A DNA stretch of 64,000 nt, taken from Polytrichum commune (lineage: Eukaryota; Streptophyta; Polytrichopsida; Polytrichales; Polytrichaceae). The translations under genes and the position numbers were made by a program. The notes beneath the pieces are model-generated. The model made no database searches, was not told the origin of the DNA, and saw nothing but the letters and a program-made list of their open reading frames with translations. The stretch lies in contig OX485807.1 in assembly GCA_950295325.1 (NCBI GenBank), forward strand, positions 39,338,440-39,402,439, in the 5' to 3' direction. Below, piece after piece: positions 1-64,000 of the stretch; position 1 is the first letter of the stretch; every line of letters starts with the position of its first letter.

Positions 1-64
1 AATTGGAATATTGAAAACCACACCACACTTTATAAATCCAAATACCAATCAATCAAACCAAAAA

Positions 65-3000
65 TCAATCAACAATGACGTTGTCACTACTAGATTCCCT
101 ACTTCCAAAGATACTCCCCTCATGGCCGCCCTCATCTGAAGAGGAATCTAAGGTATGGCATTCATTATCCACCTCTGCAAGAACATCGAAGAAGTCTAAG
201 GCACGGGGGTCATAACGTGGAGACGGGGTACTAGCTTTGCTAGGAGAAGGTTGTGCCACTAGTACCATCGCCATATCATGGGCATAGATTGGCAAAGAGA
301 ATCCCTTGGTAGGCGTACCAAACACATCCGCTCCAAGGCAAAGTCTGAAAACAAGCATGAAAATTGTAAGAAAAAGGATGGAAAATGTAAAAGCTAAGTG
401 GACAAGGAAAAGAAGCAACTTAGAAGGTCATCATACTCACTTACTGCGAGGACTTTGGCCTCGATCGCTTCAAGGCCGGCGGCCTCTTCTGCGTGCCTTG
501 TGAAGCCTGCGTGGAAGCAACAACAATGGATGGAGCCTTCACCGCAGGCTTAACACTCTTAAGTGGCTTAAGGACACGGTTGAAGGTGTCCTCGTCCTCC
601 TCAAGAGCAATGATATGGCGCCCAAGCTGCATGCATGCATGGATAGAAGTCCCTGTTGCGGAGGAAATGTTAGCAAAGGAAAAAAAAAAAAAAAACTTAG
701 AAATTGAAAACTTGGATATGATGGCAAGTGAAGTAGGACATACCAACGCCCGCATTAACGTCCACCACAACCTGTCCAATGTCCGTAGTGGCCATTATCA
801 AGGAGGACATGAAAGAAATATCTTTCTCCTGGGGACCACGCCAAGCTTTGGAGCTGTCCATGAGAGGAGTTACGGTATAATTCATAATCGCATCATCCAT
901 ATCGAGCTCAATGCCAAGAGCCTTGAGCTCATTGGCATCGCGAAGGCGGAATGACGAGTGCCGGGGCCGCTTATCAAGGTCGAATCCAATTGTTTTGGTG
1001 GCACGAACAAGTAAAACAACCTGGAAGAGGTTGGTGGTCTTGTCCACATGTTTAGCTGAATGAAGGCGAAGACGGTTGACTCCCAGCCACTCCTTAAAGA
1101 TCGTGAACCCAAAAGCAGCGAAGTGGTCTTGAATGCTCTCCTTGAAGTCACCATTGTCATCTGCATGAAAGAGGAGGAGAGCTCCATCGTCATGCAGGAT
1201 CTCATCCGCAAAATCGAAGAGCTCACCTAGAAAATCGGTATCCAATGCATTCCAGGAAGGTACACTATAGGAAGGATCGGAGACATTGGGTACAGGCAGG
1301 TTCTCCGGGATGTCGGCAATGACAAGATCAGCCATGCCCACATCTGACCTCGCAACGCCTAGAGCTCTCCGCGGATAGGAGGGTGGAAGAGAAAGAATGA
1401 AGTTGGAAACCTCCTGAAAATGACGACGTTGATGAAGGATAGAGGCATTCAAGATGCATTCTAAAACAACGGGAGGACGCCTAGCAGATGAAAGAATGGG
1501 CGGAGGAGGTGGCCTGGATAGAGTAGGAACTTCACTAAGAGATGGAGTAGATGCAACTGCCGCCTCAGGTGAAGCAGGGGGAGGGGGATTATCCTCCACA
1601 GTCTTGAGCTTCCTCGCGCGCTTCTTGAGTGATGATTCGTCTTGAGTTGCACGTTTCCTCCTCTTGGACTTCTGTGTGTTGGCCTCATCGACAGTCGCAA
1701 CAACCTCATCCGCCTCCGGAAGTTGACTGTCAAGGAGAACAACCTCATCGCTTTGAGCAGGAGGCAGGGAAGGCTCTCCACCGGAGAGCCGAATCTTCAA
1801 CTCCGCCTCCTCATCCGGTTGCCACGTCCTCTTACATTCCAAGTACCAACAACACTCGCGGAGATGCGGGAGGGAGAAGTTGCGCTTTTGAGCCGGGGAA
1901 AATATGAAGGTAGGTGAAGAGGAATCAGACCATGCATCAAGAAACGGAGGGAGCTTCTTCAAAGCCTTCTTCTTGAAGAGCTCGTGCTTGATGTACCTTG
2001 ACAACGAAGGAGTGAGGCCAATTAGCAACTTAGAAAACAAATGGTTTGAAATAAATGAGGTGAATACAAGATTTTCCAACTAACGTACTTACAGATTAAG
2101 CGCTTGACAATGTTGTCAGCGCCTTTGACATCCTTCCACCATGTCCCCTTTCCGTATATATCTGACCCTGAGAAGTGACCAATGAACGCCTTATCCCAGA
2201 GACAGATTCGCCACTTCTCCAAGTAATCCGGCAATGAATCAACTTCCACGTCTCCGTCAAGCCCACCCAAGGCATTAAGTATATCGGGTAACTCCTTGAC
2301 CGCGGCATCCTCTAGTTGTGGATAAATTCAAGGCCAAGATAAGAATTGGCACAAAAGGAAGAGTTGAAAGGTAAGGATGGATAAGGAGTATAGACGTACC
2401 CCTGCCCAAAACGCAACTTTATTGAGCCAAGGTTTCAAGGTGTCCTCACTTGCAGGACTTTTGGGAAACCGGATAGCTTCACGATTGAAACTTCCACTGT
2501 TCCACCACTTTAACCAACGGACTTTATACTCTGGCTCCACTGCAGCTGTGACAATAAGTTGCAATTTCTCCAATGTCATCTCAATCTTTTGAGAATAGTG
2601 GGCGCTATAATGCCTAGTAATCTGAAACACTTGCAATCAAAAAAGAAGGCGAAGTAAATTTGAGAATATATTCTCAGAAAGTGCTCCAAAGAATGCTAGC
2701 AGTAAGCCCTCACTTGAGACCTCTCCCATAAGCACATTCAAATCAAATCTATTTCAACTAAAAACTAACCTCTTAGGCCCCCTTCAAACCTCTCTCAATA
2801 GCACCCTAACCAGAAATTTCTCAAAATACAACCATACAAGCCCTCACAATAGCCCTCAACAATAAGCTAAATCAAATCGATTTCAACAAAATGAATACCT
2901 CTAAGCCCCCCTAAGCCTTCCCCCACAAGCACCTTAGCTAGAAAATGCGAAAAAAACCATCCCAGCCCTCACCTCAGACCAAATTGAAGCAAAAAAAAAT

Positions 3001-4729
3001 AACATGAGAGGTCCCCAAGGTGGCTACCCTGGGGCTGTCGGATCCGACAGAGGCCCAAGGCCCTCCCTTTGGAGCTCTCCCACTAGCACCTTAACCAGAA
3101 ATTCAAAAATTAAAACCATACGAGCCCACGCATCAGCCCTTTTGCAAAGCAAAATCAAATCAAATTTAACAAAAAACAAACCTCTAAGCCCCCCTTCAAA
3201 CCTCTCTCATTAGCCCCCTAACCAGAAATTCAAAAATTAAAACCATACAAACCCTTACTTCAATCCTCATCCATAACCAAAATCAAATCAATTTCAACAA
3301 ATTCGAAGCCTCTAAGCGCCCCTTCAAAGCTCTCTCATTAGCCCCCCAACCTGAAATTTCACAAAATACAACCATAGAAGCCCTCACAATAGCCCTCAAT
3401 AATAAGGACCTTTCCCATAAGGACATTCAAATTTAATTCAACCAAAACGTACCTCCTCTAGGAACTGTTTTCCAAGGGCGGGGTTTGCGATTGATTGTTG
3501 TTTGTTAAACTTGTGCCCAAGTTCCTCAGTCGTCTTCTTAATCACAACGTCCAATACCTCATCCAACCTGTTCCCAGATTGTTCCTCTGGAGGAACTTCC
3601 TCGTATATTTGGGCTGCCTCATCTACCGCATCGGCTATCTCTTGCTGAACATATATTCGAAATTGTAAGATCATGACTAAGAGTAATGAATGCGAAGTAG
3701 AGGGTTGAGGAATTTGGAGTGACTTACATTGAAAATAAAGCACACCATAAGGTCTTGGGTCAGCGGGTACCAAGGGCTCTTGGGGCCTCTGCTCTTGCAC
3801 GCTTGGAATTGCTCCTCGGTCAATAATGGCTGGTAGTAGCTAAGATCATACGAACCGTATTTTTGAATGCGGTGTAGAGTGTGTACGAGGCTAGTTTTAA
3901 CGTGAGCGGTCTGGTTAGCCCTGTTGCGGTTGAGACAAATGCCATTAGATGCCAATCAAAAAATGAAGGAAAAAACGATTTGAAAAACTAACATACTTAC
4001 TTGTTGATGTCGTGCATTGCGTTAAGGACGTCCCCACGCCCACCCGTTGTGTCGAGGACAACACATTCTGGGCAACCATGCTTCTTCATACCAGAGTGCA
4101 TCGTCATTGTGATCTGATTCGATACACTCCTTCCAAGCAAGCAAGCGGTGGTTACCATCATACACGAAGAACATACATCCACTGAGGCTCATCAAGTCCT
4201 TATCCGCGCGTAGAAAAGACTCAAACTTATCATTTTCTGCAACCCAAAGCTCTTTCCATTCACGCATGTCTTTCGGAGAAATGAATCGATTATCTCCAGA
4301 TTCATTTGTAGTAGACACGTACAAAGTGACAGACCCAACTCGGTATCCAAATTGAAATGCCGCCATGAGCTTTGTAACGTCGCTACGGAGGGTTGGGCGA
4401 ACCAATGGCATGTGAATCAACCTGCAGAGGGGGATTCTCATAGAGGACTTTTCTACCGGTTGTATCCTCATGCCCTCAACAACTGAGAAGCTATCTTTCT
4501 TTAAATTGTGGCGAATCCGATACTCCATTGCACGAACACCGACATCCGATTCTGCAGATGAGCCGCAGAGTGGCATCCCGAGTGTATGGGGTTCGCTACT
4601 ACCTGGTGTAAGCCCAATATTTTCAGCAAGTGACAACAGAGACCCTTGCTCCTTATGCTCCTCAACATTAAGGGATGACTTAGCACCATTGCGAACCCCA
4701 ACATCCAAAGACTCTCCATCCTCCACCAT
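65..4729 (-). CDS. ParB-like / DNA-methyltransferase-like fusion protein (gene 1, about 8 exons)
   Basis: Exons read on the minus strand with GT-AG borders: 4729-4001, 3920-3728, 3644-3453, 2621-2400, 2309-~2089, ~1996-744, 652-445, 344-65; roughly 1,100 residues. Exon 1 carries a ParB/sulfiredoxin-type motif (FFVYDGNHRLLAWKE). The C-terminal half has a permuted N4/N6-methyltransferase layout: a degenerate motif IV (VIADIPENLP instead of [DNS]PP[YFW]), then across the intron at 744/652 a motif I-like VVVDVNAGVG-TSIHACMQLGR followed by HIIALEEDED. ParB-methyltransferase fusions are known in bacteria and phages; both catalytic motifs here look altered, so DNA binding without methyl transfer is as likely as activity. 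The middle of exon 6 is Pro/Ser/Lys-rich with a nuclear-localisation-like KRRKR. Exon 1 needs a 1-base shift near 4100-4180: the DGNHR frame differs from the frame that splices into exon 2. The exon 5/6 junction is ambiguous. A further 5' exon may exist, because the reading frame is open just upstream of the chosen ATG. Confidence 0.6.
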
Positions 4730-7660
4730 CTCAATGATCTCTTGAGAAGCAATTAGTTACAAAGGTGAGGACCAACCAAATGAACAAAATATGCATAAGA
4801 ATGACCACTTTAAAAGGTTCCGAAGTGGAAACCCATTTGACCTCTCCCAAAAGCAAAGTCAAATCATTTGCAACTAAAACAAACCTCTCAAGCCATCACT
4901 TCAGCCCGCTCCTACTAGCACACTAGCTAGAAAATTAAAAAAAACCATACCCGTCCTCACCCATAAGCAAAGGCAAATCAATTTCAACCAAAGCAAACCT
5001 CTAAGCCCCCCTTCAAAGCTCTCCCACTAGTACCTTAACCAGAAATTCCAGAAAAAAAACCATCCAAGCCCTCACATCTGCCCGAGCCCATAAGCTAAAT
5101 CAAATCTATTTCAACAAAAAGAAAACCTCAAAGCCCCCCTAAGCCCTCTCCCACTAGCCCCCTAACCAGAAAATTCACGAAATAAAACAAAACAAGCCCA
5201 CACATAAGCCCTTTCTCAAAGCAAAATCAAATCAATTTCAACTAAAAACTAACCTCTTAGGCCCCCTTCAAACCTCTCTCATTAGCACCCTAACCCGAGA
5301 TTTCACAAAATACAACCCAAAAAGCCCTCACAATAGCCCTCAACCATAAGCAAAATCAAATCAAATTCAACAAACAACAAACCTATAAGCACCCTAAGCC
5401 CTCTCCCACAAGCACATTAGCTAGAAAATTTGGAAAAAAAACCATACAAGCCCTCACCTCAGCCCTCACCTGAGACCAAATTGAAACAAAATAAATAAAT
5501 TGAGAGGTCCCCAAGATGGCTTCCAATGGGATGTCGGATCCGACAGAGGCCTAGGGCCCTCCCTTTGGAGCTCTCCCACAAGCACCTTAGCTAGAAAATT
5601 CAGAATTTAAAACCATACAAGCCCTCACCTCAGCCCTTACCTGAGACCAAATTGAAACCCCCTTCAAACCTCTCTCATTAGCCCCCTAACCAGAAATTCA
5701 AAAATTAAAACCATACAAGCCTTCACCTCAGCCCCCATCCATAACCAAAATCAAATCAATTTCAACTAAAAACAAGCCTCTAAGCCCCCCTTCAAAGCTC
5801 TCTCATTAGCCCCCTAACCAGAAATTCAAAAATTAAAACCATACAAGCCCTCACCTCAGCCCTCATCCATATCCAAAATCAAATCAATTTCAACTAAAAA
5901 CAAGCCTCTAAGCCCCCCTTCAAAGCTCTCTCATTAGCCCCCTAACCAGAAATTCAAAAATTAAAACCATACAAGCCCTCACCTCAACCCTCATCCATAT
6001 CCAAAATCAAATCAATTTCAACTAAAAACAAGCCTCTAAGCCCCCCTTCAAACCTCTCTCATTAGCCCCCTAACCAAAAATTCAAACATTATACAACCAT
6101 ACAAGCCCTCACATCAGCCCGAGCCCATATGCAAAATCAAATCGATTTCAATAAAATGAATACATCTAACCCCCCCTAAGCCCTTCCCCACAAGCACCTT
6201 AGCTAGAAAATTTGGAAAAAAAAACATCCCAGCCCTCACGTCAGCCCAATTGAAGCAAAAAAAAATATCTTGAGAGGTCCCCAAGGTGGCTACCCTGGGG
6301 CTGTCGGATCCGACAGAGGCCCAGGGCCCTCCCTTTGGAGCTCTCCCACTAGCACCTTAACCAAAAATTCAAAAATTAAAACCATACAAGCCCTCACCTC
6401 AGCCCTCATCCATAACCAAAATCAAATCAATTTCAACTAAAAACAAGCCTCTAAGCCCCCCTTCAAACCTCTCCCATTTGAACCCTAACTAGAAATCTCA
6501 CAGAATACAACCATACAAGACCTTACATCAGCCCGAGCCCATAAGCACAATCAAATCTATTTCAACCAGATCTAACCTCTCAAGCCCCCCTTCAAAGCTC
6601 TCTCATTAGCAACTAACCAGAAATTCCAGAAAAAAAACCATACAAGCCCTCACATCAGCCCTCACCCATAAGCAAAATCAAATCTTCTTCAACCAGAACT
6701 AACCTCTCAACCCCCCTTCAAAGCTCTCTCATTTGCACCCTAACCAGAAATTTCACATAATACAACCATACAAGCCCTCACATCAGCCCTCACCCATAAG
6801 CAAAATCAAATCTTCTTCAACCAGAACTAACCTCTCAACCCCCCTTCAAAGCTCTCTCATTTGCACCCTAACCAGAAATTTCACATAATACAACCATACA
6901 AGCCCTCACATCAGCCCTCACCCATAATCAAAATCAAATCTTCTTCAACCAGAACTAACCTCTCAAGCCCCCCTTCACAGCTCTTTCATTTGAACCCTAA
7001 CTAGAAATCTCACAAAATACAACCATACAAGCCCTCACATCAGCCCGAGCCCATAATCAAAATCAAATCTATTTCAACAAAAAGACAACCTCTAAGGCCC
7101 CCTAAGCCCTCTCCCACAAGCACATTAGCTAGAAATTTAAAAAAAAAACCCATCCCAGCCCTCACGTCAGCCCTCACCTCAACCCAAATTGAAGCAAAAA
7201 AAAAAACTTGAGAGGTCCCCAAGGTGGCAACCCTTGGGTTGTCGGATCCGACAGAGGCCAAGGGCCCTCCCTTTGGAGCTCTACCACTTGCACCCTAAAC
7301 AGAAAATTCGTAAAATCCAAACATACTAGCCCTCACTTCAGCCTGTCCGAAAGCAAAGTCAAATGGATTTCAACTATAGCCAACCTCTAAGCCCCCCTTT
7401 GGAGCTCTCAAACTAGCACCCTAACCACATATCACATTCAAATCTTATTCAACCACATTATCCCACTCTACTTAAAAACAAAAACAAAAAAACCTCTCAG
7501 ACCTCACTTCAGACCGCTCTCAAAGGCACCCTCAAATTAAATTTATACCACATAATAAACATTTGCGAGGTTCTCTAGTGGGCTCTCCACGGTCTGTCGG
7601 ATCCGACAGAGCCCCAGGGCACTCACTTCGGACCTCTGTAAGGAGGACCCCAAAATAGGC
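2660..7660. repeat. Degenerate ~128-bp satellite in the introns and 5' flank of gene 1
   Basis: Diverged copies of a C/A-rich unit (AAGCCCTCACCTCAGCCC ... ATTTCAACTAAAAA ... CCCCCTAACCAGAAATT) fill 2660-3440 (the intron between exons 3 and 4) and 4780-7660 (upstream of exon 1). The anchor ACCAGAAATT recurs at 5689, 5817 and 5945, giving a 128-base period; a second homogenised run lies at 6640-6960. No open frame of note is present. The same repeat in an intron and upstream suggests it spread with, or inside, the gene 1 unit. Confidence 0.85.
3035..7609. repeat. Five copies of the palindrome (C)TGTCGGATCCGACA(G)
   Basis: Perfect 16-base palindromes CTGTCGGATCCGACAG lie at 3035-3050, 6301-6316 and 7594-7609; 14-base versions lie at 5532-5545 and 7240-7253. 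Four sit in a conserved context, GAGAGGTCCCCAAG...(palindrome)...GGCC..GGGCCCTCCCTTTGGAGCTCT. I saw this palindrome nowhere else in the window. The first is inside an intron of gene 1, the others upstream of it. A dyad of this size could bind a dimeric protein; no binding is shown. Confidence 0.85.
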
Positions 7661-9167
7661 TCAAAAATTACCTCTTATACCTCACTTGAAAACTCGCACA
7701 GGACGACCCCCATATCAGATTACCACAAAATGAATCTTTTAGACCTCACCTCAGACCTCTCCACTGGGCTACCACTGCCCTTCCCTCGAGTCTCTCCCCC
7801 TCTCCAACTCGTGGCTGCAACCCTGACCGCTGAGTGAAATCCTCGTATGCGGAGGAAAACCCTAGTTCTAAGATTTGTTGTAATGCGAAGAACGATGGTA
7901 GGTTAATGTTGCGGCAATCTTGTTCCCTTCCCCTTCCGACGGTGTCATTGTGACCACCCTTTGGATGGTCAGTGCTTCGACAGGCCCGCACTTGCTGCCT
8001 TCGCTAGCTCACGATGACTACCCCTAATTTCTAGTGCATATATGTTTTCATCGACTTGAGGCTCATACCTAGGTCTCGCAAATTCTCGATAGATCATGTG
8101 ATTTTGGGAACTCCACTTGTCTGGTCGTACCCACTCCAACTCCCTTCCTAGCAATGTCTTCACCACTCTGAGTCTGGCTTCTCCGTGTACGAGACCTTGA
8201 CCGTGTGCGGTCTGGGGAGAATTCCAATGCCTTCACTGTGTTGTTTAAGTTATCATATGGTTGTTTTGGCTGTCTCATCCTAGATGCCCTTATTTGCTTC
8301 CTGTTTGAGAAAAGTGCCTTCCTCCTCCTCTTCGCCTTTGGTTTCACTAACTCTAGCGGCTAAGACCCTGTCATGTAACTGACCCGACTTCACAAATTCT
8401 ACACTACCCTCCTTTGTGAACATCTCCCTATCAATGTATGTGTCTCGCCTGGGTTACATCTACACTTATATTCCATCCCATAACCTCCTTCACATAATCT
8501 CGATGTATGGTGATTACAGTCTAGTTGCTATAAACATATACGGAATCATAAAAAGGAACACTTATAGAATGAACACCGATGTTTAATAACATGTATTGAA
8601 ATCATCCAGGTAAGATCTAAATTTAAGGAGCATCATGCTTTATAAAAATAATGAATGATAGTACACATGACAATACATATTTCAAACTAAACTAAATGAA
8701 ATAAATAATCTGTATAGCCATAAATTGACTATCCTCTTCCAACTAAACTAACCTATTCTTGTTTCTCCGTGAATGCTCTACCCTTGCCCACTAATAAAGA
8801 AACACTTTCCTTTAGGGTGTCCCTTACATCCACTAAATGGTTCACGTGGTCTGGTGTATTAATAAGTTCGCGAGTCGGCATCCAACCTCATTGTTTGGTT
8901 TTGATATATCTGGTTTGGATTGGCATATGATGATGACTAACTTAAGTAAATGCTGTAGTGCATTTTCAATTCTTATTCACATTGCTATAATGAATCGGCT
9001 TATTATTCCCCTACTAATCCAAGTCCCCGCCGTCATTCACAGATCCCATCTTGCCATGGCCTTCTAATCACAACACTATATACACCGCCCCACTTTGTGC
9101 TAATCCTTAAGTCCATTGCCCATTTGGCCACTCCCTTCTGTGTACTCGCATTTACATTCCTTCTACA
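7661..9167. other. Interval between two divergent genes; possible eroded minus-strand exon at 7980-8350
   Basis: On the minus strand, 8347-8069 reads as a basic, Arg/Ser-rich peptide, and a second frame from 8166 to 7969 (VVKTLLGRELEWVRP...) looks coding-like; the two would need a frame change. I recognise no domain. They could be a 5' exon of gene 1 or a relic. From 8350 to 9167 I see only AT-rich sequence that should hold the promoter of the plus-strand gene at 9168. Confidence 0.3.
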
Positions 9168-12100
9168 ATGGCCACCATCCGAGCACTGCACCATTCCATC
9201 CCCCTTATGATCCCTCTTGGAGATGATGGTCTAGCCAAAGTCGCGGAGTCGTTCCTTAGTCTGAGGTTTAGATTCCACCCAGACTCAATTCATGTCGAGG
9301 AAGAGGTCTTTGATGACAACGGTGACTTGAGTCACACTGTCCTTCAGATGTCCTTTCGCATTGACGATGGTAGGGTTTGGTTCTTGCTCCCTGCAAAGTA
9401 CAAGGCCATAGGCGTCACCGAGTCGGAGATGGCCACCACTACTGTGTTGCTAACACCAGGCGTGTCCCTCACCTCCACCACGCAGGCTCCTCTTCTGGCG
9501 ACGGTCAAAAAGGAGCCCGGCATCCAAGAGGTTACCTTGCTCAGTGATGACTCTGATGATGATGTGCCACCTGCCTCTGACTTTGCCTCACTTACCCCAC
9601 CTCCATCGGAGGATCAACCCTTCATCAATCCTCTCAGGATTCCACACTCGCCTACTGTGAGTCAACCACCTACTTCCAGACCCCCAGTTCACCCAGGTGT
9701 CTCCATAGATCGTCCCAGTGTTGTCCAGCAATTGAAGTTGCTTGCAACCCGACCAGGGTCCAAGAACATCCTCAAGAGTATTGATTATGAATCTGTTAGG
9801 CATGAGAAGGTTGACTTCCTCCCATCTGTTTTTGACGGCGACGTCATCTTTGAGTTCCCTCCTCTGGGAGCTGATGCTCCCCATTCCCATGCTAGACTCA
9901 TGTTCGGAATGGACAAGCGTTTCGACGGTCATGCTTGGTGTAGGACAAAGACGTCTAACATTACCAATGATCTCGGCTTGACCTTCCGGTCCTCATGTTG
10001 TGTTGGCCATCTCCGTTGTGATAACAAGGGATGTGATTATCTCAACCGCCCCAATCGAGCCACTGACGTCAACGACACCGAATGGGAAGGCTGTACCGCC
10101 TCACCCTACTCCGTAGGAGCTGATCCCCCATCTGGGTCATCTCTCGTTTGTAAGGTCTGTAAGACACCACCCTATTGTCTTGATACTTGCCAAGCTAAGA
10201 TGTACTATGTTTTTGGCAGAGGTGACATGACCTGTGCATGCATCCATATGGATCATCACCATCACCCCGTTTCGCAAGGTGTCTGTAGAGAGTCTAAGGT
10301 CAAAATTCATGATCTCATTGGTAGAGAGGTTGAGAGGACTCCCACCGCCACCAACTCTGCCACTGCATTGGCTGCAAGTAAAGAGTTCCTGGCCAAGTAT
10401 CTTCTACGCACGGGATCTGATCCCAATAAAGTTATGGACCTGGAGTCCATGAAGTTTGTCATGGACAGGTACCAACACCTCAGCACCCCGAGTATTCGAA
10501 ACACTGTCACTTCCTTCAAGCGCATTGGGCGAGGGGGGATCATTGACAACATCACCAGACTCAAAGGTCATAGCAGTTGGCCCTATGTGCAAGAAAACAA
10601 ATTCCCAGGCCAAGGAAAGCTGTTGGAGAAAGTCTATGTGTTCAAGATGTCCGAGGTGGGCCCTGGCTCTGGAGTTGACCTTGTCAGGAGAATGCAACCA
10701 CACGGTGATTTGCAGGATGCTTGGGTCATATTTGACCATGTCAAACGTGTCAAGGGGTGGACAACCATGGTTTGCCATGTCTATGACTCGGCCTACTGCC
10801 GGGTTATGACTATTGCAGTATGTGATATGCAGTCTGAGGATGTCACGGCGCAGAGCCTTCTTTGGCATGGGCTCAATGAAGTTATGCTCAAACATGGCAT
10901 TGCTAAAGTTAACTTCAAAGGGTTCATGGCGGACAGTGCACATGCCAATTGGAATGCAGTTAGGATTATCTATGGCAGCGGTGATCCCAAGGTTCCTATG
11001 GAGTCTCGCGAGAGGACATGTCTATTGCATTGGACAGTGTCTATGGAGCGCCACACCGCCACCCACATCAAGCCCGACCTCCAACAGCAACACAAGTTGT
11101 TATGCAAGCAATACAAGGATGCCAAGACTCCCGAGCAGTCCGAGTCCCGTTATCTTGCCATCCGGGCATGGTTGTCGCGCACCTCTCCATAAGGAGTGCC
11201 CGAAACACCATGGGCACAAGGGGGACCCCGGAGTGACACCCGGGACTTGTGGCGCCATTGGTGAGAGGGCCCAAGTGATCCTAGTGTGGGTGAGGGCCCC
11301 GGGCGTTGGGAACGCCTCCCACCCACAAAGACTAGGAGGCATGAGGGTGAGGCCATGAGTTATGCGTAGCTCATGGCGTGGTGATTCTAGAAAGCTCAAG
11401 AACACCTCAATCGGAGGTGTGAGCTAGGAGTTATGGCCATTTGAGTGGGGCGCTGTCCCGGGACAGCGCCCTGTTACAGCAGTGCCTGGGAGTGATTCCC
11501 GGGACTGCCAAGGTTCAAACAGGCATAACTTCCTCAATACTTGCCCGAATGGGGCAAGTGAGGAGTCCATCGGCATCGACGTGAAACGTAGATGAAGATG
11601 GAGTGGTTGGTTGTTATGATCAGACATCATACAAGGAAGTTATGATGGTCTGAAGCTGCTGGGCGGTTCTAGGCCCAGCAGCTAAAGGAAAATGTCCACT
11701 TGGCCCCAACTCTTGGTAGAGAGACAAGAGGTTGGTTGACGGTGGGGTAGGGGCCCCGCGTGAAGTCCTAGAGGCTTATATGGGTGAGGTGGTGTGGCCT
11801 CACCCACCCGAGGCCGAACGGCACGGCCTCCATTGGCATTGGCCTAATGTGAGGCCATAGTTGCCTAGTATGGTTCGGGTTGTTGTAGTGTTGCTCCGGC
11901 AATGCGATGATCAACATAGGATTGGACTTCCATGGATGGAAGTCCACATCTAAGGAATGGTTACCGATTAAAGGGTGAGTCCCAAAAGCAAAGTAGGAGG
12001 GTTGGTTCCCTCCTATGAACTATAAGGTCCGGGGTAGGAGGAGCTAACCATTAGCATGGCGGAATGCAAATGGTTAGCGCTCGTAACCTTTGCTAAAATT

Positions 12101-12860
12101 GAAAATTGGCAAGATTGTCAAAGGGGCTTAGCAAGGGTTGCGACAATGGTGGCTTTCCTCTGGAGCTGCATCCGAGGAAGGAATCAAGGACCTTGATACA
12201 TGGCTTGCATTCTGGCATTTTCGTTACCGTCAATGGGGTGGTTTCATGCAACTAGTGAGTACCCACCCACTTTCTATTTCGCTTTTTGGTGTCAACTTTT
12301 TTTTTAGGGTTTTTTGGTTTTTTGGGTGTCAGTTTTGGCTTTTAGCGTGTTTTTGTGCAAAGCGTACTCACTACATTTTATTGACTTCTCTCAGAATTTC
12401 ACAGATTCTGAGTTGGCAGAGATGCCATCTTGCAACCTCTCTGAGACAGTCCATAACAAATGGCTTCAGCAGTCTGGAAACCGTGGCTCTGATCTATATG
12501 TTGCGACCGTGGATGATTTTGTGAGGGCGTTCATGCAATGTACGAACTACTACGCCTACTTGAAGGGTGAACGGTCTGGCACTGGCCCAGGAAAAGAAGA
12601 ACTCCGCCTTCGTGCTGCACAACGATCCGGTGACGCCAAGAGAATTGTTGCAGCCCTCGAGCACATGCCTAGAGCAGAGCATTGGTGCACCCGCAAACCC
12701 CAACTCGAAGGAGAGGAGGTCTTTGGCACCACCAAGCGCAAACTTGATATGCCCCCTGGTTCTGATCAAGATTCACATAGACCCGACAAGGTCAGCTTCT
12801 CTCATCCACGAGTGAGCACTAGGTCAACCAAGGCACGCACTGATTCCGCCACACCATCAG
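9168..12860 (+). pseudogene. Zinc-finger plus transposase-like protein, split by a solo LTR and truncated at its 3' end
   Basis: The ATG at 9168 has a good context (ACAATGG). Coding runs 9168-11172, resumes in frame after the solo LTR at 12151-12254, then an intron (GTGAGT at 12255, TCTCAG ending 12394) and an exon from 12395 cut at 12860 by an inverted LTR. The N-terminus is unrecognised. A short hydrophobic-acidic stretch (VTLLSDDSDDD, near residue 122) resembles a SUMO-interaction motif. A Cys/His region (CCVGHLRCDNKGCDY ... ACIHMDHHHHPV) matches the FLYWCH/GCM-type zinc finger linked to Mutator-like transposases. Downstream, AWVIFDHVKR and FKGFMADSAHANWNAVR fit an RNase H-fold DDE core. 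The gene is head to head with gene 1. Apart from the LTR it keeps a long frame, so the insertion looks recent. A domesticated DNA-binding protein is possible. Confidence 0.6.
11173..12145 (+). mobile_element. Solo LTR (973 bp) with 5-bp target duplication ATGGT
   Basis: Starts TGTCGCGCACC and ends GGGTTGCGACA, the TG...CA termini of an LTR. The 5-base repeat ATGGT flanks it at 11168-11172 and 12146-12150. It matches, in opposite orientation, the LTRs at 12861, 18649 and 21026, and in the same orientation the solo LTR at 57536. Removing it with one ATGGT copy restores an open frame through the host gene. Confidence 0.95.
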
Positions 12861-13834
12861 TGTCGCAACCCTTGCTAGCCCCCCCTTGACCATCTTGCCA
12901 ATTTTCAATTCTAGCAAAGGTTACGAGTGGCTAACCCTTCGCATTCCGCCATGCTAATGGATAGCTCCTCTTACCCCGGACCAATAGTTCATAGGAGGGA
13001 ACCAACCCTCCTACTTTGCTTTCGGGACTCACCCCTTAATCGGTAACCCATTTCCCCAATGTGGACTTCCATCCATGGAAGTCCAATCCTATGTTGATCA
13101 CCGCGTTGCCGGAGCAACACTACAACAACCCGAAGCATACTAGGCAACTATGGCCTCACAATAGGCCAAAGCCCATGGAGGCCTTGCCGTTCTGCCTCGG
13201 GTGGGTGAGGCCACACCACCTCACCCATATAAGCCTCTAGGACTTCACGCGGGGCCCCCACCCCACCGTCAACCAACCTCTTGTCTCTCTACCAAGAGTT
13301 GGGGCCAAGTGGACATTTTCCCTTAGCTGCTGGGCCTAGAAGCCCCCACAGCTTCAGACCATCATAACTTCCTTGTATGATGTCTGATGATAACACTTGA
13401 CCACTCCATCTTCATCTACGCTTCACGTAGATGCCGATGCACTCCTCACTTGCCCCATTCGGGCAAGTGGTGAGGAAGTTATGCCTGTTTGAACCTTGGC
13501 AGTCCCGGGAATCACTCCCAGGCACTGCTATACCAGGGCGCTGTCCCGGGACAACGCCCCACTCAAATGGCCATAACTCCTAGCTCACACCTCCAATTGA
13601 GGTGTTCTTGAGCATTCTAGAATCACCACGCCATGAGCTACGCATAGCTTATGGCCTTACCCTTGTGCCTCCTAGTCTCCATGGGTGGGAGGCGTTCCCA
13701 ACGCCCGAGGCCCTCACCCACACTAGGATCACTTGGGCCCTCTCACCAACGGCGCCACAAGTCCCGGGTGTCACTCCGGGGTCCCCCTTGTGCCCATGGT
13801 GTTTCGGGCACTCCTCATGGAGAGGTGCGCGACA
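12861..13834 (-). repeat. LTR 1 (3' LTR in element sense)
   Basis: Begins TGTCGCAACCCTTGCTAG and ends GAGGTGCGCGACA in window orientation, the reverse complement of the solo LTRs. It directly abuts the truncated transposase-like gene at 12860. Confidence 0.95.
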
Positions 13835-14559
13835 CTCACCCCCACCAAACGGAGTCGATGCCCTCATCGACTATACTCGTAGTCGGCACACCAATTCTCA
13901 AGTTGCCATCCTCTATGGTGCGGCATTGTGTTTACCTTAGGGCGCGACCCCCACAATGCATCTTCAAATTTGGCATAGTCCCAAAGGTGTCGTTCCTAGG
14001 TGGTCCGTTAGCGACCTTGGATCTCTCATCCAAGGACCTAACCTATACTAGACCCACCTACTTTGGTACTCACTTGGGTTGCCCTTCCTTTGGGGCCTCC
14101 CCCCCGTTAGGCTCCACTAGCCTAACGTGACACATCTAGGCGAGACCTCAACGCTTCCACTAAGTTGTCTCGGTTGCAACTCCGAGATGGCTTTCCATTG
14201 TTAAGCCACGCCTCGATCGCACGGGGGTGATGCCAAGTCCCGCCCGACTCGGTTCCCACTTTGCTCTTTCGAGACATGGGTTCATGACTCCCATGCGCCA
14301 ACTCTCGAAGCTAAGTGTGCTACTAGCATCTCTCCCCCACTAAAGGAGATTGATGTCCTCATCAATGCCTACGCTTCATTTTATTGGAATCCTTAGCCTT
14401 AGTTTCTTCAAAGTGCTTCACCAATTCATTGGTGTTCACCATGTCTCTTGCCGCCACCGAAGCGGTTTCTTTCTCATGGTATCCTCACCATTTCACCAAG
14501 TACTCCTTTGTACATTTTCTTTCATTTTCACTTGGGCTTCCTACACTTGAGGATGCCCT

Positions 14560-15850
14560 CCTACCTCATGTTCCAAATGACCTCCACAAGGTCGGGACGT
14601 GGCCTAACCACTTGCTTGTGTTCGGGCCACAAGGTGTCGTCCTAAAATGACTTTCGTAATGAGACATGAAATGTCGGATGCACTTTGATCTCGGGCGGTA
14701 ATTCCAACTTATACATGTCCTTGAACACTTGTTCCACAATGGAAAACGAAGCTCCAATTTTGGACATGAACTTTTGGAGTAAGGCCTTTGGGCAAGGTGA
14801 AGTTGTCCACATTCAACAACACCTTATTGGCCCACCTCATACTCCACTTCGCGTCTTCCGGCATTGATTTGCACTCCGTAGCACCTTCGGGCTTTCTCCA
14901 CCAACAACTTGGTCATCTCCAAGACTTGTTTACCATCCTTGGCCAAGTCCTCACCATCTTGGTTGAACTCTAGTGTTGAATGTGCCCCCTCGAGAGCTAG
15001 GTTAATAGGTTGGAGCGCATCCACTCCATAAGCCACCACGAAAGACCACCCCTTGGTAGCCAAGTGCGTGGCTACATTGCAATTACACTCCGCTTGACCC
15101 ACATAGTCCGCCCAATCTCCTTGGTCCGCCCCCACCAAGTTCCTCAAGTATTGCTTCAAGACTACATTCACATGCTCCGCTTTCCCATTCATTTGGGAAT
15201 GTAAGACCGTGCTAAACCTTAGTTTCATTCCGACCTCCTTAGAGAAATGCATTGAAAATGCACTTGTGAACTTTGGATCTTGATCCCACACAATCACTCT
15301 TGGCAACCCGTGGTGCCTCAACCATCCTTTGAGAAAAGGCTATGCGGTCTCCAACGCGGTGGCGGTTCCCACAATCGGCACCATGTGTGCCAACTTGGCA
15401 AACCGCTCTACCATCAACAAGATGGCATCATACCCATGTGACTCCGGCAAACTTGTGATCAAGTCCATGCACATACTATGCCATGGCGCCGACGGAATAG
15501 GCAACGGTTGCAAGAAACCGCCTTGCTTTTGGTAAGAGGCTCGGTTCACTTGGCACTCTAATTCAAGCCTTCACAAAGTGGGTTATATCCTCCGTTATGC
15601 ACCGCCAATGGTATTTCTTTGACACCATTCTATGGCGGTTTTTTTTCTTTTCTCCTCTATGGCCGGCAATAGGACTATCACATTCTTCCTTCAAAACCGA
15701 TAGCCTCAACTTGCCTTGAGGCACATACACCCAACTTTGCTTACACATGAACAATCCGTCCACCAACTTAACCTCTTTGAGCACCTTGCTCTTGCGAAGC
15801 TCACCTAAAAGCATTTGTGCTTTGGGGTAGTTAATTTACCCCTCCCGTAT
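14560..15850 (-). pseudogene. Integrase and C-terminal tail of the gypsy element, broken
   Basis: Minus-strand fragments read in order: a zinc-binding linker (15814-15563), the start of the core (PWHSMCMDLITSLPESHGYDA, near 15480), then VIVWDQDPKFTSAF, FSTVLHSQMNGKAE and the C-terminal part (15321-14824), with chromodomain-like remnants toward 14566. Asp residues of the DDE core are visible in MDLITSLP and WDQDPKF. The fragments need at least two frame changes. Confidence 0.8.
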
Positions 15851-16046
15851 CTTGCATCACAAGTTTCCTTCGCCGGCACACATTAGCCACAAGGTTTGGA
15901 TGGTTCTCATTGCTTGGAACTCTTCCCGTCTACTTAGCACATCCGGCACCACATTTCCACGGTCCGGTTTGTGGATTAAATCCACCTTCATAAGCGCCAA
16001 GCTATCATGCCAACGCAATGACTTGGCGTTCACTTGCGCTTGTATG

Positions 16047-17000
16047 TCAAAATACTTTTAGGACACATTGTCCTTGTAGACCTTTACTTTGTGCGACCCC
16101 AACTAGTGTCGCCACATCTTCAAGCAATGCACTACGGCAAAGAAGTTCTTTGTCATGAGTTGGTTGTCTTCTTTGACAACCATCGAGCTTTATGCTCGCA
16201 TATGCAATGGCCATCCATCTTACACATAATCCACCATTGGCAAAGTCACTCACCCCCGTATGCACCTCAAAAGGTTTGTCAAGCTCCGCGAATTTGAGCA
16301 CGGGCGGCGAAGAGAACTTGGTCTTAAGCTCCCCAAAGACTCGTGACAAACATCATCCCACTCTTGGGATAGCCATTTCTTCCACAAGTCGAACCATCGA
16401 GCTTCATGCTGTCATATGCGATGGCCATCCATCTTGCATCAACATCCGCCAATGGTAAAGTCACTCGCCCCCCGTATGCACCTCAAAAGGTTTTTCAAGC
16501 TCTGCGAACTTGAACACGGGTGGTAAAGAAGAACTTGGTCTTAAGCCCCTCAAAGACTTGGTGGCAAGGCTCATCCCACTCTTGGGATAGCCATCTCTTG
16601 CACAAGTTGGACAAGCTTCTACAACCATGGAGCTTAATGCTCCTATAAGCAATGGTCATCCATCTTGGATCAACATCCGCCAATGGTAAAATCCTTCGCC
16701 TTCATGTGCACCTCAACATGCTCATGAAAACCCGGAAACTTAACCACATGTTGTGAAGAGAACTTACTCTTGAGCTCCCCTAAGGCTTGGTGGCAAGGCT
16801 CATCCCACTCTTGGGATAGCCATTTTTTCCAACATGTTGACTAAGGTTCTAGCAACCTTAGAAAAACCATGAATGAAGTGGTGGTAGTAGTTGTCTAGGC
16901 CAACAAATGACCTAAGCCCTTTTCTTGATTCAAGGGCCAATTCTCTTCTTGGATTGCCTTGACATTCTTCATGTTCGTCCACCAACTTCCTTTGTCACCA
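16047..17000 (-). pseudogene. RNase H / reverse transcriptase remnants
   Basis: Minus-strand fragments include LRSFVGLDNYYHHFIHGFS (the end of the RT and connection, near 16900) and RNase H-type pieces (PPVLKFAELDKPFEVHTGVS, 16349-16047). A similar piece is repeated at 16461-16683, so the region contains an internal duplication. The palm and fingers of the RT are missing. Confidence 0.75.
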
Positions 17001-17141
17001 CATACCTCAAGAACTCAATCTCTGGTTGAGCAAAGTTATTTTTCACTTCTTGGCGGTAACTTTTTGGGCAACACATTGGTGAATACATCCTTGTATCTCA
17101 CCAACATCCCACCAATGTGGTTTGGAGGAGGCCCATCTTTC

Positions 17142-17531
17142 CTAGCCTCCCCATACATTCCTTGGAGTTGCTCCAATTGAACCACGACCATTATGTTTTC
17201 TATTTTTCATTTGGTCCATTAAGACCAAATTCAACTTGGGTCCTCCTACCATAGGAGTCCTTGTCAATTTGAACTTCAATTCTTTGCCATTATGACACAT
17301 CATAATGCACCGCAAGCTCACCGGCTTGCACCTCACATCTATCATGTGAGTTTCAAAGTAGGCGGCCTTCACAATGACATGCATTTCATTTATTTCACAT
17401 GGTGTGAAATTTTGACAAAAATCCAATGTCCCACATTGAAAGGTTACATGCATCGCGGCCTCCTTTGTCTCATGCGGTTCGCCCTTTCCAAACCGCACCT
17501 TGGTGGGCTTGCTTTCTCTATCAATTGGCAA
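17142..17531 (-). pseudogene. Retropepsin-region remnant of the gypsy element
   Basis: A 129-codon open stretch with a gypsy-like protease/linker pattern (DFCQNFTPCEINEMHVIVK then LRCIMMCHNGKELKFKLT). The expected DVILG-type strand is replaced by HVIVK, so it is probably inactive. A near-identical copy lies at 19619-19906. Confidence 0.55.
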
Positions 17532-17679
17532 GCCCCAACTCCCTTGTGAGCTTTGGGCTCATGCAAGAGTCCATTGCCTCTTTGTCAACTCATGAGACAT
17601 TTCTCCCATTCATTGAGCCTCAAGGTACAAAAGATTTGGCCTTGGCTTAAGGCTACTAGCCTTGGCCACAATGCCATCG

Positions 17680-18010
17680 TCTTACATTCGGTCCTCGGCA
17701 ACTTGGCTTGGCTTGGTCCGCAAAGCCAACTTTAAACATTTTGTCCGTGGGACAAATTGGTTTGGTGCCACAAAACCAATTTCTAATAGTTTGTCCGCAA
17801 AACAAACATGTTTTGCCTTGGTAGCACAAAGCCACCTTCCCACACTCCGTCCGCGGCACAAACATGAATTGCCTTGGTAGGACAAACCCACCTCCCAACA
17901 TTCCGTCCGCAGCACAAGTATGATTTGCTTTGGAAGCATAAAGCCACCTTTCAACATTCCGTCCGCGGCACCAACATGTTTTGCCTAAGTAAAATGGACC
18001 AAACAATTTG
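17680..18010 (-). repeat. ~60-bp tandem repeats in the gag region
   Basis: Five or so units of about 60 bp, each with a GTCCGCGGCACAA-type box and a TTTGCCTTGGTAG-type box, give a Cys/Gly/Lys-rich repeated peptide on the minus strand. The same array occurs at 20054-20384 in the second internal region. It may be an expanded CCHC-like stretch; the exact zinc-knuckle spacing is not preserved. Confidence 0.55.
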
Positions 18011-18633
18011 CACTCATTTCTTTGGGACCTACTTTGGCTAAAGCCACTTGTGGTGATGCGCCGCCAAACTTCTCTTGGGGACCATCGGCTTCAATGCTCT
18101 TGCAAACTTGATGGTCCCCACCATGTCCTCAAGAAGCCTTAGGGACTTAAACAAGGCATCCACCACCCGCTTTTAAAACCCCACCTAAAAGGATGCATTT
18201 CTTAGAAAGCTCGTCCGTTTTAGGTGTATCCTTCATTTGTGCGTTTGAATAGCGCACATAGGCCTTAAGAGGCCCCGGGTGCCTCATTAGCACCAAATTC
18301 ATTCCAACATCAATACCTTCCAAGCATTTCGAATTGGAATTTCAATCCAACATTAATGCCCTCCAAGGTTTTGGGTGCATTCGATATTCTAGGCCCCAAA
18401 TGCTTTTTGAGGCGTGCGGGAGCCCTTTCAAAGGACTCCACCATTTTCCTTACCGAATCCACCATCATGCCCACCATTGTCATTAGAACCAATGGTACGG
18501 TCAAATTCCATTTACACATGATCGTTGTTCCAATTTGAGCCTCACAACCTTTTGGAAACCCGGGCTCACCATCACAACCCGCTTATTTGATAGCCATGCT
18601 TCCCTCAAAGTGCTAGCCCAAAAATTGGAAACC

Positions 18634-18646
18634 TGCTCTGATACCA
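18634..18646 (-). other. Primer-binding site for initiator tRNA-Met
   Basis: In element sense TGGTATCAGAGC, two bases inside the LTR end at 18649. It is complementary to the 3' end of plant initiator tRNA-Met, the usual primer of gypsy and copia elements. A second copy precedes the third LTR near 21011-21023. Confidence 0.9.
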
Positions 18647-18648
18647 AG

Positions 18649-19618
18649 TGTCGCAACCCTTGCTAAGCCCCCTTGACAATCTTGCCAATTTTCAATTCTA
18701 GCAAAGGTTACGAGCGCTAACCATTCGCATTCCGCCATGCTAATGGTTAGCTCCTCCTACCCCGGACCTTATAGTTCATAGGAGGGAACCAACCCTCCTA
18801 CTTTGCTTTTGGGACTCACCCCTTAATCGGTAACCATTCCTTAGATGTGGACTTCCATCCATGGAAGCCCAATCCTATGTTGATCATCGCATTGCCGGAG
18901 CAACACTACAACAACCCGAACCATACTAGGCAACTATGGCCTCACAATGGGCCAATGCCCATGGACGCCTTGCCGTTTGGCCTCGGGTGGGTGAGGCCAC
19001 ACCACCTCACCCATATAAGCCTCTAGGACTCTACGCGGGGCCCCTACCCCACCGTCAACCAACTTCTTGTCTCTACCAAGAGTTGGGGCCAAGTGGACAT
19101 TTTCCCTTAGCCGCTGGGCCTAGAAGCCCCCACAGCTTCAGACCATCATAACTTCCTTGTATGATGTCTGATGCTAACACTTGACCACTCCATCTTCATC
19201 TACGCTTCACGTAGATGCCGATGGACTCCTCACTTGCCCCATTCGGGCAAGTGGTGAGGAAGTTATGCCTGTTTGAACCTTGGCAGTCCCGGGAATCACT
19301 CCCAGGCACTGCTGTACCAGGGCACTGTCCCGGGACAGCACCCCACTCAAATGGCCATAACTCCTAGCTCACACCTCCGATTGAGGTGATCTTGAGCATT
19401 CTAGAATCACCACGCCATGAGCTACGCATAGCTCATAGCCTTACCCTCATGCCTCCTAGTCTCCGTGGGTGGGAGGCGTTCCCAACGCCCGGGGCCCTCA
19501 CCCACACTAGGATCACTTGGGCCCTCTCACCAACGGCGCCACAAGTCCCGGGTGTCACTCCGGGGTCCCCCTTGTGCCCATGGTGTTTCGGGCACTCCTC
19601 ATGGAGAGGTGCGCGACA
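18649..19618 (-). repeat. LTR 2 (5' LTR of the first internal region)
   Basis: 970 bp with the same termini as LTR 1. Its uninterrupted stretch CCCATATAAGCCTCTAGG near 19011-19026 is the empty-site reference for the Harbinger insertion in LTR 3. Confidence 0.95.
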
Positions 19619-21025
19619 TCCTACCATAAGAGTCCTTGTCAATTTGAACTTCAATTCTTTGCCATTATGAAACATCATAATGCACCGCAAGCTCACCGGC
19701 TTGCACCTCATATCTATCATGTGAGTTTCAAAGTAGGCGGCCTTCACAATGACATGCATTTCATCTATTTCACATGGTGTGAAATTTTGACAAAAATCCA
19801 ATGTCCCACATTGAAAGGTTACATGCATCGCGGCCTCCTTTGTCTCATGCGGTTCGCCCTTTCCAAACCGCACCTTGGTGGGCTTGTTTTCTCTATCAAT
19901 CGGCAAGCCCCAACTCCCTTGTGAATTTTGGGCTCAAGAAGGAGTGGTAGCCTCTTTGTTAACACATGAGACATTTCTCCCATTCATTGAGCCTCAAGGT
20001 ACAAAAGATTTGGCCTTGGCTTAAGGCTACTAGCCTTGGCCACAATGCCATCGTCTTACATTCGGTCCTCGGCAACTTGGCTTGGCTTGGTCCGCAAAGC
20101 CAACTTTAAACATTTCGTCCGCGGAACAAATTGGTTTGGTGCCACAAAACCAATTTCTAATAGTTTGTCCGCAAAACAAACATGTTTTGCCTTGGTAGCA
20201 CAAAGCCACCTTCCCACACTCCGTCCGCGGCACGAACATGAATTGCCTTGGTAGGACAAACCCACCTCCCAACATTCCGTCTGCGGCACAAGTATGATTT
20301 GCTTTGGAAGCATAAAGCCACCTTTCAACATTCCGTCCGCGGCACCAACATGTTTTGCCTAAGTAAAATGGACCAAACAATTTGCACTCATTTCTTTGGG
20401 ACCTAATTTGGCTAAAGCCACTTGTGGTGATGCGCCGCCAAACTTCTCTTTGGGACCATCGGCTTCAATGCTCTTGCAAATTTGATGGTCCCCACCATGT
20501 CCTCAAGAAGCCTTGGGGACTTAAACAAGGCATCCACCACCCGCTTTTAAAACCCCACCTAAAAGGATGCATTTCTTAGAAAGCTCGTCCGTTTAAGGTG
20601 TATCCTTCATTTGTGCGTTTGAATAGCGCGCATAGGCCTTAAGAAGCCCCGGGCGCCTCATTAGCACCAAATTCATTCCAACATCAATACCTTCCAAGCA
20701 TTTCGAATTGGAATTTCAATCCAACATTAATGCCCTCCAAGGTTTTGGGTCCTTTCGGTATTCTAGGCCCCAAATGTTTTTTTGAGGTTTGAGGGAGCCC
20801 TTTTCAAAGCACTCCTCCGTTTTCCTTACCAAATCCACCCTCATGCCCACCATTGTGATTAGAACCAATGGTATGGTCAAATTCCACTTGCACATGATCC
20901 TTGTTCCAATTTGAGCCTCACAACCTTTTGGAAACCCCGGGCTCACCATCATAACCCGCATTTTTGATAGCCATGTTTCCCTCAAAGTGCGAGCTCAAAA
21001 CTTGGAACCCTGCTCTGATACCACG
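19619..21025 (-). mobile_element. Truncated second internal region (gag-protease only)
   Basis: This 1.4-kb stretch is a near-copy of 17244-18648. It begins abruptly at the LTR 2 boundary inside the protease region and lacks RT, RNase H and integrase. With LTR 3 it forms LTR-gag-LTR, so the array is LTR-internal-LTR-partial internal-LTR, as expected from recombination or deletion between related copies. Confidence 0.9.
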
Positions 21026-21394
21026 TGTCGCAACCCTTGCTAGGTCCCTTAACAATCTTGCCAATTTTCGTTTCTAGCAAAGGTTACGAGCGCTAACCAT
21101 TCGCATTCCGCCATGCTAATGGATAGCTCCTCTTACCCCGGACCAATAGTTCATAGGAGGGAACCAACCCTCCTACTTTGCTTTCGGGACTCACCCCTTA
21201 ATCGGTAACCCATTTCCCCAATGTGGACTTCCATCCATGGAAGTCCAATCCTATGTTGATCATCGCGTTGCCGGAGCAACACTACAACAACCCGAAGCAT
21301 ACTAGGCAACTATGGCCTCACAATAGGCCAAAGCCCATGGAGGCCTTGCCGTTCGGCCTCGGGTGGGTGAGGCCACACCACCTCACCCATATAA

Positions 21395-21416
21395 GGGCAT
21401 CACCAGCCCTGTCCCT
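21395..21416 (+). repeat. Left terminal inverted repeat of the Harbinger element
   Basis: Twenty-two bases, GGGCATCA then CCAGCCCTGTCCCT; it pairs with 44778-44799 with one mismatch at position 8. Confidence 0.95.
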
Positions 21417-21446
21417 GTATCTGCTCCCGGCAGGGCGGGATGCAGG

Positions 21447-21636
21447 GAGCCCGGGTTTAGGCCGGGAGTGATTGGCGGGAGGGGGGTCCAGCCCATTGCC
21501 CGGCAAGGGCCCCCCGGCACTGTGGTATTCGAGCCACGTAGGCCCCCCGGCACATAGGTGTCACAGCCACCATGGATAAGGAAATGTGGAGCCCGGGTGG
21601 AGCCCGGGTGTGAGTTTCAAAGGGTGGAGCCCGGGT
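21447..21636. promoter_or_regulatory. Subterminal GAGCCCGGG motifs
   Basis: GAGCCCGGGT occurs at 21447-21456, 21589-21598, 21600-21609 and 21627-21636, and GAGCCCGGGC at 44742-44751 near the other end. Repeated subterminal motifs are where Harbinger Myb/transposase proteins are thought to bind, so these are candidate binding sites; the family assignment is known biology, the role of this motif is inferred. Confidence 0.5.
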
Positions 21637-21804
21637 TAGGGTTTAGGGTAGGGTTTAGTAGGAGGTTTTGCTCAAAATTCTTCCTCCAAGAGTTAGCAAG
21701 AGCTACCTCCAAGTTCTAGGGTTTAGGTTCCTCCAAGTTCCTGTTTTCTTTCATAGTTGGTTCCCTTTGTGTTGTAGTTGGGATTCTCATAGTAGTGGGT
21801 ACGT

Positions 21805-23109
21805 ATGGAGGCATGGAGGAAAGAGGTCCAGGCGTCTATTGACATGGCATTACAAAGTGATGAAGATGAAGAGGAGTATGAGGAGGCATTTTTCTCAACT
21901 ATGGTTGCAGCAGTTGTGGAAGAGGTGGAAGGTGAGGTGATGGTGAGACGGAAGCCTGGTGGGAGTACAATGGGGAGGCAGAACATTTTTCGTGACAGGG
22001 AAGCATACCATAACCTCTTGTATCAGGATTACTTTGCGGAGAATCCCACCTATGGTCCGACTCATTTCCGTAGGCGATTTAGAATGAGACGGGAATTGTA
22101 CGTTTCCATTATGGATGCAGTGGCGACATGTGATCCATGGTTTGTCCAAGGTGTTGATGCAGTTGGTAGGTTGGGATTGAGCACATTGCAAAAATGCACC
22201 GCAGCATTGAGGATGCTTGCGTATGGATTGCCTGCAGACGCGTGCGATGAGTATTGTAGATTGGGGGAGTCCACAGCCCATGAGAGCATGCACCGGTTTG
22301 TAAAGGCAGTGCGGGTATGTTTTGAGTCCACTTACTTGAGGCAGCCCACACGTCAAGATTTTGAGCGCCAAATGGCCATCAATGAGGCCCGTGGCTTCCC
22401 CGGTATGTTTGGGAGCATTGATTGTATGCACTGGATTTGGAAGAATTGCCCGGTTGTGTGGCAAGGGCAATTCCAGGACAAGGACAAGAACCGCTCTATT
22501 ATCCTCAAGGCCATAGCTGATCAAAGCTTGTGGATATGGCATGCATTCTTTGGACTCCCCGGGGGAAATAATGATATCAATGTTCTAGATAGATCACCTC
22601 TTGTTTCCAACCTACTTCGAGGAGAAGGCCGCGATCTCAGCTTCCAAGTCAATGGACATGTCTACCCTCGATTCTACCTTCTTGCAGATGGCATTTACCC
22701 GCCGTGGGCGTGCTTCGTGCAACCGATCCATGAGCCAATTGGGGAGATGAAAGAGCACTTCACTAAGTGCCAAGAAGGTGCCCGAAAGGATGTCGAGCGT
22801 GCCTTTGGCGTATTGCAAGCGAGGTTTGAAATTTTGAAAAACCCCGTCCGACAATGGGATCTTGCCATAATTGAGGACATCATTATCGCATGTATAATCT
22901 TGCACAACATGATCATAGAAGATGAGCAAGGATTGTCACTAGAGGCTTTTGGTGATTGGGGCCTTCCGGTTGAGCGGGTGAGGCATCCGCTATCATTTCG
23001 AGAGTTGCGATCAGGCACTAGGGAACTTGAGAATGTTGAGGCACACTTTGCTTTGCGCAATGATCTCATTGAACACTTGTGGATGGTGAAAGGAGGGCTC
23101 CAGACTTAG
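21805..23109 (+). CDS. PIF/Harbinger DDE transposase
   Basis: An uninterrupted 434-codon frame from an ATG at 21805 to a TAG. The first 60 residues are acidic. The nuclease core follows: GSIDCMHWIWKNCP (Asp206), GLPGGNNDINVLDRSPL (Asp257) and ARKDVERAFGVLQARF (Glu331). All three catalytic acids, and the DDE_Tnp_4-type signatures around them, are present. The length is normal for plant PIF/Harbinger transposases and no stop or frameshift is seen, so it could be active. It lies 410 bp inside the left end and converges with the hydrolase gene ending at 23160. Transposition would also need the SANT protein at the other end of the element. Confidence 0.95.
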   Translation: MEAWRKEVQASIDMALQSDEDEEEYEEAFFSTMVAAVVEEVEGEVMVRRKPGGSTMGRQNIFRDREAYHNLLYQDYFAENPTYGPTHFRRRFRMRRELYVSIMDAVATCDPWFVQGVDAVGRLGLSTLQKCTAALRMLAYGLPADACDEYCRLGESTAHESMHRFVKAVRVCFESTYLRQPTRQDFERQMAINEARGFPGMFGSIDCMHWIWKNCPVVWQGQFQDKDKNRSIILKAIADQSLWIWHAFFGLPGGNNDINVLDRSPLVSNLLRGEGRDLSFQVNGHVYPRFYLLADGIYPPWACFVQPIHEPIGEMKEHFTKCQEGARKDVERAFGVLQARFEILKNPVRQWDLAIIEDIIIACIILHNMIIEDEQGLSLEAFGDWGLPVERVRHPLSFRELRSGTRELENVEAHFALRNDLIEHLWMVKGGLQT

Positions 23110-23159
23110 ATTTACACCATAGGGCTGCAAATTTGAATTCTGATAATATGAGACTCTCT

Positions 23160-26100
23160 TTATTGTGAAAAAAATTGGGCATTGAGGTTTAGGCCAGTCC
23201 CACCATTTCTGTAACCCATCATGTGATTCTCACTAAACGCACCTTGATTTTGACTTAAACCTACACTATGCAAACCATACATAACATTTGTATGTCCAAA
23301 TGCACTAGGCTGGGAGCACACATAATCAGTTTGTGGCACTTCTACACTTAGCCCTGCTCTAAAAGTTCTACACTGACTAGGTCCTTCGAGTCTTCTGTCT
23401 TCGCTGCCACCGATCGTCTCGTTGCGTTGTGACTCCCCTGCAGCCACTTGGGTGTCCGGGATTGCCGATGTGTCACCCCAGTTCGAGTCCTCTTGATCTC
23501 CTGCAATCACATGCAAGTTACACGAATGTCAAACACCATAAATAAGCGACGAGTGTTCCAGGAGTATGCCTTCCTGCGTGGAGCATTCTGTCCGTACATG
23601 GAGCAATCTGCAATTAAACAACCAATGCTAGTTAGTACTAATCGACCACAGATCGGCTGGGACAGAAAATGCGCATTTCTGGAGACAATTGTGAGGGAGT
23701 TTGGCGTAGCATTCACTGAAATGAGATGGCAAGCAAATACCGAACAACAACAATACAAAGCAAATTGCTTCTACATAAACTACACATACCATGTGTCAAG
23801 TTTGGGCACCACAGTCTTCTCGCTTCGCAGTAGCAAGTCAATATCCTGTAAATGCTAATTACCATTGGTATCTGCCTCACCCCACCTAGGAACTGCAAGG
23901 ACAATCATGATGTTAGTTTTTGATACAGTTCTACACACAAGATTGTCACACGTTGGGAATGTCCTGTAAAGGCTAATGATATCAATCTCAACTTCTACCT
24001 TGTTCAACATAATTATTGAAATATCATCCCTGTTGAGCATGTTTGAAAATGAAAAGGAAAAGTATGGAACGTCTATGATGCCACTTAGTTGACACGCTTA
24101 GGAGTTCAGCAGCAATCTTACCTTCAAAGCCATTCAGCCCAGCCCTGTGCCAATCTGAGCCTGTCAGCAGGTTACCTTGATCACTTTCGAAATGAGCATC
24201 TCCATGATCGTTCGGGTCTCATAATCACCAATTTGGCCTTCCCGTAAGATATCGGCAGCAACAGGACTTCCACCATATGGACTTTGAATTAGTGCTAGCC
24301 CAACCACTTTATCTTTCAATTCGTTCCAAAACATGGAGCAAGCAGCAGCTGCATCTACTCCTCCTTTGGAATGGCCCAATAACACGACTTTCTTCTGTGT
24401 TCCCCAGTAAAGCTCCTTGATGTGCTCCTTGATCTGTGCTGCATTCTTCTCCACAGCAGCCTATAAAATACCAAACATCTTAGTAAGAAACAACCTCTCA
24501 CACTCCATAAGCTAAACATATATTAACTGGTTACTTTCTGTTGTTTGCCATAATTCACAACTTAGGATTCTTCTTGAATCCGCAAATGTGATATGAGAAT
24601 TTAGCAACAATCTATAGGCTAATTTGGTTTCCCCTGTTGCTGCTACGATTTTTCAACAGCAAAAGTATTGGGGCCATAAAATGAGTATGTTGAGTATGGA
24701 GCCTAGAATGGTGAAAAATCTTAAGCACATAGTCCAATCTCTTTTATAAACATGTCTTCTTGGTGTCCGTTCTTAGATCTATACTTAATCACATACCACA
24801 CAAACTTAGGTGTCTGATTACGATAAGTAACCGAATTAGGCATGTTCACCTTACTAACTTTCAGCAAGTGGGTATGATGAACATTTCACAACAAGAAGAA
24901 ATATTTGGTGGTACATTAGACGTGAATGACGTGCTTTTCTTAAATGGGTAAAATATTATGCATTTGTGAGTGACACATCACTTGCCTCACTATGGATTTT
25001 TGCAATGTGACAGGCTAGGCCCAGCTTTGAGAAGTGCCTCTTAGTGTCAACAAAATATAGGGGCCCATGATTGCTAAAGAGACCTGCATGATCACAGATA
25101 ACACAGATGATAGTCACTAGCTTCCTACTTAATCTCGCATGCATATGGGGTCTACCTCTTGCACAGTCTTCACCAAAATATAAAGATTGGCTGTAACCTT
25201 GGCACCAGAAAAAAAAAGCTCTCAATGACATGCAAATAGACCTCTCAATGTCGATTGAGACACTTTGTATCATCCTTTTCGCCAATCAATAAAATTATTT
25301 CTAAGTGAATGAAGCACAATTCAACGGTTCATAACTAGCATACCTGGAATGAGAAGGTATGTAACTGTGTTGGGAAGTATGTGCACACCGTGTCTGCATG
25401 TAGAACAAAGCTGGTCCTTAGTTTCATTTTGAAGAAGCCACATCACTCAGATGCTAGTGAATGAAGGAGAAAAAACAACCACCTGCGTAGAAAGATATGA
25501 TACTTTACCGTATCTACTCAGAAGACACCACATGCTCATCCCACCCATAGTAATATATATCATAAATCTGCACTTGCCGCCATTATTGAGAGAGAGAAAC
25601 AACCCTCGGTCACTAAAGAGAAACAATATTTGAGGGCCAGTAGGAGTTTAGAGGGTTGCCTCACTCTCAATAATCGATGGGCAATAAAGATTTGGATAAC
25701 ATTTGGGCTTCGTGGGTGAGAAGAGTATGCAACTTCACTCCAAAACATACCTTGAAAACCAACTATAGAGAGAAATATTGTACAGTGATTGTTGGACAAT
25801 GCTAACAATGCTTACAATTCAAGGACATACTCTAAAAGCAAAAGCTTACCAACAACTTTGGCAATCTGGCGCCCTAAATTGGACGCAGACTCCGCAAACC
25901 TCACTGCAACTCCATTAATCATTGGAAGTGGTGGTAAACACCATGAATCCATGCCTAAACCCAAGCGAGATGAGACCTGCAAATTTTTTGTAAATGGTAA
26001 GTAACAACCACTTTGACAATTGGCTAACCTCGCCAGTTGGTCCACATTGCCAATTACCATTGAAGAAAAAGAAAAAGACCGCCCCCCCAAAAAAGTAAGG

Positions 26101-26259
26101 CGAAGGAATGAAGGAAGGCAGACAAACAAAAAAAAATGCAATGTCAATGTTGCAGGCTACAACCTGCAAGTCATCAGATTGTGCGCCAACCTGCACAGGT
26201 AGCACCTGTGACTGGGAATTGATGCTTGGAGCATCAGAAGTCATCTCTTCCATTTGCAA
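23160..26259 (-). CDS. Alpha/beta-hydrolase (lipase/esterase-like), multi-exon, Harbinger cargo
   Basis: Minus-strand exons that can be read with splice sites: 25976-25850, 25083-24986, 24460-24176, 23845-23790, 23607-23537 and 23500-23160, plus a possible upstream piece at 26259-26165. The exon at 24460 carries the nucleophile elbow VVLLGHSKGGVDAAAA (G-x-S-x-G). The preceding exon reads GLFSNHGPLYFVDTKRHF, resembling the start of plant hydrolases that recognise a 'lost' upstream strand. The last exon is a Ser/Gln/Gly-rich tail ending in a stop at 23160. The exon at 25083 seems to use a GC donor (GAG|GCAAGT). The catalytic Asp/His were not placed with confidence. It looks like an ordinary plant housekeeping-type gene rather than a transposon gene. 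The true 5' end is missing or lies beyond 26.5 kb; candidate exons appear at 43.0-43.45 kb. Confidence 0.6.
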
Positions 26260-26339
26260 GACTTCATACTGCCCTAATGCTCCACCCTCTGCATGTGGGA
26301 GGACATTAGCTTTTACAAACGACTTTTCATTTCAGTATT

Positions 26340-26700
26340 CCAAGAAATTTACCTCCGCAACTACTGCATCGATAGGCAGGATGTGGCTAGTACAGAATGA
26401 CCCGAATTTTTTCACACGGATTGATACACCTACTTTCTCAATCTCTAACAACAAGTGATGTTGAGTCTAAAGATGAGTCCTACTTAGTTTGTGAAATTTT
26501 CTGTCATTGAGAACATCAAAATAATAAAGCTAGAATTTCCATTAAAACGGAATGACATGAAACGCTACATCCATTGGAAGGATGTGGATAATACAAAACC
26601 ACCACAGATTTCTTCGCATAGTGTGATCCACCTTCTTTCTCAATCTCTAACGACAACAATTGAACACTATATTCGTTAAATTGAGACTTTTTGGGCATTT
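26340..26700. repeat. Imperfect direct duplication ending in an inverted-repeat arm
   Basis: TTTCTCAATCTCTAACAACAA near 26436 recurs as TTTCTCAATCTCTAACGACAA near 26636, with related sequence before each. The second copy runs into ACACTATATTCGTTAAATTG (26661-26680), whose reverse complement lies at 42.93 kb. Confidence 0.55.
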
Positions 26701-26814
26701 TGAGACATTCACATAAATAAGAACAAGGATAAATGGAACACATATTGGAGAAAGTTGTAAGATGCGAACACTTTGAAGCAGGTGTTTAGACCAAGAACCC
26801 CATAAATAACTCAT

Positions 26815-27100
26815 ATTTGTGATGGTTTAGGGTGGGCAATCCAAATCTTAGACCACATTTAAGGGGAAACCTTAAAACATTCATATTATTGCACACAAAA
26901 TATTAGAGCTTGTATGAATATGGTTTAGGTAGGGCAATCCAAACCATAGATCTTATTGAAGGGTTAATATGTTAACCAATATAATATTGCATACAAAATA
27001 TTCCAAACTCATATTTGTGATGGTTTAGGTAGGGCAATCCAAACCTTAGACCATATGGAAGGGGAAATCATGTCTAACTTGTATTATTGCAAAAAAAAAA
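26815..27100. repeat. Three ~100-bp direct repeats
   Basis: The phrase ATGGTTTAGG(T/G)(A/T)GGGCAATCC recurs near 26821, 26922 and 27022 with conserved flanks, each followed by an A/T-rich stretch with ATTGCA.ACAAAATATT. No coding potential. Confidence 0.7.
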
Positions 27101-27239
27101 CATACAAAGTGTGGCATGTAAAATGCATATCATGCTAACACCACACATGCATTGGATAGTGCGACCCAAAATGTTCTTGCCTATGGCCCAAAACCCTACG
27201 CCTACTATGGCCTATCTAGCCTCGGATACTACCTCTTTT

Positions 27240-28021
27240 TCTTTTGCTTCATTTTCTTTTGCTTTTTTTTTCTTTTGCCTCTTTTTCTTTTGCTGCAGCT
27301 TCTTTTGCTCGCATTGCTTCAACATTCCTGAAAATCTCCGCCCCGCGACTATAGCCATTCTTGGGGTGAACGCCATCAATAACACATTTTGTATTCCGTC
27401 GGCCGCCCGAATTATACGACGAAGAATTCGAATACGATGAAGTGGACTGTCTTGCATTTCTGGTCATGGAGTAGAAACGCTCCAACTCGATGGACGCACT
27501 AGACCGCATAGGTTTACGGGTGGGAGCAACCTGCAACGCGTCAACGCAAGAACACATGTGTTAGTTTAGGGAGGAAGACCCAAACGTGTCACACATTCAT
27601 TTTTTAAGTGCAAAATGATTGTAATGCGCGGATAACCATGTTTTTTTGGGGGGGGGGGGGGGTTCACCTTGTCACCGGGGGCGTTCCCGTCGGAGTTGGC
27701 GAGGAGGGGCAAGGCATCCCGCAAAGGAATAGGAAGGGTTCCACTCTTCGTAGGCCGAGCGTCCATCCGCAGCCGCCGTTGAGGTGTACTACTGCCGCCG
27801 GGCCGAGAGGGGGATGTCCGGACGCATTTGCGATTTATGCCTTTGAGCGGTGACGGGGACGCAGATCGCCGGAAGATTTGCTTGGGTGGGGGGCTATCGA
27901 CGACGCCGGCGTCAAGAGGCTCCTTGGAGTAGTCGATGGTTGACGCGGCGTCGTAAACGGTCTCGTAGAAGAAGCTCCCCAAGTCTGACTCGCTGACGAC
28001 GTCAATCGAGGGCTCCAAACG
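27240..28021 (-). CDS. Low-complexity protein exons, function unknown
   Basis: Two minus-strand exons fit splice signals and phase: 28021 (after TTTTGGCTCCAG) to about 27669 (before GTGAACC), then about 27530 (after TTGCAG) to about 27240. The first is acidic then Ser/Pro-rich (RLEPSIDVVSESDLGSFF...); the second is basic and ends in Lys/Glu repeats (AKEKEAKEKKSKRK). No domain recognised. It lies just 3' of the FCP1-like exon and may be its downstream part or a separate gene. Cargo of the Harbinger element. Confidence 0.4.
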
Positions 28022-28164
28022 CTGGAGCCAAAATTGGAACAAAACAAAACCCAAGGAAAAGGGGGGAGATAGAGCGCGTGAAAATCAAGATACATATGAA
28101 GCGTAAATTACACAAAATGGGTAGGCGCATATACACACACACACATACAAACACACGTACTGTC

Positions 28165-28977
28165 TCAAATGAGCTTGTTAAATTTCGCGTGAGATAACAA
28201 CTCTCTGTACAAATGGTCTCGTGGATCCAAGTATCTCTCGCCTATGGGATTATTCCTAACAAAATTGTTTACGGGAAGTCCGCTTCCCCAGAGCGCCTGG
28301 AGGTATTTACTAAGGTCTAACAAAAATCGGTCCCGGACCTTCTCGACCGTCCACGTAGGGCACACTATGAAGTTGGCCGTCGGGTTCAACATGTTCTTTG
28401 CGGCGCTGTCGTCCACCATGAGCGTGTTCTCGCGGGTGGGGCGGACGTCGTAGGGGACGCCTATCAAGGACGGTCGCTGGTCCCAAAAAATGGGCTTCAA
28501 GACCTTGAGGTATTGGGGGGAAGCGGGGTTGTTTGGTTTTTTGACGACTTTGCCGTCCTGTGTGTACAATATTCTACAGGCTTCCTGTGCTAGGACCATG
28601 CAGGGGGGCTCGATGCCCTTGAAGATGAACTCCACGACCGCATTGGTGTTCTCGGCCGTCATGGAGCTCCACACGACCACCCACCATCGTTGTTGGGCGA
28701 TCTGGAGGAAGGTCCGAAGCCACGGGCGGAGGTGAACTAGTTTGCTCTTTATGAACGTGGGCGGCCCGTCGTAATTAGCGTCCTCGGGCTTGCAAAAGGG
28801 CACCGTGGGGGTCCTAGGGCAATGAACGCATTGGACGAGGACCCCGTTCAGGTCTAACACCAGGAATCGTTTCTTCGGCAGCGGGGGCGGGGCGGGTAAA
28901 ACCGGGGGCGCCGCCGCGCTGCCCTCTCCGCTCCTTGGGGAAGAGCGTCGGGGAGCCGCTACGCTATGCTCCGAGCC
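28165..28977 (-). CDS. FCP1/NIF-like HAD phosphatase domain, nucleophile motif altered
   Basis: One long exon opens after TATCCGCAG at 28977. A Pro/Ala-rich lead is followed by KKRFLVLDLNGVLVQC, the FCP1-homology nucleophile strand with DxN where active enzymes have DxD. Then come HLRPWLRTFLQIAQQRWWVVVWSSMT (the core strand with WSS) and ENTLMVDDSAAKN (the second acidic motif), ending in a stop at 28165. Plants carry an FCP1-like group with LDLNG motifs of uncertain activity. The Asp-to-Asn change argues for weak or no phosphatase activity. No first exon was found; the exon is in phase with the end of exon c of the ParB/methyltransferase-like gene (29480), so a fusion is possible. Confidence 0.6.
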   Translation of the reverse strand, partial: GSEHSVAAPRRSSPRSGEGSAAAPPVLPAPPPLPKKRFLVLDLNGVLVQCVHCPRTPTVPFCKPEDANYDGPPTFIKSKLVHLRPWLRTFLQIAQQRWWVVVWSSMTAENTNAVVEFIFKGIEPPCMVLAQEACRILYTQDGKVVKKPNNPASPQYLKVLKPIFWDQRPSLIGVPYDVRPTRENTLMVDDSAAKNMLNPTANFIVCPTWTVEKVRDRFLLDLSKYLQALWGSGLPVNNFVRNNPIGERYLDPRDHLYRELLSHAKFNKLI

Positions 28978-29247
28978 CTGCGGATACGAGCGAGAGAAAA
29001 CGGGGGCGACTTATGTCATGCTATGTCCAAACGAAGCATTAAGGAAACGAGCGTTCTCGGTGCAAACACAAAAGCATTTGATTCATTTTGGAGGGGGTGC
29101 AACAAGGGATACAAGGGATACAAGAGCATACAAAATACATTCAAACACAATATACAAGTATATAGGAGTCAAAAATGGTGATTATATTATATACAATGCT
29201 CTATGTACATCTTGATTGGGGGAGCCGCGTTGAACGATGCGTTCAAA
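28978..29247. other. Short non-coding interval
   Basis: About 270 bp with no convincing exon; it contains a GGGATACAAGGGATACAAG direct repeat near 29105-29123. Confidence 0.4.
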
Positions 29248-32200
29248 CTAGCCTACTTCTACATCTAGAAAAAATTGAAGAGACGGGCCGCCGTGATGAA
29301 GACTTCGTTGCAAAGCCGGGGGTAGGTGGACGAACGAATGGTCGCTGGGGGTGACGAAGGGCGCGAGTGCCGGGGGGGGCCTAAGTTCGTCCTAGCTAGG
29401 GGACACGACCAAGGCAAGAAGTCAAAGACCCAGGAAGTTTGGGTCGGCCGACCCAAACTGAGTGGGGTCAGTGCATTACCTCGCCTTGGTCGTGCCTTGA
29501 CGACGTTGATGCCGGCATCGCGTGCGCTGCCCCACCTCTGTCACCGCCGCCTCCGACGACGCCGTCAGCCGCAACCTGCTCCTGCAAAGGCTGACTGTCA
29601 GGCCTTTGTCCCAACCCAACCTCCGCATGCGCATCATGCATTGGTTCATCGACTGGGTTAGGAGTAGAGGTATCACCAGGCCCTTGCGGGCCTTCAACAT
29701 CTAGCATAGGCTCGTCGACCGGGGTCTGATGGGGGACGGGGTTTGGGTCGGCCGACCCAAACCCTGCTGCTTGGCGAGGGTCGCTCTGCGACGCTGCAAC
29801 GTCGGCACTGTTTGGGTCGGACGACCCAAACATGTGGGGGTCGTCCCGCTGGTGGTGTGGGGGCAAGAGGATGGGAGGCCGGAGCGGGGGGGGTGCCAAC
29901 GAGCTGGACGCTCCGGGGACGCGCCAAAGGTTTGGATCATCCACCTGCTGCACAGGCGCGTAAGGACGGGCGTGCGGCTGCAGCAAATCCGCGAAGCTGA
30001 AGGAATGCTCCAACGCCGGCCGCGGGCGGATATCCTGTGGAGGGAAGCCTGCGGGCAAGTGAGGGAATGAACTCGGGGGAGCCATCACCAATCCCTGCGC
30101 CAGCATGCCCTGGATCACTTGCGTGATGAGGTCCGCTTGGGACGGAGTTTGGGACATCGCCCTTTGCCGCTCCTGCTCCAACAGGAGAGCCCTCAACTCC
30201 GCGACTTCGTTGCGGACAGAGGGTTCCTCGGCGGCAGCCCTCTGCAGTCGCACACGCTGCTCCTCGTCTCGGAGCATTTTTGCGTTCGCCTCCTCCACGG
30301 TGAGGACCTCCGGTTTCACCCTCACATTCCCGGCGAACGCTCTGGGGGAGGCAGGATCAGACCTCAGCTTCTTGGCGAGTTCCATGTCGTCCTCGTCCTC
30401 GGAGCTTATTGCGATCGTCTCCTCCACCGCATAGTCCCCGTACAGCTTCTTCCCCTTCATCCTTCTACGCTCCCTGAAGGTGGCCGTCGCGTCCCTCGAG
30501 TACATATCCTTGGCGTCGTCCACCGTCAACGCGGGCACCAGCCTGCTCTGCGGCGTGGCAGGCCGCATGGCCTTCTTCCGCTGAGGGGCCTCGGATTCTT
30601 GAGTGAATCCTGTTGCCCCTTCCTCCACCTCCCCCTCCACTTTCTCTGCTTCCTCCTCCGCCTCCTCCTCGTCTTCCTCCCCCTCCTCCCCAACCCTGCC
30701 ACCTGCTCCCATAGACGGATTGCCCGGATGCAACCCGATGAGCGGCTCTGGCAATTGAACGGGGGCCCGCATGGCGAATTCACCCGGGTTGATTCGCCTC
30801 GCAATATCCAAAGGATTCTCGCCCCCCTCGACGATCTCTTCGACGTAGGATCCGGGTATCCAGTCGAGGATGTCCATTCTCTTGGCCAGCGCCTTTTGGG
30901 TCCTGTAGAATTGAACATCGGCATCCTCTACATAGGAGTAGATGTTCAACCCAGACATCTGCACAATCAAAATCAATACTATTAGTAACACCAAATGAAC
31001 ATATAATGGAAAATGACTTCCAAACAAAATAAGAATAGTTAGTTTGGGTCGCTCGACCCAAACTATGCATGGCCCTAGTTTGGGTCGCTCGACCCAAACT
31101 GTGCATGCCCCTAGTTTGGGTCGTTCGACCCAAACCGAACGTATAGGGACTTCTGGGTTTTCTGCTTACCATGGCTGCAAAAATCGGTTTGGACCCCCCG
31201 AAAACGTTGAAGATGCAGTCCCCTCTCTTCGTGAGGGTCCTCATCATCCGCAGGTAGAACTCCATGCGCAGCTCATCCGCGGGGTAGTTGGCGTACTTCG
31301 CCTCGTCATATAAGCTCCTGCTGGTACCCAACCCTTCTTGGACTTGGAAGAGCTTTTCCATCCTGGCTATGGGATGGTTTGGCACCTTAAGCAGCTCAGC
31401 TTTGTACACGAAGTACAAACACAGCACGTTGACGATCTTCGTCTTCTTGTCTTTCAGCGTGCTGTACGCCCCCTCCGCCGGTGCAGCAACGTAGTGAGAT
31501 TTCGAGACGGCATACTCCGGCTGCAATTTGCGCACGATCTCGTAAACCTACTCTGCCCTTCTGTCCTCGACAATCCAGAGCCAGACGTCGACCTCCCTGA
31601 ATTTGGGGCTGGCGTAGTCCACGAACTTCGACAAGAAAGGATCGTAAAAAGGGGTGCTCATAGTCCCCTCGAATGAGGCTCCAGGGATGTTCCTGAAGTC
31701 TATCATTCCGAAGGGGAAGCGGTCCCCGGCTCTAGTCCTGATCGCCTTCCTTGACTCAGAACCCGGCCAACCCTGGATCCTGAGAGGTTCGACAGTGACC
31801 ATGTTGAATTGCGCATCACCTTCGAAACTGACGATCTTCTTCTCCTTTATGAAGTTGGAGAAGGCCCGCACTGAGTGTTCGGGAAGCGCCCGGTTCCTCC
31901 CCCCCTTCACGAGCTTGGATCTGAGGAAGTCGTCTCCCGCCTCCCTCATGAGTGCCGCCATGGACGCACTGGTAAACTTATATTCGGCTTTGAAGGCCCT
32001 CCAGTGCGCCTCGTCGACCTCTCCGTCCACGATGAGCTTCTTCTCTGGCACAAGCTTGTGCAGCTCCTGGACGATGGTCGTCTTCTTCTTCCTGTTCTCC
32101 GTCCATTCCTTCATTGTGTAGCATGAAGGGACGAAGATCTTGGGTTTGGTGAAGACGATCTTAGGGTGGACCCAGCATCTCTTCGCCGTCGTCTCCACGT

Positions 32201-34033
32201 GTAGGATGTGGGACGCCGCTTTTCCCATCTCTGTCTCGGAGAGACCTTGAAGCGCTCTGAAGAACTCCCTCACCAGAGGCTTCATTTGCTTGAAGCGCGT
32301 AGTCTGGTTGAAGAGCATGCCGGTGTCGGGGTCCATGAGGTCCCCCGTCTCGTGTTTTTCAAAAACACTCTTCCATCTTGCCCATACGGAATCGGACGCT
32401 GTGATCAAATAGATTTCTCCTCTCAGCTCGTTATACTTTTTCTGCTTGTGGCTAGCATTGTCGATCGAGGAGAATTTATTGATCATTTGATATTTGAAGT
32501 CCTGCACAGGAAGACATTAGCACATGTTAGACAACACATAATGGAAAAACAAATGCAACAGCAGTTTGGGTCGAACGACCCAAACTATGAACCTGGCGAA
32601 AACATCTTAACAATTTCAGAGTTTGGGTCGACCGACCCAAACTATCAACCTGGCGATGACAACAAAACAATGTAGGAGTTTGGGTCGATCGACCCAAACA
32701 TACTCACCTCCCATTTGGGGTTCTTGTCTTTAGCATTCTCCCTTTCCTTGGGAGGCCTTCCATAAAACTCCCACACCTCCCTCGAGGCCATGATGTTTCT
32801 GATCCACGATGCCTGATAGGCCCTCTTTTTGTTCCCCATGTTGAAGAACCTGGAGATGTCGCTGAGGACCGTCTCGTTGTCCGACCAAACCACCAAAGCC
32901 TTCCAAACTTTTAGCTTCTCCTTCTGGTTGTTCGGGTCGTCCCACTCGGTCATCAGCTGGATTTTTTTCGAGGCCTCCACACTGTGCTGCCCGTCAATCA
33001 GCCAGAAGTCTCCTTTAGAGATTGCCGGCCACATCTCAGGCGTCGGCATTCTTTTCAGCCCTTGTGGCATGACAACAATTGTCTGCCTGTCGTCCTTGAA
33101 CTGCCCGCCCAAGATTTGAGCGACCATCCAGTCGACGTAGGCGTCCTCCTTGGCTCGGACGCACTTCTCTGGTGGCGCAAGGTGGCACTGCGCAATGTTG
33201 ACCTCGAATTTGAAGTCCCTGCCCATGAAGAAGCAGTGCAGGCATTTTGTCTCGAAGTTGTTGTTTATTTTTTGTATTTCGCCTGCATCCACCTTTTGGC
33301 CAGGCTTCGGCATCCGGAGCTCCGGGGAAACAGGCTCGTCAGTCATCCCCGATGACTCTCTTCCCCTCTTGGAAGGGGTCGTCTGACGGCTTCCTGATGG
33401 CGTTGGCGTCTCGCTGTCAGCCGGCGTTGTTGTAGTGCTCGTCCGTCTCGAGTCTGCAGGGACCGCCCGCGGTTTCCTCACAGTTTGTGGTCTTGAGGAC
33501 CCTGCGCCTTCTTCCGTCGTTGCCTTCCGCCTCACAGGCTGCTGCGTCTTGGGTTTGCTTTGCAGCGCCTTGTTAAGAACCGTGATAGCCTGTTTTAACT
33601 TCGTGAACCTGCTCGCAACCTTCGTGTTCGTTACACTACCATCTATGAATATGGCCTCCGGTTTTATGGTTTCAGGGTCGACGCAAGTCTCCTTGGCGTA
33701 CAGGGGGTCGAAGGGCTCGGAGAACTGGTGCATGAACATGTGGACGTTCTGCACGGCGGAGTTCTCCAGTATCACGTCTACGTAGTCCCCGAGAGACTGG
33801 ACGGACGCAACCTCCCATCCCGTCAGCGTTGCCCAGGTGTGCTGCTCGTGGGTCCCCACCTTCACCACGAATAGCAGCTTGAACATGGATGCCTTCACCA
33901 CCTGAACGGACCATGCCAAAACGACGCCATCTTTTGGGACGTAAGAATCGTCCTGTGGAGTTTCATACTCCTGCCAAAGGTGGTCTGGCGCGAGCATGAA
34001 CCACCTTTCACCTGGTCTCTTTTTAGGGGCCAT
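29248..34033 (-). CDS. ParB-like / DNA-methyltransferase-like fusion protein (gene 2), one in-frame stop
   Basis: Four minus-strand exons, all phase 0: 34033-32708, 32501-31170, 30958-29480 and 29391-29248, about 1,426 codons. Exon a ends with a ParB-like motif (GDFWLIDGQHSVEASKK). Exon b ends and exon c begins with a degenerate methyltransferase motif I (CIFNVFGGSKPIFAAM, then MSGLNIYSYVEDADV), alignable with VVVDVNAGVG-TSIHACMQLGR of gene 1 and with an intron nearly at the same place. The motif IV region reads FGMIDFRNIPG instead of [DNS]PP[YFW]. Exon c is acidic and then Pro/Gln-rich. A single TAG at 31550-31548 interrupts an otherwise open exon b; it reads as a C-to-T change of a Gln codon. 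Introns and exon c contain the TTTGGGTCG palindrome. The ATG directly follows a TTGCAG, so a 5' untranslated exon upstream is likely. Probably no longer a methyltransferase. Confidence 0.6.
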
Positions 34034-34189
34034 CTGCAATCCAAGAAATCGAAACTGTGAGTTTCGGTCGATCGACCCAAAGTATTGCAATGTGCATTTA
34101 ACATTTGGAGGATTGACCCAAACATTTACTTAATTTTCAAAGTCGTTTTAAAAGATCTTTTAGATTTTAAAGTGTGGTTTAGGTGGTCA

Positions 34190-34930
34190 CCCTGTAATGT
34201 TTGGGTCGAGCGACCCAAACATGATGAGGCTGCAAATTTAGGTATCTCAACACATTCATTTCAGACTGCAATGTTTGGGTCGAACGACCCAAACAATTAC
34301 TTAATTTTGGAAGTTCTTTTATATTTTACAATGTGGTTTAGTTCTTCTCCCTGTAATGTTTGGGTCGAGCGACCCAAATATGTTAGGCTGCAAATTTAGG
34401 TAGCTCAACCCATTCATTTCAGACTGCAATGTTTGGGTCGAACGACCCAAACAATTACTTAATTTTCAAATTTCTCTTTTATTTTACAATGTGCTTTAGT
34501 TCTTCTCCCTGTAATGTTTGGGTCGACCGACCGAAACATGTTAGGTTGCAAATTTAGATAGCTCAACCCAATCATTTCAGACTGCAATGTTTGGGTCGAA
34601 CGACCCAAACATTCACTTAATTTTCAAAGTTCTTTTATATTTTACAATGTGGTTTAGTTCTTCTCCCTGTAATGTTTGGGTCGAGCGACCCAAACATGTT
34701 AGGCTGCAAATTTAGGTACCTCAACCCAGTCATTTCAGTCTGCAATGTTTGGGTCGAACGACCCAAACATTTACTTAATTTTTGAAGTTCTTTTATATTT
34801 TACAATGTGGTTTAGTTCTTCTCCCTGTAATGTTTGGGTCGAGCGACCCAAACATAATGAGGCTCTAATGTTTGGGTCGCTCGACCCAAACAAGAGGCTG
34901 CAATGTTTGGGTCGAACGACCCAAACATTT
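34190..34930. repeat. 158-bp tandem array with two palindromes per unit
   Basis: Palindromes with centre AG (one AC) at 34200, 34359, 34517, 34675 and 34833 alternate with centre-AA palindromes at 34273, 34432, 34590, 34748 and 34905, giving 157-159-base periods and about 4.5 copies. It sits within 160 bp upstream of the first recognised ATG of gene 2, so it lies in its 5' intron or promoter. Confidence 0.95.
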
Positions 34931-35781
34931 AGTTCATTTTAGGCTGCAATTCAAATATTTATTATATTTTAATATGAGTTTGGGTCGTCTCCCCAAACTA
35001 CTGTGTTTCCAGATGCATGTTTAATGCTTGGGCAACATATACAATGCTTATGCATTGTATATGTAACAGGAACCTAAAGGGAATGATGCAAATTGTGTGC
35101 ACTGATGCAAATTGCTTACCTTGTCTTTCAAACTCTTGAAAGCTGCTCTCACAATCTGCTTCTTACAACCAGACTCAGAAACTCTGTTGTGGCACTAAAG
35201 AACAACTCTCACAAAGATCTCAGAAACACAATGAATCTCTCAAGCACCCTAAAACTTTCTCACAAACCCCCTGATTCTTGCAAACTCAGGCCTAATTTGA
35301 AAGACCTCTACCTTTCTATCACACTCCACCGTGCTCACTTCTACTCAACCTAAAATCACTCCATGCATGAATTTTACAAAACAAGTAAGGAGTTCAACAC
35401 AATAAACCGTTCCGAACTCACTCAAAGCTAACACTCTGGACCAAGAAGAGAGAATAAGAAGAGGAAGACAATAACACGAGGAATAGAATGAGAGAAGAGG
35501 AGGAGAAGCATCAGAGAGGAGGAGAGGAATGAAGGAGAAAGAAGAATGAAGGGAAGCGGCGCGACCAAGACAAAAGCAAAAGGTGCGAGAGGAAGCGCTT
35601 GGCGCGGCGCTATGGAAAGCGGCGGCGGCGTTTCCAAGAGCGGCGCTTGGCGCGGAGGAAGAGAGGAAGAAAAAGAGAGAAAGAAAAAAGAGGAGGGGAG
35701 AGAAGGAGAGAGCGGAAGGGGTCACCCTAAACCCTCGAATCCGGGCCATTAGATTGCGCCGGGCCCATCAACGGCTCAGAA

Positions 35782-35846
35782 GCCTCGCGGGCCAACACCT
35801 TGCCAGGTGTCGACACCTCCTTGGTTTAGGTGGTTGCCCGCGAGGC
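35782..35846. repeat. Inverted repeat with nested palindrome AGGTGTCGACACCT
   Basis: Arms GCCTCGCGGGC.AACACC (from 35782) and GGTGGTTGCCCGCGAGGC (35829-35846) surround the perfect 14-base palindrome at 35805-35818. It could extrude a cruciform. Confidence 0.75.
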
Positions 35847-36502
35847 TTGTGGTGTTGACACCTGCCACCCTAGGGAGATTGCCTTCCTGGTTGTCCTTGC
35901 CCCTAGGTGCGGGACATAGGAGGGCCGGCGCCTCTCTTGGCCGCCCGGCCCCGGCCTTCTAACCCGCTATTCATTAGCGGCAATTCAATACCAGTCAAAA
36001 ACCTACGTGGACTAAGGTATTCCACAAAATTAACACCATCACCAACTCATATTTTAATGGTGTTCAATTGAATGATCACCCGTTGGAATTGATAACATCG
36101 TTGAATGTAGCCATTATCGTTTTGGTGTATGAATAATGTAATTTATGGAATCATATGAGAGTGTTACAAAGTCTAAGAGGAGTAAGTCATAATTATATTG
36201 CAATCCACAAAGGCAATTACACGGTGCAATAATATAAATATGGTAACCATTCACATGGTTAACAGTTTAGGATTATGTATTGTAATTTATATGATGGTTG
36301 TTGGTAGAGGACAATGCTCTAGTCTATAATGGATACCCTAACAAGTAGCATTAGAGTGAACATTAATATATGTACTTAGAAGTTCACATTTGAAGTACAT
36401 GGGAGAAACAAATGATTACAAATGTATCTACTGCAACCCCATGGAGTTCACATATCATATGAAGTCATTTAAACATTCAGTTTGATGTTTGATGATGCCT
36501 GA

Positions 36503-36531
36503 ACCCTAAACCCTAAACCCTAAACCTTAAA
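36503..36531. repeat. Interstitial telomere-type repeat (CCCTAAA)
   Basis: Three exact CCCTAAA units and one variant. Such short tracts are common in plant promoters and at repaired breaks; they do not imply a chromosome end. Confidence 0.8.
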
Positions 36532-37339
36532 CAACACAAACCATAACTGGATGGCACATAGGTCAAATGACATGGGCCTTGGTGCTTGTAGTTTCCAATA
36601 CAAATGTATATTGTCATCACAACATCCTAATTCACAAACGTGAAAGATGGATGTGTGGTTTTTCACGAATGAACGCACTAAAGGAAATAAACGATATTGT
36701 GCTCACAAGTAGGTGATACAATATTAACCTATAACCTTGTCACCTGGTAAGAAAAGCATAAGAACTAGATTATAATGGATAGGATGTTGTTCATGTTAAC
36801 ATGTTATTTGGAATAGTGAAATATTATATATTAATTTAAAGTAGATTTCATGTTGTGAATGATATGAGGACATACCTTTTGAACTTTGCATGTTTTGCTC
36901 ACACACATTGGTAGAGTTCAAGGGACTTCACGATAGGTTCAAACATCCTTGGAAGATTGAACGTGCCAAATGTCATTTGTGGTTTAGGGTTCCATTAATG
37001 ACTTCCACATAGGTACTAGGTTATTGTCACACTTGGAGTCTTGAGGATGAAGCAATATTGGGTGCACACATTACAACACAACATATGTTCTTTTAATTAG
37101 CAGAAATTGAAAGTTGGCCAAATTATTCAAGTTTGTCATGGCATTAATTATTTGTTTTCAAAATATAAGTCCTCATGTGAGAGTCTAAATAATAGCATTA
37201 ACTATTATATTTAGTGACTTTTAGTATATGAAGTTTTATAATACATGCACATCTTTTGTCAATATATTGTTTGAAATATACCATAATGTTTGACTACAAG
37301 TAGAGTAAAACCCCTTAATAGATATAATCTTACATATTG

Positions 37340-37475
37340 TCATAGGGTTATTGGTATTCAGTGTATGCGTTCATATGTAGTGTATCAAAACCTTTATATC
37401 CTTTTTAGTTATATGATAGTTAGTGTTTGATACACTTAAAACGAACGCATACACTTCCCATTACTAACCCTATGA
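37340..37475. repeat. ~52-bp imperfect inverted repeat (hairpin, MITE-like)
   Basis: TCATAGGGTTA...GTGTATGCGTTC...GTGTATCAAAAC (37340-37391) is mirrored by GTGTTTGATACAC...GAACGCATACAC...TAACCCTATGA (37423-37475), with a 31-base AT-rich loop. Confidence 0.8.
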
Positions 37476-38096
37476 GAGTAAGTAACATTAAATGTAAACT
37501 CAAACACTAAATATCCACTATGGTGATATATGGAAGTTACATATAGGGATTTAGTATTAGTAAGGATGTGAGAAAAATATACAACAATGATAAAAGGAGA
37601 AAGGAGATGGCAATAGGGAAGGTGGTGGTGTATTCATGTATAAAACTAATTATGAAAGAGTTGAAGAATAGTGTTGACCAAGTTAGGGTGGTAACAACTT
37701 TAAATATATGTTGAATTATTCATTTGGTGGTTGGGGCAACGAAGAGCCAAGCTAAATATACATTCTCTATTATTGACAAGAAGCGGGAAATTGAGTCAGA
37801 AGGTTTGAATTAACATCCAAAGGAGACCAGGTGGGAAAGGCATCCAAAGAGGATGCCCAAAGCGGAGGCGGGTAGTATAAAGAGCCCAACCCCCCCAAAT
37901 GCTGGTTCTTTCTTTCATGTCCCAATCCTGAGATTGCTGCAAGCTCTCTAAGTTGGAGCTGTAATACACGGTTTGTATACGCTTCCATTCATGAGCAGCT
38001 AATTACAACAAGCATCTATGAGTTCAGTTGTCCCAAATAGGTTATAAATAGATTAATAGAGCATCACCCGAATAAATAGGCGGATTTTGCGGAATT

Positions 38097-39135
38097 GTTT
38101 GGGTCGGTCGACCCAAACCCAGCCTTACAGTGTGGGTGCTCTCTGTATTGAGCCAGAACCCATCCTGCCTCAAGGTTTGGGTCGATCGACCCAAACCCAG
38201 CCCTACAGTGTGGGTGCTCATTGTTGTGAGCCTGAACCCATCCTGCCTCATGGTTTGGGTCGATCGACCCAAACCCAGCCCTACAGTGTGGGTGCTCACT
38301 GTTGTGAGCCTGAACCCATCCTGCCTCATGGTTTGGGTCGGTCGACCCAAACCCAGCCTTACAGTGTGGGTGCTCTCTGTTGTGAGCCTGAACCCATCCT
38401 GCCTCATGGTTTGGGTCGATCGACCCAAACCCAGCCCTACAGTGTGGGTGCTCTCTGTTGTGAGCCTGAACCCATCCTGCCTCATGGTTTGGGTCGATCG
38501 ACCCAAACCCAGCCCTACAGTGTGGGTGCTCACTGTTGTGAGCCTGAACCCATCCTGCCTCATGGTTTGGGTCGATCGACCCAAACCCAGCCCTACAGTG
38601 TGGGTGCTCACTGTTGTGAGCCTGAACCCATCCTGCCTCATGGTTTGGGTCGGTCGACCCAAACCCAGCCTTACAGTGTGGGTGCTCTTTGTTGTGAGCC
38701 TGAACCCATCCTGCCTCAAGGTTTGGGTCGATCGACCCAAACCCAGCCCTACAGTGTGGGTGCTCATTGTTGTGAGCCTGAACCCATCCTGCCTCATGGT
38801 TTGGGTCGATCGACCCAAACCTAGCCCTACATTGTGGGTGCTCACTGTTGTGAGCCTGAACCCATCCTGCAAAAAGGTTTGGGTCGCTCGACCCAAACCC
38901 AGCCCTCTAAGTGTGGGTGCTCCCTGTCGTGACCCAAAACCCATTCTGCCAAAAGGTTTGGGTCGCTCGACCCAAACCCAGCCCCTAAGTGTGGATGCTG
39001 TCTGTAGTGAGCCTAAACCCATCCTGCCAGAAGGTTTGGGTCGCTCGACCCAAATCCAGCGCCTAAGTGTGGGTGCTCTCTGTATTGAGCCTGAACCCAT
39101 CCTCCCAAAAGGTTTGGGTCGCTCGACCCAAACCC
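38097..39135. repeat. 78-bp minisatellite, 14 units, one palindrome each
   Basis: The unit is the TTTGGGTCG palindrome followed by CCCAGCCCTACAGTGTGGGTGCTC...GTGAGCCTGAACCCATCCTGCC. Palindromes start every 78 bases from 38098 to 39113, with one 79-base step at 38878-38957. The left ten units are nearly identical; the right four are more diverged. Because 78 is divisible by three, several frames stay open on both strands, but these repeat peptides are probably not genes. The array ends about 210 bp before the ATG of the plus-strand gene at 39347. Confidence 0.95.
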
Positions 39136-39346
39136 AGCCTCTAAGTGTGGTTGGGATCTGGGTGCCGGTGTGGCCACTGGCCTTCCGAAACCTTTACAAG
39201 CCCAATGGCATAGCAGTCATATGAACTTGTATGAGCACTGAGTATTTGCAATTTTGTTTATATATGATGGTTTTTTTGTTCTTCGATTTGAACCTACAAT
39301 TTTTGTGATTTTAAGACAATGTTCAATGTTCATGTGTGTAGGCAGA

Positions 39347-42300
39347 ATGGATGGGTTTAGTGAAATAGGGGATTGGTCATCTGATGACATGGCCACTTGG
39401 CCATCTGCATCTGATGATGACCTAGACATTGTCGGGGAGGCTACTATGGCTGACAGTGCGGATGAAGATCATTTGGATTTACCTTCGTCTTCCGTACCGC
39501 AGTGTCCCATTGTTGAATGTACGGGACTTTCAAGGGCTTCGTGGGTGAATTTGGAGGTGATACTTCTTAACGATAGTGGAGTTGTTGTGGCGGAGGGGAT
39601 TTGCCGTAACACCCATCCGCAAGATTGCATTGATGAAAACCCGCTTGGCACTGAGGACGTTGGGGTTGTCATATTGGAGTCGGTCGTTCATTCCGAGGTG
39701 GATCCCACTCATAGGTTCTCCCTCCGCAGGTGGCCATTGAGGAATGTCACAATTGATGGAGTTAGCTTGCGTGAACATGAGCAACGACACATGCAAATCG
39801 AAAAGGAGGTGCAATCAAACATGCGGCCGCGCAAGGGTCAAAGAAAGTACGATACATTGGCACGTCCTGCTCCGTCTGCAACTGATTGTAAACGTCAAAG
39901 GTTGCTCGGGGAGGAGTCCATTAGAGAAGTTGCCACAAAGGATTGTTGTGTGCATCGTTGTTGCCAATTGTTTCCAAGGGATAAATTGAAGGTCATCCGC
40001 GAAGAAATGTGGCTTGGAGATTTCCGTCTAAGATCCACAAGAAAACTTGATGTCCATAGGGCGATACATGTGAATGGGACGGGTCGCAAGGTCATCACCA
40101 TTGAAAGCATAGACGTGTGTTGTAAGGCATGGTACACCATTCACGGTGTGTCGAAATCGGACTTTTATAGACAAGCTGCTTATGCCAAGGAAGGCCGCCG
40201 GTCCCGTCACCATGGTAACGTGGGTTTAAAGAAGCCTAGGGAAGCAACAAGGCAAGCAACGGCCACTCTAGCAACCATCATTGTCCCTCTTGCCGATGCA
40301 ATGCCGCACAAAACACGCACACTCACAACCGGTGAAAAGGTTGTGGAGAAAGTTCTTCCCACAGGCACAAAATGGAAAGACATATTGTTGGACGTTAATG
40401 CAGTTGGCGAGAAGATTGGGTTGGAGCCAATTTCATTGTCAAAATTAAGTGCAATCAAGAAACAAAACTTTAGCGAATACATTACAAAAAGACGAGGGGA
40501 CAAATTTGCCAGGTGCTCTAATTGCGAGAAGTTGAAGCGCCTCCGGGATGCACACACGATGGGCACCGAGTCATATGCAGCGCATCAATTGAACTATTTC
40601 AAGCACGTAAACATGCAAGAGGCACACCGTAATGATTACTACACAAATAGAGCTTTGTCCATCTCCAGGCCCTTGGAGGTTCTTACGGTCATCCATGACA
40701 AAATGGACCATGCCAAAACAGCCTCCCCATGTTTTGCAAATCGAATCAAGGCCACGGATGGGTTTTTCAAGTTGCCTGTATCGGTTACAGGTGAACTTCG
40801 AAACAATGTCATGACATATCCTAAATGTTGTTGTATTTTATTCCGTGATGTACTGGAGAACATGGATTCCTTCATAATGGTTTATTCATACATAGATGCT
40901 AATCACGTTGGGTTGGCATTGCAGGAATGATTGCACATGGACACGGTGATGTCAAATTTGCTCATTATGCTCTTGATTTGTATCCAGCGGATTCAAACCA
41001 CACGATAGGATCATTTGCAAGGCTTTTACGTGATTTAGAGAAACCACCAGCCTATTCTTGAGGATTGTTATTTGAGAACACGGGTTCAACACCTTTATAT
41101 GAAGCGGTGTTGGATGGAAAAGATGTATGCTTGCATTCGTTGCCCGAGCCACCCAATGAACCCGTGATTGCCAAGAAGTTGCCTCCAACTTTGCGTGTCC
41201 AATTGGACAATTGTGCCAAGGACAATAAAAGCAGATATGTATTTGCATATTGGTCGTTGTTGGTTGCGAAAGGCATTTTCAAGGAGGTTTTTGTGTCCTT
41301 CCTATTGGTAGGCCACACGCACGATGATATTGATGCATCTTTTGGGCGGTGGAGCATGAAGTTGCGGGAGGAGGATTTCCCTACAATTCCATTATTGATG
41401 AAGTCGTACATGGATTTGGAGAACGTTCCCGTCATCCCCCATATGATTGAGGAGGTGCCAGACTTCAAGGCATTTATAGAACCTTATATTCGAAGTGGAG
41501 CTCACCGATTGATCGGGCATACGAAGGCACAACAATTCCGCTTCTATATGCGTGACGATGGTGTCCCGGCCATGCAATACAAGTTGTTGTGCACGTCACA
41601 AGACTGGAGCCCGCCGGAGGGTCTTCTTGTGTGGCGCGTGGATGCGGATGGAAAGACCATGTTACCGGATGGGGAGCCTAGGCCTTGTAAGCCAATAGCC
41701 ATGAAGAATTTGGAGGATATTTTGAAAGGTATATCAGGCTTCATACAATATTGGGAGAGTTTGAAAATAGCGGATGTTGGCGGATCATGTTGGCATCGTT
41801 ATGGGAGTTGGATACATTATTGGACACGTGTTCGTGCCGCCTTGGCAGACCTCCACCAAGATAGCCCTCATACTTTGAGGCATGGATTTTGGCCACAAAC
41901 ACGAGTCGATGTACAAGCTTCAGAGCCTAGTCTTTTGGGAAATGGAGAGGTTCGAGAGGAGTTTGATGTGGACGACCATTACGTGGGGCCTGCTAGTAGT
42001 CGTCCCCCACCATCTTTCCGCATTGCAGTGGATTGTCATGAAGGTTATATGCTCATTTTGCGTCCTGGAGACGAGACATATGCGAAGCCAGTGTGGGTGG
42101 CAAGAGCTTTGTCCAATCCCAATTTTGTAACTTCCAGCCCTCATTTTCGACAAATACAAGTGGAGTACTATCGACCGACAGCAAGGAATGAAGATGTGAT
42201 TCGGCATTATACAGGCTGGGATACAAACCCTAACTTTCGGTGGAAGGTGGATTCTGAGCACGGTCCATCTTGGGTAGATACAGATTCCATATTCATAGCA

Positions 42301-42411
42301 TGGAAACCACGGAAACACCATAGTGGATCAGTGTCCATCCCTCAAAAGTACATAACTTTTGCAAAAGACAACCTTGCTCGGATTGCAGAAGAAGCAACCC
42401 ACGTTGAATGA
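39347..42411 (+). pseudogene. Transposase-like protein with LDNC..NKSRY..GHTHDDID signature, one in-frame stop
   Basis: The ATG at 39347 follows TAGGCAG, so a 5' untranslated exon is possible. Exon 1 runs to 40790, an intron (GTGAAC ... TTGCAG) spans 40791-40924, and exon 2 runs to the stop at 42411. The N-terminal 160 residues are acidic. A Cys/His cluster, DCCVHRCC, is near residues 199-206, and CSNCEKLKR follows. The core reads VIHDKMDHAKT, MIAHGHGDVKFAHYALDL, VQLDNCAKDNKSRYVFAYWS and FLLVGHTHDDIDASFGRW. This matches, from memory, a eukaryotic family annotated only as a domain of unknown function (DUF7869) and found in transposon-rich genomes; the spaced Asp residues suit a DDE-type nuclease. 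A TGA at 41059-41061 breaks exon 2; CGA to TGA by deamination would explain it. It stands head to head with gene 2. Confidence 0.6.
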
Positions 42412-43502
42412 GAAGTTGGTAGGATTGTGTTAGCATGATTATAGTTTAATACGTAATTATAGCAATATAAATTACACATATGTGTGCTCTTCAAAATTGG
42501 GGCAGAGTTTGGGTAGAACTTACGAATACTATATTGTTTGGAGTTGGATGAATATCCATTTACTATATTTCAAGCTGCAATTGAAGTTCATCTTATTATT
42601 ATGCTTGGGACTATATTCTCGAATGAAGAAACATGCATTTATTACATGCACTTTGTATGTTGCAATGTCTATATTCTATTGAACATGCTAATAATAGAAA
42701 TCATTTTATATATATTTTTGGGTGAAACTTGTTTGAAGTGCTCTACCCAATGTGTTTTTGTTGATGAAGTTGGTGTCGAGTGCTCTACCATATGTGCTTA
42801 TGTCCGCACATCATAGATTTGGGATATTAGAACATATAATATAATTGAGATTGTTGACAATATAGTTTCGGGCCTCTTCAAGTTCTTTGATCCATATATT
42901 AATTTGAGACTAGAGAAAGTCTCAATTTAACGAATATAGTGTTATTGTTGAGTTCTACACTCCACTATAGGTAAACAACACCTCTCTTCACTCTACCTCG
43001 CACTTATCATGTTGAGATGCAGGAAATACGGTCCACTTCTTAGGGTTTTGCTGAAGTTTCCGCCAACATCTCATATTTAATTGGAATTGAAAATGCACCA
43101 TATCTCCAGATGTGCTGAATCCTTCTCCACATCAAGAAACGTGAAAGAAAGAAAGCAGGACAAGAAGACTTGAGTACCAATTCTTTGCTGCTGCGGCTGC
43201 CGAGTAGCGGCAGCTCCATTACTTGCATTCGATTTCATAGCTTCGTATGGTTAACAACGATTCTCATGGCCACCTTTTTCCAACCTGTTTCTGGGAGTCC
43301 ACGAAAGAGTGCTGCATCCAGCATCACAGCTTCACAGACTTGAATCGTCTCCGAGGTTGCGGTGACCAGGTCCGACAATGGATTCCCAGCATTCGGCGAA
43401 ATCGGAGGTGGTGTCGGCACCCAGCATTCGGCGAATTCCTAAACCCAAAAACGCCCTAAACCCACAACCAACAATCCCAGCACCCTAAAACTAAACCAAC
43501 AA
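42412..43502. other. Mostly non-coding; possible minus-strand exon relics at 43040-43440
   Basis: 42412-42950 is AT-rich and holds the inverted-repeat arm (42914-42951) matching 26.66 kb. On the minus strand 43440-43235 (ETIQVCEAVMLDAALFRGLP...) and 43228-43040 read as coding-like peptides without a known domain. They could be the 5' exons of the hydrolase gene at 23-26 kb, separated from it by the intervening 16 kb. Confidence 0.3.
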
Positions 43503-44624
43503 TCAACAATCAATCCCAGGGTTTCGGCATTCACCTGTGAAGACGGGCAAATTGCGAGGAGTATCATCCGCAACTCCAGCGCTTGAATCCAAATTGGTCG
43601 GAGAGGGTGCCCAGGGTGGTGCAGTGGTGTCGAAGGGCACCACAGGGACTGCAACGCGATTCCTTCGCGAGTTCGACTCCAGGTTGCGGTCCTTGATGAG
43701 CTTCGAATGTTCAAGCTCCTCTAGCTCCGCAGCACGCCTCTCCACTCTCATTCGGCGCTCCAGTCTTTCAATCTCCTCCTGCCGACGGAGGGTGAAATAC
43801 CTTCTAGCCTCCTCGGTGATGCCCTCTTCCAAGGGCATGGTGAAGAGGGACAATGCACATTGGTCCTGCAATGCATTAGCCTTGCGAAGGCTTGCTTCGG
43901 CCATAGTTTCAGTAGCTCGGGCTTGAGCGGCCAATACCTTCTCCTGTTTCTTCTGCTGCAACAAATCCACCTTCGCCGACTTCGACCCCTGCGGCCTGGT
44001 GGGACGGGGGGGAAACCCAATGGGACTCGCGGCGACAAACCTCCCTACAACAGGTTCATCTGCCACAACGACCTCATTTTCTTCGGCACTTCGTTCATCT
44101 GAGGTGCCAACCTCACCAACAATTGTCGGAGGAGAAGGAGATTTCCGCTTCCCCATGCTTTGCCCTCTAGGGCTAATCTCCGCTGATCGCCTTTGCACAT
44201 CCACAGGGGAATCCCACCACCTCGGAATCTCCTTCAAAATATGCCAACAATGCAAGTAAGCAAATTCTTGGTGCTTGGGATGCCTATCCCGATAAAATTG
44301 GAGCGATTTGTCAACAACATCGTCAAGGGAGGCGCCGGACTCTCTGCAATCAAACACTTGCTTGTACGCCCCACAAAATTTGCCCACATCGTGTTTGATT
44401 TGACCCCATTTTGTCTCTAGCGACCTAGCTGGTCTCACAGGATTTGAGCATGGTTTGTTATGATTGAAATGAGCGGTGATGCGATCCCAGAATGCAGAAT
44501 TGCGTTGACCATTGCCACAAATTGGGTCTTGCGAAACAGCAAGAAAACTCCTACACAAGCTTCTCTCCTCATCGGCACCGAAATTTCTTCCCTTGCGTGG
44601 CTTTCCCGCCATTTGGTGTGCCAT
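43503..44624 (-). CDS. Harbinger Myb/SANT-like accessory protein
   Basis: A 373-codon frame starting at an ATG in perfect context (GCCACCATGG) at 44624; an alternative upstream TTG is ignored. The N-terminal Myb/SANT trihelix-like region reads FGADEERSLCRSFLAVSQDP, then FWDRITAHFN, then RSLETKWGQIKHDVGKFCGAY. A Ser/Pro linker with KRKSPSPP and PTRPQGSKSAK follows, then a long charged coiled coil (ERLERRMRVERRAAELEELE) of the kind annotated as the NAM-associated C-terminal domain. This is the second protein needed for PIF/Harbinger transposition; it binds element ends and helps import the transposase. It points inward 175 bp from the right end and shows no break, so the pair could be autonomous. 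Confidence 0.92.
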   Translation of the reverse strand: MAHQMAGKPRKGRNFGADEERSLCRSFLAVSQDPICGNGQRNSAFWDRITAHFNHNKPCSNPVRPARSLETKWGQIKHDVGKFCGAYKQVFDCRESGASLDDVVDKSLQFYRDRHPKHQEFAYLHCWHILKEIPRWWDSPVDVQRRSAEISPRGQSMGKRKSPSPPTIVGEVGTSDERSAEENEVVVADEPVVGRFVAASPIGFPPRPTRPQGSKSAKVDLLQQKKQEKVLAAQARATETMAEASLRKANALQDQCALSLFTMPLEEGITEEARRYFTLRRQEEIERLERRMRVERRAAELEELEHSKLIKDRNLESNSRRNRVAVPVVPFDTTAPPWAPSPTNLDSSAGVADDTPRNLPVFTGECRNPGIDC

Positions 44625-44777
44625 GGTGGCCTCGTAGCGGGAGGACAAGGTCTCTCGGCAAAGTCAAAAATTATGCCGAGAGCGGGAGTCCCTTTAGCGG
44701 GACCCGGTGCATAGCGGGCTGGGTGCCGAGCCCGTTGGCCCGAGCCCGGGCTACCTATTCACGGTAGTTGCCGTTGA

Positions 44778-44799
44778 AGGGACAGGGCTGGCGATGCCC
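44778..44799 (-). repeat. Right terminal inverted repeat of the Harbinger element
   Basis: Reverse complement reads GGGCATCG then CCAGCCCTGTCCCT, and it is followed by the TAA target duplication at 44800-44802. Confidence 0.95.
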
Positions 44800-45405
44800 T
44801 AAGCTTCTAGGACTCTACGCGGGGCCCCTACCCCACCGTCAACCAACCTCTTGTCTCTCTACCAAGAGTTGGGGCCAAGTGGACATTTTCCCTTAGCCGC
44901 TGGGCCTAGAAGCCCCCAGCAGCTTCAGACCATCATAACTTCCTTGTATGATGTCTGCTTCCAACACTTGACCACTCCATCTTCATCTACGCTTCACGTA
45001 GATACCGATGGACTCCTCACTTGCCCCATTCGGGCAATTCTTGAAGAAGTTATGCCTGTTTGAACCTTGGCAGTCCCGGGTATCACTCCCAGGCACTGCT
45101 GTACCAGGGCGCTGTCCCGGGACAGCGCCCCACTCAAATGGCCATAACTCCTAGCTCACACCTCCGATTGAAGTGTTCTTGAGCATTCTAGAATCACCAC
45201 GCCATGAGCTACGCATAGCTCATGGCCTTACCCTTGTGCCTCCTAGTCTCCGTGGGTGGGAGGCGTTCCCAACGCCCGGGGCCCTCACCCACACTAGGAT
45301 CACTTGGGCCCTCTCACCAACGGCGCCACAAGTCCTGGGTGTCACTCCGGGGTCCCCCTTGTGCCCATGGTGTTTCGGGCACTCCTCATGGAGAGGTGCG
45401 CGACA

Positions 45406-48120
45406 CTCAAGCTCGTACACCCTCCCAAATCAAGGGTTTTCAAAGAGCTCAAGTTCCCCAATCCCTCCGGTATAGTTGTCAAGCTGTTACACTCTTTCAA
45501 ATGCAAGCTTATCAAAGAAGTCAAATTCCCCAAACCCTCTGGGATTGTTGTCAACCTCGAATTCTCTTCCAAATCAAGGGTTTTCAAGTACGTCAAGTTC
45601 CCCAATCCTACCGGTATTGTTGTCACGCTATTACACCTTCTCACTTGCAAGGTTGTAAGAGAACTCAAGTTCCCCAACCCCTCCGGTATTGTTGTCAACC
45701 TCGTACACCCTTCCAATTCAAGGGTTGTCAAAGAACTCAAGTTCCCCAATCACTCCGGTATTGTTGTTAAGCTAGTACACCAACTCAAACTTAGGGATGT
45801 CAAAGAAGTCAAGTTCCACAATCCCTCTGGTATTCTTGTCAAACTCATACACCCTCCCAATTCAAGGATTTTCAAAGAAATCAAGTTCCCCAATCCCTCC
45901 GGTATCATTGTCAAACTTGGACACTCTCTCAAATGCAAGGTTGTCAAAGAAGTCAAGTTCTCCAACTCCTCCGGTATAGTTGTCAAACTTGTACACTTGC
46001 TCAAATCTAGGCTTGTCAAAGAAGTCAAGTTCCCCAATCCCCCAGGTATCATCCTCAAGCTCGTACAACCTCCCAATTCAAGGATTTCCAAAGAAATTAA
46101 GTTTCCCAATCCCTCTGGTATCATTGTCAAGCTAGTACAATATTCCAATTCAAGGATTTTCAAAGAACTCAAGTTCCCCAATCCTTCCGATATCATTTTC
46201 AAGCTCGGACACTTTCTCAAACGCAAGGTTGTCAAAGAAATCAAGTTCCCCAATTCCTCTTGTACAGTTCTCAAGCACTTACACCAACTCAAATCTAGAG
46301 TTGTCAAATTACTCAAGTTCCCCAATCCCTCAGGTATTGTTGTCAAGCTCGTACACCCTCCTAATTTAAGGATTTGTAAAGAACTCAAGTTCCCCAATCC
46401 CTCGGACATCGTTGTCAAGCTCGTACACCCTCCCAATTCAAGGGTTCTCAAAGAAGTCAAGTTTCCCAATTTGTGTGGTATCGTTCTCAAGCTCGTACAC
46501 CCTCCCAAATCAAGGGTTTCCAAAGAGCTCAAGTTCCCCAATCCCTCCGGTATCGTTGTTAAGCTTATACACCCTCTCAAACCAAGAGTTGTTAAAGAAC
46601 TCAAGTTCCCCAATCCCTCGGGAATCATTGTCAAACTCTTACACTGACTCAAATATAAAGTTGTCAAAGAAGTCAAATTCTCCAATCCCTCGGGTATTGT
46701 TCTCAAACCATCACACCAACTCAAATCAAGGGTTGTCAAATTACTCAAGTTCCCCAATCCCTCAGGTATCCTTGTCAAGCTCTCCCAAACGCAAGATTGT
46801 CAAAGAAACCAAATTCCCCAAACCTTCCGGGAATGTTCTCAACCTCGTACACTCTTCCAAATCAAGGGTTGTCAAAGACCACAAGTTCCCCAATTCCTCG
46901 GGTATCATTGTCAAATTCTTACACTGACTCAAATCTAGCGTTGTCAAATAACTCAAGTTGCCTAATCCCTCTGGTACCATTGTCAAACACTTACACCAAC
47001 TCAAATCTAGGGTTGTCAAATTGCTCAAGTTCCCCAATCCCTCTGGTATTGTTATCAAGCTCGTATACCCTCCCAATTCAAGGGTTGTCAATGAAGCCAA
47101 ATCTCTCAATCCGTCCGGTAAAGTTGTCAAGCGTGTACACCCTCCCAATTCAAGGGTTTTCAAAGAAGTCAAGTTCCCCAATCCCTCCGGTATCGTCGTC
47201 AAGCTCGTACACCCTCCCAATTTAAGAGTTTTCAAAGAAGTCAAGTTCCCCAATCCCTCCGGTATTGTTATCTCGGGGGGGGGGGTAGTCATTGGTTGGA
47301 GTAGCAATACACGTGCGAACAAATGATAGGGTATTTTAAAAACATGGGAGCAAAAAATTATAATTGGGCTTAAGAGTAATATAGGGTATCAAAAATGGCA
47401 CTAGACATCTTTAAAGTACTATAGGGTATGGAATAATAGGTAATTTGGAGTCATAAGTAGTGCAAGCCATTTTTCTATTAACCCAAAATAGAAATTTACG
47501 TAATGATAGCATGTGAAAAAAAAAAAGAATTGAAAGTAATACCCCCCTATAAAATAGTGGTTGTTCGCACCTATATCCTTAATTTTTTAACACACTGCCC
47601 CCCCCGAGATTGTTGTCAAGCTCTTACAGTGGCTCAAATCTAGGGATGTCAAAGAATTCAAGTTCCCCAATCCCTCTTGCTTTGTTCTCAAGCTAGTATA
47701 CCCTCCCATTTCAAGGAAATCAAGTTCCCCAATCCCTCTGGTATCGTTGTCAAGCTTGTACAATATCCCATTTCAAGGGTTTTCAAGAGAGTCAAGTTCC
47801 CCAATCCCTCCGGTATCGTTGTCAAGCTTGAACACCCTTTCAAATCAAAGGTTGCCAAAGAACTCAAGTTCTCCAATCCCTCTGGTATCGTTGTTAGGCT
47901 CGTACACCCTCCCAATTGAAAGGTTGTCAAAGAAGTCAAGTTCTCCAATCCCTTCGGTATCGTTCTCAAGCTCGTACACCCTCTCAAATCAAGGGTTGTC
48001 AAAGAACTCAAGTTCCCCAATCCATTTGGAATTGTTGTCAAGCTCGTACACCCTCTCAAATCAAGGCTTTGCAAAGAAGTCAAGTTCCCCAATCCGTCCG
48101 GTATTGTTTCCAAATTTGAG
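45406..48120 (-). repeat. Homogenised 72-bp LRR-coding repeat array
   Basis: About 30 tandem units of 72 bp, interrupted once at 47272-47608, encode near-identical LRRs of the form CTSLTTIPEGLGNLSSLTTL. Low divergence between units implies recent unequal exchange. The antisense strand is also largely open (KFPNPSGIVVKL repeats), a by-product of the repeat. Confidence 0.85.
47272..47608. mobile_element. Small non-autonomous DNA transposon (~337 bp) in the LRR exon
   Basis: Ends CTCGGGGGGGG and CCCCCCCCGAG are inverted. Flanks ATTGTTAT (47264-47271) and ATTGTTGT (47609-47616) form an imperfect 8-base duplication. Removing it restores the LRR repeat GGTATTGTTGTCAAG. Eight-base duplication would suit hAT, but the family is not certain. 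The interior is AT-rich without a gene. Confidence 0.75.
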
Positions 48121-51100
48121 CAACTTTGTAGATCTACTTCTAGTAGTGTGGTCATTAAGAACATTTCCATGGGTATAAAATTTAGGAATGAACATCCTCG
48201 CAATTGCAATATTTGTAATTTCACACAAGATCTCCAAAGATGTGCATTTGTTAATAGATTTCTACAAGTCTCCAAACTCATGTTATCCCAAGTGCCCAAA
48301 TTGTTCTCACCCCAAGTTAATGGTTCTAAGTCTATCATAAAACATTTCAAGTTGAAAGAGCGTGTAGCAAGTGAACACATGCAGTCAATGTTGGTGATGA
48401 TATTCGAAATGTCCTTGTCTTTGCTATGAAATCTCAATAGGCGAAGGTAGTTCAAACCACCATCTTGGATTTGTCGAACCTGAGATAGGTTGTGGCTTAT
48501 TCCATTGCCAAAGTAAAAACAACCTTCAAGTTTTCCCACATCCTGTTTTTAAGAACATGTGAAAGCATTAGCATATTACACATCATTGTGTAAATTTCTC
48601 TAAGTATTATTACATGACATAAATTTGTGCTTAATATCTACAACATACTAAAAGTTTACCAAATATTTACCCAAAATATTATTCTAAATTGAAGGCTTCC
48701 CATTAACTCAAATATTCTAAGGAATCATTTTGCAATTATAATACATAAGAGAATGTCTTGATTTAGCCAATGTTGGTAAAATACCGAGCAACTTGTAAGT
48801 CCGTTTGTGTTCCAAATTCGAGTACCCGCATATTCTTTCTCAGTAATCATTTGTCCCATGGCACGCACTTGGTCATGCATTTGCAAAATTTCATCACCGC
48901 CACCATCAATTTCTATGGTTACTAGTGCATGATGGACCAAAATCTCCAATGCAGAAATTGGAGGGATGTTGTTATCAGTCCATATGCGTAGGGCTCTTTC
49001 TTTCGACATACCACTAGGATACACATCTCCACCGAAGAAGCAAGCTATGTCCAGAAACATATTTTTTTCTTCTTGAGTTAAGCTATAATCGAAGCTTACT
49101 CTCAAGGTCTCCCATATATCATCATCCTCCCCATTCAAATTCCTTCCCCTTTTCGTCCTTTGCAATGCGCGTTCCCAACTTCGCAACTTTCCCTTTCCAC
49201 ATAAGTATGCCCCCACGACTTTCAAACTCAAAGGCAAACCTTTGCAGGCTTCCACAATCATGTCTCGTATATCATTGAATTGTGATGATAAATGAGATGC
49301 TTCCCACGAACAATGAATGTTGAAGAGAGTTTTTGCTGCATCATCATCTAACTTGCTCACATCAAATCTTAAACCACTCGCCTTCACACGATTTTTAATT
49401 ACACCGCAATCACGAGTTGTTATAATAAGCGTGGTACCCTTGCTCCGATCTAAAAGGACCATTGGTATAATGTCATCCACTTGAGCTTCATCCTTAACAT
49501 CGTCCAAGATCAAAAGGACTTTCTTATCGTCCAACAATTTTTCCATCAACTTGTGCGCATGCACTAAATCCCTAGCTTCTATGTGCACACCAAATTTTGA
49601 TAAAATTTCACGTAGGATATCAAGCAAACTCCTACTTTTCAACTGCCCCGCAAAGCATGACGCATCGTATGTGGACTTCATATCATCAAATATGGCCTTT
49701 GCCAATGTGGTCTTCCCTATTCCACCCATGCCGACAATACCCAAGGTATTCACTTCTTTGAGGTGACATTTCACTCTTGCAAGGTTGTTCTTGAGACTAA
49801 CCACCGTTGCATCATTCAATATTGTTTCTTCAATCACCTATATGTACAACACATGAATATGTCAATAAACAATATCATACCTTACTACCAAAATGCATCG
49901 TAAACTTCAAACGTCCACAATAATAAATCAAAGCAATTAATAAATTGAAAATAACTTCAATAGTGAGCGCATTGTAATGGAAGTGGCATTTACCTTCTCA
50001 CTACTGTGATTCGTTTCTTCTTTGCAACCTTTCAACGTTGTTGCCATCTTTTGAAAAAGATTCCCAAATCCATCAAATTGTGGAACCATATCACTCGAAT
50101 ATGTTCCCTTCATGAACTTTTTCTTCAAGCCTATAAGTCTCTTGCAAATATCAGAGAATGTTGGCCTTTGTAAGGGATCCTCCCTCCAACATTCCTTGAT
50201 CAATGTGGTAAGCTCCCCACAATTGACAGGTAACTCGGGCCTCTCTCCCTTCTTTACTTTTTGATGAATTTCTCTCATCCCATATGTGAGATGAAATGGT
50301 ACCTTTTGTGAAAGGATCTCTGAACATGTCATACCAAAAGACCACACATCCGCTTGGAAAGGACATCGCATACAAGCTAGGTTTTTGTCCATTTGCTCAG
50401 GAGGCATATACCTTGGTGTACCAATATAAAGATATTGATGCTTTTGTGTTTGCGGTTTGCTTTGAACTTCCAATTTGGAAGTGCCAAAATCAATCAATTT
50501 GACATTACAATTATAAGGACTTGTCACCTTTGCTCCATCAATGGTCATGGAGCTTAAAAACACATTGTTTGGCTTTAAGTCGAGATGGGCAACATGCATG
50601 TCATGAAGATACCACATGCCGCTTCCAATTTGAAGCATAACATCAATTGCAACAACGTACGGTAAGAGTGTCTTATTGTGCTTCTCCAACATCCTTGTCA
50701 AACTCATGTCCATCAACTCCATCACCAAATGTAACTCCTTACATTCTACGTCTACTCCACAACAAAGTATTTGATGAGGTTTGGGTGGCTCAAGCCTGCC
50801 AAGATTCCCACTTCTTTGCGAAAACCAGAACAATCCTCTGGAACCTTCACCGTTTTGGTTGCACTCGGTAATCCCAACCATAATTCTGATTCGTACACGA
50901 ATCCGGATGCACCTACACCCAATTGTTTCACCAACATAGGTTTTGGAAAGTCTGTAGGTATTTCCAAAGCATCCAATTCTCCACCTTGCACTTGTTGCAA
51001 GTCACATGTCAACCTCTTCAACAAATGCTTTGCTAATCTATAGTCTTTGGAGTCCTCAAGCACACTTTCAAGTTTGTTCTCCAAGTCTTTTTCATCGCCT

Positions 51101-51699
51101 TCAACTTCCTTCAAAGTAGCCACATTGAAATTCTTACACACAGTGTAGTTTTGTGGATTTGAATGGTTTGTCAAATATATCTCGTGCACTGCCTCCCAAC
51201 AACACTCCAAATCAAACACAAGTTCCCGAAAGGCCTCTTTGTTGTTTAATTGGAAAAGAGTTGCACAACACCAATCTCCACTCCCACATTCATTCACCAA
51301 TGCTCCCCCTTTTTGTATGATACGATGCAACTCCATCACCACAATCCTAACTTCAAAGGATTGCTTGATGGATGTGATCATCGCATTAATACTATCTATG
51401 GTTGTAGAAAGTTTGGTGACAAGATTTGTGCATTGTCGCTTATTCAACACATCATTTCGTCGGAGAATAGTTTGCATTTTGATCATTTATTCCTCTATCC
51501 ATTGCATAAATTCCGAAAGCTCACATTGATGGGGTTTATCTTTGTGAACAAGTGTCAAGAAGTATATGAAGCAAATGATGATGAACCGCCAGAGCATTGA
51601 TAGTTGCTTCACCAATAATTGCCCAAGCTTGACAGCCATGACAAAATAAGACCTGCATTTTACAACCATTTTGCCAACATTTCATTCTATGACTTTTGT

Positions 51700-54100
51700 A
51701 AACATACAAAAACCCATACTCCCAAATTGACTTCGTCCAAAAAAATGATTCTGGACATCTTTGCAAATCATAGTTGTAAAATTCATTTTAATTTAAAAAT
51801 CTTGATCTAGATGAAGCCTTGAAATTTCAAAAAGAGATGGACGGTTGGCCAACATAAGAAAAGCCTTCAAAAGAGCATGTTTCATTTGTTCTCTTCCTCT
51901 AATTGAGTCTTTGGCCCTTATAATCATAGCCCTATGCTACTTTAAAACTTATGAACTTATTTTTCCGTTGTACTCATAACTATATTATGCCTCTAAATAA
52001 TATGATGTGGTACTTTTGGGCCACCCCCTTTCGAGGGAGCCTAAAAGTATCACACAAGCCCTTCGGTGAAGGTGGCCTGCATTTGCAGGCGCCCAAGCCG
52101 AACCCAGATGATAGGTGTATAACGTGAGTAGTTAGATTTTTAAGGGAGATTAAATATGCGTCGTAGTACCTCCGGAGGTTAGGCCTTAGTTTTTTACTAG
52201 TGTGACTTTAAACTCCACTAACCAATTTCATATCTAGTTCTAACCTTAACCTACAACCTATTCTACGCGCAGACGCACCAGCCTTGAAACCAAGGCAATC
52301 CTAATTTGTGAATTGGGATGGTTCTGATACACCCAACCGGGTGTGACTCATACCACCCTAACTCAACGAACGGAATAACGACAATTTGATGGACCATTCA
52401 ATTCTTCCTATTTCTTTATTTAGTTCTATTTAGTTTTCTAAGCGGGGGAACTTGGCCTAAGTCCCACCCTTCACACAAATTCCTTCTTAATTACTTACTT
52501 TTGTTTGCACGTCCTAACTTACTACATTAACATATTAGGCATCACCCCTTACCTCGGGTCTCTTGCCAACAAGGGTTTACGATTTATTTTGTATGTTTTG
52601 ATTGTTAAATGTGTTTACACTGGATAGACCACGAAATGCAACTCAATGGGACCAGGGTGACGGGCGACCTGTAGGTTCAACCTGTTGCGCAATCTTCATA
52701 AATTGGGGCCATTACTCCCAATCTATGGGGCCAACAACATAATAGTGGATTCGCGGGTCATTAACCCCACCTTTCCACCAACAACATTCAGAGTGGTCGT
52801 GTCGGTGATTAATCCGACTTACCACACACGAAACTTGTTAATAAATGAAGCTACTACCACAAAACATACCAAGGGCCCCGAAAACAATGGAATTGGGTAC
52901 TCCCTTGGCGGTCAAGTGGTCAAGCCACTTGACCTTACGAGATAGGTGAGTGGGTTTAGAGATGCGTACCTTAGCCGTGCTCCCTCCAATCCTAAATGGA
53001 AGGCTTAAGGTTAGTTAATTTACCTCAATTTTCCTCGGTTGATTTGGGCTTGATGTAGGCCGAGCCGCTACCTCCTTCCTTGCTCCACTTTCCGAGCGTC
53101 GACCTTGCCTCCTTCTTTGTAACTAGTTTGGTAGTAAGCGTACCTTAGTTAACAATTAAAATATAAAGTGTTATTCTGCCCTGTAATTTAATCCTAAGCA
53201 TAATATTTATACTTAGTGCACCAAATTATCTTTCCAATGATCTAAAAATCACTCTAATCGGATAAGAAATGCAAAAGTTATGAGGGTTGGAAGTGTGAGG
53301 TCGATTCAACCGACCCTTCCAACCCACCTATCTACCTTCTAACTTCAAGAATTCATAGCACATTCCTTACTACTTGGATCTAGGCTTTCCTTATACCATT
53401 GGAAAGCTATGAACAAGCTCTAACTAGAAAAATTATGACATCAGCAGGTTAAGCTAATAGAAATTCAGCGGACTCCTTGTAACACAGCAGTCAATCAAGA
53501 AGGCTTAAACTATGTATCTCGCCTTCAACAATTCATATCTAATTCAAATCTTAGTCAAATCAAACGTTCTATATGACCCTGGAGAGATATTAAAAATATG
53601 TATTTGATAAAAATATGTGATTAGAAAGGTAAGCCGAAGTGAACCCAGCAGGTCCTCTGTAATGCAGCAGTCAACCAAAAGTTCTCAAACTATGTGTCCC
53701 ATCTTGCACAATTCATATCTAATTCAAATCATGCTCAAATCAAATGTTCTAAGCCATTTTGGAAAGCTACACAAAAGTTCTACTTGGGAAAAATATAATT
53801 TCTTGGAATTAAAATTCCTATTGGGCTCGCAGGTCTGATCCAGCAGCCGCTACCCACAAGACCACCCAGTTTTTCTACTCCATCTTTGAAAATCCATAAC
53901 TAATTGTCATCTCAACCAAATCACAAATGGGAAACGGCTATGGATAGCTATATGAAATCTCTCTAAGAGAAAAATGATAAGTATCTTGTTCTAGCTTTTG
54001 AACTAAGCCTTCAGGGCATTGGCAGATGAGGTCTATAATGCCTCTACTCAAACTCTACCATCCAACCTACCTCTACAAAAGAAGGAATAATTTTGTTGGT
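51700..54100. other. Non-coding stretch with degenerate ~180-bp repeats
   Basis: No gene recognised. 53220-54000 holds three or four diverged units with AATTCATATCTAATTCAAATC (near 53530 and 53710) and GGAAAGCTA..(A/C)A boxes, typical of an old non-coding repeat family. 52020-52700 contains TTTCGAGGGAGCC- and GCAGGCGCCC-type motifs that suggest a dead element, without usable ends. Confidence 0.45.
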
Positions 54101-57100
54101 GTGTTAATAAACACACAACCTAACTAGGAGAGAGAGAGTAGAGGAGGTTCTCAAGCCTTTCTTTTAGACCATTGAGAATACATGCTAAAGGATTTTTTCC
54201 TAACTACATTGAAGCAGGGCTTCGCCCAAAAACTAGAGAAAGAGAGAGAGCTACAAGGTGGAAGGAGGGGTTTTTAAACCCTCTCACAAAAGGGTTGGAC
54301 CCCTCCTCCACCGGATCCATTTTTCAAACCCTTTCCCGAAATTTTGGCTCGGGGGTTTTCCCGGTTGAGGTTGCCACCCTCTCGCCGAGGTGGCTCCGAC
54401 AAAAAACCTTTAGAAATCTTTCTAATTTTTCCGCCATCGAGTTGGCAAGGGGGCAAGTGGGCAAGTATCCCCCTTGCTCTCTTTCTTTTTTGTCTTCAAA
54501 ATTCTTCACGCCGATTTTATCTTCTTACGTAAAACACCTCCAATAGTCTTGTGTGCCTCACACTAACTAATAAACTAACACTTACTTAGCTAGCATCTAC
54601 TAACATTTGCTTAATAACTAGCATCTACTAATATTTGCTTAGCTAGTTGTTTTTACTAGCTAGCACATTTTTTCTACTTTGCTATCTTCTAGCACTACTT
54701 AGTTTCATTTTGACCTTCCTTCTTCTAGGCTAAATGCTAAATGAACTAATTTTTCCTAAATTCCCTATCAATTCTAACTTTTAATGCTAACATTCTAACT
54801 AAAAGTGATCCCGCAGAGTGGTGGACCACTCAAAGGGTTCACATATGAGGCACCCTATTATCTTTATTGAACATAGCTTTTGAAAATGAGAAAAGGATTA
54901 TAGTGAACATAAATTTAATATTTGTGAATTTGGCCCCAACATCCTCACCTTGAGGACATAAACATTTATTATTGAAGAGTAAAGTAAGGCACATCTGAGA
55001 TCTGGATCACAAAACTCAATGTATGGATGATTCACGTCATCCACACTACAAGGTTTTAAAGGTGACCATATTTTGTGACGTTTTGTCGATGAGGAAAAAA
55101 AAATCTCAGTGTGCCTTTGTCATAGTAATATAATAAATCATTCAGCTCACAAACTCTCATATGACAAAACACAAATGAAAACTACTTGAGCATTCAACAT
55201 GAAAGTGGTCTTAGGCTCACCTTGAAGTACTCTTGAATAATTTCCTCAACAAAAAATTAGTCTTGGCATCACGTCAGCTAAGCCTAATGTGAGCCTGAAC
55301 ACACAACCAACAATAAGATCGCAATGAGCACATGTGGCCACTACTATATTTGATATTCTATAAATAAGAGCCAAAGAAATTTGGAAATTTGCATAATCTT
55401 ATATTTTGTTTTCTCTATTCATCATTTGCAAGCCCTTGTTCAACTTCCTAGCATACTCTAGGAAGTCACTACAACCCCATGTTCTTCCTGACCTGAAAAC
55501 AAGGTAGATTATTCAAAACCTCACCAACTTGATTGAGAGGTGTTGAATGCAAGCCCAAAAGCCACAACATTTTCATAAACATGTCATATTTGAACCCTCG
55601 TAGAAGAGTATGATGTTGTTTACCCTCAACAAAACAAGTTGTAGGTTTTGAGTATCCTCACTCCTCAAAGTCACAAATATCATAAGTTGCCCACATCAAT
55701 TAAAGGTGCTTCGGCTAGCAAAATGCAAAACGGGATTGTTATTCTTTACTCTTGCTACGCAACTTTGCGACATCAAGCGCACAAGTTCTACACTATTTGT
55801 GTATCTATAGAAATCACATGCAACTAACATTGACTCGGAAATTGGAATAGTTGAAAATTCTTGCATTCTAGGCTAAATATTGCTCTAATAACGTAGGTGG
55901 TGAGCAAGGTAGGCACTTTGGTGTCAAAATGCTAATTCTTCAAGGTAACTCATAAACTTCTGTAGAGGATGGACACTTGGTGTGGGGATGAGAATATAGA
56001 TCCAACACCAAAGTTGCAAATGCTAACTAATCAAACATCCAAAAGGATAGGAAAGGTCGGGCATGAAAGCAAAAGATGAGAAAGTCCACAAATATAACCA
56101 AACCATATCCGCTCAAGACAAATTTCAATCTAAAAAATTACGACTGGTTGCTCTAAATAGATACCACCTCGCCATTGTTCAATTTTTTTTCCAGATATCA
56201 CACGATGTAGACATTCGCCAATTTTTTTGTTAAATTAGTGTACTTCATTCATGACAACTATATTCATCCGCAAAAGCGTTTAGTTGCTAAATCGACACAT
56301 AAGACTACGTTTTTCCAATCGTAGAAAGAGCAATTTAGTTCAAAATCTAGCTCTTAGACTACTAGTGTGAATCCTACAAGAAGAGCCATAGCCTATCATG
56401 TTGTAGATCGACCAATTAGTTGCATTCAAACAACATTCATAAAGAGTTTCAAGATCTTGATGCTCTACATTCTCGTAAGCACATGTTCATGAATTCCTTC
56501 AAGTTTCATATTGACGAACATACATGAACTTCCCATGTTGTATGATTGCCCACTCAGCAATGATAGGCACCACCTGGATCGATATTAAAATGCAAAATTT
56601 TCAACCATTTGAGGATCCTTAATAACGCATGTGAGATTGAACGAGTTGGCATTGACTTCACTGCAATATAGAGTACCGTAGAACCACATAACCTTGCCAA
56701 ACCATAACAAACTCCACATAACACAATTTAGAGTGTTCAACCTTTTGCAAATTGTGACAGTAGAGAAGATGCACAAAACTCCAAGCTTGGGTGCAAACTT
56801 TTGGTTGCAAACCATACCGAATGACAGAGAGAAATTTTCCCTTTTGCAAAACTGCATGCCGTTGCAAAAAGGAGAACATATTCTATAGACATAGGGGAAT
56901 AGAAAAGACTAAGGTATGTGTGAAGACAAAGGATGAGAGCATCTATGAAACCCTCTTCGCTCTATAAACAATGACATTCCAAAGGATCTCGATAGAGTAA
57001 AAGACAGTGACACAATACGTATAGTCCTTCCTGACTTCAAACTATGTTGTTATACAAGATTCAACCTTGTATAGAATGCCAAAAATAATGAGAAAGGAAG

Positions 57101-57535
57101 TTGGAGCTTACATGAATGATGAGGCTAACGAAACTGGGGACGTCTGACGGTGGATCGCCGCAAGCGGATTTGTAACTTGATGCAACAAGAAACTCTCGAT
57201 AAACTTGTAGTTCTCACACTCCCTACCTCTCCAAATCCTCCAAATCTAGATCCTCTTGCTCTTGAGAGAACATCATATTTGTCCGCCTCCATTAACGCAC
57301 GAGTTGGAACCCGAGGTGAAACTCAAAGTGCAATGCAATGGGTCAATGTTCAATCGGTCGGAGTTGGCGGGGAGGAGCTCAGTTTGAAGCAACCAGAACA
57401 CGAAGGCGCAGGTCCAGGCCGAGCCTCACACATCAGGTGCAACCTGCCGGCTTCGAAGGCTCGGCAATCTTGGATAGATAGACACTTGGGAAGATGGCGT
57501 GTCATTTAAGTTTAGTTGCAACTTGGTAGATGGGG
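54101..57535. other. Intergenic; no supported gene
   Basis: A 124-codon plus-strand frame at 54172-54546 lacks any recognised domain and overlaps equally long antisense frames, so it is not called. 54560-54690 has CTAGCTAG/AACTAGCATCTACTAA direct repeats. 54880-57120 is AT-rich with no usable frame. A 119-codon frame at 57150-57509 ends just before a solo LTR and resembles nothing I know. Confidence 0.4.
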
Positions 57536-58508
57536 TGTCGCGCACCTCTCCATGAGGAGTGCCCGAAACACCATGGGCACAAGGGGGACCCCGGAGTGAC
57601 ACCCGGGACTTGTGGCGCCGTTGGTGAGAGGGCCCAAGTGATCCTAGTGTGGGTGAGGGCCCCGGGCGTTGGGAACGCCTCCCACCCACGAAGATTAGGA
57701 GGCACAAGGGTAAGGCCATGAGTTATGCGTAGCTCATGGCGTGGTGATTCTAGAAAGCTCAAGAACACCTCAATCGGAGGTGTGAGCTAGGAGTTATGGC
57801 CATTTGAGTGGGGCGCTGTCCCGGGACAGCGCCCTGCTACAGCAGTGCCTGGGAGTGATTCCCGGGACTGCCAAGGTTCAAACAGGCATAACTTCCTCAA
57901 GGCTTGCTCAAATGGGGCAAGTGAGGAGTCCATCGGCATCTACGTGAAGCGTAGATGAGGATGGAGTGGTTGGTTGTTATGATCAGACATCATACAAGGA
58001 AGTTATGATGGTCTGAAGCTGCTGGGGGGGTTCTAGGCCCAGCAGCTAAAGGAAAATGTCCACTTGGCCCCAACTCTTGGTAGAGAGACAAGAGGTTGGT
58101 TGACGGTGGGGTAGGGGCCCCGCGTGAAGTCCTAGAGGCTTATATGGGTGAGGTGGTGTGGCCTCACCCACCCGAGGCCGAACGGCAAGGCCTCCATGGG
58201 CATTGGCCCATTGTGAGGCCATAGTTGCCTAGTATGGTTCGGGTTGTTGTAGTGTTGCGCCGGCAATGCGATGATCAACATGGGATTGGACTTCCATGGA
58301 TGGAAGTCCACATCTAGGAATGGGTTACCGATTAAGGGGTGAGTCCCGAAAGCAAAGTAGGAGGGTTGGTTCCCTCCTATGAACTATAAGGTCCGGGGTA
58401 GGAGGAGCTAACCATTAGCATGGCGGTATGCGAAGGGTTAGCGCTCGTAACCTTTGCTAGAAACGAAAATTGGCAAGATTGTTAAGGGACCTAGCAAGGG
58501 TTGCGACA
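57536..58508 (+). mobile_element. Solo LTR (973 bp) with 5-bp target duplication TGGGG
   Basis: Same family and orientation as the solo LTR at 11173; starts TGTCGCGCACC and ends GGGTTGCGACA. TGGGG flanks it at 57531-57535 and 58509-58513. Its equal length and clean duplication show it arose by recombination of a full element. Confidence 0.95.
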
Positions 58509-58513
58509 TGGGG

Positions 58514-61330
58514 CCACCACATATCTGGACCTTCCTCACCCACAGGTGTTGCTTTTTCCTCCTCCTCACAGACCCTAAAGTCATTAGCTTTATTCCCACA
58601 ACCATGATAATGGTAGGTGTACCATTTTCACACGCTAGAAAATTCAAACATCGACAACAATCAAGATCTAATTCAACCCGACCCGCATCCCGTACACCAA
58701 AGTGAAGCTCATCTAACCACCTTGACTGCACCACCCATTCTAATGTTCTCAATGGTAGGAATCAAACTTCAAGAGATTGTCAGTTCAACACGAAATGATA
58801 CAACATCACCATGTACGACAACTAAGTGTTTTGAAACCTCGAAGTACGTCCCAACTTCATGTCCATAGACTGCACCAATACTCAAGTTGCACCCAAAACT
58901 TATAAAATCATCGATGTTGGTTGCATAGTTAGGACCTTGAATCAATACAACAAGCATCACATTTCCTCAAGTGTTGTCATGCGTCCAACTATTAAAATAG
59001 GTGTTACAACCAGTGGATCGTGTGTCTGCTCAACAATGAGCAACATGGATGCATGTTCTCGTGCTCAAGATCCTGCAAGACACATTTCCAGTGAATTAGA
59101 TCGTACTCGATAACCACAAAATTCAAAGGCCTCATAAATTTTCCTACTACTTCTAAGACTACTCAAAACATCCTAACTTGCTTGATGTTCCTCGATTTGG
59201 AGGACAAAAACTGCTTGGTTCTCCAACTTGCACAACGAAAGGAAGGTCCTCTTAGTAGTGGTAAGGTCTCCAACGTTCACTCTTATATTTTTAGTATATC
59301 AAAAATTGGTTTCCTGGGTTATTTTGGAAGTCACATCGTTATCTCACTAGCGTAGATCAAACGGTTTCCAAAACCATAGCGCACACCAAAAATTGAGAGA
59401 GAAGGCACTTTCTATACCCCTTCCCTCCCTCCAAAATCGAGTGACTACATACTTTGGCAGGTTGTTTTTCTTTCCTGACAATCGGCGGCCAATGAATATA
59501 TATTATGACATTTGAAGACTTCATGGGTGCGATGAGGACGTGGAATGGGCCAACAACTTTGAAAGCCGGTTCCTTATTGATTGAAACATTTTACGGTGAT
59601 TGTTCGCTTGCTCTGAGTCATGCGTCAAGCTACACACAAGAGTAACACTTTTTGAATTGTCAAAGGAGCGTGAGCAAACATCCGATTCCAATCGGTCCTA
59701 CCATGGTCACCACAAGGTTGAAATTTGTGTTGTCAATTAACAAATTGTGGCAAGTTGGGGTTTGCAAGGAGATGTGTCCAAATCTAACCGAAATTCACAC
59801 AAAACATAATTGCAAAATTCATGGTCAGAATGTTGAGCTACTCACATTAAACATTTAATATGGCTTCCAAGTTACAAACGGCCCGCGCTAATACAACATG
59901 ATCAAAATCATCTAGACTCTTCCCTCTCCATTCGAACCTGCAAAAGCACACAAAAGAGTTGGTTAGCCTATATTGGAAGGGTTCAACCCATCAATAACTA
60001 TCGCGGCCGGACTGGGAGGAGACATACACCAACACTCAATCACAAAACTAAACGACCCTTATCTCCAAACCCACCACCCAAAATCTAATGAAATCCACAT
60101 ACAAAATGACATAAAAGACCGCACATGCTTGATTCTAAGCAAAAGAAAGGTAGACCATCAAGGACCAAATTAAGCGTTCAACTTATAAGGCTCCTCTAGT
60201 TGAGATGCAACACCCAATTTCCACAACCCTCATTAACATTCAAGTCGAACTCATAAGCACCGGATTTGAAATAGAAAAACTAAATGGACGACGATTCACT
60301 ACGTCCCCTCTAGCAGCTTTACGGTAGAGGAGCATGGCTATGGCGCACTTCCACCTTCGAAGGTATTCTATTGCCACTGCAAGATCTCAGAGGGTCGTCT
60401 CATCCCTCAACAAACCCATAAGTAGTCCGGAACTGTAACTGCAACACCAGGTTTCTCATTGTGCTCTGTGCCTTTGCAACGGACTGTGTAAATTGCACAA
60501 ATAGTCGAACCACAACAGATCTCCTGCACCATTTCGTACAACAGGGCAACAAGCTTGTCTCACTAAATTATGGAACGCTCCGCCCACGAGCACAAAGACA
60601 GATCCAGGGAAGAAGGCAGAATCTGCGTTCTCTGTGAGGCTTCAGGTGTAAGTGCTCACTTAAGTTGCACAAGATGGATCCGGCAATGCCGACAACATGC
60701 ACTTGGAAGTTGGACGCTTAGATAATTACAACACCACTTGGGAAGGAGTTTGCACTCCACCACATGCGGTGTCTGGAAGGTGATTCGCAAGCCTCGATTA
60801 AGGAGTTCTAACTCAAGTACAGTAGCAAAGCTAACTCCCGGACACAACTACACTTGTAAATACGATATATTTAGTGCCATATGGTATTCAATGTCACCAT
60901 GGTAACTTCTTGGATGACACTTCTCATGAATAAGTGAACAAATATTGTCATGGATGATGGATGAGTTCCTCCATTGGCCATGACCCTACCTTCTCTTCTC
61001 AGCAACTTGTGATGAAATATTCTCATGGAGGATTGAAATTTGGATACAAAATCACTTGGTAAATGGCAGTGATCGCAACACTGTGAATCTATAATCTCCA
61101 AACAATTTAGAGGGGACGACAAATAGTGTTGGGTTAACATTCAGTGTCGTGACACTAATATACTGCAGTTTACAATAAGAACTGAGCAAAACAATCAGAA
61201 TTGATGACACTAAATATCGTATTGAATGTGGTAGTCGGAGGAAGGCGGATGCAACTAGGCCTGTAGACAACTATTCCCCCACTCGGCGCCTGGAGACATG
61301 ATCAGTAAACTGCAATTTTTAAGAGCTTGT
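58514..61330. other. Intergenic; eroded coding-like traces only
   Basis: The minus strand at 58960-58769 (SIGAVYGHEVGTYFEVSKHL...) reads like a fragment of an old coding region, but I cannot name it or extend it. Nothing else between 59.1 and 61.3 kb supports a gene, RNA or bounded element. Confidence 0.35.
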
Positions 61331-61339
61331 GGCGGGCCT

Positions 61340-62410
61340 CCTCGCACAGCAACCACAATTGCGGCATTGACCTTATCAAATATGTCTAAGCTGCTCAATC
61401 GTGTAGTTCACAACATCATTCAGCCATGTGGGTTGGTTCCGTGACTTCGACTATGTATGTAAATTATATTTCATGGGTCCTTGAACAAAGTCGGAGTATT
61501 TATTGACCTTATGAAATATGTATAAGTTGCTCTATCGTGTACTTCACAACATCTTTCAGCCATGTGGGTCGGTTCCTTGACTTCGACTATGTATGTAAAT
61601 TATATTTCACGGGTCCTTGAACAAAGTCGGAGTATTGACCATATCAAATATGTATAAGTTGCTCAATCACATAGTTCACAACATTATTTAGCCATGTGGG
61701 TCGGTTCCATAGCCTTGGACAATGTATATTATATTTCACGAGTCCCCGAACAAAATGGAAATATTGACCCGATCAAATATGTATAAGTTGCTCAACCACA
61801 TGGTTCACAAACATTATTTAGCCATGTGGTTCGGTTCCATAACCTTGGACAATGTAAATTATATTTCAGTGGCCCCCGAACAAAGTGGGAATATTGACCC
61901 GATCAAATATGTATAAGTTGCTCAACCACATAGGTCACAACATTATTTAGCCATGTGGGTCGGTTCCATATGCTTGGACAATGTAAGTTATATCTCACTG
62001 GCCCCCGAGCAAAGTGGAAATATTGACCCGATCAAATATGTATAAGTTGCTCAACCACATAGGTCACAACATTATTTAGCCATGTGGGTCGGTTCCATAT
62101 GCTTGGACAATGTAAGTTATATCTCATTGGCCCCCGAGCAAAGTGGAAATATTGACCCGATCAAATATGTATAAGTTGCTCAACCACATAGGTCACAAAC
62201 ATTATTTAGCCATGTGGGTCGGTTCCATAACCTTGGACAATGTAAATTATATTTCACGAGCCCCCGAACAAAGTGGAAATATTGACCCGATCAAATATGT
62301 ATAAGTTGCTCAACCACATAACTCACAAACATTATTTAGCCATGTGGGTCGGTTCCATGACCTTGGACAATGTAAATTATATTTCACGGGCCCCCGAACA
62401 AAAGTGAAAA
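61340..62410. repeat. ~130-bp tandem repeat, about 8 units
   Basis: The phrase ATGTATAAGTTGCTCAACCA recurs at about 61385, 61521, 61653, 61782, 61912, 62041, 62170 and 62300, and each unit holds ATTTAGCCATGTGGGTCGG and a GCCCCCGA(A/G)CAAAGTGG box. Units from 61782 rightward are nearly identical, those to the left more diverged. Confidence 0.92.
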
Positions 62411-64000
62411 TATTCATTTGTTCTTCGCACATTTGAGGATGAACTTCGAAATCTGGTGGAGTTATACTCCCGACACCGTGCGCATGAATCATTGTTTATC
62501 CCAACAATATTCCTTGAAATTACTATTCAAGTAGAACTATCATAAAAAATACCGACATTGTTCACAATATTCTTAATATTCATATTGGCACTATTCATGA
62601 TGACACCATTCATTATTGGGTCCGGCATTGGTTTCTTCCTCTTTTTTGAAGTTTCTTCCCATGAAGGTAAGATAGTGGAGGCCCATGTTACATGATTAAC
62701 ATAGAATGGAACACGACCATGCAGCTAAATAATGGGTAGTTAGAAGTTTGTGCACGTTCTATTTTTTTTTGACCCAAGGTACTTTACATGGGTAAAGAGG
62801 CAACCTAATTGCACATATCAGTGTACACTAAATAGTCCTTTTAGTGTGGATGGAGAATTAGAGCGGAAATATTTAGTGTGGGCTGCTCTAATTGTCTAGC
62901 GGGGGTGGAAATTAACGTGGGTCCGCCTCCGCCACAACATGAATCACTACTAGGAAAGGTGGGTCAAGGGGTCACCATAATGACACTGAGACGACACCGT
63001 TCTAGCCAATCTATGAGATATTAGAAATGAAGTGGGGTAGCATTGGCCATGTTGAACCCATGTCATCCAGGACGTGCTCTATTGCTAGGTGGAAATAAAT
63101 TTACACTTAAATCACGGTGCATTCATCTAGGAGGACCACAAGGTTGATAAGTGTAAGAGTTTGTGCACGTTCCTCGGAGCACTTTTCCGGGCCTCCGTTT
63201 TCCCAATCACTGTGGGCACACCTATTTCTTCAAAACTCATAGTTACCTCTGACGGTAACTTGCATGGAGTTACCGCTCGTTAGTGAACACCATTGTGCAT
63301 TAATACATGTATTCCTCAGTTAAAAACATTACACTAAATATGATATTTATTGTCACTTATTATTTGGAATTATGTAATGCTATATCTTTTTATTGCTGAT
63401 ATAACTTTTTACCAAGTAAAGTTGTTACTGTTCTATAACGTCCAAACAACCGATTCGACATTTGTCGGTAAAAATATATTGTACTTTTAAGCAGTTGTGT
63501 CCGGGTATAAAACACGCGGTACACCTATTACCTTTCATAAGACCAGTATCCACCCATGACAAGGAGTTTTTTTCATTTTCCCTGTGTATGTTTCGGAGAT
63601 TTCTTTCGTTTTCCCTGTCTCCTTTCCTAGTTTGTATGTATTCCATGTGTTTGAATGTATCCTTGTAGGGATATTATAAAATATTTCATGTTAGAGGGAA
63701 ATGGATCGTTTTTATTGTAGGGAAGATACTATTATTTCCCACAATTTTAAGTGATAACAGGGAATTACATTTAGTTCTTGCAGGGAATTATTATATAGGG
63801 AAACTTGCACATTAACATTGAAGGGACATGCATATAGGGCATCCATAATGGAAGTTGTAAGGAAAATAAAGAAATTACCCCATTGACTCAACAACCATAC
63901 TATACCACCTTCCAAATTAACAAGGTGATTTAACAGAAGGAAAACATCAGCAGACTGGCGCAAAATTCCCTCAACTCCAACCCCTGTTTGACAGAAAATC
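62411..64000. other. Intergenic; no supported gene
   Basis: AT-rich with frames below 85 codons on both strands and no recognised domain. CACTACTAGGAAAGG at 62945 resembles the end of a CACTA transposon, but no partner end was found. Confidence 0.4.

What the first reader, a model, noticed from the sequence alone, without database searches (positions are those of the whole stretch)
65..42411. A module seen twice: ParB/methyltransferase-like gene head to head with a transposase-like gene, each with private palindromes
At 0-12.9 kb and again at 29-42.4 kb a minus-strand gene with the same unusual domain order is divergent from a plus-strand zinc-finger/transposase-like gene. In both cases a short perfect dyad is multiplied in the introns and 5' flank of the ParB-type gene, and is absent elsewhere. 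The dyads differ (TGTCGGATCCGACA; TTTGGGTCG-NN-CGACCCAAA) yet share TCG...CGA. Bacterial ParB proteins bind palindromic sites next to their genes, so a self-recognising mobile unit (protein, own sites, transposase) is a concrete hypothesis. The two transposase-like proteins are of different families.
Basis: partly seen in the sequence, partly recalled or inferred. Interest (0 to 1): 0.88.

Follow-up and report, generated by a model that had tools for sequence, protein, structure and literature searches.

The report
Plant transposons with private palindrome codes
In this plant-type genome, several families of large mobile DNA elements each carry a bacterial-looking DNA-binding/methyltransferase-like gene and many copies of their own private palindrome, which looks like a self-recognition code that lets each family's protein act only on its own DNA.

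Summary
The window has two mobile modules, each with a ParB/methyltransferase-like gene head to head with a transposase-type gene, and each with a multiplied private dyad. Module 2 is a complete 16.3-kb element (26663-42943) with 28-bp inverted repeats and a 4-bp target duplication. Its inverted repeat occurs 672 times in the genome and its dyad 9731 times (reversed control 0). Fetched 5' flanks of six other ParB gene families all contain repeated copies of one core, TCGG-NN-CCGA (4-13 per 2.6 kb, about 0 expected). The outer arms differ by family (e.g. GAGGCC-, TGTC-, GGTT-, TGTGTT-). ParB and transposase genes pair head to head in 25 of 26 close pairs for type 1 and 28 of 28 for type 2. Transposases 91-95% identical are coupled to ParB genes only 42-45% identical, with different palindromes. 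Best reading: a transposon-encoded protein binds its own element's palindromes, probably to counter silencing, convergent with Arabidopsis VANC/VANDAL. ParB-methyltransferase accessory proteins are already reported in algal transposons; the cognate-looking sites, the core-plus-arms code and its covariation with the gene appear new in the literature I could search. Binding and function are untested.

The parts
26663..42943 (.). element 2: complete 16.3-kb DNA transposon
   Evidence: ends defined by comparison with copies at C3:15.27 Mb and C6:9.46 Mb, 97-99.6% identical inside, unrelated outside
26663..26690 (+). left terminal inverted repeat AACACTATATTCGTTAAATTGAGACTTT
   Evidence: 672 places genome-wide, reversed control 0
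42916..42943 (-). right terminal inverted repeat
26659..26662 (.). 4-bp target duplication ATTG (repeated at 42944-42947)
   Evidence: copy A has ATTT on both sides, copy B shows none
32708..34033 (-). gene 2, first coding exon (MAPKKRPG...NPKWE) with ParB-like DGQHS motif
   Evidence: >=87 scored copies, 32 at 99-100% aa identity
31172..32501 (-). gene 2, second exon (approximate 3' end); in-frame TAG near 31543 in this copy, CAG in copy A
29468..30958 (-). gene 2, last exon; dyads at 29742 and 29811 lie inside it, 29438 just beyond
29438..34925 (.). 21 of the TTTGGGTCG-NN-CGACCCAAA sites (2 with one mismatch): last exon, introns, 5' UTR and 158-bp tandem array 5' of gene 2
38098..39132 (.). 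14 dyad-2 sites in a 78-bp tandem array 5' of the transposase gene; arms invariant, rest of unit varies
39242..40930 (+). transposase-type gene of element 2, first large exon
   Evidence: 77 scored copies; 28 of 32 youngest gene-2 copies have it head to head
41062..42411 (+). transposase-type gene of element 2, DUF7869 exon
   Evidence: PF25273 E=6.8e-38
28165..29010 (-). NIF/CTD-phosphatase-like ORF carried inside element 2
   Evidence: PF03031 E=3.8e-15
4022..4731 (-). gene 1, ParB-like exon (GNHR motif); frameshift near its 3' end
3438..3919 (-). gene 1, middle exons (approximate)
2094..2630 (-). gene 1, middle exons (approximate)
747..2027 (-). gene 1, methyltransferase exon (approximate ends); motif IV reads DIPE
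   Evidence: PF01555; alignment to phage MTases
68..652 (-). gene 1, motif I exon (GTSIHACMQLGRHIIALEED) and C-terminal exon
3036..3049 (.). dyad 1 TGTCGGATCCGACA in an intron of gene 1
5532..7608 (.). four dyad-1 sites in the 5' flank of gene 1 (5532, 6302, 7240, 7595)
9111..11189 (+). TP1: transposase-type gene head to head with gene 1, first part (interrupted by a 1-kb repeat at 11163-12145)
12308..12886 (+). TP1, later exon
   Evidence: 55% identical to the same exon in L001 and L061

Best explanation
Each module is a large DNA transposon with two divergent genes: a transposase-type gene and a gene for a ParB-like/methyltransferase-like regulatory protein of bacterial or phage ancestry. 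The regulatory protein, probably as a symmetric dimer, recognises a palindrome that its own family has multiplied by tandem duplication in the shared 5' region, introns and (element 2) a coding exon. A fixed inner core (TCGG-NN-CCGA in type 1, TCG-NN-CGA in type 2) would be read by conserved contacts and the outer arms by diverging contacts, so each family has its own address. Bound densely across the element's promoters and introns, the protein most likely keeps its own copies transcribable by opposing host silencing, as VANC does for Arabidopsis VANDALs. Shown here: mobility (element 2), the divergent gene pair, private multiplied dyads, selective conservation of the arms, covariation of dyad with ParB gene rather than with transposase. 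Inferred: binding, dimer, core/arm division of labour, anti-silencing.
For: Mobility: defined ends, 4-bp duplication, 672 exact terminal repeats, 32 gene-2 copies at 99-100%. Pairing: 25 of 26 close pairs divergent (1.3 close pairs expected by chance) and 28 of 28 divergent. Private dyads: 9731, 1917, 1310, 658, 161 and 74 exact places, reversed control 0 each. Six of six new 5' flanks have TCGG-NN-CCGA 4-13 times; none in 54 kb of L061-L066. Every ParB copy near a listed dyad has exactly one dyad family; all ParB copies >=83% to gene 1 on C1 below 32.03 Mb have dyad 1, none of eight at <=50% does. Nine pairs have transposase 91-95% but ParB 42-45% identical. Arms are held while flanks drift: dyad-2 outer arms 0.03 vs flanks 0.63 pairwise difference; L072 0.01 vs 0.31; in the 78-bp array 0.00 vs 0.20, NN 0.34. 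Site placement (tandem repeats in introns and upstream regions, absent from the ends) matches what was shown for VANC21 (PMC5735166).
Against: No binding data. The ParB fold is supported only by motifs; AlphaFold models were useless (pLDDT about 35) and no library model matches gene 2. Family 3 has an array but no perfect dyad. Dyad 2 occurs in a second transposon type. No methylation or expression data, so anti-silencing rests on analogy. Hit lists were truncated, so covariation was tested on part of the copies. Youth of the copies could itself explain some arm identity between copies, though not within arrays.
Confidence: 0.58

Rival explanations
1. Self-marking: the protein is an active N6-adenine or N4-cytosine methyltransferase that modifies its own palindromes, marking element DNA as self. 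This is the reading proposed for the Ectocarpus homologue.
For: PF01555 domain with motif I kept (NAGVGTS, aligned to NSMGSGTT of phage enzymes). Dyads are symmetric and contain CpG and, in F1 and F9, GATC. Proposed in PMC12477816.
Against: Motif IV, DLPY/DLPF in the aligned phage enzymes, reads DIPE in both family 1 and family 3; the aromatic residue that stacks on the flipped base is gone. Gene 2 is more degenerate still.
Confidence: 0.17
2. Transposition co-factor: the dyads are accessory binding sites used to assemble or regulate the transpososome, as TnpA sites are in Spm/En.
For: Sites are element-specific and dense, and some lie just 5' of the transposase gene.
Against: In element 2 no dyad lies within 2.7 kb of the left or 3.8 kb of the right end; sites cluster at promoters, introns and exons, and near-identical transposases go with different dyads.
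Confidence: 0.1
3. Transcriptional autoregulation only: the protein is a repressor or activator of the divergent promoter, without any role against silencing.
For: Sites concentrate between the divergent genes and in first introns.
Against: A promoter operator needs few sites; element 2 holds about 33 over 10 kb, including introns and the last exon.
Confidence: 0.1
4. The palindromes are by-products of tandem duplication with no protein partner, or are sites for a host factor.
For: Nearly all sit in tandem repeats, which can spread any sequence.
Against: Arms stay invariant while the rest of each repeat unit drifts; unrelated repeats in different families carry the same core; the dyad follows the ParB gene, not the transposase.
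Confidence: 0.05

Closest known systems
[quoted passage not shown]
   Same: ParB-like then MTase domain, ~1100 aa, on the strand opposite to the transposase, in a large DNA transposon; element 2 also has a 4-bp target duplication as Sola elements do; self-binding was already proposed there
   Different: That report describes the protein, not its sites. Here family-specific palindromes, a shared core, covariation with the gene, and pairing with two unrelated transposase types. I could not test whether element 2's DUF7869 protein is a Sola1 transposase
VANC / VANDAL sequence-specific anti-silencing in Arabidopsis (PMC5735166, PMC10398659)
   Same: transposon-encoded protein, short private motif in tandem repeats in introns and upstream regions, rapid divergence of motif between families
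   Different: VANC21's motif is 9 bp, non-palindromic and arrayed in one orientation; here 14-22-bp palindromes with a shared core and a ParB/MTase-like protein
Bacterial ParB/parS
   Same: ParB-like motif, palindromic sites near the gene, many sites
   Different: no partition system, no conserved 16-bp parS; sites differ by family; eukaryotic transposon
Phage adenine-specific methyltransferases (e.g. Aeromonas phage LPM4, Pseudomonas phage PseuP_222)
   Same: C-terminal motif I block, up to 48% identity over 52 aa
   Different: catalytic motif IV DLPY/F replaced by DIPE in the transposon proteins

Membership tests
DNA (cut-and-paste type) transposon, element 2 | terminal inverted repeats and target-site duplication | tested here: met
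   28-bp TIRs; TSD ATTG and ATTT in two of three copies
DNA (cut-and-paste type) transposon, element 2 | recent multiplication | tested here: met
   672 exact TIRs, 32 gene copies at 99-100%
DNA transposon, element 1 | terminal repeats and TSD | not tested
Sola1 superfamily | Sola1 transposase | tested here: inconclusive
   DUF7869 only; no Sola1 reference sequence available
Sola1 superfamily | 4-bp TSD | tested here: met
   two of three copies
ParB-MTase transposon accessory proteins | N4/N6 MTase domain | tested here: met
   gene 1 PF01555 above cut-off; gene 2 no hit
ParB-MTase transposon accessory proteins | ParB-like domain | tested here: inconclusive
   motif only; PHROG ParB E=0.096; AF2 failed
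ParB-MTase transposon accessory proteins | gene opposite to transposase in the same element | tested here: met
active beta-class N4/N6 MTase | motif IV with aromatic residue | tested here: not met
   DIPE instead of DLPY/F in families 1 and 3
VANC-type anti-silencing | private short motif in tandem repeats in noncoding regions | tested here: met
VANC-type anti-silencing | motif changes together with the protein between families | tested here: met
   (on truncated lists)
VANC-type anti-silencing | homology of the protein to VANC | not tested
VANC-type anti-silencing | protein binds motif and removes methylation | not testable with these tools
   needs EMSA/ChIP and methylome
Bacterial ParB/parS | one conserved parS-like site | tested here: not met
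   sites differ by family and lack the parS centre
Bacterial ParB/parS | CTP-dependent clamp activity | not testable with these tools
   biochemistry needed; fold not modelled

The most novel reading that the evidence does not exclude
A modular self-recognition code in eukaryotic transposons: a fixed palindromic core (TCGG-NN-CCGA) plus family-specific outer arms, read by a dedicated ParB/dead-methyltransferase protein that diverges together with the arms and is exchanged between near-identical (and even unrelated) transposases. It would be an independent, palindrome-based counterpart of VANC anti-silencing, with over 13,000 sites in one genome.
Probability: 0.55. Interest if true: 0.9.

Novelty: new variant of a known kind. 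Interest (0 to 1): 0.8.

Why it matters
ParB-methyltransferase proteins in algal transposons have been noted as possible self-binding factors, but, in the paper I could read, without sites. Here are the probable sites, in at least six families, with enough natural variation to read a protein-DNA specificity code directly from sequence. It gives a clean test of whether targeted anti-silencing evolved more than once, how a transposon changes its address without losing function, and whether a lost methyltransferase activity was turned into a DNA-reading module.

Tried and rejected
Chance palindromes: rejected by shuffles and reversed-pattern controls. End-binding role: dyads avoid the ends. Known RNA families: no Rfam hit in the window. 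ParB fold by AlphaFold2: two jobs, mean pLDDT about 35, not searched further. Solved-structure search with the ParB exon: only chance hits. NCBIfam and Pfam on the transposases other than DUF7869: nothing. Direct gene 1 vs gene 2 alignment: E=0.06, not usable. Resemblance of TGTTTCGG-NN-CCGAAACA to bacterial parS arms (own knowledge): considered, judged coincidence because other families differ. The Bostrychia paper cited as a prior report is not held; the 2011 review cited beside it was not looked up.
Full report
Setting. The window is C5:39338440-39402439 of a 408-Mb assembly whose seven large contigs make up nearly all of it. C1 begins with a TTTAGGG telomere array, so this is most likely a green plant or green alga; I did not identify the species.

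Observation. Both dyads are real, exact and local. TGTCGGATCCGACA occurs five times, at 3036-7608 (0.16 expected). TTTGGGTCG-NN-CGACCCAAA occurs 33 times exactly and twice with one mismatch, at 29438-39132 (0.03 expected). No other dyad of this kind stands out except those inside a dispersed 1-kb repeat.

Element 2 is a complete young transposon. Comparison with copies at C3:15.27 Mb and C6:9.46 Mb fixes the ends at 26663 and 42943, with 28-bp inverted repeats and a 4-bp target duplication in two of three copies. The exact inverted repeat occurs 672 times; on C1, 35 neighbouring +/- pairs were seen, 21 of them 14-19 kb apart. If those 672 are taken as about 336 pairs, 9731 exact dyads are about 29 per pair, close to the 33 in the window copy, so the dyads may be mostly accounted for by copies of this element (a rough estimate). 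Exceptions exist: the first 14 sites listed on C1 (438-478 kb) lie outside any TIR pair, and two of them are in the intron of a type-1 transposase gene. The element holds gene 2 (minus), a DUF7869 gene (plus) and a NIF/CTD-phosphatase-like ORF. At least 32 gene-2 copies are 99-100% identical; 28 of these have the transposase-type exon nearby, all 28 divergent.

Gene 1. The spliced reading gives a ParB-like exon followed by a beta-class N4/N6 methyltransferase (PF01555 just above its cut-off; PHROG DNA methyltransferases). Aligned to phage enzymes, motif I is kept, but motif IV DLPY/DLPF reads DIPE in both family 1 and family 3, which suggests loss or change of catalysis (inference). Gene 2 shows the same order only by eye.

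A third family came by luck: copy A of element 2 sits in a 64-bp repeat array of another module (L061/L063). That module has a ParB-MTase gene 40% identical to gene 1 head to head with a transposase 48% identical to TP1. Its intron carries about 22 units of a 64-bp repeat, with further units in the 5' flank, but no perfect dyad.

Genome-wide pairing. Among 144 ParB hits and 64 TP1 hits compared, 26 ParB hits have a TP1 within 25 kb (1.3 expected) and 25 of the 26 are divergent. Nine of these pair a transposase 91-95% identical to TP1 with a ParB gene only 42-45% identical to gene 1. The ParB figure covers about 150 residues of one exon. So the regulatory gene is changing, or being exchanged, far faster than the transposase.

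Private palindromes in other families. I fetched 2.64 kb of 5' flank from six such genes. All six hold repeated TCGG-NN-CCGA: 12, 9, 4, 7, 13 and 7 times; shuffles of the two sparsest-looking flanks gave about 0; L061-L066 (54 kb) hold none. Arms differ: GAGGCC-TCGG-AT-CCGA-GGCCTC (L072), TGTC-TCGG-NN-CCGA-GACA (L073), GGTT-TCGG-TC-CCGA-ACCC (L068) and its relative GGGT-TCGG-GA-CCGA-ACCC (L069; the two flanks are 79% alike), TGTGTT-TCGG-TC-CCGA-AACACA (L071), and an imperfect one in L070; dyad 1 is TG-TCGG-AT-CCGA-CA. Exact genome counts are 1917 for the L072 dyad, 1310 for L073, 658 for dyad 1, 161 (82 + 79, both strands of a non-symmetric pattern) for L068, and 74 for TGTTTCGG-NN-CCGAAACA, reversed control 0 in each case. 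Multi-site clusters lie near a listed ParB or TP1 hit in 16 of 32 cases against about 0.4 expected, although those lists are truncated. No ParB copy is near two dyad families, and dyad 1 goes only with ParB genes at least 83% identical to gene 1 in the stretch covered by the listing.

Selection on the sites. Anchoring only on the core, the outer arms differ between sites far less than the flanks: 0.01 vs 0.31 in L072, 0.05 vs 0.22 in L068, 0.03 vs 0.63 for dyad 2. In the 78-bp array of element 2 the arms are identical in all 14 units while the rest differs by 0.20 and the NN by 0.34 (these units were picked by exact arms, but in that array no unit was missing: spacing is 78-79 throughout). L069, L070 and L071 show a weaker contrast.

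Interpretation. The anatomy is that of a protein with its own sites. Because the sites avoid the element ends and fill introns and upstream regions in tandem repeats, the closest working model is the VANC system, for which binding, demethylation and motif turnover by tandem repeats were shown in Arabidopsis (PMC5735166, PMC10398659). [quoted passage not shown] I found no report of the sites in the library searched, which lacks most subscription journals. Hence 'new variant of a known kind'.

Limits. No binding, methylation or expression data; no structural support for the ParB fold; truncated hit lists; small samples per family; the NN spacer is free in type 2 but nearly fixed within type-1 families, which I cannot explain.

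Noticed in passing
28165-29010 (-): Element 2 carries a NIF/CTD-phosphatase-like ORF (PF03031, E=3.8e-15), possibly a captured host gene or a third accessory gene.
   Followed up: partly
11163-12145, 12860-13835, 18649-19619, 44800-45413, 57535-58508: A dispersed ~1-kb repeat, often as two inverted arms (foldback-like), interrupts the TP1 gene and recurs five times in the window and in flanks of other loci.
   Followed up: no
L001/L002 (C1:436780-439925): Dyad-2 sites lie in the intron of a TP1-type transposase gene, so two unrelated transposon types share one palindrome.
   Followed up: partly
C1:467480-471928: TGTCTCGG-TA-CCGAGACA sites lie between dyad-2 clusters at 462-478 kb, suggesting nested or mosaic elements.
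   Followed up: no
45406-48264: About 29 units of a 72-bp repeat in open frames, looks like a leucine-rich-repeat coding array.
   Followed up: no
17244-18040 and 19619-20414: A 98% identical local direct duplication 2.37 kb apart with 56-bp tandem repeats inside.
   Followed up: no
61366-62414: Eight copies of a 129-bp tandem repeat, nature unknown.
   Followed up: no
C1:53276795-53283188, C2:66997707-67003567: A further family with TGTTTCGG-GC-CCGAAACA around ParB hits; the spacer is GC at every one of these sites.
   Followed up: partly

Follow-up and report, generated by a model that had tools for sequence, protein, structure and literature searches.

Several kinds of large or gene-carrying DNA transposons have been described with which the locus analysed here can be compared. 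The Sola superfamily, which is found in the moss Physcomitrella patens, generates target-site duplications (TSDs) of 4 bp and can exceed 15 kb (PMC10741241). One giant Sola-1 transposon, the 21.5-kb Sola1-1_Ec32 of Ectocarpus, is reported to encode an accessory protein that is both ParB-like and a DNA methyltransferase and is suggested both to bind and to mark its own element; through such ParB-methyltransferase proteins, algal giant transposons have been proposed to bind their own DNA and mark it (PMC12477816). Pack-TYPE Harbinger/PIF elements, in which host-gene fragments lie within Harbinger ends and are duplicated into new loci, are defined as non-autonomous (PMC8903248). The giant Starship elements of fungi offer a likeness in the concept of large cargo-bearing elements, but here the genes are those of Harbinger and of DUF7869, and the 23.4 kb is nested.

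The window (the whole 64-kb stretch of Polytrichum commune DNA that was analysed) contains a 23.4-kb segment that almost certainly consists of two nested transposons, namely a 7.1-kb Harbinger that carries a captured gene fragment and lies in an LTR, and a 16.3-kb giant transposon later inserted into the captured segment (Table 1).

Table 1. Features of the nested transposons in the window (positions are those of the window; TIR, terminal inverted repeat).
Feature	Position	Strand	Remarks
Left TAA target-site copy, Harbinger	21392..21394	.	within an LTR
Left Harbinger TIR	21395..21416	+	22 bp, GGGCATCACCAGCCCTGTCCCT; 1 mismatch to right TIR
Harbinger DDE transposase	21796..23109	+	stop-to-stop ORF, 437 aa; PF04827 3e-85, PF13359 2.8e-13
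Captured host-gene segment, first part	24153..26662	-	alpha/beta-hydrolase-like, exons and introns; interrupted by inner element
Left ATTG target-site copy, inner element	26659..26662	.	ATTG single in empty copy
Inner giant transposon	26663..42943	.	16,281 bp
Inner left TIR	26663..26690	+	28 bp, exact match to right TIR
NIF/FCP1-like phosphatase ORF	28165..29010	-	PF03031 3.8e-15; TIGR02251 2.9e-8, below its cut-off
Long ORF, possible last exon	29468..30960	-	5' edge approximate; contains 2 palindromes
Accessory gene, coding blocks E1, E2, E3	31165..34024	-	E1 ~32.71-34.02 kb; E2 + E3 31165-32516
Palindrome array	34200..34925	.	158-bp and shorter spacings
Palindrome array	38098..39132	.	78-bp period; exact arms in 14/14 units
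DUF7869 gene, proposed transposase	39242..42411	+	PF25273 6.8e-38; intron 40791-40924
Inner right TIR	42916..42943	-	28 bp
Right ATTG target-site copy, inner element	42944..42947	.	duplicate of left ATTG
Captured host-gene segment, remainder	42948..43284	-	similarity to donor locus
Harbinger second protein	43503..44663	-	NAM-associated-domain match, PF14303 3e-11
Right Harbinger TIR	44778..44799	-	inverted relative to left TIR; GGGCATCGCCAGCCCTGTCCCT read from 44799 on the opposite strand
Right TAA target-site copy, Harbinger	44800..44802	.	in LTR

The outer element shows the features of PIF/Harbinger transposons: the DDE transposase of that family, a 3-bp TSD, short TIRs and a tail-to-tail gene pair. 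The second protein, which in that family is Myb-like, here matches the NAM-associated domain and not a Myb model. Its ends agree at 21 of 22 positions with TAA on either side, and its flanks, when fused with one TAA removed, align at 93.4-96.7% over ~600 bp with four LTR copies elsewhere in the window that are uninterrupted (12933-13529, 18719-19315, 57839-58439 and 11476-12075). Both ORFs of the window copy are free of stops and converge. The original prediction, which had described both ends, the TAA duplication, an empty-site LTR sequence and two apparently intact genes pointing inward from opposite ends, was correct on each of these points. In the same lineage, the TSD is TAA in the window, TTA at the copies C5:3.74M, C7a and C7b, and TCA at C6.

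A second Harbinger copy, at C5:3742510-3749625 and flanked by TTA on both sides, shares its ends, both genes and the gene fragment with the window copy at ~99% identity, and contains no insert. A copy of this kind is what the original prediction had named as evidence against a single cargo-carrying unit. This copy aligns to positions 21395-26662 (99.15%) and 42944-44799 (98.71%) of the window, and the two alignments overlap by the 4 bp ATTG. The inverted repeat of the inner element is the sole exact one of at least 16 bp listed between 20.5 and 46 kb when repeats holding the palindrome core (see below) are set aside. The ends and the duplication of each element, the inner empty site in the second Harbinger copy and hundreds of inner ends were thus observed directly, and no evidence against nesting was found. 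The segment had been proposed to be a single 23.4-kb cargo-carrying Harbinger, with nested insertion as the alternative; it is the alternative that the inner TIRs, the ATTG duplication and the empty Harbinger copy uphold, and most of the presumed cargo (16.3 kb) is a separate transposon bounded by TIRs and a TSD of its own. Because the empty copy of the same Harbinger exists, the single 23.4-kb unit, and with it a Starship-style movement of the whole, was rejected. It is improbable that the 23.4 kb nevertheless made even one move as a whole, the LTR insertion then being that of a Harbinger which already contained the inner element: the ends of both elements are intact and TAA flanks the Harbinger ends with the insert inside, but in none of the five related Harbingers examined does the inner element lie within the Harbinger sequence, the insertion point is present in only one of them and is empty there, and the composite was found once only, no second locus with the same ends and full cargo being found among the five. 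In the nested history, the 7.1-kb Harbinger, complete with its two genes and a captured fragment of an alpha/beta-hydrolase gene, would have entered the LTR and duplicated TAA, and the 16.3-kb transposon would then have entered the captured segment and duplicated ATTG. The inner ends are identical to those of dozens of copies, whereas the Harbinger pair differs by ~1%; of the two insertions, that of the inner element is therefore probably the more recent.

The captured segment is 96.6-96.9% identical to a donor locus near C5:40.67M, and its exon at 24167-24460 matches PF07819 (7.4e-5, just under the cut-off) and PF11187 (1.9e-4, just over the cut-off). Differing host-gene fragments lie between the two Harbinger genes in related copies, and shared ends plus cargo occur in two pairs of loci (the window with C5:3.74M, and C7a with C7b). 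The Harbinger lineage therefore does carry small captured host-gene cargo between its two genes while keeping both; to this extent the notion of a cargo-carrying PIF/Harbinger holds, and only the giant unit falls with the empty copy. Internal Harbinger sequence may have been exchanged for host-gene fragments by repair-type replacement between the two genes. As in Pack-TYPE Harbinger/PIF elements, a host-gene fragment with a ~97% donor lies between the TIRs and has been duplicated into a new locus; in contrast to these elements (PMC8903248), both Harbinger genes are retained, the window copy with its two stop-free ORFs being putatively autonomous, and the fragments vary among copies of one lineage. 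Several host-gene cargos thus occur between the same gene pair in Harbingers retaining both genes.

The inner element is a member of an abundant giant DNA transposon family. Its exact TIR has 672 matches genome-wide (330 + 342), against none for the reversed control. The left 328 bp is 100% identical at all 40 scored places (of 842 first-look candidates), and the right 328 bp reaches the full score at 28 of 40 scored places and 98-100% at the others (of 992 candidates). A listed right end lies within 40 kb of 25 of the 40 scored left ends, the other 15 having no listed partner, and 19 of these 25 paired copies span 15.8-16.8 kb; among the first 100 TIR places, 26 have no partner, and 12 of 37 pairs are longer than 19 kb. 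In all 26 copies read at both ends (the window copy, a set of 5, all with a TSD, and a set of 20, 19 with a TSD), the two 28-bp TIRs are identical to each other, and an exact 4-bp TSD is present in 25 and absent from one. The 4-bp TSD, the size above 15 kb and the moss host are shared with the Sola superfamily (PMC10741241), of which TIRs are also a feature, and the element resembles giant Sola-1 transposons in TSD, TIRs, size and gene layout and may be Sola-1-like. As in the giant Sola1-1_Ec32, the accessory gene and the (here putative) transposase gene lie on opposite strands (PMC12477816); unlike it, the inner element comes from a land plant, is 16.3 kb long, has an additional NIF phosphatase ORF, has only a ParB-like motif in its multi-exon accessory gene, and contains an element-wide conserved palindrome, the string 'palindrom' being absent from the main text of PMC12477816.

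The DUF7869 gene has a normal intron, and a frameshift considered in its place was rejected. In the window copy a TGA at 41059-41061 is premature, as is a stop of its accessory gene that lies between E2 and E3 (31548-31550). Genome-wide, 94 of 1807 candidate DUF7869 exons were scored, all with at least 96% identity; 15 of the 94 have internal stops, and 78 of the 93 other than the window copy are stop-free. Conserved Asp residues occur in the motifs HDKMDH, QLDN and GHTHxDID, which we read as a putative DDD site. A literature search for DUF7869 found no papers, and profile searches of solved structures with DUF7869 and E1 gave no convincing relative. Homologs of E1 (41) and E2 (56) have no Pfam domain listed. 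A DGQHS motif of the accessory protein resembles, by eye, a ParB box; this single motif is the only likeness, no ParB family was matched, and hhalign against the DGNHR protein of the window aligned the motif alone (E 0.09, probability 0.6%). E2/E3 matched neither a methyltransferase family nor the methyltransferase-looking ORF of the window.

These features suggest cut-and-paste movement of the inner element, for which the DUF7869 protein would be the DDD transposase; the window copy, in which two genes contain stops, would depend on help supplied in trans. That DUF7869 is mere cargo and an unrelated transposase mobilises the family in trans would fit the premature stops of the window copy and the absence of a solved relative; it is unlikely in view of the conserved Asp motifs, the many stop-free exons elsewhere and the absence of a transposase family match among the other inner ORFs scanned (those outside 35-38 kb). 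Far less credible still is a viral nature of the inner element (an endogenised virus or a virus-like integrant): the element is large and has several genes, but no capsid, polymerase or packaging family was found among the inner ORFs scanned, and the TSDs are a constant 4 bp at an element with hundreds of ends. In pattern-based scans that covered 2.9 million viral contigs, neither the exact TIR nor the palindrome nor any relative of DUF7869 or E1 turned up, and a viral origin was rejected on these scans; a pattern scan of prokaryote genome contigs gave 31 matches, none of them a relative.

The 22-bp palindrome of the inner element (GTTTGGGTCGNNCGACCCAAAC) has 9,231 exact matches genome-wide, against none for the control, and its exact 20-bp core occurs 33 times in the inner element and nowhere else in the window. 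The palindromes are set in arrays with mostly unrelated spacers, and three lie in intron 1 of the accessory gene (GTGAGT...TGTGCAG). The flanking sequence turns over and the palindrome is retained, so that selection seems to act on the palindrome itself. It is a candidate parS-like site, and the palindromes may be bound by an element-coded protein, most likely the DGQHS (ParB-like) protein. We tentatively raise the possibility that the inner family, as giant transposons of a land plant, has a parS-like system of its own, in which an encoded ParB-like, perhaps methylating, protein would bind the dozens of palindromes per element, mostly in introns and spacers, and so mark, insulate or pair copies. 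The palindrome is a defined, element-specific candidate target that would make the proposal of self-marking by ParB-methyltransferase proteins testable, and the family that offers this target has scored DUF7869 exons that are 96-100% alike and mostly open.

The outer ends, the TAA duplication and the convergent genes of the PIF/Harbinger transposon were all as described in the original prediction, and the host site is one of five window copies of the same LTR (listed in the table). The flanks, joined minus one TAA, aligned over ~600 bp at 93.4–96.7% identity with the window's four other LTR copies, which are uninterrupted, indicating that these ends are not a chance match. A search of the assembly (407.8 Mb, 64 contigs) with the left 306 bp of the Harbinger returned 49 candidates and 40 scored matches, and five related loci were compared with the window copy. 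One of these, C5:3742510–3749625, is a 7.1-kb Harbinger flanked by TTA/TTA that carries both gene regions and the host-gene fragment as in the window copy, with 99.15% identity to window 21395–26662 and 98.71% to window 42944–44799. Because the two window alignments join there with a 4-bp overlap, ATTG, this locus represents the empty site of the inner element, a giant transposon nested within the Harbinger. The proposal that the 23.4 kb form a single cargo-carrying unit is thereby refuted, and it is close to certain that the inner element is a separate transposon nested in the Harbinger. Among the five related Harbingers, only the C5:3742510–3749625 copy contains the insertion point of the inner element, and in none of the five was the inner element found between the copy's own Harbinger parts, ~55 kb of the DNA splitting the copy on contig C6 lying outside this comparison. 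The C6 copy is interrupted at a point equivalent to window positions 22000–22004, and an LTR lies at each of the two inner edges.

Locations and properties of features in the window (coordinates without contig name) and elsewhere in the assembly
Feature	Location	Strand	Properties
LTR, five copies	11170–12153; 12854–13834; 18649–19618; 21026–21394 + 44800–45405; 57533–58514		~1 kb; fourth copy is the Harbinger host site
Harbinger copy C7a	C7:37.05M		7.7 kb; flanks TTA/TTA
Harbinger copy C7b	C7:25.60M		7.7 kb; flanks TTA/TTA
Harbinger copy C5b	C5:22.78M		~3.4 kb
Harbinger copy C6	C6:21281403–21371604		flanks TCA/TCA still visible; split by ~83 kb inserted DNA
DUF7869 gene		plus	two exons, intron 40791–40924; PF25273, 6.8e-38
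Accessory gene		minus	at least three coding blocks, E1–E3
ORF adjoining accessory gene	about 29468–30960	minus
NIF/FCP1-like phosphatase ORF	inner element	minus
GGTTTAGGTAGGGCAATCCAAACC-like subterminal repeats	26824–27045		three, ~100-bp spacing
Facing pair of exact TIRs	C1:42393157–42397936		4.8 kb; retains DUF7869 exon at C1:42396058–42397404
Palindrome array L125	C1:477745–478028		32-bp spacing
Palindrome array L128	C1:2159610–2159887		32-bp spacing
Palindrome array L130	C1:462875–462992		32-bp spacing
Methyltransferase-looking ORF	697–2079	minus	128-bp tandem repeats (2736–7430) nearby
ORF with DGNHR (ParB-like) motif	4022–4756	minus
693-aa ORF	9111–11192	plus	ends at LTR copy; by eye resembles DDE (MULE-like) transposase
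NB-ARC gene region	45342–51486	minus	long 72-bp-period LRR array; protein kinase gene

The Harbinger copies differ in the segment between their two retained genes. The window cargo (24153–26662 and 42948–43284) is 96.6–96.9% identical to a donor locus near C5:40.67M, which has ~1.45 kb extra between the two matches and near which no Harbinger end was found among the matches listed (40 scored candidates in each end search). The C6 copy departs from the window sequence at 24154 and rejoins it at 43285, the edges of the window cargo, and the ~2.77 kb between these edges contain pieces of beta-ketoacyl synthase (PF00109, 5e-25) and cellulose synthase (PF03552, 2.9e-22) genes. C7a and C7b have in common 4.17 kb of other DNA, 99.7% identical and with different edges (23538, 43384), in which an adaptor/coatomer-like family is matched weakly, short of the cut-off (PF00928, 5.4e-5); C5b lacks a segment of comparable size. 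These differing segments in the window and C5:3.74M copies, in C6 and in C7a/C7b indicate that different host-gene fragments lie between the two retained genes, depending on the copy, and there are two cases of two loci with the same cargo. Pack-TYPE PIF elements are already known (PMC8903248).

The inner element is a genuine and abundant giant transposon. It is bounded by an exact 28-bp inverted repeat, AACACTATATTCGTTAAATTGAGACTTT, at 26663–26690 and 42916–42943, with ATTG flanking both sides. This exact TIR was matched 330 + 342 times genome-wide (reversed control, 0), which, if the 672 ends represent 336 elements of 16.4 kb, corresponds to ~5.5 Mb, or 1.3% of the genome. The first 100 listed places comprised 37 facing pairs within 60 kb (22 at 15–19 kb, 3 shorter and 12 longer) and 26 unpaired ends. 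In genome searches, the left 328 bp were 100% identical at all 40 scored places (842 first-look candidates) and the right 328 bp 98–100% identical at 40 (992 candidates); for 25 of the 40 left ends, a same-strand right end was listed no more than 40 kb away, with spans of 15.8–16.8 kb in 19, 11.8 kb in one and 18.1–23.5 kb in five. An exact 4-bp target-site duplication was present in 25 of 26 copies, namely the window copy, 5/5 of a first set and 19/20 further copies. The first set came from 20 left ends, five of which had the right end inside the retrieved stretch; six of the other 15 were completed among the further 20, and nine were left out. One duplication can also be read as 8 bp, owing to a TAAATAAA repeat. 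The inner element has probably been active recently. The 4.8-kb facing TIR pair on contig C1 is probably an internal-deletion derivative.

The proposed transposase gene, encoding DUF7869, gave 1807 candidates in the genome, the best 94 of which were scored, each with at least 96% identity; internal stops occurred in 15 and none in 79, among which the window copy is counted because the query begins downstream of its stop. The protein database contained 196 relatives, and among the 120 listed, the only species-named one was from Physcomitrium patens (48%). The motifs HDKMDH (second Asp), QLDN and GHTHxDID were nearly or fully conserved across 47 aligned proteins and possibly constitute a DDD triad. 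For the accessory gene, E1 had 41 relatives and E2 had 56, none with a listed Pfam domain, and homologs read on where a stop separates E2 from E3 in the window copy. GDFWLIDGQHSVEASK in E1 is presumably similar to a ParB box; family searches gave no support for a ParB identity of E1.

The window also contains an ORF with a ParB-like motif and a methyltransferase-looking ORF (697–4756), perhaps another ParB + methyltransferase element; these ORFs had no family matches, and profile comparison with E1 or E2/E3 of the inner element gave no significant match. The 693-aa ORF had no Pfam match above cut-off.

As compared by published description, the nearest known counterpart of the inner element is the 21.5-kb Sola-1 element of Ectocarpus, which has an accessory protein encoded on the opposite strand and described as ParB-like + methyltransferase (PMC12477816). 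According to a review, Sola elements have a 4-bp duplication, may exceed 15 kb and are present in Physcomitrella (PMC10741241); giant eukaryotic transposons are reviewed elsewhere (PMC6431247). The inner element is best described as a candidate Sola-1-like giant transposon. No publication naming DUF7869 was found in the open-access literature, nor, mostly at the level of listings, one recognisable as describing this family.

The inner element contains 33 exact copies of the hallmark palindrome TTTGGGTCGNNCGACCCAAA and two that differ at a single position, with counts of 35 and 35 for the half sites; the rest of the window has no exact copy. Thirty-one of the 33 lie outside marked coding blocks and two within the ORF adjoining the accessory gene. 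In 20/41 E1 and 16/56 E2 relatives, a motif list drawn up for this analysis picked out intron read-through at one end that, in one frame, spells the palindrome or a sequence close to it. Genome-wide, there are 9,231 copies of the 22-bp form (control, 0), the counts on the two strands being one set since the sequence is palindromic. Ten arrays compared had spacings including 32, 36, 57, 64, 78 and 158 bp and mostly unrelated spacers. Some spacer match was seen in eleven array pairs; the strongest links the window 78-bp array with its own counterpart in another copy, at C1:616 kb, and some others were traced to decayed palindromes within spacers. In the window 78-bp array, the palindrome arms are exact in 14/14 units, and across the final five units, which are the most diverged, 0/18 arm columns vary versus 32/58 others (Fisher p 1.3e-5, although columns are not independent and a 1-bp indel in one unit inflates 32/58). 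Given the invariant arms, the variable remaining columns and the mostly unrelated spacers, what appears to be conserved is the palindrome, not the repeat unit. The GGTTTAGGTAGGGCAATCCAAACC-like repeats are imperfect palindromes similar to the internal one; they lie within the leftmost 738 bp of the inner element and were not found in its right 700 bp. Arrays L125, L128 and L130 are located outside the exact-TIR pairs listed nearby. The palindrome may be common to older or other element families. The novel part of the inner element is its palindrome system, which is open to testing.
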